NCBI GenBank assembly: GCA_028687645.1
Contig: JAQTZQ010000009.1
Location: forward strand, 1-50,158
From: Rhodocyclaceae bacterium
GTDB lineage: Bacteria; Pseudomonadota; Gammaproteobacteria; Burkholderiales; Rhodocyclaceae
Length of the DNA: 50,158 bases
Reading direction: 5' to 3'
Part shown: in pieces, positions 1-50,158 of the stretch
Numbering within the stretch: the stretch's first letter is position 1
Layout of the letters: every line of letters starts with the position of its first letter
Notes under the pieces: model-generated
Told to the model about the DNA's origin: nothing
The model's input: only the letters and a program-made list of their open reading frames with translations
Database searches by the model: none
Made by a program: the position numbers and the translations under genes

Positions 1-450
1 ATCTCTGCCAGAGCGGATGCGCTGATCTTCCATGAAATAGAGCCGGTTTTTCGCTTTGTAGCGCTGGAATTTCCAAAAAATTACCCCCGCTGGTCACCTG
101 AAGTCAGCAAGCTTGAGCCATTAACACCGGGGCCGGTACAAACTGGTTATCAGGCGCGCCAAGTTCGTGTCGATCAGGGTCAAAAGACCGATTCCATTTT
201 TGAGATTAGCGAAATGATCGCCCCGCGCCGCATTATTTTTCGTGGCATTTCGGCGCCTTACGTTTCAACCTATGAGTTTGATGACCTCAATGCCTCGACC
301 AAACTCATCTTCACTTTTGAGTTGCAAGAGTTAGAGGCGCGTTTGCGTCCCTTTGAAAAGCTCATCCGCATCGCCCTGGCGGATGGCGCAAAGCGCACCG
401 TCAAACGTTTGAAGTTATTGATCGAGCAGGAAATGCTCGATGAAGACTGA
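1..450 (+). CDS. SRPBCC (START-like) family protein, 5' end outside window
   Basis: The reading frame is open from the first base to the TGA at 448-450, so this is the C-terminal 149 residues of a longer gene. An ATG at 214 is internal, because in-frame sequence upstream of it continues as plausible protein. The fragment contains FRFVALEFPKNYPRWSPEV, then a region of alternating beta-strand character (FEISEMIAPRRIIFRGIS) and a long C-terminal amphipathic helix rich in Leu and Lys (LIRIALADGAKRTVKRLKLL). A strand-rich part followed by a long closing helix suits the SRPBCC/polyketide-cyclase helix-grip fold, which binds hydrophobic ligands. The family call is from pattern only; no catalytic residue identifies a substrate. 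It lies 51 bp upstream of the LOV gene on the same strand. Confidence 0.6.
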   Translation: MSARADALIFHEIEPVFRFVALEFPKNYPRWSPEVSKLEPLTPGPVQTGYQARQVRVDQGQKTDSIFEISEMIAPRRIIFRGISAPYVSTYEFDDLNASTKLIFTFELQELEARLRPFEKLIRIALADGAKRTVKRLKLLIEQEMLDED

Positions 451-501
451 GCGCTTGCCAGCCCGACCCGCCGGCCCAACCCAATTCATGGAGCACCCAT
501 C

Positions 502-945
502 ATGTTCATAGCCACCAAAGACGAAGGCGTCATTCCTTATGTGTTGACGCAAATTCTCGACGCCTGCGTGAATGGCGTGACGCTATCCGACCCTGACTTG
601 CCGGATAGCCCACTGGTTTATGTCAACCGTGTCTTTGAGGAAATGTCTGGCTACACCCAGGAGGAGATGATTGGTCGCAACTGCCGCTTTCTCCAGGGTG
701 ATGACCGCAATCAACCGGCCCTGCCAGCGCTGCGCGAAGCCATCTCGCAGCATCAGGCCTGCACGGTGACCTTGCGCAATTACCGAAAGAACGGCGAGCT
801 TTTCCTGAATAAATTATCAATCCGACCCCTCGTTGACCGTGACAACCGAGTGATCTACTACTTGGGTATCCAATACGACCTGAGCCGGCGAGCCGATGCC
901 AGTGGTGAGCCCGACCTCACTCTCCGCCTTGAACGCCCGCTTTGA
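502..945 (+). CDS. Short LOV (PAS) domain photoreceptor-like protein
   Basis: A 147-residue protein made almost entirely of one PAS domain of the LOV subclass. The flavin-binding signature GRNCRFLQ is at residues 58-65, with the photoactive cysteine at Cys61. The conserved Asn in NYRKNG and in FLNKL and the Gln of the LGIQYD strand (Gln124) are all present, as in LOV domains that form a cysteinyl-FMN adduct under blue light. No histidine kinase, GGDEF or HTH effector is fused: the protein ends about 20 residues after the PAS core, so it is a short LOV that must signal through dimer changes or a partner. A GGAG at 490-493 sits 8 bases before the ATG. It precedes an ABC export operon by 12 bases, so co-transcription is possible, but no functional link is visible. 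Confidence 0.85.
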   Translation: MFIATKDEGVIPYVLTQILDACVNGVTLSDPDLPDSPLVYVNRVFEEMSGYTQEEMIGRNCRFLQGDDRNQPALPALREAISQHQACTVTLRNYRKNGELFLNKLSIRPLVDRDNRVIYYLGIQYDLSRRADASGEPDLTLRLERPL

Positions 946-957
946 CTTGCCACACCC

Positions 958-1611
958 ATGCTTGAGATCAATTCCCTGTCGCGCAGTTTCAATGGCCGAG
1001 TGGCGCTGCACAGCACCTCGCTGAGCCTGCGCGACGGTGAATATGTGGCAATTGTCGGCGAGTCCGGGGTCGGCAAATCGACCCTGCTCAACCTGATCGC
1101 TGGCCTCGACCGCGCCAATCAGGGCAAGGTTGTGCTCGATGGCGAAGACCTCGCCCGGCTCGATGAAGCGGCGCTAACCCGCTGGCGGCGGCACAAGCTG
1201 GGCTTTATTTTTCAGGCTTTTCACATCCTGCCGCATCTGACCCTGCTGCAAAACGTCGTGCTGCCACTCTGGTTACAAGGTACTTCGGGCGCCATTGCCG
1301 ATGACAACGCCCGCCAGATGCTGGCTGCCGTCGGCCTCGCCGAGCGCGCCACCAGTTGGCCGCATGAGTTGTCCGGCGGCGAATTGCAGCGGGTGGCGAT
1401 TGCTCGCGCCCTGGTTCATCGCCCGCGACTGGTGCTGGCGGATGAGCCCACCGGCAATCTCGACCCGGCCAATGCCGCCCGCGTGCTCGCCCTGCTCGGC
1501 GAGCGCATTCGCGCGGTCGGGGCCATCGGCATTCTGGTCACCCACTCCCGCGAAGCGGCAGCCACAGCGGATCGCATCCTGCATCTCACGCCCGATGGCC
1601 TGAGCGAATGA
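958..1611 (+). CDS. ABC transporter ATP-binding protein, LolD/MacB-type
   Basis: A 217-residue ABC ATPase. Walker A GESGVGKST is at residues 34-42, the signature LSGGE at 138-142, Walker B ends in Asp162-Glu163 (LADEPTGNLD), and the switch-histidine motif is THS. The PTGNLD sequence and compact size are typical of the LolD/MacB/FtsE clan, which works with FtsX-like permeases to extrude lipoproteins, peptides or lipids from the inner membrane into the periplasm. Its stop overlaps the permease start (ATGA at 1608-1611), so the two are one unit. No strong Shine-Dalgarno precedes the ATG at 958. The partner permease is frameshifted, so the exporter may be inactive. The substrate is unknown. Confidence 0.88.
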   Translation: MLEINSLSRSFNGRVALHSTSLSLRDGEYVAIVGESGVGKSTLLNLIAGLDRANQGKVVLDGEDLARLDEAALTRWRRHKLGFIFQAFHILPHLTLLQNVVLPLWLQGTSGAIADDNARQMLAAVGLAERATSWPHELSGGELQRVAIARALVHRPRLVLADEPTGNLDPANAARVLALLGERIRAVGAIGILVTHSREAAATADRILHLTPDGLSE

Positions 1612-4053
1612 CGCTGGCCCCGGTTTTTCTCGGTTCCTTGGTCCGGAGGCGTATGGCGACCTTGTTTTCATTGCTCGCCATCATCCTCGGTGTGGCGCTA
1701 GGCATGGCAGTACAGGCAATCCACGAAGCCGCCCTCAATGAATTTGGCCGCGGTGTGCGCGTGCTGGCCGGTGCGGCCGATCTGCGCCTGGTCGGCCCGG
1801 CCAGCGGCTTTGATGAAAGATTACTGGAGCAAATCCTGCAGCACCCCGAAATTGTCGTAGCGACGCCCATCGTTGAGGTGGAGGCCAAATTGGCCGGCCA
1901 CGAACAGTTGCTGAAGATACTGGGCGTCGACATTTTCACGCTGGCCCGCGTTGCGCCGCGCTTGCTGCCGCAGAGCCATGACAAAAGTGATCGCTTTGCG
2001 GCGCTGGCTGAAGATTCGATTTTTCTCAGCGCGGCAGCGCAAGAAGCCTACGCCGTCAAGATTGGCGAACAACTGACGGTGCAGGACGGCAGCCGCGCGT
2101 TCAAGCTGCGCGTAGCCGGCGATTTGCCGGGCGTGGCCGATGGTCAGCGTCTGGCCGTCATGGACATTGCTGGCGCCCAGCTGGCGTTTGGGCGCATCGG
2201 CAAGCTGTCACGGATTGATTTGATTGTCGCCGGCTCCAGCTCACCAGAAAGCCTGCGCAGCAGTTTGCAGGGCAACTTGCCGGCGGGCGTTCTGCTCGAA
2301 GCGCCGGAAGCGGCCAGCGAACAATCGGGCAATCTGACCCGTGCCTACCGCGTCAATCTCAGCATGCTGGCGGCAATTGCGCTGTTGACTGGCGCTTTTC
2401 TCGTTTTTTCGGCGCAGGCACTATCGGTCGTCAAGCGGCGCAGCGAGTTCGCCTTTTTGCGCGCCCTCGGCCTTGAGCGCGCCACGCTGATCCATCGGTG
2501 TCGCGCTCGGTTACGGTTTGGCCTGGGCGGCGCTGCAATTGCTCGGTGGCGATCTCGGCGCTGGCTATTTTTCCGGGCTGCAACCGCAACTGGAATTCAA
2601 ACCGGCACTGACCGCCTTGTATGTTTTTCTCGGGCTACTGGCCGGGCTGGCGGGCGCTGCCTTACCGGCCCGGCAGGCAGCCGATATTTCGCCGGCGCAA
2701 GCCCTCAAATCATCCGGCGATGCATTGTTGATCAGTGGTCATCGGCCACCGTGGCTGGGCTTGTTGGCCCTCGCATTGAGCCTGGCGGCCTGCTTCATTC
2801 CGCCGCTGGCCGGTCTGCCGCTGGGTGGCTATGCGGCCATCGCATTTTTGCTGGCTGGCAGCATTTTGCTGCTCCCGGCCACCGCCCATCGCCTGACGCA
2901 ACCGCTCGCCGAACGCGGCACCTCGGTGGCCTGGCGCTTGGCGGCGGCACGTCTGGTCAGCGCGCCCGGTTACGCCGTGGTCGCCGCTGCCGGCGTTTTG
3001 ACCAGCGTTGCTTTGGCTGTGGCGATGGCGATCATGGTCGCCTCGTTCCGTGAATCGGTCGATGAATGGCTAGGCCAGTTGCTGCCGGCAGACCTTTACC
3101 TGCGCGCTGGCCGCGCCCAAAGCAGCGCTTATATGGGCGAAGGTTTGCAGGCCGCTATCGCGCGCACACCGGGCATCAAGCACCTCGAATTCACCCGCCA
3201 CGACCAGTTGCGCTTGAGCGAAGGTCAAGCGCCGGTTGCCTTGATCGCCCGGCCGCTCCCGGCGGATGGCAGCGTGTTGCCGCTGGTCGGCCAGGCCAAG
3301 TTTTCAAACTTGCCGGCGCTCTGGATCTCGGAGGCGATGGCCGATCAATTCGGCTGGCAGCCGGGGAAAATCGTCAGCCTGCCGCTGGGCGGTGTGGCGC
3401 GTGAGTTTCATGTCAATGGTGTCTGGCGTGACTATTCGCGCCAGACCGGTGCGGTGATGATCGATCTTGCGGTCTACCGCCAAATGACCGGCGATTTTCG
3501 GGTGAACGACGCCGCCATTACGGTGGATGACCCAAGCACCAGCGAGCAAGTGACTAGCCGGCTGACAGCGCTGGCCGATGGCGACTCACTTGAAGTTGCA
3601 AGGCCGGGCGAGATTCGACGCATCAGCCTGCAGATTTTTGACCGAACCTTTGCCGTCACTTACCTGCTCGAAGCGGTCGCCATCGTCATTGGGCTGGCCG
3701 GTGTCGCAGCCAGTTTTGCCTCGCTGGCGGCGACCCGGCGCAAGGAGTTTGGCATGCTGCGTCACCTTGGCGTCAGCCGTGCCCAGATCGGCGGGATGCT
3801 GGCCCTTGAAGGCGCGCTGGTCGCCAGTATCGGCGTGCTGGGTGGTTTGCTGGCCGGGGCCGGTATTGGCCTGATCCTGATCGAGGTGGTGAACCGCCAG
3901 AGTTTTCACTGGAGCATGGATTTGCATGTGCCGTGGGGCGCCTTGCTGCTTTTCGCCAGTAGCCTGATCGCCCTGGCCAGCCTGGCGGCGGTACTGGCCG
4001 GGCGTCAGGCCATGCGTCAGGATGCAGTGCTTGCCGTGCGCGAGGACTGGTAA
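1608..4053 (+). pseudogene. FtsX-type ABC permease, frameshifted by an internal deletion near 2490-2500
   Basis: Two overlapping frames together make one roughly 813-residue FtsX/LolC-like permease. Frame one starts at 1608 with a membrane segment (LFSLLAIILGVALGM), a periplasmic domain and a second segment ending in RRSEFAFLRALGLERATLI near 2492. The family sequence resumes in another frame at about 2494-2497 with IGVALGYGLAW and runs to 4053 with two more membrane clusters and the terminal SLAATRRKEFGMLRHLGVSR motif. A homologous permease would have roughly 18 more residues at the junction, so about 50 bases seem to be lost, which also shifts the frame. A short direct repeat (ATC, base, ATC) marks the spot. 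The gene is either truly broken or carries an assembly error. The downstream part cannot be made unless it re-initiates, for example at the TTG at 2518. Confidence 0.75.
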
Positions 4054-5142
4054 ATGCAACGCCGACATTTCCTCATTGCATTAGCCGCCTGGCGCGGCCT
4101 CTTGCCCAGCTCCGCTGCGGCGGTCGACTTTGCCCCGGTAGTACCGGGTCGCCGTTTGGTCTTCCCGGACGACTTTGGTGCACATCCTGATTTCAGAACT
4201 GAATGGTGGTACGCCACCGGCTGGCTGAAGCGACCGAATGCTCAGCCGCTGGGCTTTCAGATCACCTTTTTTCGCGTGCGAACCGGAATCGGCGAAAGCA
4301 ACGCCAGCCGCTTTGCCCCACGTCAACTGATGCTCGCCCATGCCGCCATTGCCGACCCGGAATATGGCCGTTTGCGCCACAGCGAACGGACTGCCCGCGT
4401 TGGCTTCGGCCACGCCGGCTTTACGCTGGGGCGCAGCGAAGTGTGGATCGGCGACTGGCGCCTGACTCAACAGGAAAACTCGCAAGGCAACCGTTATCAG
4501 GCACGCGTTCACGGCGAGGATTTTTCCTACGATCTCGCCTTGGACGCCACCGCCCCACCGTTGCTCAACGGTCGCGATGGCTTCAGCAGCAAGGCGGCTG
4601 ATCCGCGCCATGCGAGTTATTACTACAGCCGGCCGCAACTGGCGGTGAGCGGGTCGCTGTCGTTGCAGGGCCGTGCTGAAGCAGTCAACGGCCATGCCTG
4701 GCTCGATCACGAATGGTCGAGCGAACTGCTGCCCGACGGGGCGCAAGGCTGGGATTGGGTCGGCATCAATCTCGCCGACGGCAGCGCACTGATGGCCTTT
4801 CGCTTGCGCGATACCAGTGGCAACCGGCAGTGGGCGGCGGCTTCGTTACGGTCAACCGGAAAAATCGATCAAATTTTTACCCCGCAAGAAGTCAATTTCT
4901 CCCCGCTGCGCCGCTGGCGCTCACCGCGCACCGGCATTGAATACCCCGTCGCCTGGCGGCTGCAAATTGGCCAACGCGTGTTCGAGCTCAGCCCGCTGCT
5001 TGATGATCAGGAGCTGGATAGTCGCCGCTCGGTGGGCACGGTGTATTGGGAAGGTGCCATTCGCGTCAGCGAAAACGGCCAGCCAGCCGGTGAGGGTTAC
5101 CTTGAACTGGCCGGCTATGGCGAGAAAATTCGGGTTGGCTAA
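4054..5142 (+). CDS. AttH/CrtC-like lipocalin-domain protein, exported
   Basis: A 362-residue protein starting directly after the permease stop (TAA then ATG), so translationally linked to the ABC exporter. The N-terminus (MQRRHFLIALAAW) has a twin-arginine-like pair and a hydrophobic stretch ending SSAAAVDF, consistent with export. The family hallmark TEWWY comes early (about residues 49-53), followed by GFQITFFR, and later by WLDHEW and GWDWVGINLADGSALMAFRLR, which belong to the two-domain lipocalin family of AttH and carotenoid 1,2-hydratase-like proteins. These genes often follow a LolD-like ATPase and FtsX-like permease, as here. The biochemical role is not established, and the carotenoid-hydratase label should not be taken literally. 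A USS-like repeat copy lies inside the gene at 4845-4878, encoding LRSTGKIDQIF. Confidence 0.85.
   Translation: MQRRHFLIALAAWRGLLPSSAAAVDFAPVVPGRRLVFPDDFGAHPDFRTEWWYATGWLKRPNAQPLGFQITFFRVRTGIGESNASRFAPRQLMLAHAAIADPEYGRLRHSERTARVGFGHAGFTLGRSEVWIGDWRLTQQENSQGNRYQARVHGEDFSYDLALDATAPPLLNGRDGFSSKAADPRHASYYYSRPQLAVSGSLSLQGRAEAVNGHAWLDHEWSSELLPDGAQGWDWVGINLADGSALMAFRLRDTSGNRQWAAASLRSTGKIDQIFTPQEVNFSPLRRWRSPRTGIEYPVAWRLQIGQRVFELSPLLDDQELDSRRSVGTVYWEGAIRVSENGQPAGEGYLELAGYGEKIRVG
4845..4878 (+). repeat. USS-like repeat copy 1
   Basis: Core GTTACGGTCAAC (exact), then an A tract (AAAAA) and, one turn later, AAATTTTT. Inside the AttH-like gene. Confidence 0.75.
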
Positions 5143-5240
5143 AAGAAGGCAAGGAAGCTCAGCTAAAATGCATTGGCATTACACCCAAGCCGGGAGCCGG
5201 TGTGCTATCGGCTGTGCTTGCCGCCACCAAGGATTGAGAT

Positions 5241-7052
5241 ATGCCTGAACTAAACTTCAAGGGTAAAGAATTTGTCTACAACCATCATCTGGCGGTACCG
5301 CATCGTCCGCTGCTGCCTGATCCTGATAAATCGGTCGGTGCGGCACGACTCGATGGCAATCTGATTATCCATGGCGACAACCTGCACGCCTTGAAGTCAC
5401 TAATGCCGATGTATGCCGGGAAAGTCGATTGTGTGTTTATTGACCCGCCATACAACACGGGTAATGAAAACTGGTGCTACAACGACAACGTTAATAGCCC
5501 AATGATGCAGCAATGGCTCAGCGAGAACCCGATTGGGATTGAGGATGGCCTGCGGCACGACAAATGGTGCGCAATGATGTGGCCACGTTTGCGATTGCTG
5601 CATGAACTCTTAGGCGAGGCAGGAAGCCTGTGGGTAACGTTGGACGACAATGAAATACATCATGCCAGAGCAATGCTTGACAGCATTTTTGGTAACCAGA
5701 ACTTTGTGGCGACCTGTATCTGGAGAAAGAACTACGCCCCGAAGAGTAGTGCCCGCCATTTTTCAGAAGATCACGACTATGTCTTGGTTTATGCCAAAGA
5801 CGCAGCCAATTGGACGCCTAATCTACTTGCCCGCACTGATGCACAAAACGCTGTTTATCGAGATACCGGCGACGCTAGAGGTGCTTGGCGCCCAAATAAT
5901 CTGGCCGCGAGAAATTACTACAGCAAAGGCTCGTACTCAATAACATGCCCAAGCGGTCGAGTTATTTCCGGTCCGCCATCTGGGTCTTATTGGCGGGTTT
6001 CTGAGGAAAAATTTTGGGACATGGATCGCAATGGGCGAATCTGGTGGGGTGAAGACGGCAACAATATTCCAGCACCCAAGATATTTCTTTCTGAAGTCAA
6101 AGCAGGGAGAGTTCCCCAAACCTTCTGGGATTGGACAGAAGTTGGACATACGCAGGACGCCAAAAAAGAATTAATTTCTGTTCTCAACTTTGGAAATTCT
6201 GAAGATGTTTTCGTGACACCAAAGCCGGTAAGGCTTTTGGAGCGAATTGTCGAGCTTGCCACTACCGAGCACTCGATTATTCTTGATTCATTTGCTGGGT
6301 CAGGGACAACAGCCTATGCCGCGCTCTCGGCCAATACAAAAGATGGCGGCGACCGTAAGTTCATACTCGTTGAGTGCGAAGACTATGCTGACCACCTCAC
6401 AGCAGAGCGAATACGTCGAGTCATCGCGGGGTACGATTTTCAAGGAACTCAACGCGAAGAGCTCTTAAAAAAATCCCTAACCTTCACCGACCTAAAAAAA
6501 GCCGACAAACTCCTGGACCAAATCGCCAGTTTCGAAAATCTCGAAAGCCACCGTTTCGACAAAATCGAGAAAAAGCTGAAGGACGGCATTCTGTTAGTCG
6601 AAGGTATCAAGACAATCACCGACCGCACCCCAGGCTTGGGCGGCAGTTTCACTTATTGCACCTTGGGCGAAGCGCTTGACATGGACAGGATGCTAACCGG
6701 GGAGTCTCTGCCCAGCTTCGACGACTTGGGCGCCTTACTTTTCCACATGGCAACCAACGAGGCAAAGCCGGTGGCCGGTGCGCTCGAAACGGTTGCGGGT
6801 TGCGGCTATCTGGGCGAGTCGGCCACTTTCCACATCTGGCTGATTTACCAAGCTGATCTGGATTTCCTCAAATCCCGCGAGGCTGCCTTGACCTTGGCTA
6901 AGGCAAAATCATTGGCCGAAGCCAAGCCCGATAAGCGGCATCTGGTCTTTGCACCCGCCAAGTTCGTTTCGCAAAAACTGATGGATGAGGCCAAGTTGCC
7001 AGTAGAGTTTGCCCCGCTACCATGGGCTTTGTACCGGGTTGAACGCAAATAG
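5241..7052 (+). CDS. mod: Type III restriction-modification DNA methyltransferase (Mod)
   Basis: A 603-residue N6-adenine methyltransferase. The catalytic motif DPPYNTG begins at Asp68, preceding the SAM-binding motif DSFAGSGTT at about residue 349. This order (motif IV, target-recognition region, motif I) defines the beta class, which includes Type III Mod subunits. Mod recognises a short asymmetric sequence and methylates one strand; with Res it forms the restriction complex. AAGGA at 5229-5233 precedes the ATG. The central part (about 5640-6480), where the target-recognition region lies, is visibly richer in A and T than the ends. A small antitoxin-toxin pair separates it from res, so the four genes appear to form one operon. 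Role is confident; recognition sequence unknown. Confidence 0.93.
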   Translation: MPELNFKGKEFVYNHHLAVPHRPLLPDPDKSVGAARLDGNLIIHGDNLHALKSLMPMYAGKVDCVFIDPPYNTGNENWCYNDNVNSPMMQQWLSENPIGIEDGLRHDKWCAMMWPRLRLLHELLGEAGSLWVTLDDNEIHHARAMLDSIFGNQNFVATCIWRKNYAPKSSARHFSEDHDYVLVYAKDAANWTPNLLARTDAQNAVYRDTGDARGAWRPNNLAARNYYSKGSYSITCPSGRVISGPPSGSYWRVSEEKFWDMDRNGRIWWGEDGNNIPAPKIFLSEVKAGRVPQTFWDWTEVGHTQDAKKELISVLNFGNSEDVFVTPKPVRLLERIVELATTEHSIILDSFAGSGTTAYAALSANTKDGGDRKFILVECEDYADHLTAERIRRVIAGYDFQGTQREELLKKSLTFTDLKKADKLLDQIASFENLESHRFDKIEKKLKDGILLVEGIKTITDRTPGLGGSFTYCTLGEALDMDRMLTGESLPSFDDLGALLFHMATNEAKPVAGALETVAGCGYLGESATFHIWLIYQADLDFLKSREAALTLAKAKSLAEAKPDKRHLVFAPAKFVSQKLMDEAKLPVEFAPLPWALYRVERK

Positions 7053-7073
7053 TCGTTTTATAAGGATTTCACC

Positions 7074-7292
7074 ATGCAAGCCATTCGTTTTGAAGCCACC
7101 GTCGGGAATGACCACGTTATTCATATTCCCGCACCTGAATTGCCAGCCGGCACACTGGCCGAGGTCATTGTGCTGGTGCACAGTCGCCCGGAGCCGCAGC
7201 ACGCCGACGTCACACAATATTTTGGCCAGTTTGTGCGCTTCGATAGCCTGACTGAGCTCAATCAGCACATGGATACCCTCCGGGAGGATTAA
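7074..7292 (+). CDS. Putative antitoxin of the downstream PIN-domain toxin
   Basis: A 72-residue protein with an AAGGAT ribosome-binding site before the ATG. The N-terminal half (HVIHIPAPELPAGTLAEVIVLV) reads as short beta strands of the kind seen in small antitoxins with a swapped-hairpin or similar DNA-binding fold. The C-terminal part (FDSLTELNQHMDTLRED) is a likely helix that could wrap the toxin. It ends 2 bases before the toxin start. The assignment rests mainly on size and position directly before a PIN gene. I cannot place it in a named antitoxin family. By analogy with VapB-type proteins it would neutralise the toxin and may repress its own transcription, but no operator is evident. 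Confidence 0.65.
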   Translation: MQAIRFEATVGNDHVIHIPAPELPAGTLAEVIVLVHSRPEPQHADVTQYFGQFVRFDSLTELNQHMDTLRED

Positions 7293-7294
7293 GC

Positions 7295-7756
7295 ATGTGG
7301 TCCCCCGATAGTATTGCGGGTAAATCAGTTTACTTGGATGCAAATGTTCTTATTTACGCCTTTGAGAGTACCTTGCCCCCTTTTGGGCGCTTATCTCCGC
7401 TGGTTGATGTTTTCAAATCGTTTGAGGCAGAAAAATCCTGGGCGCGGACCAGCCTCCTGACGCGTGCGGAGGTGCTAGTTCACCCGCTCCGTCACAAAAA
7501 CGAAGCACTGCTTAACCTTTACAGCACTTTGCTTGCGGGTAACACATTCATTGCGATTGATGCCATTTCTGCAGCCATCGTGAATCGTGCCGCCAAGTTA
7601 CGTGCTGACGGTGGCTTGCGCCTGGCTGATGCGGTGCATTTGGCTTCCGCACTTGAGTCTGGATGCGATGGATTCCTGACTGCGGACAAGCGCCTACTGG
7701 CTTATGGCAGTCAGCAAATCGACGTATTCCCTTTAGACGAATTGACAAAATCTTGA
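7295..7756 (+). CDS. PIN-domain ribonuclease, VapC-like toxin
   Basis: A 153-residue PIN-domain protein. Acidic residues expected to bind Mg2+ are present: Asp15 in YLDANVLIY, Glu59 in LTRAEVLV, Asp112 in LRLADAVHLA and Asp131 in LTADKRL. This is the standard arrangement of VapC toxins, which cut specific RNAs such as tRNA or rRNA. The ATG follows the antitoxin stop by 2 bases, and its own TGA overlaps the probable TTG start of res. The pair therefore sits between the two subunits of a Type III R-M system rather than as an independent cassette. All catalytic residues are intact, so the gene is probably functional. The RNA target is unknown. Confidence 0.88.
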   Translation: MWSPDSIAGKSVYLDANVLIYAFESTLPPFGRLSPLVDVFKSFEAEKSWARTSLLTRAEVLVHPLRHKNEALLNLYSTLLAGNTFIAIDAISAAIVNRAAKLRADGGLRLADAVHLASALESGCDGFLTADKRLLAYGSQQIDVFPLDELTKS

Positions 7757-10383
7757 CGACGCTTCGCGATCTGGACTATCAAAGCCGCGTACTAACAAGG
7801 CTGGACGACTATCTGGCTGAACTTTCGGCGCAAAAGAGGAAGGCTGACAAAATATGGGCAGCCAATGCTGAAGAAACCGATCCAGACCTGATCCGGCCTG
7901 TACCGGATTTTCCGTTGAAGACGTGGGATGCCTTGAAGTCAGCCGGAAAAATACCCGAGTCACGGCAGGGGATTCCTTATTCCTCCCGCCTCGATGGTAT
8001 TGGCCGAGCCATACCGAATATCGTTTTCAAAGTGCCGACGGGTGGCGGCAAAACATTGTTGGCGGTGGCTTCTTTGGCCAAGATTTTTGGGCGGTATTTG
8101 GGTCGCCATCAGGGTTTCGTACTCTGGATTGTGCCAAATGAGGCGATCTATGCGCAGACCAAGCGCCAACTGATTGACCGTCAGCACCCTTACCGGCAGA
8201 TGCTCGATGTGCTTTCGGGCAATGCGGTACGAATCCTGGAAAAGGACGATCAGATTGATGCGCGCGACGTTGAAAGCAACCTTTGCGTGATGTTGTTGAT
8301 GCTGCAATCCTCAAACCGTGAGAACAAAGATTCGCTGAAGATGTTCCGTGACCGAGGCGACGTGCACGGGTTTTTCCCTCCCGAAGGCGATCAAGCGGCG
8401 CATGCCGAAGCGGTCAGGCAAACGTCGAATCTTGATATCTATGACTTGGAAGGTGCGGCGTATGCCTGGCCGCAGGTCAAGGATTCTTTGGGCAATGCCT
8501 TGCGCCTGATTCGCCCGGTGGTGGTCATGGATGAGGGGCATAAGGCGGTTTCTGATCTGGCCTTTGCCACGCTTTATGGCTTTAACCCTTGTTTTGTGCT
8601 GGAGCTAACGGCGACACCGAAAGATGTTGCCGCATCCGCCGGCAAAAACCCAAAGCCCGCGCGTTACTCCAATGTATTGGTGGAAGTCAAAGGCATTGAT
8701 CTTGACCGCGAAGGCATGATCAAGATGCCGCTCAATCTCGATGCGAGAGAGGCAGCCGATTGGCGTAATACGCTGGCAGCCGCAGTGAACCGCCTACGTG
8801 GGCTGGACGATGCTGCCCGGCAGCTGCAAGCGAATTGTGGCCGCTATATTCGTCCGATTTTATTGGTTCAGGTGGAACGCACCGGGATCGACCAAAGAGA
8901 TGGGACACACGTTCATGCGCTGGATGCCAAGGAATGGCTGATGACGGTGGGCGGCTTGGATGAGGCCGAAATCGCCATCAAAACAGCGGATACCAATGAC
9001 CTTGCCGCCCCTGAAAATCTGGATTTGTTGAGCCCAACCAACCGAGTCAGGGTCATTATTACCAAACAGGCCTTGCAGGAGGGCTGGGATTGCCCCTTTG
9101 CCTATGTACTTTGTGCCTTGGCGGCGAGCGCCAACCTTTCGGCCATGACGCAATTGGTTGGGCGCATTCTCCGCCAGCCACAGGCGCAGAAGACAGGCGT
9201 CGCCTCGCTGGACGAGAGTTATGTCATTACCCACCACGCCAATACTGGCGACGTGGTGAATGCCATCAAAAAGGGCTTGGAAGAGGATGGCATGGGCGAT
9301 CTGGTCAAGGAGATTCGCACCAGCGATCCTAACGCGCCAGCCGGGGCGCGCCCAGTACCAAGACGAAACACATTCGCCCGGACTGAAATCTATTTGCCGC
9401 TGGTGCTGCATGTAGCCGACGGCGAAATACGAGAACTGGATTACGAGCAAGACATTTTGTATGACCTCGACTGGCAGGGGCTGGATGTTTCTCCGTTGGT
9501 GGCGAAGATCCCGGATAACGCAGCAAGCGCTGAAAATCAGATGCGGCGCATCCGCTTGACTGACGGTGACGACGAACGGATTGTGGCCGAGGCCCTCAAT
9601 GCCACGCAGGAAACGCAGGTTTTCGATAGGCCTTACGCGGTTCGAATGGTTTCTGACATTGTGCCGAATGCGTGGCTGTCGCGTGAAATTGTGGGCAGCG
9701 TGATTGCCGGCCTTGAGGCTCGCGGGTTTAACCGGGCAAAACTAGGCAAACTCTCGGGTTTGATTGTCGAAGCTTTGCGTATGTGGCTCGGCGAACTGCG
9801 CAGCGCCAAGGGAGAAAGCTTATTTAGAAGCAAAGTGGCCAGTGGGCGGATTCAGTTTCGCTTGCGCACTGATAGCCACAATTGGCGGATGCCGTTTGAG
9901 GCTGAAACCTACCAGCCGCAGGGGGCACCTCAACTGATTGGCCAGCAGGGTAATTCTCTGGACAAAAGCTTGTTTTCACCGATCTACCAGGGCGATTTTT
10001 CCAGCCAGGACGAGCGCGATATTGCGGTTTATCTGGATGGCAATAACGCCCTGACATGGTGGCACCGTAACGTTGCCCGCTCACACTACGCAGTGCAAGG
10101 TTGGCGCCGCGAGAAGATTTATCCCGATTTTATTTTTGCATCTCAGCGTGATACAGACAAAGAGCGGATGGTGGTACTGGAAATGAAAGGCAAACACCTT
10201 GCCGGTAACGACGATACCGAATACAAGGCAGCCGTTTTACGCTTGATGAGCGAAGCCTTTGCGGTCGAGCAGGTTACGCACGTAGGCGAGCTTGCAATGG
10301 TCGTTAGCGACGGTAGAACGGTTGAATGTGATCTGGTGCTGATGCCTGAATGGCCGACCCGATTACCTACTTTTATTGGCTGA
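7753..10383 (+). CDS. res: Type III restriction enzyme helicase-endonuclease subunit (Res)
   Basis: A protein of about 876 residues if started at the TTG at 7753, which overlaps the toxin stop (TTGA) and gives TTLRDLDYQSRVL, the usual beginning of Res proteins. The frame is open further upstream but only within the toxin gene. Superfamily 2 helicase motifs are present: PTGGGKT at 95-101, DEGH at 260-263, LTATP just after, and QLVGRILRQ at 467-475. The C-terminal endonuclease follows the PD-(D/E)xK pattern: Asp792 in YPDFIF, then Glu810 and Lys812 in LEMKGK. Res translocates or switches along DNA after Mod recognition and cuts when two sites are oppositely oriented. All motifs look intact, so restriction is probably active. 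Confidence 0.92.
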   Translation: MTTLRDLDYQSRVLTRLDDYLAELSAQKRKADKIWAANAEETDPDLIRPVPDFPLKTWDALKSAGKIPESRQGIPYSSRLDGIGRAIPNIVFKVPTGGGKTLLAVASLAKIFGRYLGRHQGFVLWIVPNEAIYAQTKRQLIDRQHPYRQMLDVLSGNAVRILEKDDQIDARDVESNLCVMLLMLQSSNRENKDSLKMFRDRGDVHGFFPPEGDQAAHAEAVRQTSNLDIYDLEGAAYAWPQVKDSLGNALRLIRPVVVMDEGHKAVSDLAFATLYGFNPCFVLELTATPKDVAASAGKNPKPARYSNVLVEVKGIDLDREGMIKMPLNLDAREAADWRNTLAAAVNRLRGLDDAARQLQANCGRYIRPILLVQVERTGIDQRDGTHVHALDAKEWLMTVGGLDEAEIAIKTADTNDLAAPENLDLLSPTNRVRVIITKQALQEGWDCPFAYVLCALAASANLSAMTQLVGRILRQPQAQKTGVASLDESYVITHHANTGDVVNAIKKGLEEDGMGDLVKEIRTSDPNAPAGARPVPRRNTFARTEIYLPLVLHVADGEIRELDYEQDILYDLDWQGLDVSPLVAKIPDNAASAENQMRRIRLTDGDDERIVAEALNATQETQVFDRPYAVRMVSDIVPNAWLSREIVGSVIAGLEARGFNRAKLGKLSGLIVEALRMWLGELRSAKGESLFRSKVASGRIQFRLRTDSHNWRMPFEAETYQPQGAPQLIGQQGNSLDKSLFSPIYQGDFSSQDERDIAVYLDGNNALTWWHRNVARSHYAVQGWRREKIYPDFIFASQRDTDKERMVVLEMKGKHLAGNDDTEYKAAVLRLMSEAFAVEQVTHVGELAMVVSDGRTVECDLVLMPEWPTRLPTFIG

Positions 10384-10514
10384 ACGTGCTCAGCACAATG
10401 ATGCCGCTCCAAAGACGTCGCTGATACTCGTCAAGATCCATCATCCTTTTTTAATATTGATGGGAAACATAGAGGTTTTCACTTGTCGAATCCGCACTAT
10501 TCGGAGTGCATCAC
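10384..10514 (+). other. Intergenic region between res and the ChaN-like gene
   Basis: 131 bases without a gene. Two short inverted repeats are visible. CCATCA and TGATGG flank a T-rich loop at about 10439-10465, which might be a weak terminator. CGAAT and ATTCG at about 10486-10500 sit just before the GGAG ribosome-binding site of the next gene. No convincing sigma-70 promoter could be fixed. Confidence 0.3.
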
Positions 10515-11744
10515 ATGCTAAAAATGACTTTAAAAACCTTTTACATCGCTTGTCTGCTAGTCGGCACCGGGGTCGCGGTTGCCGCTTTGGCGACTCGCCA
10601 GGCGCCGGCTGAACCGCCGACGCCGGCCTATTGCACGGAGGGTGGCAACTGGCTGTCGCTCGGCACGATACCGCCCAAGCCAACCAGCATTCAGGAAATT
10701 GTCGCCAATGCCACCAAACAGGATGTGGTGCTGCTCGGCGAGCAACACGACCTTGAAGACCATCACCGCTGGCAGCTGCAAATGCTCTCCGCCCTGCACG
10801 CGCAGCGCCCGGAGATGGTCATCGGTTTCGAGATGTTCCCGCGCCGGGTTCAGCCGGTGCTCGATCAGTGGGTGGCCGGTTCGCTGACTGTGCCAGAGTT
10901 TTTGAAGCAGGTGGAATGGGACAAGGTGTGGAGCTTCCCGCCGCACATTTACATGCCTTTATTTGAGTTTGCGCGGATCAACAAAATCCCCATGCGGGCG
11001 CTCAATGTGGATAAAAAGCTGACGCGCCAGGTGGCCGAGAAAGGTTGGGAGAATGTCCCGGAAGAAGCGCGCGAAGGCATAGGCCGCCCGGCGCCGGCGC
11101 TTCCTGAATACCTTGAATTTTTGCGTGAGATTTATCAAATGCACGAAAAAAATTCGCACGCCCATGGCGGCAAAAAGGCGCCATCTGCAGACGCCGGCTT
11201 CAAGGGCTTCGTTGATAGCCAACTGACCTGGGATCGTGCCATGGCTGAGGCGCTGAGTCTGGAAGTCAGTCAGGATGGCCGCAAAAACCCGACACTGGTG
11301 GTCGGCATCATGGGCAGCGGTCACATTCGTTATGGCCATGGCGTGCCGCACCAACTTGGCTACCTGGGCGTGCCCAAAGTCGCCAGCCTGCTGCCGGTTT
11401 CTTTGGCCGGCGAATGCCGCCATCTTGAACCCGGCCTCGCTAGCGCAGTGTTCACCTTGCCCAATAAGCCAATACCGCCAAGCGAACCACCGCGCCTGGG
11501 TGTGGCGCTGGAAGATGCAACGCAAGGCGTGAAAATCAGCGCCGTGACCGCCGGCAGTCTGGCCGAAAAAACCGGACTACGCGCCGGTGACCGGATTATT
11601 GAAATCGCCGGACGCCCAGCCAGCGGGAGCGGCGATGCGGTCGCAACCATCCGCCGCCAGCCACCTGGCACTTGGCTCCCGCTGCGCATTGCACGCGGTG
11701 ACAGCCAGCTTGATCTCGTCATCCAATTCCCCGCCAAACCATGA
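10515..11744 (+). CDS. ChaN-like haem/iron-regulated protein with C-terminal PDZ domain
   Basis: About 409 residues from the ATG at 10515, chosen because GGAG at 10503-10506 is well spaced; a GTG at 10506 is possible. The N-terminus has a hydrophobic export or anchor segment (FYIACLLVGTGVAVAAL) with no clear lipobox. The central domain carries LLGEQHDLEDHH and VIGFEMFPR, hallmarks of the ChaN family, whose studied members are haem-binding lipoproteins. A region rich in His and Lys (HEKNSHAHGGKK) may bind metal or haem. The C-terminal 90 residues form a PDZ domain (GVALEDA, then GLRAGDRIIEIAG), giving peptide binding or oligomerisation. Its stop overlaps the next gene (ATGA at 11741-11744), so ChaN-PDZ, peptidase and SOUL protein are likely one periplasmic operon. 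Confidence 0.85.
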   Translation: MLKMTLKTFYIACLLVGTGVAVAALATRQAPAEPPTPAYCTEGGNWLSLGTIPPKPTSIQEIVANATKQDVVLLGEQHDLEDHHRWQLQMLSALHAQRPEMVIGFEMFPRRVQPVLDQWVAGSLTVPEFLKQVEWDKVWSFPPHIYMPLFEFARINKIPMRALNVDKKLTRQVAEKGWENVPEEAREGIGRPAPALPEYLEFLREIYQMHEKNSHAHGGKKAPSADAGFKGFVDSQLTWDRAMAEALSLEVSQDGRKNPTLVVGIMGSGHIRYGHGVPHQLGYLGVPKVASLLPVSLAGECRHLEPGLASAVFTLPNKPIPPSEPPRLGVALEDATQGVKISAVTAGSLAEKTGLRAGDRIIEIAGRPASGSGDAVATIRRQPPGTWLPLRIARGDSQLDLVIQFPAKP

Positions 11745-13807
11745 ACCTCTTATATTTTCGCCACCCCGCCGGATTTCTGCTCGGCCTGTTGTTTTGCGCT
11801 GCCAGCGCCTTCAGTGCGACTGATCCGGACCTGCTGCTCGACGTTTCGCTTGATCCACAGTCCCGACAATTCAAGGCCAGCGCCGAGTTGCAACTAACGG
11901 CACGCAGTTTCCGTTTTCTGCTGCATGAATCCTTGCATGTGACCCGCGCCCTGGTCGGCGATCAAATGGTCACCACAGAACGCAGTGGTGGCCCCAAGGG
12001 TTACAAGCAATGGAATATTCACCTGACCAAGGCCAATCAGAAGGTCGTCATCCACTATGAAGGGCAGTTGCCGGCGCTTGAACGCGACCGCGATCACCGC
12101 AGCGTACTCGGCGGCATGCCGCCGATGGCCGCCCCCGAGGGCAGTTTTTTATCCTCCGGCAGCGGCTGGTATCCACGCCCGGCTGATTTGTTCTCCTATC
12201 GGGTCAAACTCGCCGTTCCTTACGGTCAACGCGCTTTAGTGGCCGGAAAACGCCTTGCCGAAAGCGTCCCGACAGGCGCTGGAGAGAGCTATCGGGCGAG
12301 CTTTGAATTCACCCAGCCAAGCGATGGCATCGACCTGATGGCCGGGCCGTGGGTGGTGCGTGAAAAGACCGTCAAGCGTGGTGCCCAACCGCCACTCCAC
12401 CTGCGCACCTTCTTCCCGGCGGATCTCGACGCCCTCCCCGGCCTGGCGCAAGCCTATCTTGACGACACCGCAACCTACATCGCCCGTTACAGCCGCGACA
12501 TCGGCGCCTATCCATACAGCGAATTTTCCATCGTCGCCAGCCCGCTGCCCACCGGCTTTGGCATGCCGACGCTGACCTATCTCGGGGCCGAGGTTTTGCG
12601 CCTGCCCTTCATCCGCAAAACCTCGCTCGGCCATGAAATTTTGCACAACTGGTGGGGCAACGGCGTTTATGTCGATTACGAGCGCGGCAACTGGTCGGAA
12701 GGTTTGACCACCTTCATGGCCGACTACGCTTACAAGGAAGACGAATCGGCTACTGCCGCCAGCGACATGCGCCTCGCCTGGCTACGCGATGCCGCCGTTT
12801 TCGCCGGCGAAAAACCCGGCTCATTGCGCGACTTTCGCTCACGCGCCAACGCCGCCGGTGCCACCGTTGGCTACGGTAAGTCAGCGATGGTCTTCGTCAT
12901 GCTGCGTGATCGGCTGGGCAAAAAGGTGTTTGACCAAGGCATCCGCAACTTCTGGACCGCACAGCGCTTCAAAGTGGCCAGTTGGGACGACTTGCAGGCG
13001 GCTTTTGAAAGCGCTTCAGGGGAAAAGCTTGGCAGCCTCTTCGCCCCCTGGCTTGATCAGCAAGCCTTGCCGGCGGTCAGCATTGCCCACGCTGAAAGCA
13101 GTCGCAGCGGCAAACAGCACCTACTCAATCTCACCTTCAACAAACAGGATGCCAACCTACCCTTGCGCCTGCCGCTTGAAATCAAGGGTGCCGGCAAACG
13201 TCAAACGCATTGGGTAGACCTCGCCGCCAGCAGCAACAGCGCCACGCTCAAGCTTGCCTTTAAACCACAAAGCCTGCGCCTTGACCCGGAAATGCGCGTC
13301 TGGCGCCGGCTCGAAGCCAGCCAACTACCGCCGATCCTGCGCCAGTGGATGGCCGCCAAAGCACCGCTGCTGATCAATGTTGCCCGCGCGCCAGAAGCAA
13401 ATGTTGCGGTCAACGCGCTTTCCGAGCGTATTTTTGAGCTCAGCCCCAAGCCGCTCGCCGCCGACCAGCTCACCACCGCCCTCAAGGGCAAAGCCCCGGT
13501 TTTGCTGGCCGGCACGCATGCCGAAATCGATCAAGCTTTGGCCAGCGCCGACCTGCCTGCGCGTCCGGCCAGTTTGCGGGACAAAGGCAGTGCTCAGGTC
13601 TGGACCATGGCGGACAAACCCTTCCAGCTAGCCATCATCTCGGCACGCGACGCGGCAGCCCTCAACGCCCTGCAACGCGGACTGCCCCACTACGGCGGGC
13701 AAAGCTGGCTAATTTTTGACCAGGGGCGCGCCGTTGGCAAAGGCATCTGGCCGGCCAGCATCCCTGAAATAGCCATCCTCAGTGCCGCCCCCAAGGACAA
13801 AAAATGA
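11741..13807 (+). CDS. M1-family (gluzincin) metallopeptidase, exported
   Basis: A 688-residue protein with a signal peptide (FLLGLLFCAASAFSATDP). Zinc-binding HEILH is at residues 298-302 and is followed by NWWGNGVYVDY and GNWSEG, whose Glu320 is the expected third ligand. This group resembles M1 aminopeptidases, but the usual substrate-recognition motif GxMEN upstream of the zinc site is replaced by GFGMPTLTY, so free amino-terminus recognition may differ. The C-terminal 300 residues look beta-rich and carry no second catalytic motif. It overlaps the flanking genes by ATGA on both sides. Two USS-like repeat copies lie within it (12220-12250 and 13403-13435). It probably acts in the periplasm; substrate unknown. 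Confidence 0.87.
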   Translation: MNLLYFRHPAGFLLGLLFCAASAFSATDPDLLLDVSLDPQSRQFKASAELQLTARSFRFLLHESLHVTRALVGDQMVTTERSGGPKGYKQWNIHLTKANQKVVIHYEGQLPALERDRDHRSVLGGMPPMAAPEGSFLSSGSGWYPRPADLFSYRVKLAVPYGQRALVAGKRLAESVPTGAGESYRASFEFTQPSDGIDLMAGPWVVREKTVKRGAQPPLHLRTFFPADLDALPGLAQAYLDDTATYIARYSRDIGAYPYSEFSIVASPLPTGFGMPTLTYLGAEVLRLPFIRKTSLGHEILHNWWGNGVYVDYERGNWSEGLTTFMADYAYKEDESATAASDMRLAWLRDAAVFAGEKPGSLRDFRSRANAAGATVGYGKSAMVFVMLRDRLGKKVFDQGIRNFWTAQRFKVASWDDLQAAFESASGEKLGSLFAPWLDQQALPAVSIAHAESSRSGKQHLLNLTFNKQDANLPLRLPLEIKGAGKRQTHWVDLAASSNSATLKLAFKPQSLRLDPEMRVWRRLEASQLPPILRQWMAAKAPLLINVARAPEANVAVNALSERIFELSPKPLAADQLTTALKGKAPVLLAGTHAEIDQALASADLPARPASLRDKGSAQVWTMADKPFQLAIISARDAAALNALQRGLPHYGGQSWLIFDQGRAVGKGIWPASIPEIAILSAAPKDKK
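12220..12250 (+). repeat. USS-like repeat copy 2
   Basis: Exact core TTACGGTCAAC, then GCGCTTT; the distal tract is AAAA. Inside the M1 peptidase gene. Confidence 0.6.
13403..13435 (+). repeat. USS-like repeat copy 3
   Basis: Core GTTGCGGTCAAC (one change), then GCGCTTT and distal ATTTTT at the standard spacing. Inside the M1 peptidase gene. Confidence 0.7.
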
Positions 13808-14454
13808 AACGCAGCGCAACGCTCATCCCTCTGATTTTTGGCCTGTTCTGGACGGCTCCCCTGATGGCTACTGAAGAACCCAATTTTGAATCACTGCGCA
13901 AGGAAGACAACCTTGAAATCCGCCGCTATGCGCCCGTAATCATCGCTGAAACCCTCGTCGACGGCGACATGGACAGCGCCTCTAACCAAGGCTTCAGGCG
14001 AATTGCTGATTACATTTTTGGCAACAATCAAAAAGCCAGCATTGCCATGACCGTGCCGGTCGTCATCGAAGCTGAAGCCGCGTCAGAAAAAATCGCCATG
14101 ACCACCCCGGTCAGCATCGAGCCACAGAATGCTGACGGCAGCAAAATGGCCGGCGCGCAGCGCTGGCGCATCCACTTCGTCATGCCCAGCCAATACACCC
14201 TCGCCACTCTGCCCAAACCACTCAACCCGCAAGTCCAACTGCGCGAGATTCCGGGCAAGACGTTTGCTGCATTGACCTATTCCGGCATCAACACCGAAAG
14301 CACGGTGCAGGAAAAAACCGAGCAATTGCACAACTGGCTCAAGGCGCAAAAACTGGAACTCATCGGCAAACCCCAACTCGCCCGCTACAACCCGCCCTGG
14401 ACCCTGCCTTTTTTGCGCCGCAACGAGATATTGCAGGAGATCAAAGCCGATTAG
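13804..14454 (+). CDS. SOUL-family haem-binding protein, exported
   Basis: A 216-residue protein with a signal peptide (LIPLIFGLFWTAPLMATEEP). The mature part shows SOUL/HBP features: LEIRRYAPVIIAET near the start, GFRRIADYIFGNN, paired IAMTVPVV and IAMTTPVSIE, then WRIHFVMPSQY and FAALTYSG. SOUL proteins bind haem or tetrapyrroles non-covalently; the bacterial role is poorly defined. Its position after a ChaN-like haem-binding protein, with an ATGA overlap to the peptidase, suggests a periplasmic function connected with haem or haem-protein turnover, though this is only inferred from context. A strong terminator follows 25 bases downstream and closes the operon. Confidence 0.9.
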   Translation: MKRSATLIPLIFGLFWTAPLMATEEPNFESLRKEDNLEIRRYAPVIIAETLVDGDMDSASNQGFRRIADYIFGNNQKASIAMTVPVVIEAEAASEKIAMTTPVSIEPQNADGSKMAGAQRWRIHFVMPSQYTLATLPKPLNPQVQLREIPGKTFAALTYSGINTESTVQEKTEQLHNWLKAQKLELIGKPQLARYNPPWTLPFLRRNEILQEIKAD

Positions 14455-14479
14455 GTAGCACTTACCGAACTCCGCCTTT

Positions 14480-14509
14480 AGCCGGGTGGCTTTTTACCCG
14501 GCTTTTTTA
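14480..14509 (+). terminator. Rho-independent terminator after the SOUL gene
   Basis: Perfect 8-bp stem AGCCGGGT / ACCCGGCT with an 8-base loop, followed by TTTTTT. It lies 25 bases after the SOUL stop and closes the three-gene operon. Confidence 0.88.
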
Positions 14510-14539
14510 CGCCGGACACCTGACGGATGCCCGTGAGCG

Positions 14540-14573
14540 GTTGCGGTCAACCGCGTTTTTCCGTCGATTTTTT
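14540..14573 (+). repeat. USS-like repeat copy 4
   Basis: Core GTTGCGGTCAAC, then CGCGTTTTT and distal GATTTTTT. Intergenic, after the SOUL operon terminator. This 285-bp gap (14455-14739) holds only the terminator and this copy. Confidence 0.75.
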
Positions 14574-14739
14574 CAAGCTCAAACTTCAGCATGCCGGCAC
14601 TGGTATCTGCGCCCAAACCCAGGAAGAACAGCAGGTCAGGCTGCTATATTATTGTTGCCTGACGGCCTATTGATGCCCAGCCAGACAGTAACAACAAGGC
14701 CACCTCGCCGCTTCAATTTAAATTTATTAGCAAAAGCCC

Positions 14740-16062
14740 ATGTTTGTCCTTGACAAAAAATCGTCACACTCACCGCCAGAGACTCGTCCGGCTTTTATTC
14801 GCATGCCTGGCCTGCAAACTTTTTTCCTTTGCTGGGTCATGTCAGCCAGTCTCTTGCTGCTCTCTGGATGCGGCAATCTTGCCCGACTAGCGGCAGATAT
14901 TCGTGAAACCGGGGATCGACTCAGGGTGGTGTCAGGGCGTATTGATGCCCCGGTTTGCAAGGATTGCGAGATTGTTATCGCGGTTTCGGCTGACGATCGG
15001 GCGCTGGAAATCCACAACTATCGGGTTTTCGAGCGCTCGGGAAATTTCCGTTTGGCCGCTTTGCGTGACTCAAGGTTTTTAATTGCCTTTCAGGACTTGA
15101 ATCGTGACTTCTCGTATCAGCCGAACGAGCCAGCGGTCTGGCACAAACTTTCAGAAAGCACCATCAAGGCGGGCGATGTCAGTAACGTCAAAATCATTTT
15201 ACGTGAGGCCAGCGATCAACCGGTGCCGCCAACCCTGGCACGACTTTTTGACCTGAGAGGAAGTTCTCTCGGCAAAATTGATGTGCGCGTTGGCGAAGTG
15301 CTTGGGCTTGATGATGAACACTTCAGCCCTGAATCTGCAAGCATGGGCATGTGGGAGCCGATCGGCTTCATGAAATCTGGTCGAGCCGGGATATTTTTCC
15401 TTGAACCTTATGATCCCGCCAAAATCCCGGTGCTTTTTGTTCATGGCATCAATGGCACACCGCGCAGTTTCGCGACCATGATCCAGGGGCTTGATCGCCG
15501 GCGCTTTCAGCCCTGGGTTCTCAATTACCCGAGTGGACTAGACTTGCGGGCGCTCGGAGATGGGCTGGTTGGCATCTTGGCGGAGTTGCGCCACCGTTAC
15601 AAATTCAAAACCATGCATTTCGTGGCGCACAGCATGGGGGGCTTGCTGGTTCGTGAATACTTGGCCGAATGTTCGCGCTCAAACGCCTGCGACTACGCCG
15701 GCAACTTCGTTTCGATTTCCACCCCTTTTGGTGGCGTGGCCAGCACTGCGGTATGGATCGACTATGCGCGAGTCGTCATGCCCGTCTGGCGAAACCTTGT
15801 GCCGGACGGCCCATTCCTGAGTGAACTTTTCATTCGCCCGCTGCCGACCGGAGTGCGCCAAACCCTGTTGGTCAGCTACAACAACACATCGCGATTAAGT
15901 CGCGAAAGCGGGGATGGCGTCATACCGCTTGAAAGCCAGTTAAGAATCGAAGCACAGCGGCAGGCAGTGACCGTACGTGGCTTCAATGAAGATCACGCCA
16001 GCATCCTGCAAAACAGAGAGGCTATCGAAGAGATCAATCAGGCACTGCTCGGAAATTTTTAA
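14740..16062 (+). CDS. Lipase-like alpha/beta hydrolase lipoprotein
   Basis: A 440-residue protein. A hydrophobic segment ends in the lipobox LLSGC, about 45 residues in, so the true start may be a later ATG (14803 or 14839); none has a clear ribosome-binding site, and 14740 is the longest option. After a roughly 180-residue N-terminal region of beta character comes an alpha/beta hydrolase fold: oxyanion-region motif VLFVHGINGTPRSF, nucleophile elbow AHSMGG with Ser298, acid region SGDGVIPLES and the histidine in NEDHASIL. It looks like a membrane-anchored esterase or lipase of the triacylglycerol-lipase/PGAP1-like group. It stands alone between terminators and repeat copies. Substrate not predictable. 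Confidence 0.85.
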   Translation: MFVLDKKSSHSPPETRPAFIRMPGLQTFFLCWVMSASLLLLSGCGNLARLAADIRETGDRLRVVSGRIDAPVCKDCEIVIAVSADDRALEIHNYRVFERSGNFRLAALRDSRFLIAFQDLNRDFSYQPNEPAVWHKLSESTIKAGDVSNVKIILREASDQPVPPTLARLFDLRGSSLGKIDVRVGEVLGLDDEHFSPESASMGMWEPIGFMKSGRAGIFFLEPYDPAKIPVLFVHGINGTPRSFATMIQGLDRRRFQPWVLNYPSGLDLRALGDGLVGILAELRHRYKFKTMHFVAHSMGGLLVREYLAECSRSNACDYAGNFVSISTPFGGVASTAVWIDYARVVMPVWRNLVPDGPFLSELFIRPLPTGVRQTLLVSYNNTSRLSRESGDGVIPLESQLRIEAQRQAVTVRGFNEDHASILQNREAIEEINQALLGNF

Positions 16063-16085
16063 TCACTGGGATTCATGGCTCAAAG

Positions 16086-16119
16086 TATTACGGTCAACCG
16101 CAAAAAACCGCATTTTTTT
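16086..16119 (+). repeat. USS-like repeat copy 5
   Basis: Exact core TTACGGTCAAC, then CGCAAAAAA and TTTTTTT. Here the tracts can pair as a hairpin. Intergenic, 24 bases after the lipase-like gene. Confidence 0.75.
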
Positions 16120-16207
16120 GCGCAGATCCCGCTGAAAATGCAAGGCAAGGCCGGAACGATCTGGCGCCTCGCAACTCTCATTGATCCACCAACGACGAGC
16201 AACTGCT

Positions 16208-16930
16208 TTGAACCCCACAGTGACCACCACGCTGATCAATGCCGATTTCTCCCAGCAAGTGGTCATGCCGCCCGCCCGCGACAATGACTGGGTTGCATCC
16301 CCCTGCGCTGGCGTCTGGCGACATCAATTGGATCGCATCGGTAATGAAATCGCACGCGCCACCAGCATCGTCAGGTATTCGCCCGGTGCGCAGTTCAGCC
16401 CGCACACCCATGACGGCGGTGAGGAGTTTCTGGTTTTGCAAGGCACGTTCTCTGACGAAAATGGTGACTATCCAGCCGGCACCTACGTCCGGAATCCGCC
16501 GGGCAGCAGACACACACCCTTTACCCGGGATGGCTGCACGATTTTTGCCAAGCTTTGGCAGTTTTCACCCGGCGACAGGCAAGCGGTCAAAATCGATACC
16601 TCTGCCACGGAGTGGCGACCCGGCCTGGTGCCGGGCCTTTCAGTCATGCCATTACACGAGTTCGACGGCATCAGCAGTGCGCTGGTTAAATGGGCGCCAC
16701 ACACCCATTTCAGCCCACATGTTCACCCAGGCGGTGAAGAAATTTTGGTGCTGCAGGGTGTATTCCGCGACGAACACGGCGAATATCCCGCTGGCACCTG
16801 GCTGCGCAGCCCTCGCTGGAGCAAACATACGCCGTTCACCGGCACCGAGGGCGCCATCATTTATGTCAAAGTTGGGCATCTGGGTGCGCCGTTGTTGCAA
16901 CCCCGGCCAGCTCAAGTCTTGATTCCTTAG
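16208..16930 (+). CDS. Double cupin-domain protein, ChrR-like
   Basis: About 240 residues with two near-identical cupin halves. Each has the metal-binding pattern SPHTHDGGEE or SPHVHPGGEE, then FLVLQGTFSDENGDYPAGT or ILVLQGVFRDEHGEYPAGT, and a closing His in RHTPF or KHTPF. Such bicupins resemble the C-terminal domain of ChrR anti-sigma factors but here lack the N-terminal zinc-binding anti-sigma domain, so a regulatory role cannot be assumed. The start is uncertain. The frame is open from a TTG at 16181; the TTG at 16208 gives MNPTVTTTLINADFSQQVV, which matches usual cupin N-termini, and no ATG lies in the right place. It converges with uspA, with 68 bases between stops that hold a repeat copy. 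Confidence 0.8.
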   Translation: MNPTVTTTLINADFSQQVVMPPARDNDWVASPCAGVWRHQLDRIGNEIARATSIVRYSPGAQFSPHTHDGGEEFLVLQGTFSDENGDYPAGTYVRNPPGSRHTPFTRDGCTIFAKLWQFSPGDRQAVKIDTSATEWRPGLVPGLSVMPLHEFDGISSALVKWAPHTHFSPHVHPGGEEILVLQGVFRDEHGEYPAGTWLRSPRWSKHTPFTGTEGAIIYVKVGHLGAPLLQPRPAQVLIP

Positions 16931-16967
16931 TTGGACGCTGATCGATTTCTCGGAGCAACGCAGGGTT

Positions 16968-17000
16968 GTTACGGTCAACCCGCTTTCCATGGACTTTTTT
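16968..17000 (+). repeat. USS-like repeat copy 6
   Basis: Exact core GTTACGGTCAAC, then CCGCTTT and distal TTTTTT. Between the convergent cupin and UspA genes; the last bases overlap the UspA stop codon. Confidence 0.75.
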
Positions 17001-17862
17001 ACCGCAGCAATAGCGTAGGCACGCTCGTCGCCTTGAGCATTTCCGAAGTTTTACTACCAAACAGCATGCTGCGCAGCGGCGAATGGCTGTAAGCCCCCAT
17101 CACCAGCAGATCAATGCTGCCAGACGCCAAGGCCTCGGCGATAACCGCTTTCGGGCTTCCTGAGTGGATAATTGCCGTCGCCTCAATCCCGCTGGCGACC
17201 AGCGCCTCGACAGCAGCATCGAGCTGCTTCTTGCCCGAACCACCGGCTTCACCGGCCATCAGCAGTTGTAGCGGTAGCCCGCGCAATAAAGGGCTACGAG
17301 CCAGCATGTCGACGCCTTTGCGCGTCACGCCGCTACCGTCAAAAGCAAAAAGCACTTTCTTCGGCTCACGGTAAATTTCCGTCACCACCAATACCGGGCG
17401 GCTGGCAGAGCGCACCACCCATTCCAGGTGCTTGCCCAGCCCGGCCTTGGTGTCCGTGGCAGAACGCCCTTTGCGGCCAATGATCAACAATCGGCTGCCC
17501 TCCTGCTGCTCAGCCAGCGTCTCCTCAATATCGCCATGTCGGAGGCGGCTATCGACGGTACTCGCCCCCCGTTGAACGGCGCGTTCGCGCAGGCTGGAGA
17601 GCAGTTTTCGACCTTGCTCGCGGGCCAGTCGGGTACGCGCCTCGTCTTCCTTGGTCAGTTGGTCCATCAGCTTTTCTTGCGCATCCAGGCCAATCGAGCC
17701 GCTGTGATCCTGATTGCCGGCGAGTTCCACATGGCGCTCCAGCACATGCAGCAATTCCAGCGGCGCATCAAGGCGGCACGCCGCCCAGGCGGCGTAGTCG
17801 GTGACCACGTCGGCCTGCGGCGTCGCGTCAACACAAGCCAGTATTTTTTTATCAATCGTCAT
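16999..17862 (-). CDS. Tandem universal stress protein (UspA family)
   Basis: A 287-residue protein with two UspA domains (about 1-160 and 165-287). The second has the nucleotide-binding glycine pattern MGAYSHSPLRSMLFGSKTSE; the first has IGRKGRSATDTKAGLG, a less regular version. A strong ribosome-binding site (GAGGAGG) overlaps the stop region of the upstream SulP gene, which ends 11 bases before, so the two are co-expressed. Pairing of a SulP anion transporter with a UspA protein recurs in proteobacteria and suggests nucleotide- or stress-responsive control of the transporter. That is inference; UspA proteins have varied roles. The stop codon overlaps the distal tract of a repeat copy. Confidence 0.92.
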   Translation of the reverse strand: MTIDKKILACVDATPQADVVTDYAAWAACRLDAPLELLHVLERHVELAGNQDHSGSIGLDAQEKLMDQLTKEDEARTRLAREQGRKLLSSLRERAVQRGASTVDSRLRHGDIEETLAEQQEGSRLLIIGRKGRSATDTKAGLGKHLEWVVRSASRPVLVVTEIYREPKKVLFAFDGSGVTRKGVDMLARSPLLRGLPLQLLMAGEAGGSGKKQLDAAVEALVASGIEATAIIHSGSPKAVIAEALASGSIDLLVMGAYSHSPLRSMLFGSKTSEMLKATSVPTLLLR

Positions 17863-17873
17863 GATCAGCCTCC

Positions 17874-19355
17874 TCAGTGACCCAGCAACATGTCGTCGCC
17901 GCCATCCTTGTCGTGGACGGCAAATTTATCCACCATCGTGGCGCTTGCTTCGTTGAGGCCCAAAACTTCGACTTCCGTGCCTTCGCGGCGGAATTTCAGG
18001 ACGACTTTATCCAGGGCGCTGATGGCGGTGATATCCCAAAAATGGGCGCGGCTGACGTCAATGCGCACCTTGTCCAGCACTTCCTTGTAATCGAAGGCAT
18101 TGGCGAAGCGCTCGGCCGAGGCAAAGAACACCTGGCCGGCTATCTCGTAGGTGCGTGCCCGGCCATCGTCTTCGGTACGTGATTTGATGCGCAAAATCTG
18201 CCCCACCTTGTGGGCGAAGAAGAAGCCGGAAAGCAGGACGCCAGTCAGCACGCCTTTGGCCAGATCGTGCGTGGCAACAGTGACGATAACGGTAGCGATC
18301 ATGACGACACTGGAGCTTTTCGGATGCTCGCGCAGATTGGTGATCGAAACCCAGTTAAAGGTGCCGATGGAGACCATGATCATCACGGCGACCAGCGCCG
18401 CCATGGGAATTTGCTTGACCCAGTCGCCGAGGAAGACAACCAGAATCAGCAGTACGACGCCGGCTACCAGCGTCGACAAGCGGCCACGACCGCCGGATTT
18501 GACGTTGATCACCGACTGACCAATCATCGCGCAACCGGCCATGCCGCCGATGAAGCCGGTAGCGATGTTGGCGATGCCCTGGCCGACGCATTCGCGGTTC
18601 TTGTCGCTCTTGGTGTCAGTCAAGTCGTCGACAATGGTCGCGGTCATCAGCGATTCCAGCAGCCCGACGACCATCAGGGTCAGCGAATACGGCAGGATGA
18701 TGAACAAGGTTTCCAGGTTGAACGGCACATTCGGGATCAGGAAGGCTGGCAGGCTGTCCGGCAGTTCGCCCATGTCACCGACGGTGCGGATGTCGAGCCC
18801 GAGCGCCATCGAGACCGCTGTCAGCACGACGATGGTGACCAGCGGCGACGGCACGGCGCGGGTGATGTAGGGCAAACCGTAGATGATGGCGAGGCCCGCT
18901 GCGGTCATCGCATAAACATGCCAGCTAACGTTGGTCAGTTCCGGCAACTGCGCCATGAAAATCAGGATGGCCAGCGCATTGACGAAACCGGTGACGACCG
19001 AGCGCGAGATAAAGCGCATCAATTTGCCCAGTTGCAACCAGCCAGCAACGATCTGCAGGACGCCGGTGAGCACCGTGGCGGCCAGCAGGTAATCGAGGCC
19101 GTGTGATTTGACCAGCGTCACCATGACCAGCGCCATGGCCCCCGTTGCCGCCGAAATCATGCCGGGGCGACCGCCAAAGAAGGCAATCAGGGTGGCAATC
19201 GAGAACGAGGCATAGAGCCCGACCTTGGGGTCGACGCCAGCGATGATGGAAAAAGCAATCGCCTCGGGAATGAGCGCGAGAGCGACAACCAGACCGGCAA
19301 GCAAGTCGTTGCGAACATTGGAAAGCCAGTCCTGCTGGAGTTTGTGTAGTGACAT
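17874..19355 (-). CDS. SulP-family anion transporter with STAS domain
   Basis: A 493-residue membrane protein from the ATG at 19355; a further 12 in-frame residues upstream are unlikely coding. It opens with the family signature region [20 protein letters not shown] and [11 protein letters not shown], followed by about 10-12 hydrophobic segments. [15 protein letters not shown] and [20 protein letters not shown] are the SulP substrate-site helices. The last 110 residues form a cytoplasmic STAS domain ([19 protein letters not shown]). SulP members carry sulfate, bicarbonate or other anions. The short STAS and the UspA partner are compatible with a bicarbonate-type (BicA-like) transporter, but sequence alone does not settle the substrate. 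Codon use is like its neighbours. Confidence 0.9.
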
Positions 19356-19714
19356 AGTTAGGGTGACTTTGCTTGTAACAAGCGGGAACAAAACGGGGGG
19401 CCAACGCCCAACCCTGTCAATGAAAACTCAGGCGGCTAGCCGGCCAGGCGAGGAGAGCTCAGGAACAGGATTGAGCAAACGTGGCAGCACCACAGAGGGC
19501 GCAAGCTTGGGTGATGAAAGGCGAGGCACTGACGCCAGCACCAATGTAGCGACTAGCGTCGTGCTTGAGTAACGACAAGCATGCTTGAACCTGACCTACA
19601 AAGGGCGCGAATTGTGCACCGCACCATTAAATCCGTCAATCACCTTGTTACGGTCGACCGGGAAAAGACCCCGTTTTTTACGCCTTCAAACTGGCCGGTG
19701 TCCCCAGGGCAATC
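19356..19714. other. 359-bp intergenic region upstream of the SulP operon
   Basis: No credible gene. It should hold the SulP-UspA promoter (minus strand), but no clear -35/-10 pair was found. It contains several inverted repeats of the pentamer GCTTG/CAAGC: GCTTG-TAA-CAAGC at 19371-19383, CAAGCTTG at 19502-19509, GCTTG at 19563, and CAAGCATGCTTG at 19576-19587. These may be regulator binding sites. A USS-like repeat copy lies at 19647-19679, 35 bases from the end of the DUF2189 gene. Confidence 0.5.
19647..19679 (+). repeat. USS-like repeat copy 7
   Basis: Core GTTACGGTCGAC (one change), then CGGGAAAA and distal TTTTTT. Intergenic, between SulP and DUF2189 genes. Confidence 0.7.
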
Positions 19715-20512
19715 TCAATTTTCTGCCACCGGAATCAGGTCACGATAGGCGTGCCAAGTTGCATGTCCGGCGATCGGGGCGGTGTACACCAGTGCGAGAA
19801 AGCCGGTTGCGAAGCCAATGCCGATCAACAAAACCAGTAGTGCCGCCCAGATGAGCATGGCCAGCGGGTTTCGGGCAACGACCGAAAGACTGATCAACAT
19901 GGCACTGATTGCATCCTTGCCCTGGTCGAACATCAAAGGGACAGCCACAACGCTGATGGCGAAGATGAAGCTGGCAAACAGCGCACCGACAATCAAATAG
20001 CTGACTACAAATTCGATATTTTTGAATGCCAACAATTCATTCAAAAAATCATTCGCCGTCGGCAATCCACTGTCGTAGAGAACCGCAAAGACGACCATCG
20101 AGGCGCGCGCCCAAATCAAGGTCACCACACCAATCACCAGCGCAAAAATTGAAAGATTGGACATATTGCCCCGCCAGCAACTCAAGGTCGGTCGCAAATG
20201 CGGCTCTTCACCACGTTCAATTTGCCTTGATAGCGCATACAGACCAATAGCGATCAAGGGGCCGGCCAGCATGAACGCGCCCATCGCGGTGAGCGTAAGC
20301 CAGTAAGCACCGGCATAGAAAAACGCCACCGTCCATCCCATCAAGGCAAAGGCAACGCCGTAAAACATGCTGGAAAACTGGCAACGCAATAAGTCACGAC
20401 TGCCTTTTTTAACCCAAGAGAATGGCGCGAGAACCCCTACTTTATTGACTGCCGCATAACGTTGAAGCACCTCAGGAGCGGATGTCGCCAGGGTATCGAG
20501 TTTTTCGCGCAT
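19715..20512 (-). CDS. DUF2189-family membrane protein
   Basis: A 265-residue protein with a good ribosome-binding site (GGAGG) before the ATG. After a 35-residue cytoplasmic N-terminus (VLAPFSWVKKGSRDLL, the typical opening) there are about six membrane segments: MFYGVAFALMGWTVAFFYAG, LTAMGAFMLAGPLIAIGLYAL, LSIFALVIGVVTLIWA, then FVVSYLIVGALFASFIFAIS and AMLIWAALLVLLIGIGFATG. It matches the DUF2189 family of proteobacterial inner-membrane proteins, whose function is unknown. The gene is monocistronic. Its upstream region shares a palindrome and an AATACG hexamer with the adjacent hydrolase gene, suggesting common control. Confidence 0.82.
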   Translation of the reverse strand: MREKLDTLATSAPEVLQRYAAVNKVGVLAPFSWVKKGSRDLLRCQFSSMFYGVAFALMGWTVAFFYAGAYWLTLTAMGAFMLAGPLIAIGLYALSRQIERGEEPHLRPTLSCWRGNMSNLSIFALVIGVVTLIWARASMVVFAVLYDSGLPTANDFLNELLAFKNIEFVVSYLIVGALFASFIFAISVVAVPLMFDQGKDAISAMLISLSVVARNPLAMLIWAALLVLLIGIGFATGFLALVYTAPIAGHATWHAYRDLIPVAEN

Positions 20513-20569
20513 AAAACCTCCGACCAGCTTTATTGAAACCTACGTATTTTCGACAATGAAAAATTCTGA

Positions 20570-20582
20570 TTGTCTAAGACAT
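20570..20582. promoter_or_regulatory. Palindromic candidate operator upstream of the DUF2189 gene
   Basis: TTGTCTAAGACAT contains the perfect palindrome TGTCT-A-AGACA and lies 58 bases before the DUF2189 start. A near-identical 13-mer (11 of 13 positions) occurs upstream of the next minus-strand gene at 21518-21530. An AATACG hexamer (minus strand, 20548-20543) follows it, as at the other site. The binding protein is unknown. Confidence 0.45.
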
Positions 20583-20638
20583 TCCTGACACAAAAAAATT
20601 CCCCTCTGCCGCGAATTCTCTCAAGCAAACCCAAAAGT

Positions 20639-21451
20639 CTAGAACGTTGACGCTGCACTGCCCCGCGCTGACAAGAAAACAGGAAGCGGCTGGCTCTGCT
20701 TGGCCAGGGTCAGCAAGTGCCGACGAAAAAGGGTTTTGAAGGTGGCGATGGTGTGGTTACCAGGCGTACTGAAGACTCGCGCCTCGGGCAATACGGTTGC
20801 CAGCAGCGGCGGGCCGGCGCGCGTCAAAATGTCATTTTCGCCGTAGCCCAACCAGATCGGCACCTGGGTTTTGAAATCCTGCTGGCCGATCCAGCCCCAG
20901 ATCATCTGCTCCCAGTCATCCGGATCGGCTGCCTCCGGCAACCATTCAGAAACCCCGCCGGCCTGATGAATTTCGCGGTGAATCCCCGGCCAGCCAAGGA
21001 AGGGGCTGGTGAGCAAAATGCCGTCGATGTCCTCTGGATGCTCCCGCAGATAGATCAGCGCTCCCAGACCCCCCATTGAAAACCCGGCCAACCAGATCTG
21101 CTTGTAACCCTGACGGCGGGCCGGCTCGATCACATCCTCTTTCAATCGCTGAGCAAAGGTTTTTGCCTGGTAGTAACCAAAGTGCGCATTCGGCGCCGTC
21201 ACATCAAAGGGCAGTCCGAGATGACGAATTTCTTCAATGACGCCCTGTTTCTCAAATTCACGGTTGTCAGCTCCCAGGCCGCGCAACAGAACCAGCAAAT
21301 TGGGCTGCCTTGTTGCCTCTTCGCGCTGGTAATTGAGCGATTCCAGCGGCGCTTTACCGGTCGCGGCACAGCCCGACAAAAACAGGGAGGCCAGCAGAAC
21401 CGTCAAGGTGGCCTGCCACCTGCCGAATAAACACGCATCAAATATTTTCAT
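20639..21451 (-). CDS. Alpha/beta hydrolase lipoprotein (carboxylesterase-like)
   Basis: A 270-residue lipoprotein from the ATG at 21451, supported by AGGAGA 6-11 bases upstream; the frame extends 12 residues further without support. The signal peptide ends in the lipobox LFLSGC. The mature protein has the alpha/beta hydrolase layout: LLVLLRGLGADNREF near the first strand, nucleophile elbow AGFSMGGLGALIYL, acid region LGYGENDILT and the histidine in STPGNHT. It resembles small phospholipase/carboxylesterase or serine-esterase proteins. It is monocistronic with its own promoter. The substrate is unknown, and a structural or cell-envelope esterase role is only a guess. Confidence 0.85.
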   Translation of the reverse strand: MKIFDACLFGRWQATLTVLLASLFLSGCAATGKAPLESLNYQREEATRQPNLLVLLRGLGADNREFEKQGVIEEIRHLGLPFDVTAPNAHFGYYQAKTFAQRLKEDVIEPARRQGYKQIWLAGFSMGGLGALIYLREHPEDIDGILLTSPFLGWPGIHREIHQAGGVSEWLPEAADPDDWEQMIWGWIGQQDFKTQVPIWLGYGENDILTRAGPPLLATVLPEARVFSTPGNHTIATFKTLFRRHLLTLAKQSQPLPVFLSARGSAASTF

Positions 21452-21513
21452 GGTCACCTCTCCTTTTTGCGGTTTTTGCCACGACAACGATTAATCTTGT
21501 CGCACCAAAAACA

Positions 21514-21541
21514 CGTATTGTCCTAGACAAAGACACGTCAA
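21514..21541 (-). promoter_or_regulatory. Candidate sigma-70 promoter with palindrome in its spacer
   Basis: On the minus strand, TTGACG (21541-21536) and AATACG (21519-21514) are separated by 16 bases. The spacer holds most of the 13-bp inverted repeat TTGTCCTAGACAA (21518-21530). It would transcribe the hydrolase lipoprotein gene starting at 21451. A dimeric regulator bound there would cover the promoter. The related site upstream of the DUF2189 gene supports a shared regulator. Confidence 0.5.
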
Positions 21542-21596
21542 AACAAAAAAGAGTTCCCTACTCAGCGGCGAATTTGAATGACATCCGCCAGCAACT

Positions 21597-21629
21597 GTTA
21601 CGGTCAACGGCGAAAATGCCTCAATTTTT
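21597..21629 (+). repeat. USS-like repeat copy 8
   Basis: Exact core GTTACGGTCAAC, then GGCGAAAA and distal AATTTTT. Intergenic, beside the htpG terminator. Confidence 0.75.
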
Positions 21630-21636
21630 CACTCGT

Positions 21637-21662
21637 AAAAAAACCGCCTTGCGGCGGTTTTT
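21637..21662 (-). terminator. Rho-independent terminator of htpG
   Basis: Stem ACCGCC / GGCGGT with loop TTGC, flanked by A-run and T-run, so it can work in both directions. It starts 19 bases after the htpG stop and separates it from the hydrolase promoter. Confidence 0.85.
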
Positions 21663-21680
21663 AATTGAAACACTGGCTGC

Positions 21681-23597
<1,917 letters not shown>

Positions 23598-23604
23598 GCT
23601 TTAA

Positions 23605-23635
23605 CTCCCAATCAAACCAAAAAGGTGATTGGGAG
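23605..23635 (-). promoter_or_regulatory. Perfect inverted repeat covering the htpG Shine-Dalgarno
   Basis: CTCCCAATCA and TGATTGGGAG, a perfect 10-bp inverted repeat with an 11-base loop. In the minus-strand transcript the 3' arm contains the Shine-Dalgarno GGGAG, 7 bases before the ATG. It is not the CIRCE sequence. The expected sigma-32 start near 23627 lies inside the 5' arm, so only longer read-through RNA could fold it; alternatively it is a DNA operator. Confidence 0.6.
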
Positions 23636-23661
23636 ATGGGGCCTGCCAACAGGAATTCAAG
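23634..23661 (-). promoter_or_regulatory. Sigma-32 heat-shock promoter of htpG
   Basis: On the minus strand, CTTGAA (23661-23656) and CCCCATCT (23641-23634) are separated by 14 bases. Both agree with the sigma-32 consensus (CTTGAA and CCCCATnT, spacing 11-16). It lies 37 bases before the htpG start, just after the ankyrin gene's 5' neighbour boundary on this strand. Confidence 0.88.
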
Positions 23662-23678
23662 AGGGGTGAAGCAGCAAA

Positions 23679-24179
23679 TCAAGAAGAATCGCGGATCGCC
23701 CGCAGCATTTCTGCATCCAGCACTTGCGTATCAGTACCGGCGCAGCTAAGCACCTGTATTTCTTCAAAATCCGGCTGACAGCCCAAAGCCTCCATCGTTT
23801 TGGCTGTCGCCCTGCCGTCACGCTGGGCTTTTAACTGAGCCAGCAACACATCTTGTTCACCCAGGGGGATTTTCAGCTCTTCCGGCAATTCGGCGCCCAA
23901 TTCGATCAAGACGCGTATCACCTCGGTTCGACCACCCCGCACTGCCATATTGAGCGGAGATGTTTGAATACTGTTATCAGGCAAATTGACTTTGGCGCCA
24001 CGCCCGGCCAACTCACGCACGATATCGACGTGCCCCATGAAACAGGCAATGCCCATGGCCAATCCAGGATCACCACCCCCGTCGTCGAGTTCAACCGCTA
24101 TGCCGGCATCAAGCAAAACCCTCACTTCAGCCAGACGGCCGCTACGAATTGCCTTGATTAGATCGAGTTGGCTAGCCAT
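23679..24179 (-). CDS. Ankyrin-repeat protein
   Basis: A 166-residue soluble protein with about three ankyrin repeats. LIKAIRSGRLAEVRVLLDAG, GLAMGIACFMGHVDIVRELAGRGAK and SPLNMAVRGGRTEVIRVLIELGAE show the helix-turn-helix spacing with the repeated G-x-x-E/D-V/I-V-R-x-L pattern. The last 60 residues are not repeat-like. There is no signal peptide or membrane segment, so it is probably cytosolic and mediates protein binding. The stop lies 17 bases upstream of the sigma-32 promoter -35 element of htpG, so read-through from this gene into htpG is possible. Partner unknown. Confidence 0.82.
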   Translation of the reverse strand: MASQLDLIKAIRSGRLAEVRVLLDAGIAVELDDGGGDPGLAMGIACFMGHVDIVRELAGRGAKVNLPDNSIQTSPLNMAVRGGRTEVIRVLIELGAELPEELKIPLGEQDVLLAQLKAQRDGRATAKTMEALGCQPDFEEIQVLSCAGTDTQVLDAEMLRAIRDSS

Positions 24180-24239
24180 GCATTTCTCTCACTGAGTAAG
24201 ACTACCGATTCAACAACATTATGAAGAAAACCGAACAGC

Positions 24240-24800
24240 CTAATCAATACTGCGGTAGACCACTTCAAGGATATCGATTTCACGAATTCCCAGTGGGCTT
24301 TGAAAACGGATGCTGTCACCTTCGCGCGCCTTGATCAAGGCTCTGGCCAGCGGTGAAATCCAGCTGATACGTCCACGCCCGGGATCCATTTCATCGACGC
24401 CGACAATGGTATAAGTGTTCTCAGACCCATCGGCATCAGCAATCGTTACTTGCGCACCAAAAAATATTTGGTCGTTCTCACCCTGACGCAAAGGATCGAC
24501 GATTTCGGCATTATCCAGGCGCTTGGACAAGAAACGAATGCGGCGGTCAATTTCGCGCAGGCGACGCTTGCCGTAAATGTAATCGCCATTCTCGGAACGG
24601 TCACCGTTGGAAGCCGCCCAGGAAACCACCTCAACCATACGCGGACGCTCGCGCTTGACCAGTTCTTCCAGTTCGCTTCTCAGCCGTGCATGCCCGGCCG
24701 GGGTAATGTAGTTGCGCGTACCAGCGGGGAGTTGAAGCGAGGGTGACAACGTATCTTCATCATCATCGCTATCGCTCTCCCGAACGAACGCCTTATTCAT
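24240..24800 (-). CDS. greB: Transcription elongation factor GreB
   Basis: A 186-residue GreA/GreB-family factor. The N-terminal coiled coil (ITPAGHARLRSELEELVKRERP) carries ASNGDRSENGDYIYGKRRLREIDRRI, whose acidic tip residues enter the RNA polymerase secondary channel and promote cleavage of backtracked RNA. The C-terminal FKBP-like domain ends GISPLA-like with WISPLARALIKAREGDSI and EIDILEVVY. YGKRRLREID is typical of GreB rather than GreA. An acidic N-terminal extension (ESDSDDDEDT) of about 30 residues is unusual. The ATG shares its A with the stop of the upstream gene (TGATG at 24802-24798), so translation is coupled; further upstream in-frame residues are not coding. Confidence 0.92.
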   Translation of the reverse strand: MNKAFVRESDSDDDEDTLSPSLQLPAGTRNYITPAGHARLRSELEELVKRERPRMVEVVSWAASNGDRSENGDYIYGKRRLREIDRRIRFLSKRLDNAEIVDPLRQGENDQIFFGAQVTIADADGSENTYTIVGVDEMDPGRGRISWISPLARALIKAREGDSIRFQSPLGIREIDILEVVYRSID

Positions 24801-25120
24801 CAATAACCGATGCTGTAATTCGCCACGTCTACGCGAATCAGGTCGCGGCCCAAAATGGCAGCAGTAGCGCGAGCAAACTTGATCGCCCACTCCGGACTCT
24901 CGCGGAAGCGACCTTGCCCGGCATATTTGGCAACACTAAGAATACGGTCGACGGCGAGAATCTTGCCTGTTGGCGTGGCAACATCACACTCCAGCGCGTC
25001 AAACTCACGACCAAACCACTGGCGCGCATCCTCGGCAGCACTCCCACCTGAGGCGACTTCGCCCAATCTAAAATCGAATTCCTGATCCTTGCCAAAGGAT
25101 ACGATGACCTGATGTTGCAT
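24800..25120 (-). CDS. Conserved hypothetical protein coupled to greB
   Basis: A 106-residue protein of unknown function with an excellent ribosome-binding site (AAGGAGGAG) 7 bases before the ATG. It has no signal peptide or membrane segment. Visible features are a strand-rich N-terminus (HQVIVSFGKDQEFDFRLGEV) and a helical middle (ESPEWAIKFARATAAILGRD). It ends in TGATG overlap with greB, so the two are expressed together, which hints at a transcription- or nucleic-acid-related role; nothing in the sequence confirms this. It is divergent from the YdcH gene, whose start is 64 bases away. Confidence 0.75.
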   Translation of the reverse strand: MQHQVIVSFGKDQEFDFRLGEVASGGSAAEDARQWFGREFDALECDVATPTGKILAVDRILSVAKYAGQGRFRESPEWAIKFARATAAILGRDLIRVDVANYSIGY

Positions 25121-25184
25121 TCCGCTCTCCTCCTTGATCGTTGTTCAAGTTATTCTAGCAAAACCTCACGCAAGCAACGGAACC

Positions 25185-25409
25185 ATGATGGCCCTCAGCC
25201 CATTGAACGAAGAAGAAATTGCCCAGCTACAAGCTCAGCTTCATGAGCTGAATGCGGAGCATCGCGATTTAGACCAGGTCATTGCGCATTTGACGGATGT
25301 TCCACCGCCGGATGAGTTGCTGGTGCGCCGCCTGAAAAAGCGCAAGCTGGCGCTCAAGGATCGCATTTTGCAGCTGGAAGAAATGCTGGTGCCGGACATC
25401 CCGGCCTGA
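25185..25409 (+). CDS. YdcH / DUF465-family small coiled-coil protein
   Basis: 74 or 75 residues from one of two adjacent ATGs (25185, 25188). The sequence is nearly all helical and heptad-like: LNEEEIAQLQAQLHELNAEH, then LDQVIAHLTDVPPPDELLVR, then LKKRKLALKDRILQLEEML. The central PPPDELLVRRLKKRKLALKD motif is typical of DUF465/YdcH proteins, small cytosolic proteins of unknown function that are widespread in proteobacteria. An upstream frame to 25134 is ignored because it lacks a ribosome-binding site. It is convergent with the Pit transporter, with 35 bases between stops. Confidence 0.87.
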   Translation: MMALSPLNEEEIAQLQAQLHELNAEHRDLDQVIAHLTDVPPPDELLVRRLKKRKLALKDRILQLEEMLVPDIPA

Positions 25410-25444
25410 GCCAGTATCCCCAATGAACCATCACCGCGTTTTGA

Positions 25445-27016
25445 TTACGGCAGCATCATGCCGCGAATCATGAAGAAGAATATCGCCGCCATGAGCGCTG
25501 AAGCCGGCACGGTGATCAGCCAGGCAGCAGCAATGCGGTAGAGCGCCGATCGTTTAACCAGCTCCTTCTTGTACACGCTCTTCAGATCCTTGCGCTCCTT
25601 TTTGGACAAGTGACTGTCAAGAACCGCTTGTTGGTTGGCCTTCAGTTCCAGAAGCATGGCGCCCTTGGTCGCAAAATCCGCCGCCCGGAATTTTTCCAGG
25701 TACGCGTCGACAACCGCCCGGTCTTCATCCTGATGGTGATTCTCTATGGTGTCGATCATCCGACCGTAGTTCGCCTTGAGGAACTCGCGCAAGAAACCAA
25801 CACCAAACACGCCCCCCACAGCGATATGCGTGGAACTTACCGGAAGCCCTAACTGGCTGGCGATAATCACGGTAATGGCAGCCGCCATAGCGATACAGAA
25901 AGCACGCATCTGGTCGAGTTCGGTGATCCCCGAGCCTACGGTCTTGATCAGCTTGGGGCCATACAGCGCCAGACCCAATACGATACCGATCGCCCCCACC
26001 ATCATCACCCAAAGGGGGATTGAAGCTTTGGAAGTAGCTGCCCCCTTAAGGATTGCGTCGTTGATGCCGGCGAGCGGGCCGATTGCGTTGGCCACATCAT
26101 TGGCACCATGGGCGAAGCTAAGCAGGGCAGCGGAAAAAATCAGCGGTACGACAAAGAGGCTGTTGACGCCCTGCTTGTCGTTACGCAGCCTGTTCAGAAC
26201 GGCGCTTACTCGGTTGAGCGTAAAAAAATAGGCAAAAATCGCAACGCCGAAGCCGATCATTGCGGCCGTACCAAAGCCAACCTTCCAGATTTTATTCAGA
26301 CCTTTCATGACCAGATAGGTCGTGAATGCCCAAGCCATAAACGCGACCAGAATCGGGACCATTTTTTTCGCGGCTGCCACCATGTCGGACTGGTAGGTAA
26401 TAGTACGCTTGATGAGATAGAGAAACGCGGCCGCGATACTTCCCCCCATTAAGGGTGAAATCACCCAGCTGGCCGCGATCGCACCCATTTGGTCCCAGTT
26501 GACCATCTCCCACCCCCCAGCTGCGATACCGGCACCGAGAACACCGCCGACGATGGAATGGGTAGTCGACACCGGCGCCCCGGAGGCCGTAGCCAGATTC
26601 AACCAGATTGCGCCTGCAAGCAGTGCCGCCATCATCAACCAGACAAATATTTCCGGATTGGCTGCGGCGTCAGGCGAGATGATGCCACTCTTGATCGTGC
26701 CTACCACGTCACCACCGGCAATCAAGGCACCAGCTGCCTCAAAGATGGCTGCTATGATGACTGCGCCGGACAGCGTCAGCGCCTTGGAGCCCACCGCCGG
26801 GCCAACGTTGTTGGCAACATCGTTGGCCCCAATGTTGAGCGCCATATACCCGCCGATGATTGCGGCCACCACCAGCAAAAAACTGACTTCGCCGCCGCGC
26901 ATGGTAAGGAAAATAATGATGCCGGCGATAAAGAGTACCGAGATACCCAGCCGCAACAATTCCTGGCGATTCTTGTCACCGGCATTGACCATCAAGATAG
27001 AACGCTCAAGACCCAT
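25445..27016 (-). CDS. Inorganic phosphate transporter, PiT family
   Basis: A 523-residue membrane protein from the ATG at 27016, which follows a GGAG; 30 more in-frame residues upstream are not supported. It has two inverted copies of the PiT signature: ALNIGANDVANNVGPAVGSKAL near residue 60 and FAHGANDVANAIGPLAGIND in the second half, plus paired GAPVSTTHSIVGGVLG and GLPVSSTHIAVGGVFG. These form the Na+ or H+-coupled phosphate pathway. A cytoplasmic helical linker after the tenth segment (KKERKDLKSVYKKELVKRS) precedes a final membrane hairpin. It is monocistronic, with a Pho-box-like array 156 bases upstream, suggesting PhoB control in place of the constitutive role of E. coli PitA. Confidence 0.92.
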   Translation of the reverse strand: MGLERSILMVNAGDKNRQELLRLGISVLFIAGIIIFLTMRGGEVSFLLVVAAIIGGYMALNIGANDVANNVGPAVGSKALTLSGAVIIAAIFEAAGALIAGGDVVGTIKSGIISPDAAANPEIFVWLMMAALLAGAIWLNLATASGAPVSTTHSIVGGVLGAGIAAGGWEMVNWDQMGAIAASWVISPLMGGSIAAAFLYLIKRTITYQSDMVAAAKKMVPILVAFMAWAFTTYLVMKGLNKIWKVGFGTAAMIGFGVAIFAYFFTLNRVSAVLNRLRNDKQGVNSLFVVPLIFSAALLSFAHGANDVANAIGPLAGINDAILKGAATSKASIPLWVMMVGAIGIVLGLALYGPKLIKTVGSGITELDQMRAFCIAMAAAITVIIASQLGLPVSSTHIAVGGVFGVGFLREFLKANYGRMIDTIENHHQDEDRAVVDAYLEKFRAADFATKGAMLLELKANQQAVLDSHLSKKERKDLKSVYKKELVKRSALYRIAAAWLITVPASALMAAIFFFMIRGMMLP

Positions 27017-27171
27017 GATTTCTCCGGGAGGTGAAATGGATGTCTCCAGCGTGCTGCGGTGCTTGCGCGCCAAGCAATGCAGACTGTGCCGCCCTGCCTT
27101 CAACAATCATTGCTGCGTGCGCGTGAAACAAGTCAAAATATTTGCCCTCTTTGGGCATCAAACGACCGAAC

Positions 27172-27200
27172 ATGACAGTTCCGTGAATTTTTTGTGACAA
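27172..27200 (-). promoter_or_regulatory. Candidate Pho-box array upstream of the Pit transporter
   Basis: On the minus strand, three heptamers TTGTCAC, AATTCAC and CTGTCAT are spaced by 4 bases (11-bp period). This matches the PhoB direct-repeat geometry (CTGTCAT, 4 A/T-rich bases, CTGTCAC). The outer two fit well, the middle one only partly. It lies 156 bases before the start. Confidence 0.5.
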
Positions 27201-27255
27201 TCGTCATTCTACTACCGGCCCGCCTCAATCGCTGGCAGCCGCTAAAATGGGCGCC

Positions 27256-27588
27256 ATGATCCGCACGCAATTGGCCGATGATGCCTTCGGCGACCGCTTT
27301 GATTTGAAATCCCTGCCGCTGCCGCGACGGGCTGCCGGTTATGCAGTGCAGCGCCTGAATACCGACACCCTGCTCGACCGTGCGAGCGCTGAGTTTTTAC
27401 CCGTCCGCTCGCCCTTGCTTAGCGGGCTGTTCGCCAGTTTTGACGAAGCCCACGCCGCCGCCAGCGGCTGGGTTAACGCACACGGCCTCAACCCCGATGG
27501 ACATGGCCTGGCCATCGTTCCCGCCAATTTCGACCCGGTTTTGCAACGCCATGTGCTGATTTATGGCGTTCTGCGCGGTCAACCGTAA
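27256..27588 (+). CDS. Conserved hypothetical protein
   Basis: 110 residues from ATG 27256; an in-frame ATG at 27247 would add three residues, and neither has a clear ribosome-binding site. No motif known to me. The sequence reads FDLKSLPLPRRAAGYAVQRL early, then a helical stretch (FASFDEAHAAASGWVNAHGL) and a strand-like end (LAIVPANFDPVLQRHVLIYG). It has no export signal. The stop codon lies inside a USS-like repeat copy (27572-27604), and the following aldo/keto reductase starts 26 bases later, so the two may be co-transcribed. Function unknown. Confidence 0.68.
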   Translation: MIRTQLADDAFGDRFDLKSLPLPRRAAGYAVQRLNTDTLLDRASAEFLPVRSPLLSGLFASFDEAHAAASGWVNAHGLNPDGHGLAIVPANFDPVLQRHVLIYGVLRGQP

Positions 27589-27604
27589 ATTCACCCCTAT
27601 TTTT
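27572..27604 (+). repeat. USS-like repeat copy 9
   Basis: Core GCGCGGTCAAC (changes in the first three bases), then CGTAAATT and distal TATTTTT. Overlaps the stop codon of the hypothetical gene at 27256-27588. Confidence 0.65.
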
Positions 27605-27614
27605 GGAGACGCCC

Positions 27615-28652
27615 ATGGCCCTACGCCCACTTGGAAACAGCGCTTTACAAGTACCCGACATCTGCCTCGGCACCATGACTTTCGGCGAGCAAACCGGCGA
27701 GGCTGACGCCCACGCACAACTTGATTACGCGCTGAGTGAAGGCATCAATTTCATCGACACCGCCGAAATGTATCCCGTGCCACCGCGCGCCGAAACCTGC
27801 GGGGCGACTGAAACCATCGTCGGCAACTGGCTGGCCCGTCAGCCGCGCGACAAGATCATTATCGCCACCAAAGTCGCCGGCCCGGCGCGCAGCATGAACT
27901 GGATCCGCAAGGGGCCGCTGGCCATGGATCGCGCCAATATCCGCACCGCCGTGGAAGGCTCGCTCAAACGCCTGCAAACCGATTACATCGACCTCTACCA
28001 ACTGCACTGGCCGGAGCGCAATCAGGCGATGTTCGGCCAATGGCAATTTGCCCCGAGCAACGAACGCGAGGTGACGCCAATACGCGAACAGTTGGAAGCA
28101 CTGGCCGAGTTGGTACGCGAGGGCAAAGTGCGGCAGATCGCGATCTCCAACGAACACCCGTGGGGCATCATGCAATTTACCCGGCTGGCGGAAGAGCACG
28201 GCCTGCCCCGCATCGCATCTACGCAAAACGCCTACAGTCTGCTCAACCGCACGTTTGAAACTGGCCTGACTGAAGTCTGCTATCGCGAAAATGTCGGCCT
28301 GCTCGCCTACTCGGCCCTGGCGTTTGGCCATCTCACCGGCAAATACCTGAGCAACCCGGCAGCCGCTGGCCGCATCACACTATGGCCGGCTTTTGGCCAG
28401 CGCTATACCAAGCCCAACGTTGCCCCGGCGGTTGCCGCTTATGTTGCCCTTGCCGCGCGCCATGGCCTGACACCAACGCAACTGGCACTCGGTTTCGTCC
28501 ATTCACGCTGGTTCGTCAGCAGCACCATTATCGGCGCCTCATCGCTGGCACAACTCAAGGAAACCTTGCCGGCGACCCGGACACCAATCGCCAAAGAAAT
28601 CCTGACAGAAATCGACGCCATTCACCTTCAATACACCAACCCGGCGCCATGA
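27615..28652 (+). CDS. Aldo/keto reductase, Tas-like
   Basis: A 345-residue AKR-family (beta/alpha)8 barrel from the ATG at 27615, which follows GGAG; a TTG at 27603 is an unlikely start. The catalytic tetrad is present: Asp48 and Tyr53 (FIDTAEMYP), Lys86 (IIIATKVAG) and His131 (LYQLHWPER). The NADPH-binding end shows FVHSRWFVSSTIIGASSLAQLKE. The TAEMYPVPP sequence and length match the Tas/YajO-type group of NADPH-dependent reductases of carbonyl substrates. Physiological substrate unknown. It overlaps the DUF455 gene by ATGA (28649-28652), so the two form an operon. Confidence 0.93.
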   Translation: MALRPLGNSALQVPDICLGTMTFGEQTGEADAHAQLDYALSEGINFIDTAEMYPVPPRAETCGATETIVGNWLARQPRDKIIIATKVAGPARSMNWIRKGPLAMDRANIRTAVEGSLKRLQTDYIDLYQLHWPERNQAMFGQWQFAPSNEREVTPIREQLEALAELVREGKVRQIAISNEHPWGIMQFTRLAEEHGLPRIASTQNAYSLLNRTFETGLTEVCYRENVGLLAYSALAFGHLTGKYLSNPAAAGRITLWPAFGQRYTKPNVAPAVAAYVALAARHGLTPTQLALGFVHSRWFVSSTIIGASSLAQLKETLPATRTPIAKEILTEIDAIHLQYTNPAP

Positions 28653-29443
28653 AAGACTCTTTGTTTGCCGCCCTGAGTGCAGCCCTTGCGGCTGAAAAAA
28701 TCGAGCAAAAAACGGCGTTGACCGTAACACTTTCCGAAAACTGGGCTGCTGGGCGATTGCTGGTCGATATCCCGGCCAACCCGCAGCTCATTTGTGGTCG
28801 CCCGGCCAAACCTGAACTGGTCGCCCCCGGCCAGGTGCAACAACGCAACCCGCAAAGCCCCGAAGGCCGCGCCCGGCTGCTGCATGCCATTGTTCACATC
28901 GAATTTTCAGCGATCAATCTGGCGCTTGATCACGCGGCGCGCTTCCCGGGCATGCCGACCCAGTATTACGCCGACTGGATTGGCGTTGCCGCCGAGGAGG
29001 CCTACCACTTCCGCATCCTGCGCGAGCGCTTGCAAAGCCTGGGCCATGATTACGGCGATTTCCCCGCCCATGCCGGGCTGTGGGAGATGGCCGAAAAAAC
29101 GGCCGGCGACGTGCTGGCGCGCATGGCCCTGGTGCCGCGCCTGCTCGAAGCGCGCGGGCTGGATGCGACGCCACCGATACAACGCAAGCTGGAACAGGTC
29201 GGCGACCATGAATCAGCTCGTCTTCTCGATATCATCCTGCGCGATGAAATCGGCCACGTCGGGCTGGGCGACCAATGGTTCCGCCGACTTTGCGCCGAGC
29301 GCGGGCTAGATGCTGAAAATACATTTCGCCAACTGCTGATTGACTTCAAAGCCCCGTGGCCGAGCGCGCCGATGAACGAAAGCGCCCGCCTCGCAGCCGG
29401 CTTCACGCTCGCCGAACTGGCGGCGCTGCGCAAAAAGGAGTAA
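28649..29443 (+). CDS. DUF455 ferritin-like protein
   Basis: A 264-residue protein; the ATG overlaps the aldo/keto reductase stop. It is a likely four-helix di-iron protein. Metal-ligand-type motifs are AIVHIEFSAINLALDHAAR, GVAAEEAYHFRILRERL, WEMAEKTAGDVLARMALV and ILRDEIGHVGLGDQWF, giving Glu/His pairs on successive helices as in DUF455 and MiaE-like proteins. The reaction is not known. A USS-like repeat copy in the opposite orientation lies near the 5' end (28695-28728), encoding EKIEQKTALTVT. The upstream frame (28382-28648) is a shadow of the reductase gene. Confidence 0.85.
   Translation: MKDSLFAALSAALAAEKIEQKTALTVTLSENWAAGRLLVDIPANPQLICGRPAKPELVAPGQVQQRNPQSPEGRARLLHAIVHIEFSAINLALDHAARFPGMPTQYYADWIGVAAEEAYHFRILRERLQSLGHDYGDFPAHAGLWEMAEKTAGDVLARMALVPRLLEARGLDATPPIQRKLEQVGDHESARLLDIILRDEIGHVGLGDQWFRRLCAERGLDAENTFRQLLIDFKAPWPSAPMNESARLAAGFTLAELAALRKKE
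28695..28728 (-). repeat. USS-like repeat copy 10
   Basis: On the minus strand: exact core GTTACGGTCAAC, then GCCGTTTTTT and distal GATTTTTT. Inside the DUF455 gene. First copy in the opposite orientation. Confidence 0.75.
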
Positions 29444-29634
29444 ACTAATCGAATCAATGCGTTGATGAAGCGCCCGCAGGTCTTTCGAAGCAGCCCCCGT
29501 CGTTCTTGTTTGCAGGTTCACCACATTGATTCGCCCCCGGCATGGCTGCATCGGGGAACTCAGGCCGCCCGACCACTCGGGCCTACCCGTCGCAAGCCAT
29601 AACAAAGCCTAATAGCGACGATGAAAGGAACAGC
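29444..29634 (+). other. Structured leader region upstream of the DEAD-box helicase gene
   Basis: 191 bases without a gene. It contains possible hairpins: CCCCG and CGGGG arms at about 29534-29555, and a perfect GCCCGA-CCAC-TCGGGC stem at 29567-29582, about 50 bases before the start codon. A long structured 5' leader is common for cold-induced DEAD-box helicase genes. No promoter could be fixed with confidence. Confidence 0.35.
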
Positions 29635-31464
29635 ATGTCAACCACAGAGGCCACCAACGCTCTGAGCTTTGCCGATCTCGGTTTAAGCGATTCACTTCTC
29701 AAAACGCTCAAGGATGTCGGTTACGAAACCCCGTCGCCAATTCAGGCCGCGTGTATCCCCATCCTACTTGAGGGACGCGACCTGATCGGTCAGGCACAAA
29801 CCGGCACCGGCAAAACCGCCGCCTTCGCCCTGCCACTGATGGAACAGATCGACCTGAAAATCAGCAAGCCGCAAGCGCTGGTTCTCACCCCGACGCGCGA
29901 ACTGGCGATCCAGGTTGCCGAGGCGCTGCAAAGCTACGCCAAGAACCTGCCCGGCTTCCATGTGCTGCCGATTTACGGCGGCCAAAGCTACACCATCCAG
30001 CTCAAGCAACTGTCACGCGGCGCCCATATTGTCGTCGGCACGCCGGGTCGCGTCATGGACCACATCGAGCGTAAAACGCTCAACCTCGACCACCTGAAAA
30101 CCATGGTTCTCGACGAAGCCGACGAAATGTTACGCATGGGCTTCATCGACGACGTCGAGTGGATTCTTGAGCGCACCCCGGCCCAGCACCAGACCGCCCT
30201 GTTCTCCGCCACGATGCCGGAACAAATCCGCCGTGTTGCCCAGAAATATCTGGTCGAGCCGCGCGAAATCAAAATCAAATCAGCAACCGCCACCGTTGCG
30301 GCGATCCGTCAGGTTTACTGGCAGGTTTCCGGCATGCACAAGCTGGATGCGCTGACCCGTATCCTCGAAGTAGAAGACAATTTTGACGCCGCGATCATCT
30401 TCGTGCGCACCAAAAACGCCACCGTTGAACTTGCCGACAAGCTCTCCGCCCGTGGTTACGCTGCCGCAGCCTTGAATGGCGACCTCAACCAGCAGATGCG
30501 CGAACGCGTCATCGAGCAATTGAAGTCCGGCGCCCTCGATATTGTGGTTGCGACCGACGTCGCCGCGCGCGGCATCGACGTGCCGCGCGTCAGTCACGTT
30601 GTTAACTACGACATTCCGTACGATACCGAAGCCTACGTGCACCGTATCGGCCGTACTGGCCGTGCTGGTCGCACCGGCAACGCCATTCTGTTCGTCGCCC
30701 CGCGCGAAGTCAGCATGTTGCGCAGCATTGAACGCGCTACCCGCCAGCCGATTGCCCCGCTCACCCTGCCGAGCCGCGCCGATGTGACCAACAAGCGCGT
30801 CGCCGATTTCAAGGCCAGCGTGGCCGAGGTATTGAATGCTGAAGGCCTCGATTTCTTCTCCAACATCGTTTCGCAGATTGCTGAAGAGCAAAATGTCAGC
30901 GCCGAAGAAGTTGCGGCTGCTTTGGCGATGATGTGTCAAAAGGGCAAACCGCTTCAAATCCCTGGTGAAGACCCCGTCGCCCGCCCCTTGCCTGCCGCTG
31001 ACAGCCGTCGCCCGGGTACTTTTGGCGAACGTGACCGCAAGCCGCGCTCGGAAGACCGTAGCGACAGCCGTCCGCGTTTTGATGACCGCCCAAGCAAACC
31101 GCGCTTTGAAGGTGGTGACAGCCGCCCGCGCTCCGAAGACAAGCCGCGTCGTGCCATGGCCCCGTCGAGCGATATGATTACTTACCGCATTGATGTGGGC
31201 CGCGATCATGGCGTTCAGGTCAAGGACATCGTCGGCGCCATCGCCAACGAAGCCGGCATCGAAAGCCGCTTTATTGGCCGTATCGGTCTCTATGACGAAT
31301 CGAGCACCGTCGAGCTACCCGCCGGCATGCCCGCCGAAGCCGCCAACGCCCTGAAACGTACCCGCGTGCGCGGCATACCGATCAACATGCGCCCGGATGA
31401 AGGTCGCCCGGACGGCGCTTCTGATGGCGAGCGCAAGTTCAAGAAAAAGCCGAGCAGCTACTGA
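29635..31464 (+). CDS. deaD: DEAD-box ATP-dependent RNA helicase, DeaD/CsdA type
   Basis: A 609-residue helicase from the ATG at 29635, preceded by AAAGGA. Motifs in order: Q motif ETPSPIQ, Walker A AQTGTGKT (54-61), PTRELAIQ, GTPGRVMD, DEAD at 160-163, SAT, and HRIGRTGR at 336-343. A linker rich in Arg, Asp, Ser and Pro (about residues 440-510, with repeats such as DSRPRFDDRPSKPRF) leads to a C-terminal DbpA-type RNA-binding domain (YRIDVGRDHGVQVKDIVGAI to VRGIPINMRPDEGRPDG). This layout matches DeaD/CsdA, which unwinds RNA in ribosome assembly and mRNA decay at low temperature. A strong terminator follows. Confidence 0.93.
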   Translation: MSTTEATNALSFADLGLSDSLLKTLKDVGYETPSPIQAACIPILLEGRDLIGQAQTGTGKTAAFALPLMEQIDLKISKPQALVLTPTRELAIQVAEALQSYAKNLPGFHVLPIYGGQSYTIQLKQLSRGAHIVVGTPGRVMDHIERKTLNLDHLKTMVLDEADEMLRMGFIDDVEWILERTPAQHQTALFSATMPEQIRRVAQKYLVEPREIKIKSATATVAAIRQVYWQVSGMHKLDALTRILEVEDNFDAAIIFVRTKNATVELADKLSARGYAAAALNGDLNQQMRERVIEQLKSGALDIVVATDVAARGIDVPRVSHVVNYDIPYDTEAYVHRIGRTGRAGRTGNAILFVAPREVSMLRSIERATRQPIAPLTLPSRADVTNKRVADFKASVAEVLNAEGLDFFSNIVSQIAEEQNVSAEEVAAALAMMCQKGKPLQIPGEDPVARPLPAADSRRPGTFGERDRKPRSEDRSDSRPRFDDRPSKPRFEGGDSRPRSEDKPRRAMAPSSDMITYRIDVGRDHGVQVKDIVGAIANEAGIESRFIGRIGLYDESSTVELPAGMPAEAANALKRTRVRGIPINMRPDEGRPDGASDGERKFKKKPSSY

Positions 31465-31484
31465 TTTTCAAGTAGCCTCAACGA

Positions 31485-31511
31485 GCCACGGAGCAGTCCG
31501 TGGCTTTTTTT
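31485..31511 (+). terminator. Rho-independent terminator of deaD
   Basis: Perfect 8-bp stem GCCACGGA / TCCGTGGC with loop GCAG, followed by TTTTTTT. It ends transcription of the helicase gene and insulates the cobalamin operon. Confidence 0.93.
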
Positions 31512-31557
31512 CGTCCACCTTTTCGTCCTCAAAGCCAGGCGAGACATAGCGAAAAAA

Positions 31558-31586
31558 TTGGCGCTTTTCTGGCTTCGTCATATACT
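31558..31586 (+). promoter_or_regulatory. Sigma-70 promoter of the cobalamin operon
   Basis: TTGGCG (31558-31563) and TATACT (31581-31586) separated by exactly 17 bases. The predicted start, about 31593, lies just before the riboswitch, which fits its placement in the leader. Confidence 0.75.
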
Positions 31587-31596
31587 TGCCGCGCTT

Positions 31597-31780
31597 TAGG
31601 TGCCTTGCCTCACGTTTGTGGGGCGGGTGAAACGGGAAGCCGGTGACGTTCGAGCCAACAGCTCAACCATTCCGGCGCAGCCCCCGCTGCTGTAAGCCTG
31701 ACGAATTTGCCCTACGCCACTGTGTCCGCACGGGAAGGTTGGTAAAGGAGGATGAAGGCGAGCCAGAAGACCGGCCTAAA
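31597..31780 (+). ncRNA. Cobalamin riboswitch
   Basis: The leader before cbiM carries the conserved elements of the adenosylcobalamin riboswitch in order: AGGTGCC at the 5' end, GGGTGAAACGGGAAGCCGGTG-type core at about 31624-31645 (split here into its two known halves, GAAACGGGAAG and CCGGTG), GCGCAGCCCCCGCTGCTGTAA, GCCACTG (B12 box vicinity) and the closing GCGAGCCAGAAGACCGGCC region. It should repress the operon when cobalamin is plentiful, probably by hiding the translation start, as no terminator hairpin with a T-run was seen between it and cbiM (31781-31925). Confidence 0.95.
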
Positions 31781-31925
31781 TCAAATGCTGTGCCAATCCC
31801 CGGGGTGACGGGAGCGGTTCTGTTGATTTGCGCCGGCGATTTTCCGTCTACGGCCCTTCTTCCGATCTGCATTCTCATTCCCCCATGGCTTGGCATTTGG
31901 TTATTTCTCGCTGTGGGAGAGAAAA

Positions 31926-32603
31926 ATGCACATCATGGAAGGCTTCCTTCCTGTCGAGCACGCTATTGGCTGGACGCTGGCCTCTGCCTCCTTTGTTGCC
32001 TGGGGTTTGCATGCCATTAAAAAACGCATCGACGAACAGCCGGAGCAGCGCATGTTGCTCGGTGTCGCCGCCGCATTCTCTTTCGTGCTGTCGGCCCTCA
32101 AGCTGCCCTCGGTCACCGGCAGTTGTTCGCACCCGACCGGCACCGGCCTCGGTGCACTGCTGTTCGGCCCGGTGGCAATGGCGCCGATTGGTGCTGTGGT
32201 GCTGCTTTTTCAGGCCCTGTTGCTGGCCCACGGCGGGCTGACGACGCTTGGCGCCAACCTGTTTTCGATGGCCATCGTCGGCCCCTTTGTCGCGGCCGGT
32301 ATTTTCCGTCTGGCGCGTGGCCTCAAGCGGTCTTTTGCGCTCAGTGTATTTCTCGCTACCAGCCTGGCGGACCTGATGACTTATGTGACGACCTCGGCGC
32401 AACTGGCCTGGGCCTTCCCTGATCCGCTCGGTGGCTTTAGCGCTTCGTTTGCCAAGTTTGCGACAATTTTCGCGATCACCCAGATTCCTCTGGCAATCAG
32501 CGAAGGCTTGCTCACCGTGGTCATCTTCAATGCCCTCGCCCGCTTCAATCCGCAGGAATTGCGCGACATGAAGTTGCTGCCAGCAAACGAGGTGCGCGCA
32601 TGA
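31926..32603 (+). CDS. cbiM: Cobalt ECF transporter S component CbiM
   Basis: A 225-residue membrane protein. It begins MHIMEGFLP, the conserved N-terminus whose His2 and free amino group coordinate the metal in CbiM/NikM. Later it has [24 protein letters not shown], the second signature, with Ser-x-His. About six to seven membrane segments. It binds Co2+ and, with CbiNQO, imports it for corrin synthesis. The in-frame extension to 31890 is excluded because MHIMEG must be the true terminus. First gene of the riboswitch-controlled operon; its stop overlaps cbiN (ATGA). Confidence 0.96.
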
Positions 32604-32962
32604 AGCGGCACCAAAACCTGTTGCTCCTGATCGCCGTCGTGCTGCTTGCTGTGCTGCCGCTGTGGCTGGTGCAAAAGCCGGCAGCGGATGCTGACGGCAA
32701 ACCGGCCGAGATTTTTGCTGGCGCCGACAACAAAGCCAGAGATCTGATCGGCGTCATCGCGCCCGATTACCGACCATGGTTTGAACCACTCCTCGAACCG
32801 GCCAGCGGCGAGATATCCTCACTGCTATTCGCCCTGCAGGCCGCGTTGGGCGCCGGCTTCATCGGCTATTACCTCGGCGCAGCGGTGACCCGCGAAAAAA
32901 TACAGCGCGAAATGGCCAAACAAATGGCGGAACAACAGGAAAAGCCAACCCGTGCTGATTGA
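32600..32962 (+). CDS. cbiN: Cobalt transporter accessory protein CbiN
   Basis: A 120-residue protein with two membrane segments ([18 protein letters not shown] and [21 protein letters not shown]) flanking a periplasmic loop that contains [12 protein letters not shown] and [12 protein letters not shown], the conserved CbiN sequence. It helps load cobalt into CbiM. The C-terminal tail of about 25 charged residues is longer than usual. The start overlaps the cbiM stop by four bases; the end overlaps cbiQ by 11. Confidence 0.95.
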
Positions 32963-33692
32963 GCAGTCGGCTTACAGCAATCGCTGGCGCAGCGTTTCGC
33001 CAGCGGCCAAAGGGCTGTTTGCCGCCTGCGGCTTTGTCGCAATTTTTGCCGCCAAATCGCCGTTGACCGCAACACTTGTCGCCGGACTCTTGTTGCTGGT
33101 CACCCTGATTGGCGCCGGCATCACGCTCGGCCGCTATTTGCGCGCCGCTGCCCCGGCCCTGTTTTTTCTGGCGATGGGCAGCCTGTCGCTGGCCTTTGCC
33201 GTTGATGTCGGCGATAACCGACCGCTGCTGCACCTGGCCCCGAACGGCCTGGCCAAATTGGTTGAAGTCGGTACGCGCTCGCTCGGCGCACTGGCCGCCC
33301 TGCTCTTTCTGGTCCTGACAACGCCCTTGGTTGACCTGATCGCCCTGCTCCGTAGCCTCAGAACACCTGAGCTGCTGCTCGAAATTATGGTCCTTTGCTA
33401 CCGCATGCTTTTTGTCTTTTCCGCAGCTGTGCATGAGACCTGGAACGCGCAATCGGCCCGCCTTGGCTATGCCAGCGCCCGGTTAACCATCCGCTCGCTG
33501 GGCGGCCTCACAGCTAATTTGACGCTGCAAGTCTGGCAGCGCGCCCACGCCCTGCATCTGGCGGCCCAGGCACGCAACAACGATGGTCCCTTGCGTTTTC
33601 TCGAAGCGAATTTTGCCAATACGGGCCGCGATTGCCGCGTTGCCGGCGTCGCTGGTGCCGGTTTGATCGCCCTTGCCTGGGGACTGGCATGA
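32952..33692 (+). CDS. cbiQ: Cobalt ECF transporter T component CbiQ
   Basis: A 246-residue membrane protein with a GTG start at 32952, inside cbiN. It has about five membrane segments and the coupling-helix motifs TRSLGALAALLFLVLTTP and SARLGYASARLTIRSLG, near the ARG-type signatures that contact the ATPase. It transmits ATP-driven movement from CbiO to CbiM. A minus-oriented USS-like repeat copy lies near the 5' end (33041-33073). Its stop overlaps cbiO (ATGA). Confidence 0.93.
   Translation: MLIEQSAYSNRWRSVSPAAKGLFAACGFVAIFAAKSPLTATLVAGLLLLVTLIGAGITLGRYLRAAAPALFFLAMGSLSLAFAVDVGDNRPLLHLAPNGLAKLVEVGTRSLGALAALLFLVLTTPLVDLIALLRSLRTPELLLEIMVLCYRMLFVFSAAVHETWNAQSARLGYASARLTIRSLGGLTANLTLQVWQRAHALHLAAQARNNDGPLRFLEANFANTGRDCRVAGVAGAGLIALAWGLA
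33041..33073 (-). repeat. USS-like repeat copy 11
   Basis: On the minus strand: core GTTGCGGTCAAC, then GGCGATTT and distal AAAAATT. Inside cbiQ. Confidence 0.65.
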
Positions 33693-34543
33693 GCAACACA
33701 CTGCTCGAACTAAGCCACATCAGCTATCGCTACCCAGATGGCAGCATCGGCCTCGATGACTGTTCGCTGCGCATCGCGCGCGGTAGCCGCAATGTACTGA
33801 TCGGCGCCAACGGCTCGGGCAAGACTACCCTCTTTCAACACAGCAACGGCCTCTTGCGGGCACAGGCGGGTGTTGTGCGTTATGACGGCAAGGAGATCAA
33901 CTATGGCCGGGCCGGCCTGCGCGACTTGCGCGGCAAGGTCGGCATGGTTTTCCAGAACCCGGACCACCAGCTATTTTCTGCCAGCGTGCAGGAAGACGTC
34001 TCCTTCGGCCCGCTCAATCTCGGGTTGGACATGGCAACGGTACGCCAGCGCGTGGCTTCGTCCTTGCAGACAGTCGGCATGACGGAGCACGCCGACAAGG
34101 CGGTGCACAACCTGAGTTTCGGTCAAAAAAAGCGCGTCTGCATTGCCGGCGTCTTGGCCATGGAACCGGAACTGCTGGTGCTCGACGAGCCAATGGCCGG
34201 CCTTGATCACGCCATGCAAAAAGAGCTGATGGCGGTACTCGACGGCCTGCACCAACGCGGCATCACGCTGCTGTTGGCCACCCACAATATCGACTTTGCG
34301 TATCGCTGGGCCGAGCACATTCACCTGATGGCTGCTGGCCGCTGCACTGCCTCACTGAACGCGGCCGAACTCGGCGAACACGCCACCGCACTTACTGCGG
34401 TCGGCCTGCCCTTGCCGGAAGTCATCAAGCTGCATCGCGGGCTGGTCGAGCGCGGCATGGTGCCAGCCACCCCCGCTCCCCGGTGCGCCAACAGCCTGCT
34501 CGGCTTGCTGACAACACTGAATATTGCAAAGGAAATCCCATGA
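33689..34543 (+). CDS. cbiO: Cobalt ECF transporter ATPase CbiO
   Basis: A 284-residue ABC ATPase from the ATG at 33689, overlapping the cbiQ stop. Walker A GANGSGKTT is at 39-47, Q-loop MVFQNPDHQLFS follows, the signature is LSFGQKKRV, Walker B LLVLDEPMAGLD, and the switch histidine is in ATHNIDF. QNPDxQLF is typical of ECF ATPases. Only one ATPase gene is present, so CbiO works as a homodimer. The last bases form ATGA with a 16-codon open frame leading to cobM. Confidence 0.95.
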   Translation: MSNTLLELSHISYRYPDGSIGLDDCSLRIARGSRNVLIGANGSGKTTLFQHSNGLLRAQAGVVRYDGKEINYGRAGLRDLRGKVGMVFQNPDHQLFSASVQEDVSFGPLNLGLDMATVRQRVASSLQTVGMTEHADKAVHNLSFGQKKRVCIAGVLAMEPELLVLDEPMAGLDHAMQKELMAVLDGLHQRGITLLLATHNIDFAYRWAEHIHLMAAGRCTASLNAAELGEHATALTAVGLPLPEVIKLHRGLVERGMVPATPAPRCANSLLGLLTTLNIAKEIP

Positions 34544-34590
34544 AAAATTGCCGCAAATTGCGCGTTGACCATAACACTTTCATTTTATGA
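34540..34590 (+). CDS. 16-codon open frame linking cbiO and cobM
   Basis: MKNCRKLRVDHNTFIL, starting in an ATGA overlap with the cbiO stop and ending in an ATGA overlap with the cobM start. AAAGGA 6 bases before the ATG is a good ribosome-binding site, while cobM itself has none of note. This would give unbroken translational coupling from cbiO to cobM. The peptide has no recognisable function. Most of it is encoded by a USS-like repeat copy (34543-34575). It may be chance. Confidence 0.4.
   Translation: MKNCRKLRVDHNTFIL
34543..34575 (-). repeat. USS-like repeat copy 12
   Basis: On the minus strand: core GTTATGGTCAAC (one change), then GCGCAATTT and distal AATTTTT. Between cbiO and cobM, inside the 16-codon open frame. 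Confidence 0.7.
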
Positions 34591-35378
34591 CCGGAAAAAT
34601 CTGGTTTGTCGGCGCCGGCCCCGGCGATCCCGACTTGATCACCATCAAGGGGCGCAAGCTGCTGGAAGAATCCGGCGCTGTGCTTTTTGCCGGCTCGCTG
34701 GTCGATCAGGCAGCGACGCTGTTTACGCCGGAAGGTTGCGACATCCGCGACTCCAAGGATATGACGCTGGACGAAATGACCGACTGGCTGATTGCTGCGG
34801 CCAACCAGCACGAAACCGTCGTCCGCCTGCAGACCGGCGACCCCGGCCTGTACGGTGCGCTGATCGAAATGACCAGGCCGCTGACTGCCGCCGGCATCGA
34901 ATGGGCCGTCGTGCCCGGCGTGTCCTCAGCCATGGCCTCGATGGCTGCCGCCGGCGAAACGCTGACCCTGCCGGAAGTCACCCAGACGGTGATCTTGACC
35001 CGCGTCGCCGGGCGCACCCCAATGCCGCCGGGCGAAGAGCTTGAAGCCCTCGCCGCGCACAAGACAACGCTCTGTATCTACCTGTCGATCACCCTGCTGC
35101 ACAAGGTGCAGGAAGCGCTGCTCGCCGCCGGCTGGAGCGAAGATTCGCCAATTCTTGTCGTGCAAAAGGCCAGTTGGCCGGGGGCCGAAAAAATCGTGCG
35201 CGGCACGATCAAGGACATCAAACGCAAGTGCCAGGACGAGAAAATTGCCAGCCAGGCGATGATCGTCGCCAGCCCGACCCTGGGTGCTGCCGACTGGCCG
35301 GACCTGATTCGCTCCAAGCTTTACGACCCGACATTCACCCACCGCTTCCGCAAAGCTACGGAGAAACAGAATGACTAA
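34587..35378 (+). CDS. cobM: Precorrin-4 C11-methyltransferase (CobM/CbiF)
   Basis: A 263-residue tetrapyrrole methylase. VGAGPGDPDLITIKG at the N-terminus and LQTGDPGLYGALIEM and VPGVSSAMASMAAAG further on are SAM and substrate-binding motifs; VILTRVAGRTPMP is specific for the C11 enzyme. It adds the methyl group at C11 of precorrin-4, or the cobalt form in the early-insertion route. Given CbiX, CbiD and CbiG in the operon, the substrate is probably cobalt-precorrin-4. It overlaps cbiX by 8 bases. Confidence 0.93.
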   Translation: MTGKIWFVGAGPGDPDLITIKGRKLLEESGAVLFAGSLVDQAATLFTPEGCDIRDSKDMTLDEMTDWLIAAANQHETVVRLQTGDPGLYGALIEMTRPLTAAGIEWAVVPGVSSAMASMAAAGETLTLPEVTQTVILTRVAGRTPMPPGEELEALAAHKTTLCIYLSITLLHKVQEALLAAGWSEDSPILVVQKASWPGAEKIVRGTIKDIKRKCQDEKIASQAMIVASPTLGAADWPDLIRSKLYDPTFTHRFRKATEKQND

Positions 35379-36276
35379 CGCCACCACCATCCTCCTCGTC
35401 GGCCACGGTTCACGCGGCCGTGAAGGCAACAAGGAAACCATCAATTTCGCCGCGCAATGGCGCGAACTTCATCCCGAATGGCGGATTGAAGTCTGCTTCA
35501 TCGAACACGCCGAGGTGTTGCTTGATGACGGACTGGACCGAGCGGCGCGCAATGCTGCAAAGGTGCTGGTCATCCCCTTCATTCTGAATGCCGCCGGCCA
35601 CGTCAAGATGGAGCTGCCGGCTGCGCTGGAGAGCGCCCGCCAGCGCCACCCGGCGGTTGAATTTGTCGTCACCCGCCACCTCGGCATGGGGCGCGAGATG
35701 CTGGTTGTGCTGCAGGGCCAGCTTGATCACCTGATCAAACAGATGGCCGTGCCCGACCCGATGACCACCGGCGTCGTGCTGCTTGGGCGCGGCTCGTCCG
35801 ACGCCAGCGCCAATGGCGAACTGGCCAAGATGGCGCGCTGGATTTTCGAGGATAACGAACATGAACTGGTCGACCTGGCCTTTACCGGCGTCACCTGGCC
35901 ACGTCTGGAAACCGTCGTCCAGCGGCAGGTCAGGCTGGGCATGATGCAGATTGCCATCGTCCCGGTGTACCTGTTCACCGGCGTGTTGATCGAGCGTATC
36001 CAGGAACAGGTAGCACGCCTGCAGCGGCAGTATCCGCAGATCACCTTCGCCTTGGGCACCCATTTCGGCTTCGACAAAGGGGTGTTCGAGCTGCTCGACG
36101 GCAAGGTCGACGGTGAGTTGGCGGAAGGCGGCATGCTCGAATGTGATGGCTGCAAATATCGCGAAGCCGCCGAGGAAGAACATCTGCACGACCACAGCCA
36201 CACGGCAACGGGAGGCTGCGGCCACAACCATGGGCACGATCACGCCCACCCCCACTGCGAACACGCTCACGCCTGA
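35371..36276 (+). CDS. cbiX: Sirohydrochlorin cobaltochelatase CbiX, long form with His-rich tail
   Basis: A 301-residue type II chelatase. The N-terminal half has LLVGHGSRGREGN with the metal-binding His, the second half GVVLLGRGSSDASANGELAK and LFTGVLIERIQEQV. At the C-terminus is MLECDGCKYR, a CxxC pattern like the MxCxxC Fe-S motif in some long CbiX proteins. It is followed by a tail of about 30 residues with a dozen or more His (HLHDHSHTA, HNHGHDHAHPHCEHAHA) that could store or buffer Co2+. It inserts cobalt into sirohydrochlorin, committing to the early-cobalt pathway. The start overlaps cobM. Confidence 0.93.
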   Translation: MTNATTILLVGHGSRGREGNKETINFAAQWRELHPEWRIEVCFIEHAEVLLDDGLDRAARNAAKVLVIPFILNAAGHVKMELPAALESARQRHPAVEFVVTRHLGMGREMLVVLQGQLDHLIKQMAVPDPMTTGVVLLGRGSSDASANGELAKMARWIFEDNEHELVDLAFTGVTWPRLETVVQRQVRLGMMQIAIVPVYLFTGVLIERIQEQVARLQRQYPQITFALGTHFGFDKGVFELLDGKVDGELAEGGMLECDGCKYREAAEEEHLHDHSHTATGGCGHNHGHDHAHPHCEHAHA

Positions 36277-36292
36277 GCTTAGGGAGAACACC

Positions 36293-36970
36293 ATGACCAC
36301 CAATACCATCACCGAACAACTGACCGAAGCCGGCCGTGCCATCGAGCACGATTCCTTTGCCGTGATCGACGCCGAAGCCGGCCCGCACAACTACAGCGCC
36401 GAGCAATGGCCGCTGGTCCGCCGGATGATCCACGCCAACGCCGATTTTGAATTCAACGGCCTCACCGCCTTCCATCCGGACGCCATGCGCGCCGGTTTTC
36501 AGGCCGTGCTCAAGGGCAACACGCCAATCGTTGCCGATGTCGAAATGATCTGCGTCGGCCTCTCCAAGCCACGTTTGCAGCATTTCGGCCTGACCACCCA
36601 TCACTACATTTCCGACGAGGACGTAATCGCCCAGGCCAAGCTGGAAAACAGCACCCGCGCCGTGCAGGCCATGCGCAAGGCGCAGCGGCTGGGCAGGCTT
36701 GATGGCGCGATTGTCGGCATCGGCAACGCACCGACCGCGCTGATCGAACTGGTGCGCCTGATCCGCGAAGAAGGCGTGCGCCCGGCGCTGGTCGTCGCCA
36801 TGCCGGTCGGCTTTGTTTCGGCAGCTGAATCGAAGGATTTGATGATGACGCTGAATGACGTGCCGTGGGTCGCCATCAAGGGCCGCAAGGGCGGCTCGAC
36901 GCTGGTCGTCGCCGCCATTCACGCCATGCTGTCGCTGGCCGAAGCTGAACAGAATAAGCTGGCGGTCTGA
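36293..36970 (+). CDS. cobH: Precorrin-8X methylmutase (CobH/CbiC)
   Basis: A 225-residue enzyme from the ATG at 36293, preceded by AGGGAG. Motifs: RRMIHANADFEF near residue 45, with the catalytic His, TPIVADVEMICVGL, AIVGIGNAPTALIELV and AMPVGFVSAAESKDLM. It moves the methyl group from C11 to C12, giving hydrogenobyrinate or cobyrinate. Length is normal. It is separated from cbiX by 16 bases. Confidence 0.95.
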   Translation: MTTNTITEQLTEAGRAIEHDSFAVIDAEAGPHNYSAEQWPLVRRMIHANADFEFNGLTAFHPDAMRAGFQAVLKGNTPIVADVEMICVGLSKPRLQHFGLTTHHYISDEDVIAQAKLENSTRAVQAMRKAQRLGRLDGAIVGIGNAPTALIELVRLIREEGVRPALVVAMPVGFVSAAESKDLMMTLNDVPWVAIKGRKGGSTLVVAAIHAMLSLAEAEQNKLAV

Positions 36971-36992
36971 ACGCTGACCAAAAGGAACAAGC

Positions 36993-37634
36993 ATGTATCT
37001 ACCCAAACACTTTGACCAACCGAGCGTCGATGTCCTGCATCAGCTGATGCAGGCACAACCGCTCGCCACGCTGGTTACGTTGTCTGCCGATGGGCTGAAC
37101 GCCAATCACCTCCCCTTTCATCTGAGCGCGGATACTGCCCCTTTGGGCACCCTGCGCGGCCACGTGGCACGGGCCAATCCGGTCTGGCGCGAGTCTTCCC
37201 AGGAGACGGAAGTGCTGGTGATCTTTCAGGGGCCGGATGCCTACATCACGCCGTCCTGGTATCCGACCAAGGCGGAACACGGCAAAGCCGTGCCGACCTG
37301 GAACTACGCCGTCGCCCACGCCTACGGCAAGCTCCGGGTCTGTGACGATGTGGTCTGGTTGCGTAGCCACTTGGCGGCGCTGACCGATCACAACGAAGCC
37401 GCTTTTGCCGAGCCCTGGCAAGTCTCCGATGCGCCGGCCGATTACACGGAAAAACTGATGGCGGCAATTGTCGGCATCGAGATTGAAATTACCCGGCTGA
37501 TGGGAAAATGGAAGGTCAGTCAAAATCAGCCGGCTGAAAACCGGGTGGGCGTCGTGCAAGCTTTGCAGGCCAGCGGTGCGGCCAATGCCTTGGCGATGGC
37601 TGCGCTGGTTGAAGGTGCCGGCAATGTCTCCTGA
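36993..37634 (+). CDS. PaiB-like FMN-binding split-barrel protein
   Basis: A 213-residue protein with a good ribosome-binding site (AAAGGAAC). PaiB-family features are MYLPKHFDQ at the start, GLNANHLPFHL, and ITPSWYPTKAEHGKAVPTWNY, the conserved core of the family. B. subtilis PaiB is called a transcriptional regulator, but the fold is that of FMN-binding flavin reductase-like proteins. Here it sits inside the cobalamin operon between cobH and cbiD, 22 and 15 bases from them. No precorrin-6A reductase gene is in the operon, and the known corrinoid reductase CobR shares the split-barrel fold, so a redox step in corrin synthesis is a reasonable idea but unproven. Confidence 0.85.
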   Translation: MYLPKHFDQPSVDVLHQLMQAQPLATLVTLSADGLNANHLPFHLSADTAPLGTLRGHVARANPVWRESSQETEVLVIFQGPDAYITPSWYPTKAEHGKAVPTWNYAVAHAYGKLRVCDDVVWLRSHLAALTDHNEAAFAEPWQVSDAPADYTEKLMAAIVGIEIEITRLMGKWKVSQNQPAENRVGVVQALQASGAANALAMAALVEGAGNVS

Positions 37635-37649
37635 TGCTGCTGGCCGGCA

Positions 37650-38789
37650 ATGACTGAAACCAAAGTCCGTAAAGGCGACGGCCGGCGTGAGCGCGGCAAC
37701 CGTACCGGTTTCACCACCGGCGCCTGCTCGGCGGCGGCGGCCAAGGCAGCGACGCTTGGCCTGCTCAATAGCGAGGTCGCGGATAGCGTTGTCTGCCGTC
37801 TGCCGAATGGCAGCGAGGTTACTTTTGCCGTGACCGATGGCTACGTCGAAGAGGTCGCCGGACTAGCCCATGCGGTGATCGTCAAGGATGCCGGCGATGA
37901 CCCGGATGCCACGCATGGCGCGCACATGACGGCCGATGTTCGCATCCTCAAGCATCGCGCCGGAGAAGTGCTGCTCAAGGGTGGTTTCGGGGTTGGCGTC
38001 GTCACCAAGGACGGCCTCGGGCTGGAAGTTGGCGGCCCGGCGATCAACCCGGTGCCGCGCCGCAACATCATCGACAACGTGCGGGCGGTGGCGGGTGAAC
38101 TGCTCGATCACGATGGGCTGGAAGTGACCATTTCGGTGCCGCTCGGCGATGAAATGGCCAAGAAGACGCTGAATGCCCGACTGGGCATTCTCGGCGGCAT
38201 TTCCATCCTCGGCACTACCGGCATCGTGCGGCCCTATTCGACTGCCGCTTTCCGCGCCAGCGTCGTGCAGGCGGTGGATGTGGCGGCGAAACAGGGCCAG
38301 ACCACGGTAATTTTCACCACCGGCGGGCGTACTGAAAAATTCGCCATGCGGCAGTTGCCTGAACTGGATGAATCCTGCTTTGTGCAGATGGGTGACTTTG
38401 TGAAGGCGGCTTTCACCTCGGCGGTCAAACGTGAATTCCCCAAGGTTTACGTGGGTGCCATGGTCGGCAAGCTGACCAAAATGTGTCAGGGGTTGTCCGT
38501 TACCCACGCCTGGAAGGCCGAGATCGACCGCGACATCCTCGCTGAATCAGCCCAGGAAGTCGGCGCGCCGCCCGATCTGGTGGAAGAAATCCGCGCCGCC
38601 GAAACCGCCCGCTTCGCGGCTGAAAAACTGTCAATTTTAGGGTTGACCGTAGCATTCCACCGGGCGCTCGCCGGCAAGGCGATTCGCAGCCTGAAAACCT
38701 GTTACCCGGGCAATTACCACCTGAGCATCCTCGTTTGCGATTTCGAGGGGCAGTTTATTTGTCGATTGGATGAAGATGAAGTCCTGTGA
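37650..38789 (+). CDS. cbiD: Cobalt-precorrin-5B C1-methyltransferase CbiD
   Basis: A 379-residue protein. The family opening is GNRTGFTTGACSAAAAKAA at about residues 16-34. Later it has GVGVVTKDGLGLEVGGPAINPVPR, GISILGTTGIVRPYS and TTGGRTEKFA. CbiD replaces CobF of the aerobic route and does C1 methylation in the early-cobalt pathway. No CobF or CobG is in the operon, so the anaerobic-type chemistry is used. A minus-oriented USS-like copy lies in the 3' half (38623-38653), encoding LSILGLTV. Confidence 0.95.
   Translation: MTETKVRKGDGRRERGNRTGFTTGACSAAAAKAATLGLLNSEVADSVVCRLPNGSEVTFAVTDGYVEEVAGLAHAVIVKDAGDDPDATHGAHMTADVRILKHRAGEVLLKGGFGVGVVTKDGLGLEVGGPAINPVPRRNIIDNVRAVAGELLDHDGLEVTISVPLGDEMAKKTLNARLGILGGISILGTTGIVRPYSTAAFRASVVQAVDVAAKQGQTTVIFTTGGRTEKFAMRQLPELDESCFVQMGDFVKAAFTSAVKREFPKVYVGAMVGKLTKMCQGLSVTHAWKAEIDRDILAESAQEVGAPPDLVEEIRAAETARFAAEKLSILGLTVAFHRALAGKAIRSLKTCYPGNYHLSILVCDFEGQFICRLDEDEVL
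38623..38653 (-). repeat. USS-like repeat copy 13
   Basis: On the minus strand: core CTACGGTCAAC, then CCTAAAATT and distal TTTTT, two bases closer than usual. Inside cbiD. Confidence 0.6.
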
Positions 38790-38802
38790 TGAAAAGAATC
38801 GG

Positions 38803-40200
38803 ATGAGCGCGGGACCCATCCCCCCTCCAACTCCCCCCTTGAAGGGGGGAGAGTTAACACCCCCTCCCTTTCAAGGGGAGGGCCGGGGTGGGGATGGGTT
38901 AAACCGGACCCTCTCCCCGGTTGCCCTAATCGGCATTCTCGACGACGGCTGGGCCGGGCTTTCCGACAGCGCCCGCCAGCGACTGGCCGGCGCTGATGTC
39001 GTGATCGGCGCCGGCCGCACGCTGGCACTGGTCGGCAGTCACCTTGCGCCGACGGCCGAGTTGATCGACATGGATGGCAAGCTCGGGCAGGTGCCGGGCT
39101 GGATGCTGGCCGCCCGCGATGCCGGCAAAACGGTGGTCGCGCTGGCCACCGGCGACCCGCTTTGCCACGGGATTGCCTCGTGGCTGACCGGCAAGCTGGG
39201 GCGCGATGGCTTCGAGATTTTGCCGGCGGTTTCCACCCTGCAACTGGCTTTTGCCCGTTTCAAGACGCCCTGGCAGGAGATCAAAATTTCGACCTGCCAT
39301 ACCGCTGATGCCGGCGAATGGTTTGTCGGCGCAACGCCGGCCCACGGCCTCTACAAGCTGATGCGGGCGATTGCCCTGAACCCTCGCGTGGCGCTTTTCA
39401 CCGGCCCGGATAACAACCCGGCCCGACTGGCGCGAGCCTTGATCACGGCCGGCTATGGCGACGAGGTCAAGCTTTCCATCGCTTGCCGTCTGCTGCTGCC
39501 CGATGAAGAAGTTTTCACCGGACTTGCTGCGGTCGACGTCGAAAATCGCCTATTTCCCGAGCCTAACGTCGTGCTGGTTGAGCGCAGCGCAACGGCCACG
39601 AATCCCAACTTCGCACCCGCTTTCGGCCTGGAAGACCTCGAATATATCCAGCGTTCACCGGAAAAAGGGCTGATTACCAAGCAGGAAGCCCGTGCCTTGT
39701 CGTTGGCCAAGCTGCGCCTCAAGCCCGACGCCATCGTCTGGGATATCGGTGCCGGCTCCGGTTCGGTCGGCCTCGAATGCGCCCGCCTCGCCCCGCACGG
39801 CCATGTTTGGGCAATCGAGAAAAACGAGGGCGATGCAGCCAATGCGCGGGCCAACGCGGCCCGTTTCCGCATCGGCAATTACACGCTGTACGAAGGCAAG
39901 GCCCCGGCCCAACTCGACACCTGGCCGGACCCGGATGCCGTATTCATCGGCGGCTCGGGCGGCGAACTGGGCGAATTGATCCGCTTGATCCTCGCCCGCC
40001 TGAAACCGGCTGGCCGACTGGTGATGAATTTCGTCACCATTGAAAACCTGGCCGGCGCAACTGCCGCCCTAAAAGAGGCCGGCGCGGTCTGGGATGTCGT
40101 CCAGCTCCAGGCCAGCCGCAGCCAACCCATTCTCGACATGCACCGACTGGCCGCCCAGAACCCGGTGTGGATTGTGACCGCAAGCAAGGAAAACGTATGA
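38803..40200 (+). CDS. cobL: CobL: fused CbiE-CbiT precorrin-6Y methyltransferase/decarboxylase
   Basis: About 465 residues. The N-terminal half is a CbiE-type tetrapyrrole methylase (ALIGILDDGWAGLSDSARQ, VIGAGRTLALV, LATGDPLCHGI). The C-terminal half is CbiT, a Rossmann SAM methyltransferase (QEARALSLAKLRLKPDAIVW, DIGAGSGSVGLE). It methylates C5 and C15 and decarboxylates the C12 acetate. The start is uncertain: ATG 38803 is chosen, but 38770 or 38776 inside cbiD are in frame. The first 30 or so residues (IPPPTPPLKGGE, then PPPFQGEGRGGDG) are encoded by an 87-bp inverted repeat inserted without frame change. The conserved enzyme begins only at about VALIGIL. Confidence 0.93.
   Translation: MSAGPIPPPTPPLKGGELTPPPFQGEGRGGDGLNRTLSPVALIGILDDGWAGLSDSARQRLAGADVVIGAGRTLALVGSHLAPTAELIDMDGKLGQVPGWMLAARDAGKTVVALATGDPLCHGIASWLTGKLGRDGFEILPAVSTLQLAFARFKTPWQEIKISTCHTADAGEWFVGATPAHGLYKLMRAIALNPRVALFTGPDNNPARLARALITAGYGDEVKLSIACRLLLPDEEVFTGLAAVDVENRLFPEPNVVLVERSATATNPNFAPAFGLEDLEYIQRSPEKGLITKQEARALSLAKLRLKPDAIVWDIGAGSGSVGLECARLAPHGHVWAIEKNEGDAANARANAARFRIGNYTLYEGKAPAQLDTWPDPDAVFIGGSGGELGELIRLILARLKPAGRLVMNFVTIENLAGATAALKEAGAVWDVVQLQASRSQPILDMHRLAAQNPVWIVTASKENV
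38814..38900. repeat. 87-bp G/C-rich inverted repeat at the 5' end of cobL
   Basis: The outer arms ACCCATCCCC and GGGGATGGGT and inner arms TCCCCCCTTGAAGGGGGGA and CCCTCCCTTTCAAGGGGAGGG form a long stem-loop of two sub-hairpins joined by AGAGTTAACA. This resembles the family of short palindromic repeats (core CCCTCCCCTTGAAAGGGAGG) that I know from many betaproteobacterial genomes. Its length is a multiple of three, so the cobL frame stays open through it. It could also affect translation by placing a strong hairpin near the start. Confidence 0.8.
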
Positions 40201-40970
40201 AGCCTTATGGAAAATTGATCGGCGCCTCGCTCGGCCCCGGCGACCCGGAACTGATTACCCGGCGCAGCTGGGCCGTGCTGCAATCCGGCGCGCGCTGGCT
40301 GTATCCCGTGAAAAAGGCCGAGGAATCGTCCTACGCCTTATCGATTGTCGAACGCGGCGGCTTGGCGATTCCGGTCGATGCCGAACAACTGGTTTTCCCG
40401 ATGACACGCGATGCCGACATTCTGGCCAAAGCGTGGACGCGCGCCGCTGCGCGCACGGTCGAACTGCTCGCCGAAGGCCGCGACCTGGTTTTCCTGGTCG
40501 AAGGCGATGCTTCCACCTTCGCCACCTTCGGCCATCTCGCCCGCGTCGTCCGTGAGCTGGTGCCGAACATTGAAGTCGAGACCATTCCCGGCGTTTCCTC
40601 CTTCGCCGCCGCTGCCGCCAGCACCGGCATTACGCTGGCCGAGGAGGACGAAACACTGGCGGTGATTCCCGCCAACTACGGGGTGGGCGTGATCGATCAC
40701 CTGCTCGACGAGTTCGACACGCTGGTCCTGCTCAAGGTCAAGCCGCAGGTCGATGAGGTGATCGAACTACTGGCGCGGCGCGATCTGCTCGCCACCTCGG
40801 TTTTCATCGAAAAAGTTGGCGCGCCGGATGAACGCATCGTCCGCGACGTGGCCAGCCTGCAGGGTGAAAAGGTCAATTACCTGTCGCTGATGCTGGTCCA
40901 GAACCCCAAGCGCGTGCGCGGCGAACTGCGGCGCGGTTGCCGCAAACGCAAGGAAGCGGCTGAATCGTAG
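40197..40970 (+). CDS. cobI: Precorrin-2 C20-methyltransferase (CobI/CbiL)
   Basis: A 257-residue methylase from the ATG at 40197, overlapping the cobL stop (ATGA). Motifs: GASLGPGDPELITRRSW, FLVEGDASTFATFGHL and IPGVSSFAAAAASTG, with the downstream VIPANYG and VLLKVKPQVDEVI typical of the C20 enzyme. It adds the C20 methyl group to (cobalt-)precorrin-2. The C-terminus is basic (LRRGCRKRKEAAES). A gap of 81 bases follows. Confidence 0.94.
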   Translation: MKPYGKLIGASLGPGDPELITRRSWAVLQSGARWLYPVKKAEESSYALSIVERGGLAIPVDAEQLVFPMTRDADILAKAWTRAAARTVELLAEGRDLVFLVEGDASTFATFGHLARVVRELVPNIEVETIPGVSSFAAAAASTGITLAEEDETLAVIPANYGVGVIDHLLDEFDTLVLLKVKPQVDEVIELLARRDLLATSVFIEKVGAPDERIVRDVASLQGEKVNYLSLMLVQNPKRVRGELRRGCRKRKEAAES

Positions 40971-41002
40971 ATTGTTACGACCACAGAAGCTACGGCTGGC
41001 CC

Positions 41003-41034
41003 TAGGGTCAACCGCAAAAAACACCCAAAAATTA
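41003..41034 (+). repeat. USS-like repeat copy 14, degenerate
   Basis: Core CTAGGGTCAAC, then CGCAAAAAA and a distal AAAAATTAAAA. Intergenic, between cobI and cbiG. The only plus-oriented copy accepted right of 28 kb. Confidence 0.5.
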
Positions 41035-41051
41035 AAACGGACCCCAAGCCC

Positions 41052-41795
41052 ATGAAAATCGCAGTCGTTTCAATTACCAAACACGGCATCGCGCTGGCCG
41101 GCAAAGTGGTTGCCGCCCTGCCCGGTGCCCAGCTATTCACGCCAGAAAAGTTCCGCACTGAAGCCGAAACCGCCGCGCCCGGTGCGGCCAACTGCTACGA
41201 AGGCAAGGTGGGCGATCAAGTGCCGGCCCTGTTCGCCGCCTTCGACGGCATCGTCGCCATTGTTTCGCTCGGCGCCGTCGTCCGTCTGATCGCGCCGCAT
41301 CTCGGCAAGAAGGAAACCGATCCGGCGGTCGTCGTCATCGACGAAGCCGGCAAGTTCGTCATCCCCATGCTCTCCGGCCATCTCGGCGGGGCCAATTCGC
41401 TCTCCGGCCATCTCGCCACGGCGCTCGGTGCGACGCCGGTATTGACCACCGCTTCCGACGCCCGTCAAACGCTGGCGGTCGATCTGCTCGGCCGCGAGCT
41501 GGGCTGGAAATTCGAGGCAACGCACGACGAAATCGTTCGCTGCAGCGCCGCCGTCGTGAATGACGAAGCGGTCGCGCTGGTTCAGGAAGCCGGCAGCGAG
41601 GACTGGTGGAGCGACCACGCCAATGGGCGGAGCGGCCCGCTGGCGGCGAATATTCAGCGCTTTGCGCGGCTGGAGGAGGTGGAGTGCGACAAATTCGCCG
41701 CCGTGCTGTGGATCAGCCAGCGCGATATGCCGGCTGATTTCGCCGCCCAACTGGCCGGCAAGCGGGTGATTTATCGCCCTTCGGACAAGGCATGA
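41052..41795 (+). CDS. cbiG: CbiG, N-terminal and central domains
   Basis: A 247-residue protein matching the first two domains of CbiG, the cobalt-precorrin-5A hydrolase that opens the delta-lactone ring and releases acetaldehyde. KIAVVSITKHGIALAGKV, then AIVSLGAVVRLIAPHLGKK and VVVIDEAGKFVIPMLSGHLGGANSLS are the conserved regions. The third domain is encoded by the next gene (ATGA overlap), so the enzyme is split. It is preceded by a gap of 81 bases containing a degenerate repeat copy and no obvious ribosome-binding site other than GGACCC. Confidence 0.93.
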   Translation: MKIAVVSITKHGIALAGKVVAALPGAQLFTPEKFRTEAETAAPGAANCYEGKVGDQVPALFAAFDGIVAIVSLGAVVRLIAPHLGKKETDPAVVVIDEAGKFVIPMLSGHLGGANSLSGHLATALGATPVLTTASDARQTLAVDLLGRELGWKFEATHDEIVRCSAAVVNDEAVALVQEAGSEDWWSDHANGRSGPLAANIQRFARLEEVECDKFAAVLWISQRDMPADFAAQLAGKRVIYRPSDKA

Positions 41796-42208
41796 AAATC
41801 GCCCTTGGCCTCGGCTGCGACCGGGGCACGCCGGCGGCAACCATTGCCCAATGCATCAATGAAGCGCTGGCCGCCTGCGGTGCGACGCTTTCCGATGTCT
41901 GGGCGGTGGCCAGTATCGATCTCAAGGCCAACGAAAGCGGTCTGTTGCACGTGATCGAGGAAAACGGCTGGCCGTGCCTTTTTTACTCCGCGACGGCACT
42001 TGCTGCGGTCGACGTGCCAAATCCCTCAAAAACCGTCCTCAAATTCACCGGCACGCCGTCGGTTTCCGAAGCGGCGGCTTTGCTGGCGGCGAATGCCGAC
42101 AAGTCCCATTTGATTCTCGAAAAACACAAGTTGCGCGGCCCGGACGGGCGCAATGCAACTGTTTCCATTGCAAGGATGCCCCATGAACGCCTCAACACTT
42201 ACACCTGA
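41792..42208 (+). CDS. cobE: CobE / CbiG C-terminal domain protein
   Basis: A 138-residue protein with KIALGLGCDRGTPAATI, VWAVASIDLKANESGLL, FTGTPSVSEAAALL and LILEKHKLRGPDGRNATVSIA, typical of CobE and of the C-terminal domain of CbiG. It probably assists corrin ring-opening with the separate CbiG protein, or binds intermediates. It starts inside the cbiG stop and its end overlaps cobJ by 26 bases. Confidence 0.92.
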   Translation: MKIALGLGCDRGTPAATIAQCINEALAACGATLSDVWAVASIDLKANESGLLHVIEENGWPCLFYSATALAAVDVPNPSKTVLKFTGTPSVSEAAALLAANADKSHLILEKHKLRGPDGRNATVSIARMPHERLNTYT

Positions 42209-43181
42209 AACCCTCAAGAAAACCGGAAAAATCATGCTCGTCGGCCTCGGCCCGGGTAGTCAGGATCACCTGACGGCGCGTGCCCGAGCGGCGATTGCCG
42301 AGGCCGATACGATCATTGGTTACGTGACTTACATCCGGCTGGTCGCCGATCTGGTGGTTGGCAAGGAAGTGATCAAGAAGTCGATGACCGAGGAACTTGA
42401 TCGCGCCATCGAATCACTGGAGCGCGCCAGCCAGGGCAAGAAAGTGGCGCTGATTTCTTCGGGCGATGCCGGGGTTTACGGCATGGCCGGGCCAACCTTC
42501 GAGGTACTTTTTCAGGCTGGCTGGACGCCGGATTCCGGTATCGAAGTCGAGATCATCCCCGGCGCCTCTGCCCTGAACACCTGCGCCGCGCTGGTCGGTG
42601 CGCCGCTGACCCACGACTTCTGCGCCATTTCGCTCTCCGACCTGCTGACGCCGTGGCCGACCATCGCCCGCCGGCTCGATGCCGTCGCCTATGCCGACTT
42701 CGTCGTCGCGCTCTACAACCCGAAAAGCGGCCGCCGCACGCAACAGATCGTCGAAGCCCAGCGCCTTTTCCTGCGCCATCGCGATCCGCAGACACCGGTT
42801 GCCATCGTCAAATCGGCCTACCGCCCGAAGCAGCGGATCGAATTCACCACGTTGGAGAAAATGAACGAATGCGACATCGGCATGCTGTCCACGGTGCTGA
42901 TCGGCAATTCCAACACCTTCATCAAACACGGCCTGATGGTGACGCCGCGCGGCTACGCCAACAAATACGCCGTTGAAGATGGCGAGCGCAACACCCACGA
43001 CGGCGAACAGGCCGGGCGCTCGCTATCGACCGGCCTCAATGGCTGGATGGCGAGCATTCAGGCGAGCGGCAAGAGCGCTGCCGAACTGGCTGTATTACAT
43101 CGCCTGCCCGAGGACTACATCGCTGCCGTTTTGCTTACCGAGATCGCGGAGGAAGGCGAAGCCAACGAAATCGAAGTTTGA
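42183..43181 (+). CDS. cobJ: Precorrin-3B C17-methyltransferase (CobJ/CbiH) with C-terminal extension
   Basis: A 332-residue protein from the ATG at 42183, with AAGGA ahead. The methylase core has LVGLGPGSQDHLTARARAAI, ISSGDAGVYGMAGPTFE, PGASALNTCAALVGAPL and SLSDLLTPW, which mark the C17 ring-contraction enzyme. The last 70 residues (from about KYAVEDGERN) go beyond the usual roughly 250-residue length and form a short helical region (GWMASIQASGKSAAELAVLH, PEDYIAAVLLTEIAEE) of unknown role. Last gene of the operon. Confidence 0.93.
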   Translation: MNASTLTPETLKKTGKIMLVGLGPGSQDHLTARARAAIAEADTIIGYVTYIRLVADLVVGKEVIKKSMTEELDRAIESLERASQGKKVALISSGDAGVYGMAGPTFEVLFQAGWTPDSGIEVEIIPGASALNTCAALVGAPLTHDFCAISLSDLLTPWPTIARRLDAVAYADFVVALYNPKSGRRTQQIVEAQRLFLRHRDPQTPVAIVKSAYRPKQRIEFTTLEKMNECDIGMLSTVLIGNSNTFIKHGLMVTPRGYANKYAVEDGERNTHDGEQAGRSLSTGLNGWMASIQASGKSAAELAVLHRLPEDYIAAVLLTEIAEEGEANEIEV

Positions 43182-43250
43182 GTAAGGTCGCCAAACCTTA
43201 ACAGTGTCCCCATCAGCATTCTTGAAATCGACTCCCCAAGACCCCAAAAC

Positions 43251-43289
43251 TTGACAATTTAAACGGCAACGATAATAATTCGCGTTTGC
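43251..43289 (+). promoter_or_regulatory. Promoter with Fur-box-like site upstream of the TonB receptor
   Basis: TTGACA (43251-43256) and TAATAA (43273-43278) are separated by 16 bases. The -10 overlaps GATAATAATTCGCGTTTGC (43271-43289), matching 12 of 19 positions of the Fur consensus, with a perfect left half GATAAT. It suggests repression by Fe-Fur. No cobalamin riboswitch elements were found in 43182-43362. Confidence 0.6.
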
Positions 43290-43362
43290 ACCAACCGCAA
43301 CGCCAGCCACCTAAGCACCTGCAGGCAGCCAGCCATTTTCCGACCCTGACTGGAGGCCTTCA

Positions 43363-45282
43363 ATGCAGCAACCGCGCGCCCGCTTTCCCCGGCGAACCAT
43401 TTCCCTTGTCCTGATTTCCCTTTTTGCCACGGCGAATGTCCTTGCCGAAGAACAGACCCTGCGCGACACAGTGGTAACGGCAACGATGTCCGATCATGAG
43501 TCGCGAACCGCGCCAGCGTCGGTCACCGTAATACCCCGCCAGGAGATCGAGGAACGCAATGCGACTGACCTGCTGGATATTGTTCGCGGTGCGCCGGGCG
43601 TGACGCTCACCGGGCGCCAGGTGGGTGGCCGCAAGACAATTGCCTTGCGCGGGCTGGAGGGTAAACATACGCTGACGCTGATCGACGGCCGGCGCATTTC
43701 GCCTACCGATGATGTGGTTGGTCATTCCGACTATCAGTATGGCTGGCTCCCCGTCTCCGCCATCGAACGGGTAGAAATCATTCGCGGCCCGATGTCCACC
43801 CTCTACGGCTCAGAAGCCCTGGGCGGTGTCGTCAATCTGATCACCCGGCAACCCCGCGATCGCTGGATCGGTTCGCTGATGTTATCGGGCAGCCAGTTGA
43901 CCGGGAGCGATGACGGCGACGGCTGGCAAGGTTCTATCTTTGCCGCCGGGCCGCTTGGTGAGCGCGTTACTTTGCGCGTCAATGCCGAATCATCCAACCG
44001 CGACGCCATTGCCGAGAAGGAAGATGAGCGTTACTCCGAGATCGAGGGCCGCAAGGCACAAAACTACGGCATTGGTGGAACAATCAAGCTGACCGATGCG
44101 CAAAGTATCGATTTTCAGTGGCAAGGTGGCGATGAAGTCCGGCGCTACGACGATGTGTCATCCGCCGGTAAGTCCTACGAAAATCGCTACGATATCGAGC
44201 GTCGGCAGGCAAGCATTGCCTGGAAAGGGGATTTTGGCCAGTGGCGCGCCCAGGCTCGAATGTATAACAGCGAAATCGATATCCAGAACCGGCGTACCAA
44301 TGGCGTCGCGGCGACCCGTCCACAAAACCTGAAGGACGAGGTGATTGATGGTTTTGCCGCCCTCAAGATGAAAAATCAAGTACTGACCGTCGGCGGTGAG
44401 TACCGCGTTGAAACGCTGGAAAATAATGGCTTGATTGGTGGCAAGGACGATGCCACGCACAAGGCGCTGTTCATTCAGGATGAGATTTCACTCAGCGATA
44501 ACCTGGTGTTGACGGCTGGCCTGCGTGGCGACAATCACGAACGCTTCGGCTTTGAAGCCAGCCCACGCGTCTATCTGGTTTGGGAGGCGACACCCGCACT
44601 GGTGATCAAGGGCGGCTACGGCCACGCCTTCAAGGCGCCGACGCTCAAGCAAAGCTCTCCGAGCTATATCGGTGCTGAGGGGCCGCACACCTTCATGGGC
44701 AATGCCGATATCCAGCCCGAAAGCTCTGATTCACTCGAAATCGGTGCGGACTGGAAACAGGGGTCGATCAATCTATGGTCAACGCTGTTTCACACCAAAA
44801 TTGATGATCTGATCACCTATAAATTACTCAAGGTCTCCGGCATTCGCCGCACCTATTTGTACGACAACGTGGATAAAGCGACGATCAACGGCCTGGAGTC
44901 GGGCATAGGCTGGATGATCACCCCCGGTCTGAAATGGAATACCAATCTGACCTTCCTCGACACTGAGGATGAAACAACCGACAAGGATCTTGCCTATCGG
45001 CCTGAACTGGCGCTCGCCTCCAGCCTCGACTGGCAGGGGGGCAACGGCTGGAGTGCCCGCGGCATGGTCGAGTATTTTGGACAGCAATACGACAACAGCG
45101 GAGCACGCCTGCCGTCCTACGCGCTATTGAATGTCAGCGTCGGTAAAAAAATTGGTGAGCACCTCAGCGTGCGCGCCGGAATCAATAACCTGACCGATGT
45201 TCGCCTGGCTGAAAAATCGCCCGATTTTGGCTATGCCGAAATTGGCCGAAATATTTACCTGACCCTGCGTACCGACTTTTAA
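43363..45282 (+). CDS. TonB-dependent outer-membrane receptor
   Basis: A 639-residue receptor with a signal peptide (ISLVLISLFATANVLAEEQ). A TonB-box-like DTVVTATM is followed by the plug domain (VTVIPRQEIEERNATDLLDI, LRGLEGKHTLTLIDGRR, VERVEIIRGPMSTLYGSEALGGVVNLITRQP). The barrel has GHAFKAPTLKQSSPSYIG, related to the FRAP-type motif, and ends on an aromatic residue (YLTLRTDF). Size and plug resemble CirA/BtuB-type receptors. Placed behind a Fur-like box and before a periplasmic CobN homologue, it could import a siderophore, haem or a metal-tetrapyrrole; cobalamin is less likely because no riboswitch precedes it. AGGCC lies near the ATG. Confidence 0.92.
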   Translation: MQQPRARFPRRTISLVLISLFATANVLAEEQTLRDTVVTATMSDHESRTAPASVTVIPRQEIEERNATDLLDIVRGAPGVTLTGRQVGGRKTIALRGLEGKHTLTLIDGRRISPTDDVVGHSDYQYGWLPVSAIERVEIIRGPMSTLYGSEALGGVVNLITRQPRDRWIGSLMLSGSQLTGSDDGDGWQGSIFAAGPLGERVTLRVNAESSNRDAIAEKEDERYSEIEGRKAQNYGIGGTIKLTDAQSIDFQWQGGDEVRRYDDVSSAGKSYENRYDIERRQASIAWKGDFGQWRAQARMYNSEIDIQNRRTNGVAATRPQNLKDEVIDGFAALKMKNQVLTVGGEYRVETLENNGLIGGKDDATHKALFIQDEISLSDNLVLTAGLRGDNHERFGFEASPRVYLVWEATPALVIKGGYGHAFKAPTLKQSSPSYIGAEGPHTFMGNADIQPESSDSLEIGADWKQGSINLWSTLFHTKIDDLITYKLLKVSGIRRTYLYDNVDKATINGLESGIGWMITPGLKWNTNLTFLDTEDETTDKDLAYRPELALASSLDWQGGNGWSARGMVEYFGQQYDNSGARLPSYALLNVSVGKKIGEHLSVRAGINNLTDVRLAEKSPDFGYAEIGRNIYLTLRTDF

Positions 45283-45291
45283 CGTCGGCCC

Positions 45292-45325
45292 GGCGGTGGT
45301 GACTTTTCACGGAGCCACTACCGCC
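45292..45325 (+). other. Intercistronic hairpin between receptor and cobN-like gene
   Basis: GGCGGTGGTG and CACTACCGCC form a 10-bp stem with one G-U pair and a 14-base loop. No T-run follows, so it is not a normal terminator. It may stabilise the receptor part of the mRNA or lower expression of the chelatase gene, which starts 98 bases later at 45424. Confidence 0.45.
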
Positions 45326-45423
45326 GGAAGACCTGCGCTCGCCTTGATGCGCTGCGCAAGCCAGCCGGATTTCTCGCTAGCCATGATTTTTGCTCCATTA
45401 CTGCAGAACGGACATTTGCCCGT

Positions 45424-48400
45424 ATGAACCTCCTTCGCTTCGCCTGCCTGCTTGGCGCGCTGTGCTTATGCCTGCCCGCGCTGGCTGAAAACATCCTGAT
45501 CGTCGCCACCACGCCGGTACCCCCCGGCAAGTTCCGGACAATCTCAGAAATTGGTCAAAAATACGGGTTGACCGTGGAAGCCTGTTTTATCGAGCGCCTG
45601 AGCCCCGATCAAAGCAGCAATCTGCTGCAAAACCGCGATCTCGTCATTTTCGACACCGCGCGCAGTCACATGCAAGATGCGGTTAAAGGCAAACTGGGCA
45701 CAGCGCTCGATGGCCTGCAAACCCCGCATCTGTGGATGAAGGCAGAAGGCCCGGCGGGCAGCGGCCTGCCCAAGGATATTGCCACCACGCTACACGCCTA
45801 CTACACCAACGGTGGCCGAGCCAACTACGAGGGATTTTTCGCCACACTGGCCGCCCAGTTGCGCGGCCAGCCCTTGCCGACAATCGAGGCACCCTTTGTC
45901 TTTCCGGAAGAAGCGATCTATCACCCGCAGGCGCCGCTGCGGGTATTTGCCACGGCTGCCGAGTATTTCCAATGGCGCGGCATTCCCCTCGACCAGCGTC
46001 CACCGACCATCGCCATCGCCCTGCATCAGATCTACATCGGTGCCGAGCAAACGGCCTTTATTGATGCCCTGGTCGCCCGCATCGAAGCCGCAGGAGCCAT
46101 CGCCCTGCCCTATTACGCCGGCGTCCTCGGGCCACACAAAAATTTGCTGACCATCGAAGGCAAACCGATTGCCGATGCGGTCATCAATACCCAGATCGTT
46201 CTCGACCCCGAGGGGCGGCGCAAGGAACTGAGCGAACTCGGTATTCCGGTCATTCAGGCGCTGGCCTACCGCAAGGGCGACGAAGCCGCCTGGCGCGCCG
46301 ACCCGCAGGGCGTGCCGCTGATCGATGTGCCGTTTTACCTGGCTCAGGGCGAATATGCCGGCATTGTCGACGCCATCGTTGCCAGCACCCAAGACCGTGC
46401 CAGCGGCGACATTGTCGTCATCCCGGAACAAGCTGCCGCTGTCGTCAACAAGGCACTGAATCTGGTCCGCCTACAGCGTTTGCCGAACGCCGAAAAGAAG
46501 GTGGCCATGCTGTTCTGGAACTACCCGCCGGGCGAAAAAAATCTTTCCGCGTCATTCATGAACCTCCCCAAAAGCATGGAGGCCACCCTCAAGGCGCTGA
46601 AGTCTGCTGGTTACAGCACGACTGGCGAATCAGAAGTCATTCTCATCAACTCGCTGCAACGCCTGCTCGCCCCCTTCTACCGCGATGGCCAGCTCGAAGG
46701 CCTGTTGCGCGACGGCCTGGCCGAACGCCTGCCGGTCGCCACCTACAAAGCCTGGCTGCAGCGCCAGCCGCCAGCCGTCCAGAAGGAGTTGCACGAGCGC
46801 TGGGGCGATCCGGAAAAATCGGCCATGGTCATCGTCGACCGTGGCGAAGCGGTCTTCGTCATGCCGCGCATGGCCGTCGGCAAGGTCATCTTCAGCCCCC
46901 AAGCGCCACGCGGCGAACGCTGGGAAGATAAGGAAAAAGCGCTCTACCACTCGACCAAGGCGGTGCCCTCGCACTTCTACCTCGCCCACTACCTGTGGCT
47001 GCGTGAGCAGTTCAAGGCCGACGCGCTGGTGCACTACGGCACGCACGGCTCGCAGGAATGGCTGCCCGGCAAGGAACGCGGCCTGGCGGTCAGCGATTAC
47101 CCGCTGCTCGCCGTCGGCGACGTACCGGTCGTCTATCCCTACATCGTCGACAATATTGGCGAAGCGCTGCAAGCCAAGCGACGCGGTCGGGCGGTCATCG
47201 TCAGCCACCAAACACCGCCCTTCGCCCCGGCCGGGCTGCACGAAACGCTGACCCAGATCCACGACCTGCTGCACCAGTGGATGGCGCAGGACGACGGTGC
47301 GGTCAAGGACAAGCTTGCGGTTGACCTGAAAAAGCGGGTCAAAAAGGAACATATTGACCGCGACATGGGCTGGTCTACGACCCGTATTGACCGTGAATTC
47401 CGCCCCTTCATCGACGAACTACACAACCACCTGCACGAACTGGCACAGACGGCGCAGCCGCTTGGCCTGCACACCTTCGGCACACCACCGCTGGAAAAAC
47501 ACCGCCTCGGTACCGTGCTGCTGATGCTCGGCAAAGACTTCGGCGAAGCGGCACTGCGTCATGCCGGCGTCAAGGAAGACGACCTCGACGAGTTGTTTGT
47601 TGGCGATTACACCAAACTGACCGAATCGCCGCCCTTCCGCCTGCTCGCCGACCTCATCACTGGCAACACTGCCCCGCCAGTCGACCCCAAGCTCGCCGCG
47701 CAGCTCGAACAAGGCCGCCGCTGGTATGCCGACCTCGGCGCTCAGGGCGAAATCGCCGGCCTGCTCTCGGCCCTGGCCGGGCAGCATCGACCGACCTCCT
47801 ACGGCGGCGACCCGATCAAGAACCCGGACGCCCTACCGACCGGGCGCAACCTGTATGGCTTCGACCCCTCGCGGGTGCCGACCCAGCAAGCCTGGGAAGC
47901 CGGCAAGGACGCCGCCGAAGCGCTGATCGCCGCGCAGACAGCCAAAACCGGTCGCCCTCCGAAGAAGCTCGCCTTCTCGCTGTGGTCAGTCGAAACCATG
48001 CGCCATCAAGGCATCCTCGAAGCGCAGGCGCTGTGGACCATGGGCGTCGAGCCGGTGTGGGACGCCGGCGGCCGGGTCATCGACGTCAAGCTGGTGCCGC
48101 GCGAGCAACTTAAACGACCGCGTGTCGACGTCGTGCTCTCGGCCACCGGCCTCTACCGCGATCATTTCCCGAACGCCATGAAGCAGTTGGCCAAGGCCGT
48201 GCAACTTGCCGCCCGCGCCATGGAGGCTGACAACCCGCTGTACGCCAACAGCCGGGCCATCGCAGAACGGCTGATCGCTCAGGGCATTCCGGAAAAAGCT
48301 GCGCAGAAGGCGGCCGAGACGCGCATTTTCTCGTCCGCATCCGGCAACTACGGCACCGGGCTGGACGACGCCGCGCTGGCTAGCGATACCTGGAAAAGCA

Positions 48401-49407
48401 AGGGCGAAGCCGACAAAAAGCTGGCCAGACTCTACCTCTCAAAAATGCAATTCGCCTACGGTGCAGACGAAGCCGATTGGGGAGCGCAAGGCGTGGTCAC
48501 AAACTCGGTCGGCACCGATGGCAAAGCTGGCAGGAATATCAATCTCTACGCCGAGCATCTGAAAGGCACCGAGGGTGCCGTGCTGGCCCGTACCTCCAAC
48601 CTCTACGGCATGTTGACTACCGACGATCCCTTCCAATATCTCGGTGGCATCGGTGCGGCGGTACGGGCGCTCGACGGCAAAGCGCCCGAGCTCTACATCG
48701 CCAACCTGCGCAACAGCGGGAGCGATGGCAAGGGCGGGCGGATCGAGGGCGCTGCCCAGTTCCTCGCCAAAGAGCTGGCCACCCGCAACTTCCACCCCGG
48801 CTACATCCAGGGCCTGATGGCCGAAGGCTATGCCGGCACACTGCAAGTGCTCGACGGCATCAACAACTTCACCGGCTGGACCACCGTCTCGCGCGAAATC
48901 GTCCGTGACGACCAGTGGCAGGCATTCGTCGATGTTTACGTCCGTGACAAGCACAAACTCGGCCTGAAGAACTGGTTCGAGAAAAACAACCCGCATGCGC
49001 TGGCCCAGAGCATCGAGAAAATGCTGGAAATGGCCCGCCATGGCTACTGGCAGGCGGATGCCAAAACGGTCGCTGAACTCAAGCAGCGCTACCGCGATCT
49101 GGCCAAACGCTACGACGTCAAGAGCAACAATGCCGCTTTCGAAAAATTTGCTGCCGCCGGTTTTGGCTTGGCCGCCAAACTGCCAGCAGCACCTTCAATC
49201 GCGCCGACGCGACCACAGACAGCAGCCGATTTGGTCACGCCGCCTGCGCCACCGGCACCACCCGTGATCAAGGGCATGGTGCTGGAGAAGCTAGACAAGC
49301 AAACGCCAGCGCCCCCACCGTTCGCCCTGGCGGGCGGCGCGCTGTTACTGCTGACGACAATGGGTGGTGCCCTGAGCGCGGCGCGCCGACAGCGGAGAAG
49401 CGCATGA
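45424..49407 (+). CDS. CobN-like chelatase, exported and membrane-anchored (possible HmuS-type)
   Basis: A 1327-residue protein homologous over nearly its whole length to the large subunit of cobaltochelatase (CobN/ChlH/BchH clan): HYGTHGSQEWLPGKERGL, VVYPYIVDNIGEALQAKRRG, VVLSATGLYRDHFPNAM, IFSSASGNYGTGLDDA and NLYGMLTTDDPFQYLGG. Unlike cytosolic CobN it has a clear signal peptide (LLGALCLCLPALA, then EN) and a C-terminal Pro-rich linker, membrane helix (FALAGGALLLLTTMGGAL) and basic tail, so the catalytic part should face the periplasm. No CobS/CobT ATPase is nearby, and CbiX in the preceding operon already serves cobalt insertion. Between two TonB receptors and with a Fur-like box, it may be a haem de-chelatase like HmuS. 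That is inference. Confidence 0.88.
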   Translation: MNLLRFACLLGALCLCLPALAENILIVATTPVPPGKFRTISEIGQKYGLTVEACFIERLSPDQSSNLLQNRDLVIFDTARSHMQDAVKGKLGTALDGLQTPHLWMKAEGPAGSGLPKDIATTLHAYYTNGGRANYEGFFATLAAQLRGQPLPTIEAPFVFPEEAIYHPQAPLRVFATAAEYFQWRGIPLDQRPPTIAIALHQIYIGAEQTAFIDALVARIEAAGAIALPYYAGVLGPHKNLLTIEGKPIADAVINTQIVLDPEGRRKELSELGIPVIQALAYRKGDEAAWRADPQGVPLIDVPFYLAQGEYAGIVDAIVASTQDRASGDIVVIPEQAAAVVNKALNLVRLQRLPNAEKKVAMLFWNYPPGEKNLSASFMNLPKSMEATLKALKSAGYSTTGESEVILINSLQRLLAPFYRDGQLEGLLRDGLAERLPVATYKAWLQRQPPAVQKELHERWGDPEKSAMVIVDRGEAVFVMPRMAVGKVIFSPQAPRGERWEDKEKALYHSTKAVPSHFYLAHYLWLREQFKADALVHYGTHGSQEWLPGKERGLAVSDYPLLAVGDVPVVYPYIVDNIGEALQAKRRGRAVIVSHQTPPFAPAGLHETLTQIHDLLHQWMAQDDGAVKDKLAVDLKKRVKKEHIDRDMGWSTTRIDREFRPFIDELHNHLHELAQTAQPLGLHTFGTPPLEKHRLGTVLLMLGKDFGEAALRHAGVKEDDLDELFVGDYTKLTESPPFRLLADLITGNTAPPVDPKLAAQLEQGRRWYADLGAQGEIAGLLSALAGQHRPTSYGGDPIKNPDALPTGRNLYGFDPSRVPTQQAWEAGKDAAEALIAAQTAKTGRPPKKLAFSLWSVETMRHQGILEAQALWTMGVEPVWDAGGRVIDVKLVPREQLKRPRVDVVLSATGLYRDHFPNAMKQLAKAVQLAARAMEADNPLYANSRAIAERLIAQGIPEKAAQKAAETRIFSSASGNYGTGLDDAALASDTWKSKGEADKKLARLYLSKMQFAYGADEADWGAQGVVTNSVGTDGKAGRNINLYAEHLKGTEGAVLARTSNLYGMLTTDDPFQYLGGIGAAVRALDGKAPELYIANLRNSGSDGKGGRIEGAAQFLAKELATRNFHPGYIQGLMAEGYAGTLQVLDGINNFTGWTTVSREIVRDDQWQAFVDVYVRDKHKLGLKNWFEKNNPHALAQSIEKMLEMARHGYWQADAKTVAELKQRYRDLAKRYDVKSNNAAFEKFAAAGFGLAAKLPAAPSIAPTRPQTAADLVTPPAPPAPPVIKGMVLEKLDKQTPAPPPFALAGGALLLLTTMGGALSAARRQRRSA
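45547..45577 (-). repeat. USS-like repeat copy 15
   Basis: On the minus strand: CCACGGTCAAC, then CCGTATTTTT and distal AATTTC. Inside the CobN-like gene, coding for IGQKYGLTV. Confidence 0.55.
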
Positions 49408-50075
49408 AGACGCGTCGAAAGCCACTCATTAGCGTGCTGGCCGCATTGCTTGCCACCAGCGTAACAGCTGAAGAAGCCACGACATTACAGACCATCACGG
49501 TCACCGCCACTGCTGACGCGGATAGCGAACGCCAAACCGCCGTTGCGCAGAAGACCGTGATAGACCGCGCCGAAATCGAGGCTTTAGGCGGGTTGACCGT
49601 CGGCGAGGTAATTCGCAAGCTGCCCGGTATCGAGGCCGGTGCCCATAGCGGCGACGGCGGCACGAGCGCCAACGCGCGCGGCATGGGACGCGACTCGGTG
49701 CAATTCCTGGTCGATGGCGAACGCCCTTCGGCCAACGCCCGCTACGCGCTGACCACGGTTAGCCGGCTGCCTTCCGGTGAGCTGGAACGCATCGAAATCC
49801 TGCGCGGCGCCTCGGCAGAATTTGGCGGCAGCGCGCCAGTCAGCGTCAATCTGATCATGAAAAAGGCCCGGCCACAAAACTCGACCGCCCTGAAAGCTGC
49901 TGCCGGCCTGCGCGGCGATGAGCCAAACGGCCAGTTCACCCTCAGCCAGGGCGGTGGCGACAAAGGGTTTTCGTGGATCGTGCCGCTCACTGTCAACCAC
50001 CACGCCATGCCACTGGAGAAGGCCACGACTCGCGGTAATTGTCAAACTAGTTGTCGCCTAAAGTTTTGCATTTAG
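49404..50075 (+). pseudogene. TonB-dependent receptor, interrupted by an insertion sequence
   Basis: It starts in an ATGA overlap with the CobN-like gene. The first 205 or so residues are normal: signal peptide (LISVLAALLATSVTAEE), TonB-box-like TITVTATA, plug domain with ARGMGRDSVQFLVDGERPS, ERIEILRGASAEFGGSAPVSVNLIMKKA, and the start of the barrel. After about 50035 the frame runs into unrelated sequence (NCQTSCRLKFCI) and stops, far short of a barrel. An insertion-sequence end seems to lie here. The gene is therefore broken in this strain unless the rest lies beyond the window. Confidence 0.8.
49572..49601 (-). repeat. USS-like repeat copy 16, weak
   Basis: On the minus strand: CGACGGTCAAC, then CCGCCTAAAG and distal GATTTC. 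Inside the second TonB receptor gene. The weakest of the accepted coding copies. Confidence 0.4.
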
Positions 50076-50158
50076 GCTGCTTTTTTGAGCTCTGAAGCCA
50101 CCTCCCTTTGATCCGGTTTTTTGTCGGTCTGGGGATTGGGATTCAAATGAACCACACC
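50035..50158. mobile_element. End of an insertion sequence, continuing beyond the window
   Basis: The TonB receptor coding sequence ends abruptly near 50035-50040. The new sequence contains TGTCAAACTAGTTG, probably part of the terminal inverted repeat, then a minus-strand reading frame consistent with a transposase end. The other end and any target duplication are outside the window. The family cannot be assigned from 120 bases. Confidence 0.6.
50072..50158 (-). CDS. Transposase C-terminus (partial, putative)
   Basis: On the minus strand the frame is open from the window edge to a TAA at 50074-50072, reading GVVHLNPNPQTDKKPDQR, then EVASELKKAA. Charged C-terminal ends of this kind next to an insertion-sequence end suggest a transposase, but 28 residues are too few to name a family. 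Confidence 0.4.
   Translation of the reverse strand, partial: GVVHLNPNPQTDKKPDQREVASELKKAA

What the first reader, a model, noticed from the sequence alone, without database searches (positions are those of the whole stretch)
4845..49601. Dispersed USS-like repeat: possible DNA uptake sequence of a Rhodocyclaceae bacterium
Seen: at least 16 sites share the core TTACGGTCAAC (six exact, the rest mostly one to three changes), followed by two G/C bases, a 3-6 base A/T tract at about +5 to +9 and a second one at about +17 to +22. An exact 11-mer is expected about 0.02 times on both strands of 50 kb at equal base composition; six are present. Copies lie between genes and inside genes, in frame-compatible form, so they were not inserted as blocks. 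The tracts may be A-then-T or T-then-T, so hairpin formation is not what is conserved. Known: the Pasteurellaceae uptake signal has a 9-base core plus two A/T tracts about one helical turn apart. Inference: this is an analogous uptake signal with a new core; alternatives are a nucleoid-protein site or a chromosome-segregation motif.
Basis: partly seen in the sequence, partly recalled or inferred. Interest (0 to 1): 0.88.

Follow-up and report, generated by a model that had tools for sequence, protein, structure and literature searches.

The report
DNA uptake signal in Dechloromonas-type bacteria
Many Dechloromonas-type water bacteria carry hundreds of copies of one short DNA tag, varying between species like a dialect, that looks like the self-recognition tag two other bacterial families use to choose which DNA to take up.

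Summary
The repeat is real and genome-wide: TTACGGTCAAC occurs 346 times in this 4.28-Mb genome, its reversed word twice. It is a unit of about 32 bases: core TT[A/G]CGGTC[A/G]AC, A/T tract at 16-20, second A/T tract at 27-32. A pattern for the unit gives 821 matches here (reversed: 2); 40 of 76 genomes of the genus (inferred Dechloromonas/Azonexus) have at least 100. Outside it no genome in two surveys (393 and 241, overlapping by 7) exceeds 6. Relatives use other dialects of the core. At orthologous places motif-rich relatives keep the core; motif-poor ones have the same DNA without it. Copies show no transcription or replichore strand bias. Some form inverted pairs locked at 44-47 bp. This fits a DNA uptake signal like the Pasteurellaceae USS, in a lineage where my searches found none described. 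Uptake is untested and no receptor was identified: ComEC, DprA and ComP/FimT-type pilins occur in motif-rich and motif-poor genomes alike. A chromosome-organising protein site is the main rival.

The parts
4846..4877 (+). site, exact core with both A/T tracts, inside gene 4054-5142
12220..12251 (+). site, exact core, inside Peptidase_M1-like gene 11741-13807; in G042 the core reads CTACGGTCAAC, in motif-poor G092 the gap-free orthologous place lacks it
13404..13435 (+). site, core TTGCGGTCAAC, same gene; kept in G042, absent in G092
14541..14572 (+). site, core TTGCGGTCAAC, intergenic; core kept in G042
16088..16119 (+). site, exact core, intergenic, 26 bases after ORF 14740-16062; its tracts can pair as a terminator-like stem
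16969..17000 (+). site, exact core, between genes, touching the end of gene 16999-17862
19648..19679 (+). site, core TTACGGTCGAC, intergenic
21598..21629 (+). site, exact core, intergenic beside the ORF 21681-23597 (HtpG by recall)
28696..28727 (-). site, exact core, inside gene 28649-29443, opposite strand
33041..33072 (-). site, core TTGCGGTCAAC, inside gene 32952-33692, opposite strand
34543..34574 (-). site, core TTATGGTCAAC with tracts, at the end of gene 33689-34543
38621..38652 (-). site, core CTACGGTCAAC with tracts, inside gene 37650-38789, opposite strand
26192..26223 (-). core with one mismatch, tracts only just pass: weak or chance
811..842 (-). core with one mismatch, first tract missing: weak or chance
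3467..3498 (+). degenerate site, 2 mismatches with both tracts
41002..41033 (+). degenerate site, 2 mismatches with both tracts
44773..44804 (+). degenerate site, 2 mismatches with both tracts
45546..45577 (-). degenerate site, 2 mismatches with both tracts

Best explanation
The repeat is a self-specific DNA uptake signal. Inferred mechanism: a surface DNA receptor, most likely a minor pilin of the type IV pilus, recognises the core in double-stranded DNA outside the cell; the two A/T tracts downstream, about one helical turn apart, help bend or kink the DNA for passage through the outer membrane; the strand then enters through ComEC and recombines with help from DprA. Biased uptake of tagged fragments lets mutations toward the local consensus spread, so copies accumulate in place across the genome and each species drifts to its own dialect. 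Shown here: genome-wide excess, the core-plus-two-tracts unit, dialects, retention or absence at orthologous sites, no transcription or replichore strand bias, genus restriction within the genomes surveyed, ComEC and DprA present. Inferred: that the motif drives uptake, that a pilin is the receptor, and what the tracts do.
For: Excess: 346 exact vs 2 reversed; 821 vs 2 for the unit. Architecture from sites chosen by core alone. Dialects: own TT[AG]CGGTCAAC, G042 CT[GA]CGGTCAAC, G018 mostly [AG]CGGTCGAC, with A/T excess at the same places in logos chosen by core alone (strong in G042; first tract weak in G018) and no such excess in motif-poor G046. Orthologous places: 27 pairs with motif-rich relatives, core identity 0.815 vs flank 0.749 (p 0.0004); 7 pairs with two motif-poor relatives, 0.558 vs 0.792; rich vs poor p 4.5e-6; the reversed word shows no such difference. 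In genes 41 on the gene's strand, 39 opposite. G-rich strand vs other 80:64, 47:53, 28:31. Own spacing CV 0.80 vs 0.95 random, 14 of 2000 simulations as low. Convergent core pairs at 44-46 bp: 5 in own; at 45-47 bp: 3 in G018 (0.13 and 0.25 expected for 44-47 by my arithmetic). ComEC in 71 of 76 and DprA in 75 of 76 genus genomes. A 33.7-kb insert in comEC of motif-rich G002 has 0 sites by a relaxed rule. Like traits are stated for USS and DUS (PMC1626085 passages).
Against: No uptake or transformation experiment was run, and my searches found none for these genera. ComEC, DprA, GspH/FimT and ComP_DUS proteins occur in motif-rich and motif-poor genomes alike, so nothing found tracks the motif. 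ComEC matches are split or interrupted in some motif-rich genomes too (G002, G018, G008) and DprA was not found in G018. Consensus is weaker than in USS/DUS genomes: 44 exact vs 62 one-mismatch copies, where USS/DUS genomes have many more perfect copies than one-mismatch ones. Density is about 0.3 per kb, not close to one per kb. In G042 per-stretch counts are not more even than random (chi2/df 1.20; own 0.40, G018 0.62), and in own close neighbours are not rarer than random (12 gaps under 300 bp vs 13.3). 11 of 27 rich pairs have gaps in or beside the motif, against 2 of 35 in the control. G042 and G103 show no locked pairs.
Confidence: 0.75

Rival explanations
1. The repeat is the binding site of an abundant chromosome-organising (nucleoid-associated or domain-forming) protein that reads the core and the phased A/T tracts.
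For: Phased A/T tracts bend DNA (recalled); about 0.3 sites per kb, spread somewhat evenly in this genome; equal orientation.
Against: The core differs between species of one genus and 27 of 76 genus genomes have under 20 matches, with at least six gains or losses on the htpG tree; that is unexpected for a chromosome organiser (inference). An ori-ter trend was not tested and no candidate protein was sought.
Confidence: 0.13
2. A recombination hotspot (Chi-like) or a polar segregation word (KOPS-like) read by an enzyme on the chromosome.
For: Non-palindromic, over-represented, dispersed.
Against: Such words are strand-biased (recalled); here 80:64, 47:53 and 28:31 relative to the G-rich strand. 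Two spaced A/T tracts are not part of such words (recalled).
Confidence: 0.04
3. A transcription element: regulator site or intrinsic terminator family.
For: Intergenic excess (17 of 106 vs 4.9% of random places); some copies can form terminator-like stems.
Against: 80 of 106 copies lie inside genes, 41 on the gene's strand and 39 on the other; A-then-T tract order, which a stem needs, is not commoner outside genes (11 of 35) than within (35 of 109).
Confidence: 0.04
4. Remnants of a short mobile repeat (MITE-like) copied into place.
For: One consensus in hundreds of places.
Against: No shared sequence beyond about 38 bases; orthologous DNA of motif-poor relatives aligns without a missing unit (5 of 7 gap-free); 32 of 41 same-strand copies in genes share one reading frame.
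Confidence: 0.01

Closest known systems
Pasteurellaceae uptake signal sequence (USS; Hin and Apl types)
   Same: Short core followed by two A/T segments about a helical turn apart; no orientation bias; some close inverted pairs; copies within and between genes; origin by mutation, not insertion; dialects between subclades (PMC1626085 passages). [G/A]CGG in the core beside the USS inner core GCGG. The second tract of the G042/G103 dialect (AAaattsAAA) resembles the Apl segment 3 AAAATTTTGCAAAT quoted there.
   Different: Core is 11 bases, TT[A/G]CGGTC[A/G]AC, not AAGTGCGGT or ACAAGCGGT; first tract starts 4-5 bases after the core; betaproteobacterial host; lower density and weaker consensus.
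Neisseriaceae DNA uptake sequence (DUS) and its dialects
   Same: Betaproteobacteria; dialects among relatives; hundreds of copies; ComP_DUS-family pilins present in the genus.
   Different: DUS is a continuous word of up to about 13 bases with inner CTG and no flanking A/T segments (PMC12616744 introduction); no core similarity.
Chi and KOPS (recalled)
   Same: Dispersed non-palindromic words.
   Different: No replichore strand bias here; extended unit with A/T tracts.

Membership tests
DNA uptake signal, as a functional class | Motif greatly over-represented genome-wide | tested here: met
   346 exact vs 2 reversed; 821 vs 2
DNA uptake signal, as a functional class | No orientation bias to genes or replichores | tested here: met
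   41:39 in genes; 80:64, 47:53, 28:31 vs G-rich strand
DNA uptake signal, as a functional class | Copies arise by mutation in place, not by insertion | tested here: met
   Orthologous alignments; gaps in 11 of 27 rich and 2 of 7 poor pairs, none the size of the unit among those printed
DNA uptake signal, as a functional class | Dialects among relatives | tested here: met
   Own, G042 and G018 differ in unguided word counts and core-chosen logos; G103 like G042 and S06 like own in tract-chosen logos of 22 and 27 sites (S06 loci were fetched by the own motif)
DNA uptake signal, as a functional class | More regular spacing than random | tested here: inconclusive
   Own genome yes; G042 chi2/df 1.20, no
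DNA uptake signal, as a functional class | Competence machinery in the carrier | tested here: met
   ComEC, DprA, type IV pilins in this genome; PilQ, PilT and ComEA were not looked for
DNA uptake signal, as a functional class | Motif increases DNA uptake | not testable with these tools
   Needs an experiment
Pasteurellaceae USS | Core AAGTGCGGT or ACAAGCGGT in a Pasteurellaceae host | tested here: not met
   Core TT[A/G]CGGTC[A/G]AC; related named records are Rhodocyclales
Pasteurellaceae USS | Two A/T segments downstream, about one turn apart | tested here: met
   Positions 16-20 and 27-32, centres about 11.5 bases apart; 12 in Hin-type USS
Pasteurellaceae USS | More perfect than one-mismatch copies | tested here: not met
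   44 exact vs 62 one-mismatch in 422,537 bases
Neisseriaceae DUS | Continuous word with inner CTG and no flanking A/T segments | tested here: not met
   Core CGGTC[A/G]AC with two tracts
Chi / KOPS | Strand bias along replichores (recalled) | tested here: not met
Mobile repeat (MITE) | Insertion as a unit at new places | tested here: not met

The most novel reading that the evidence does not exclude
A third, independently evolved family of self-specific DNA uptake signals, in Dechloromonas/Azonexus (environmental Rhodocyclales), with at least three species dialects, several gains or losses, and a core-plus-two-A/T-tract design that converged on that of the Pasteurellaceae, read by a diverging minor pilin that remains to be found.
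Probability: 0.7. Interest if true: 0.9.

Novelty: new variant of a known kind. Interest (0 to 1): 0.83.

Why it matters
[quoted passage not shown] Both are studied mainly as host-associated bacteria (recalled). A third case in free-living water and wastewater bacteria would show that sequence-specific DNA uptake is not tied to host-associated life. It would say that a core plus two phased A/T tracts is a design reached twice, which bears on how DNA is bent through the outer membrane. It also offers dozens of related species with dialects, gains and losses for finding the receptor by co-variation. The 40 motif-rich and 27 near-empty genomes of one genus make the question why uptake specificity comes and goes directly testable.

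Tried and rejected
Rejected: chance; compositional effect (reversed word as control); mobile repeat; terminator or regulator element; Chi/KOPS. Tried for a receptor or machinery that tracks the motif and failed: GspH/FimT, ComEC, N_methyl pilins in 15 of 76 genomes, with a capped list, DprA, tip pilin clusters of 35 loci, looked over without a formal test, ComP_DUS. A 149-aa pilin of this genome matches ComP_DUS at 6.9e-21, but matches as strong occur in motif-poor G021 and G043, while motif-rich G042, G103 and G083 have only weaker ones (2e-13 to 2e-10), so it is no proof; no ComP chain is named among its 24 PDB matches.

Literature: searches (0 papers; 2; 9; 34, 53, 45, 34 and 510 papers, of which 20, 20, 15, 15 and 15 were listed) showed no uptake signal in Rhodocyclales by title and abstract start. 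One search, a search for the words themselves, was seen for 15 of 510 only. Of papers I saw the PMC12616744 abstract and introduction, and found passages of PMC3630211, PMC2843746, PMC7811141 and PMC1626085. bioRxiv and most subscription journals are not in the library. Viral contigs hold 4 stretches with the strict pattern; not followed.

Limits: logos for this genome rest on 422,537 to 548,352 of 4,280,133 bases. The logos were chosen by the tracts, so only speak for the tracts. Gene calls come from a simple script that over-calls (94% coding). 'Motif-poor' means poor in this core; another core could be present. S06 loci were fetched by the motif itself, so they were left out; the 25 rich pairs included 3 of them. 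One search used a chosen part of the fetched loci; its poor set is 7 pairs from two genomes, its rich set mostly G018 (12) and G042 (9). The htpG tree used 34 of 76 genus genomes, none with 50-99 matches. The ori-ter distribution was not tested.
Full report
WHAT IS THERE. The window (G000:C42) holds six exact copies of TTACGGTCAAC and 14 with at most one mismatch; 100 shuffles give a mean of 0.45 and at most 3. In the whole genome (4,280,133 bases, 310 contigs) there are 346 exact copies, 186 forward and 160 reverse, against 2 of the word read backwards. Aligning 106 sites with at most one mismatch from 422,537 own bases, chosen by core alone, gives a unit of about 32 bases: weak A, T and G upstream, core TT[A/G]CGGTC[A/G]AC, a G/C-rich spacer, an A/T tract at 16-20, a G/C-rich spacer, an A/T tract at 27-32, and then background. 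Thirteen sites in the window pass a loose rule for core and tracts, one of them only just; the reversed window has none.

WHO CARRIES IT. The genus is inferred to be Dechloromonas/Azonexus. NCBI places Dechloromonas in Azonexaceae, Rhodocyclales. The pattern CGGTCRACNNNNWWWWNNNNNNNNWWW gives 821 matches in this genome. Of 76 genomes of the genus 40 have at least 100, 9 have 20-99 and 27 have fewer than 20, with a reversed control of 0-5. Of 393 genomes of the order outside the genus none exceeds 6. Of 241 genomes of the same family from 67 other genera, which include the seven such genomes, none exceeds 5.

DIALECTS. An unguided word count in 400 kb of G042 and 290 kb of G018 found related but different words; 400 kb of G046 showed none in its top list. 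Logos chosen by core alone: G042 CT[GA]CGGTCAAC with strong tracts at 15-20 and 26-31; G018, chosen by [AG]CGGTCGAC, with a weak first tract (A/T 0.53-0.57 at 16-19) and a clear second one (0.66-0.90 at 28-31); in motif-poor G046 the same core has no clear tracts. Logos chosen by core and tracts put G103 (22 sites) with G042 and the S06 MAG (27 sites, loci fetched by the own motif) with own. G046 still has 12 such sites in 483 kb against 1 in the control, perhaps relics.

EVOLUTION IN PLACE. Own sites were aligned with relatives' DNA that had not been fetched by the motif. In 27 pairs with motif-rich relatives the core is better conserved than the flanks (0.815 vs 0.749, p 0.0004). In 7 pairs with two motif-poor relatives it is worse (0.558 vs 0.792, p 0.016); the two sets differ at p 4.5e-6. 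The reversed word as control shows no such effect (35 rich and 18 poor pairs). In G018, 5 of the 11 own TCAAC sites read TCGAC at the same place with CGGTC kept. Gaps in or beside the motif: 11 of 27 rich and 2 of 7 poor pairs; in the control 2 of 35 and 3 of 18, so small gaps are commoner at motif sites. In the alignments printed they are short, partly offsetting, and never the size of the unit. On an htpG tree of 34 genomes (name of the gene recalled) the poor state forms one clade of seven plus scattered lineages, six changes in all; motif-poor G016 is the sister of motif-rich G091.

PLACEMENT. Of 106 sites, 80 lie inside genes (91.6% of random places do), 17 between genes (4.9% of random places) and 9 overlap an end; within genes 41 lie on the gene's strand and 39 on the other, and 32 of the 41 share one frame. 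Relative to the G-rich strand the counts are 80:64, 47:53 and 28:31 in own, G042 and G018. In own, gaps between sites are more even than random (CV 0.80 vs 0.95; 14 of 2000 simulations as low), though gaps under 300 bp are as common as expected; per-stretch counts in G042 are not more even than random. Convergent core pairs cluster at 44-46 bp in own (five of the six within 150 bp) and at 45-47 bp in G018 (three of eight), so that the two sites share their A/T tracts; G042, G103 and S06 have none in the sample. About 0.13 and 0.25 would be expected at 44-47 (my arithmetic). A 33.7-kb insert with a serine recombinase in comEC of motif-rich G002 has no site by the relaxed rule.

MACHINERY. ComEC is found in 71 of 76 genus genomes and DprA in 75 of 76; GspH/FimT-type pilins in 69 of 76 and ComP_DUS-type pilins in 70 of 76. 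None separates motif-rich from motif-poor genomes, so the receptor is unknown. ComEC matches are split or interrupted in motif-poor G034, G043, G017 and G006 and in motif-rich G002, G018 and G008. This genome has a 149-aa pilin that matches Pfam ComP_DUS at 6.9e-21.

READING. The traits match several of those stated for USS and DUS in PMC1626085 (passages): no orientation bias, some regularity, close inverted pairs, copies in genes and between them, origin by mutation, dialects between subclades. The design, core then two A/T segments about a turn apart, is that of the Pasteurellaceae USS; the core, its length and the distance to the first tract are not. [quoted passage not shown] my searches showed nothing for Rhodocyclales (also 9, 24, 46, 47, 65, seen in part). 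I therefore take it as a new variant of a known kind, at 0.75, pending an uptake experiment. The weaker consensus, the lower density, the missing receptor and the untested nucleoid-protein rival keep it from being higher.

Noticed in passing
G002:C33 about 109,600-143,300 (L340, L341); G043:C1 about 2,218,700-2,251,150: The comEC match is in two pieces about 33.7 and 32.5 kb apart, split at the same place (domain residues 26-29), in two genomes of the genus; in G002 the stretch between begins with a serine recombinase (Resolvase, Recombinase and Zn-ribbon domains). G018 and G017 matches begin at residue 27 and 26. comEC looks like an integration site.
   Followed up: partly
window 5241-10383: Type III restriction-modification-like pair (N6_N4_Mtase and ResIII) with a PIN-domain gene between them. 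None of the sites listed lies between 4877 and 12220, as if the island were recent; weak evidence alone.
   Followed up: partly
G540:C150:38771-41480: A genome of another genus with three matches in all has all three within 2.7 kb, as if one piece of DNA had come from a motif-rich relative.
   Followed up: no
G018 is also the one genus genome without a DprA match.
   Followed up: no
G034:C1:1959178-1959913: comEC match lies in two overlapping pieces on one strand in a motif-poor single-contig genome: a frameshift or a sequencing error.
   Followed up: no
L090, L105, L118: Three Snodgrassella records (Neisseriaceae by recall) each have one strict-pattern match; may be chance or one conserved place.
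   Followed up: no
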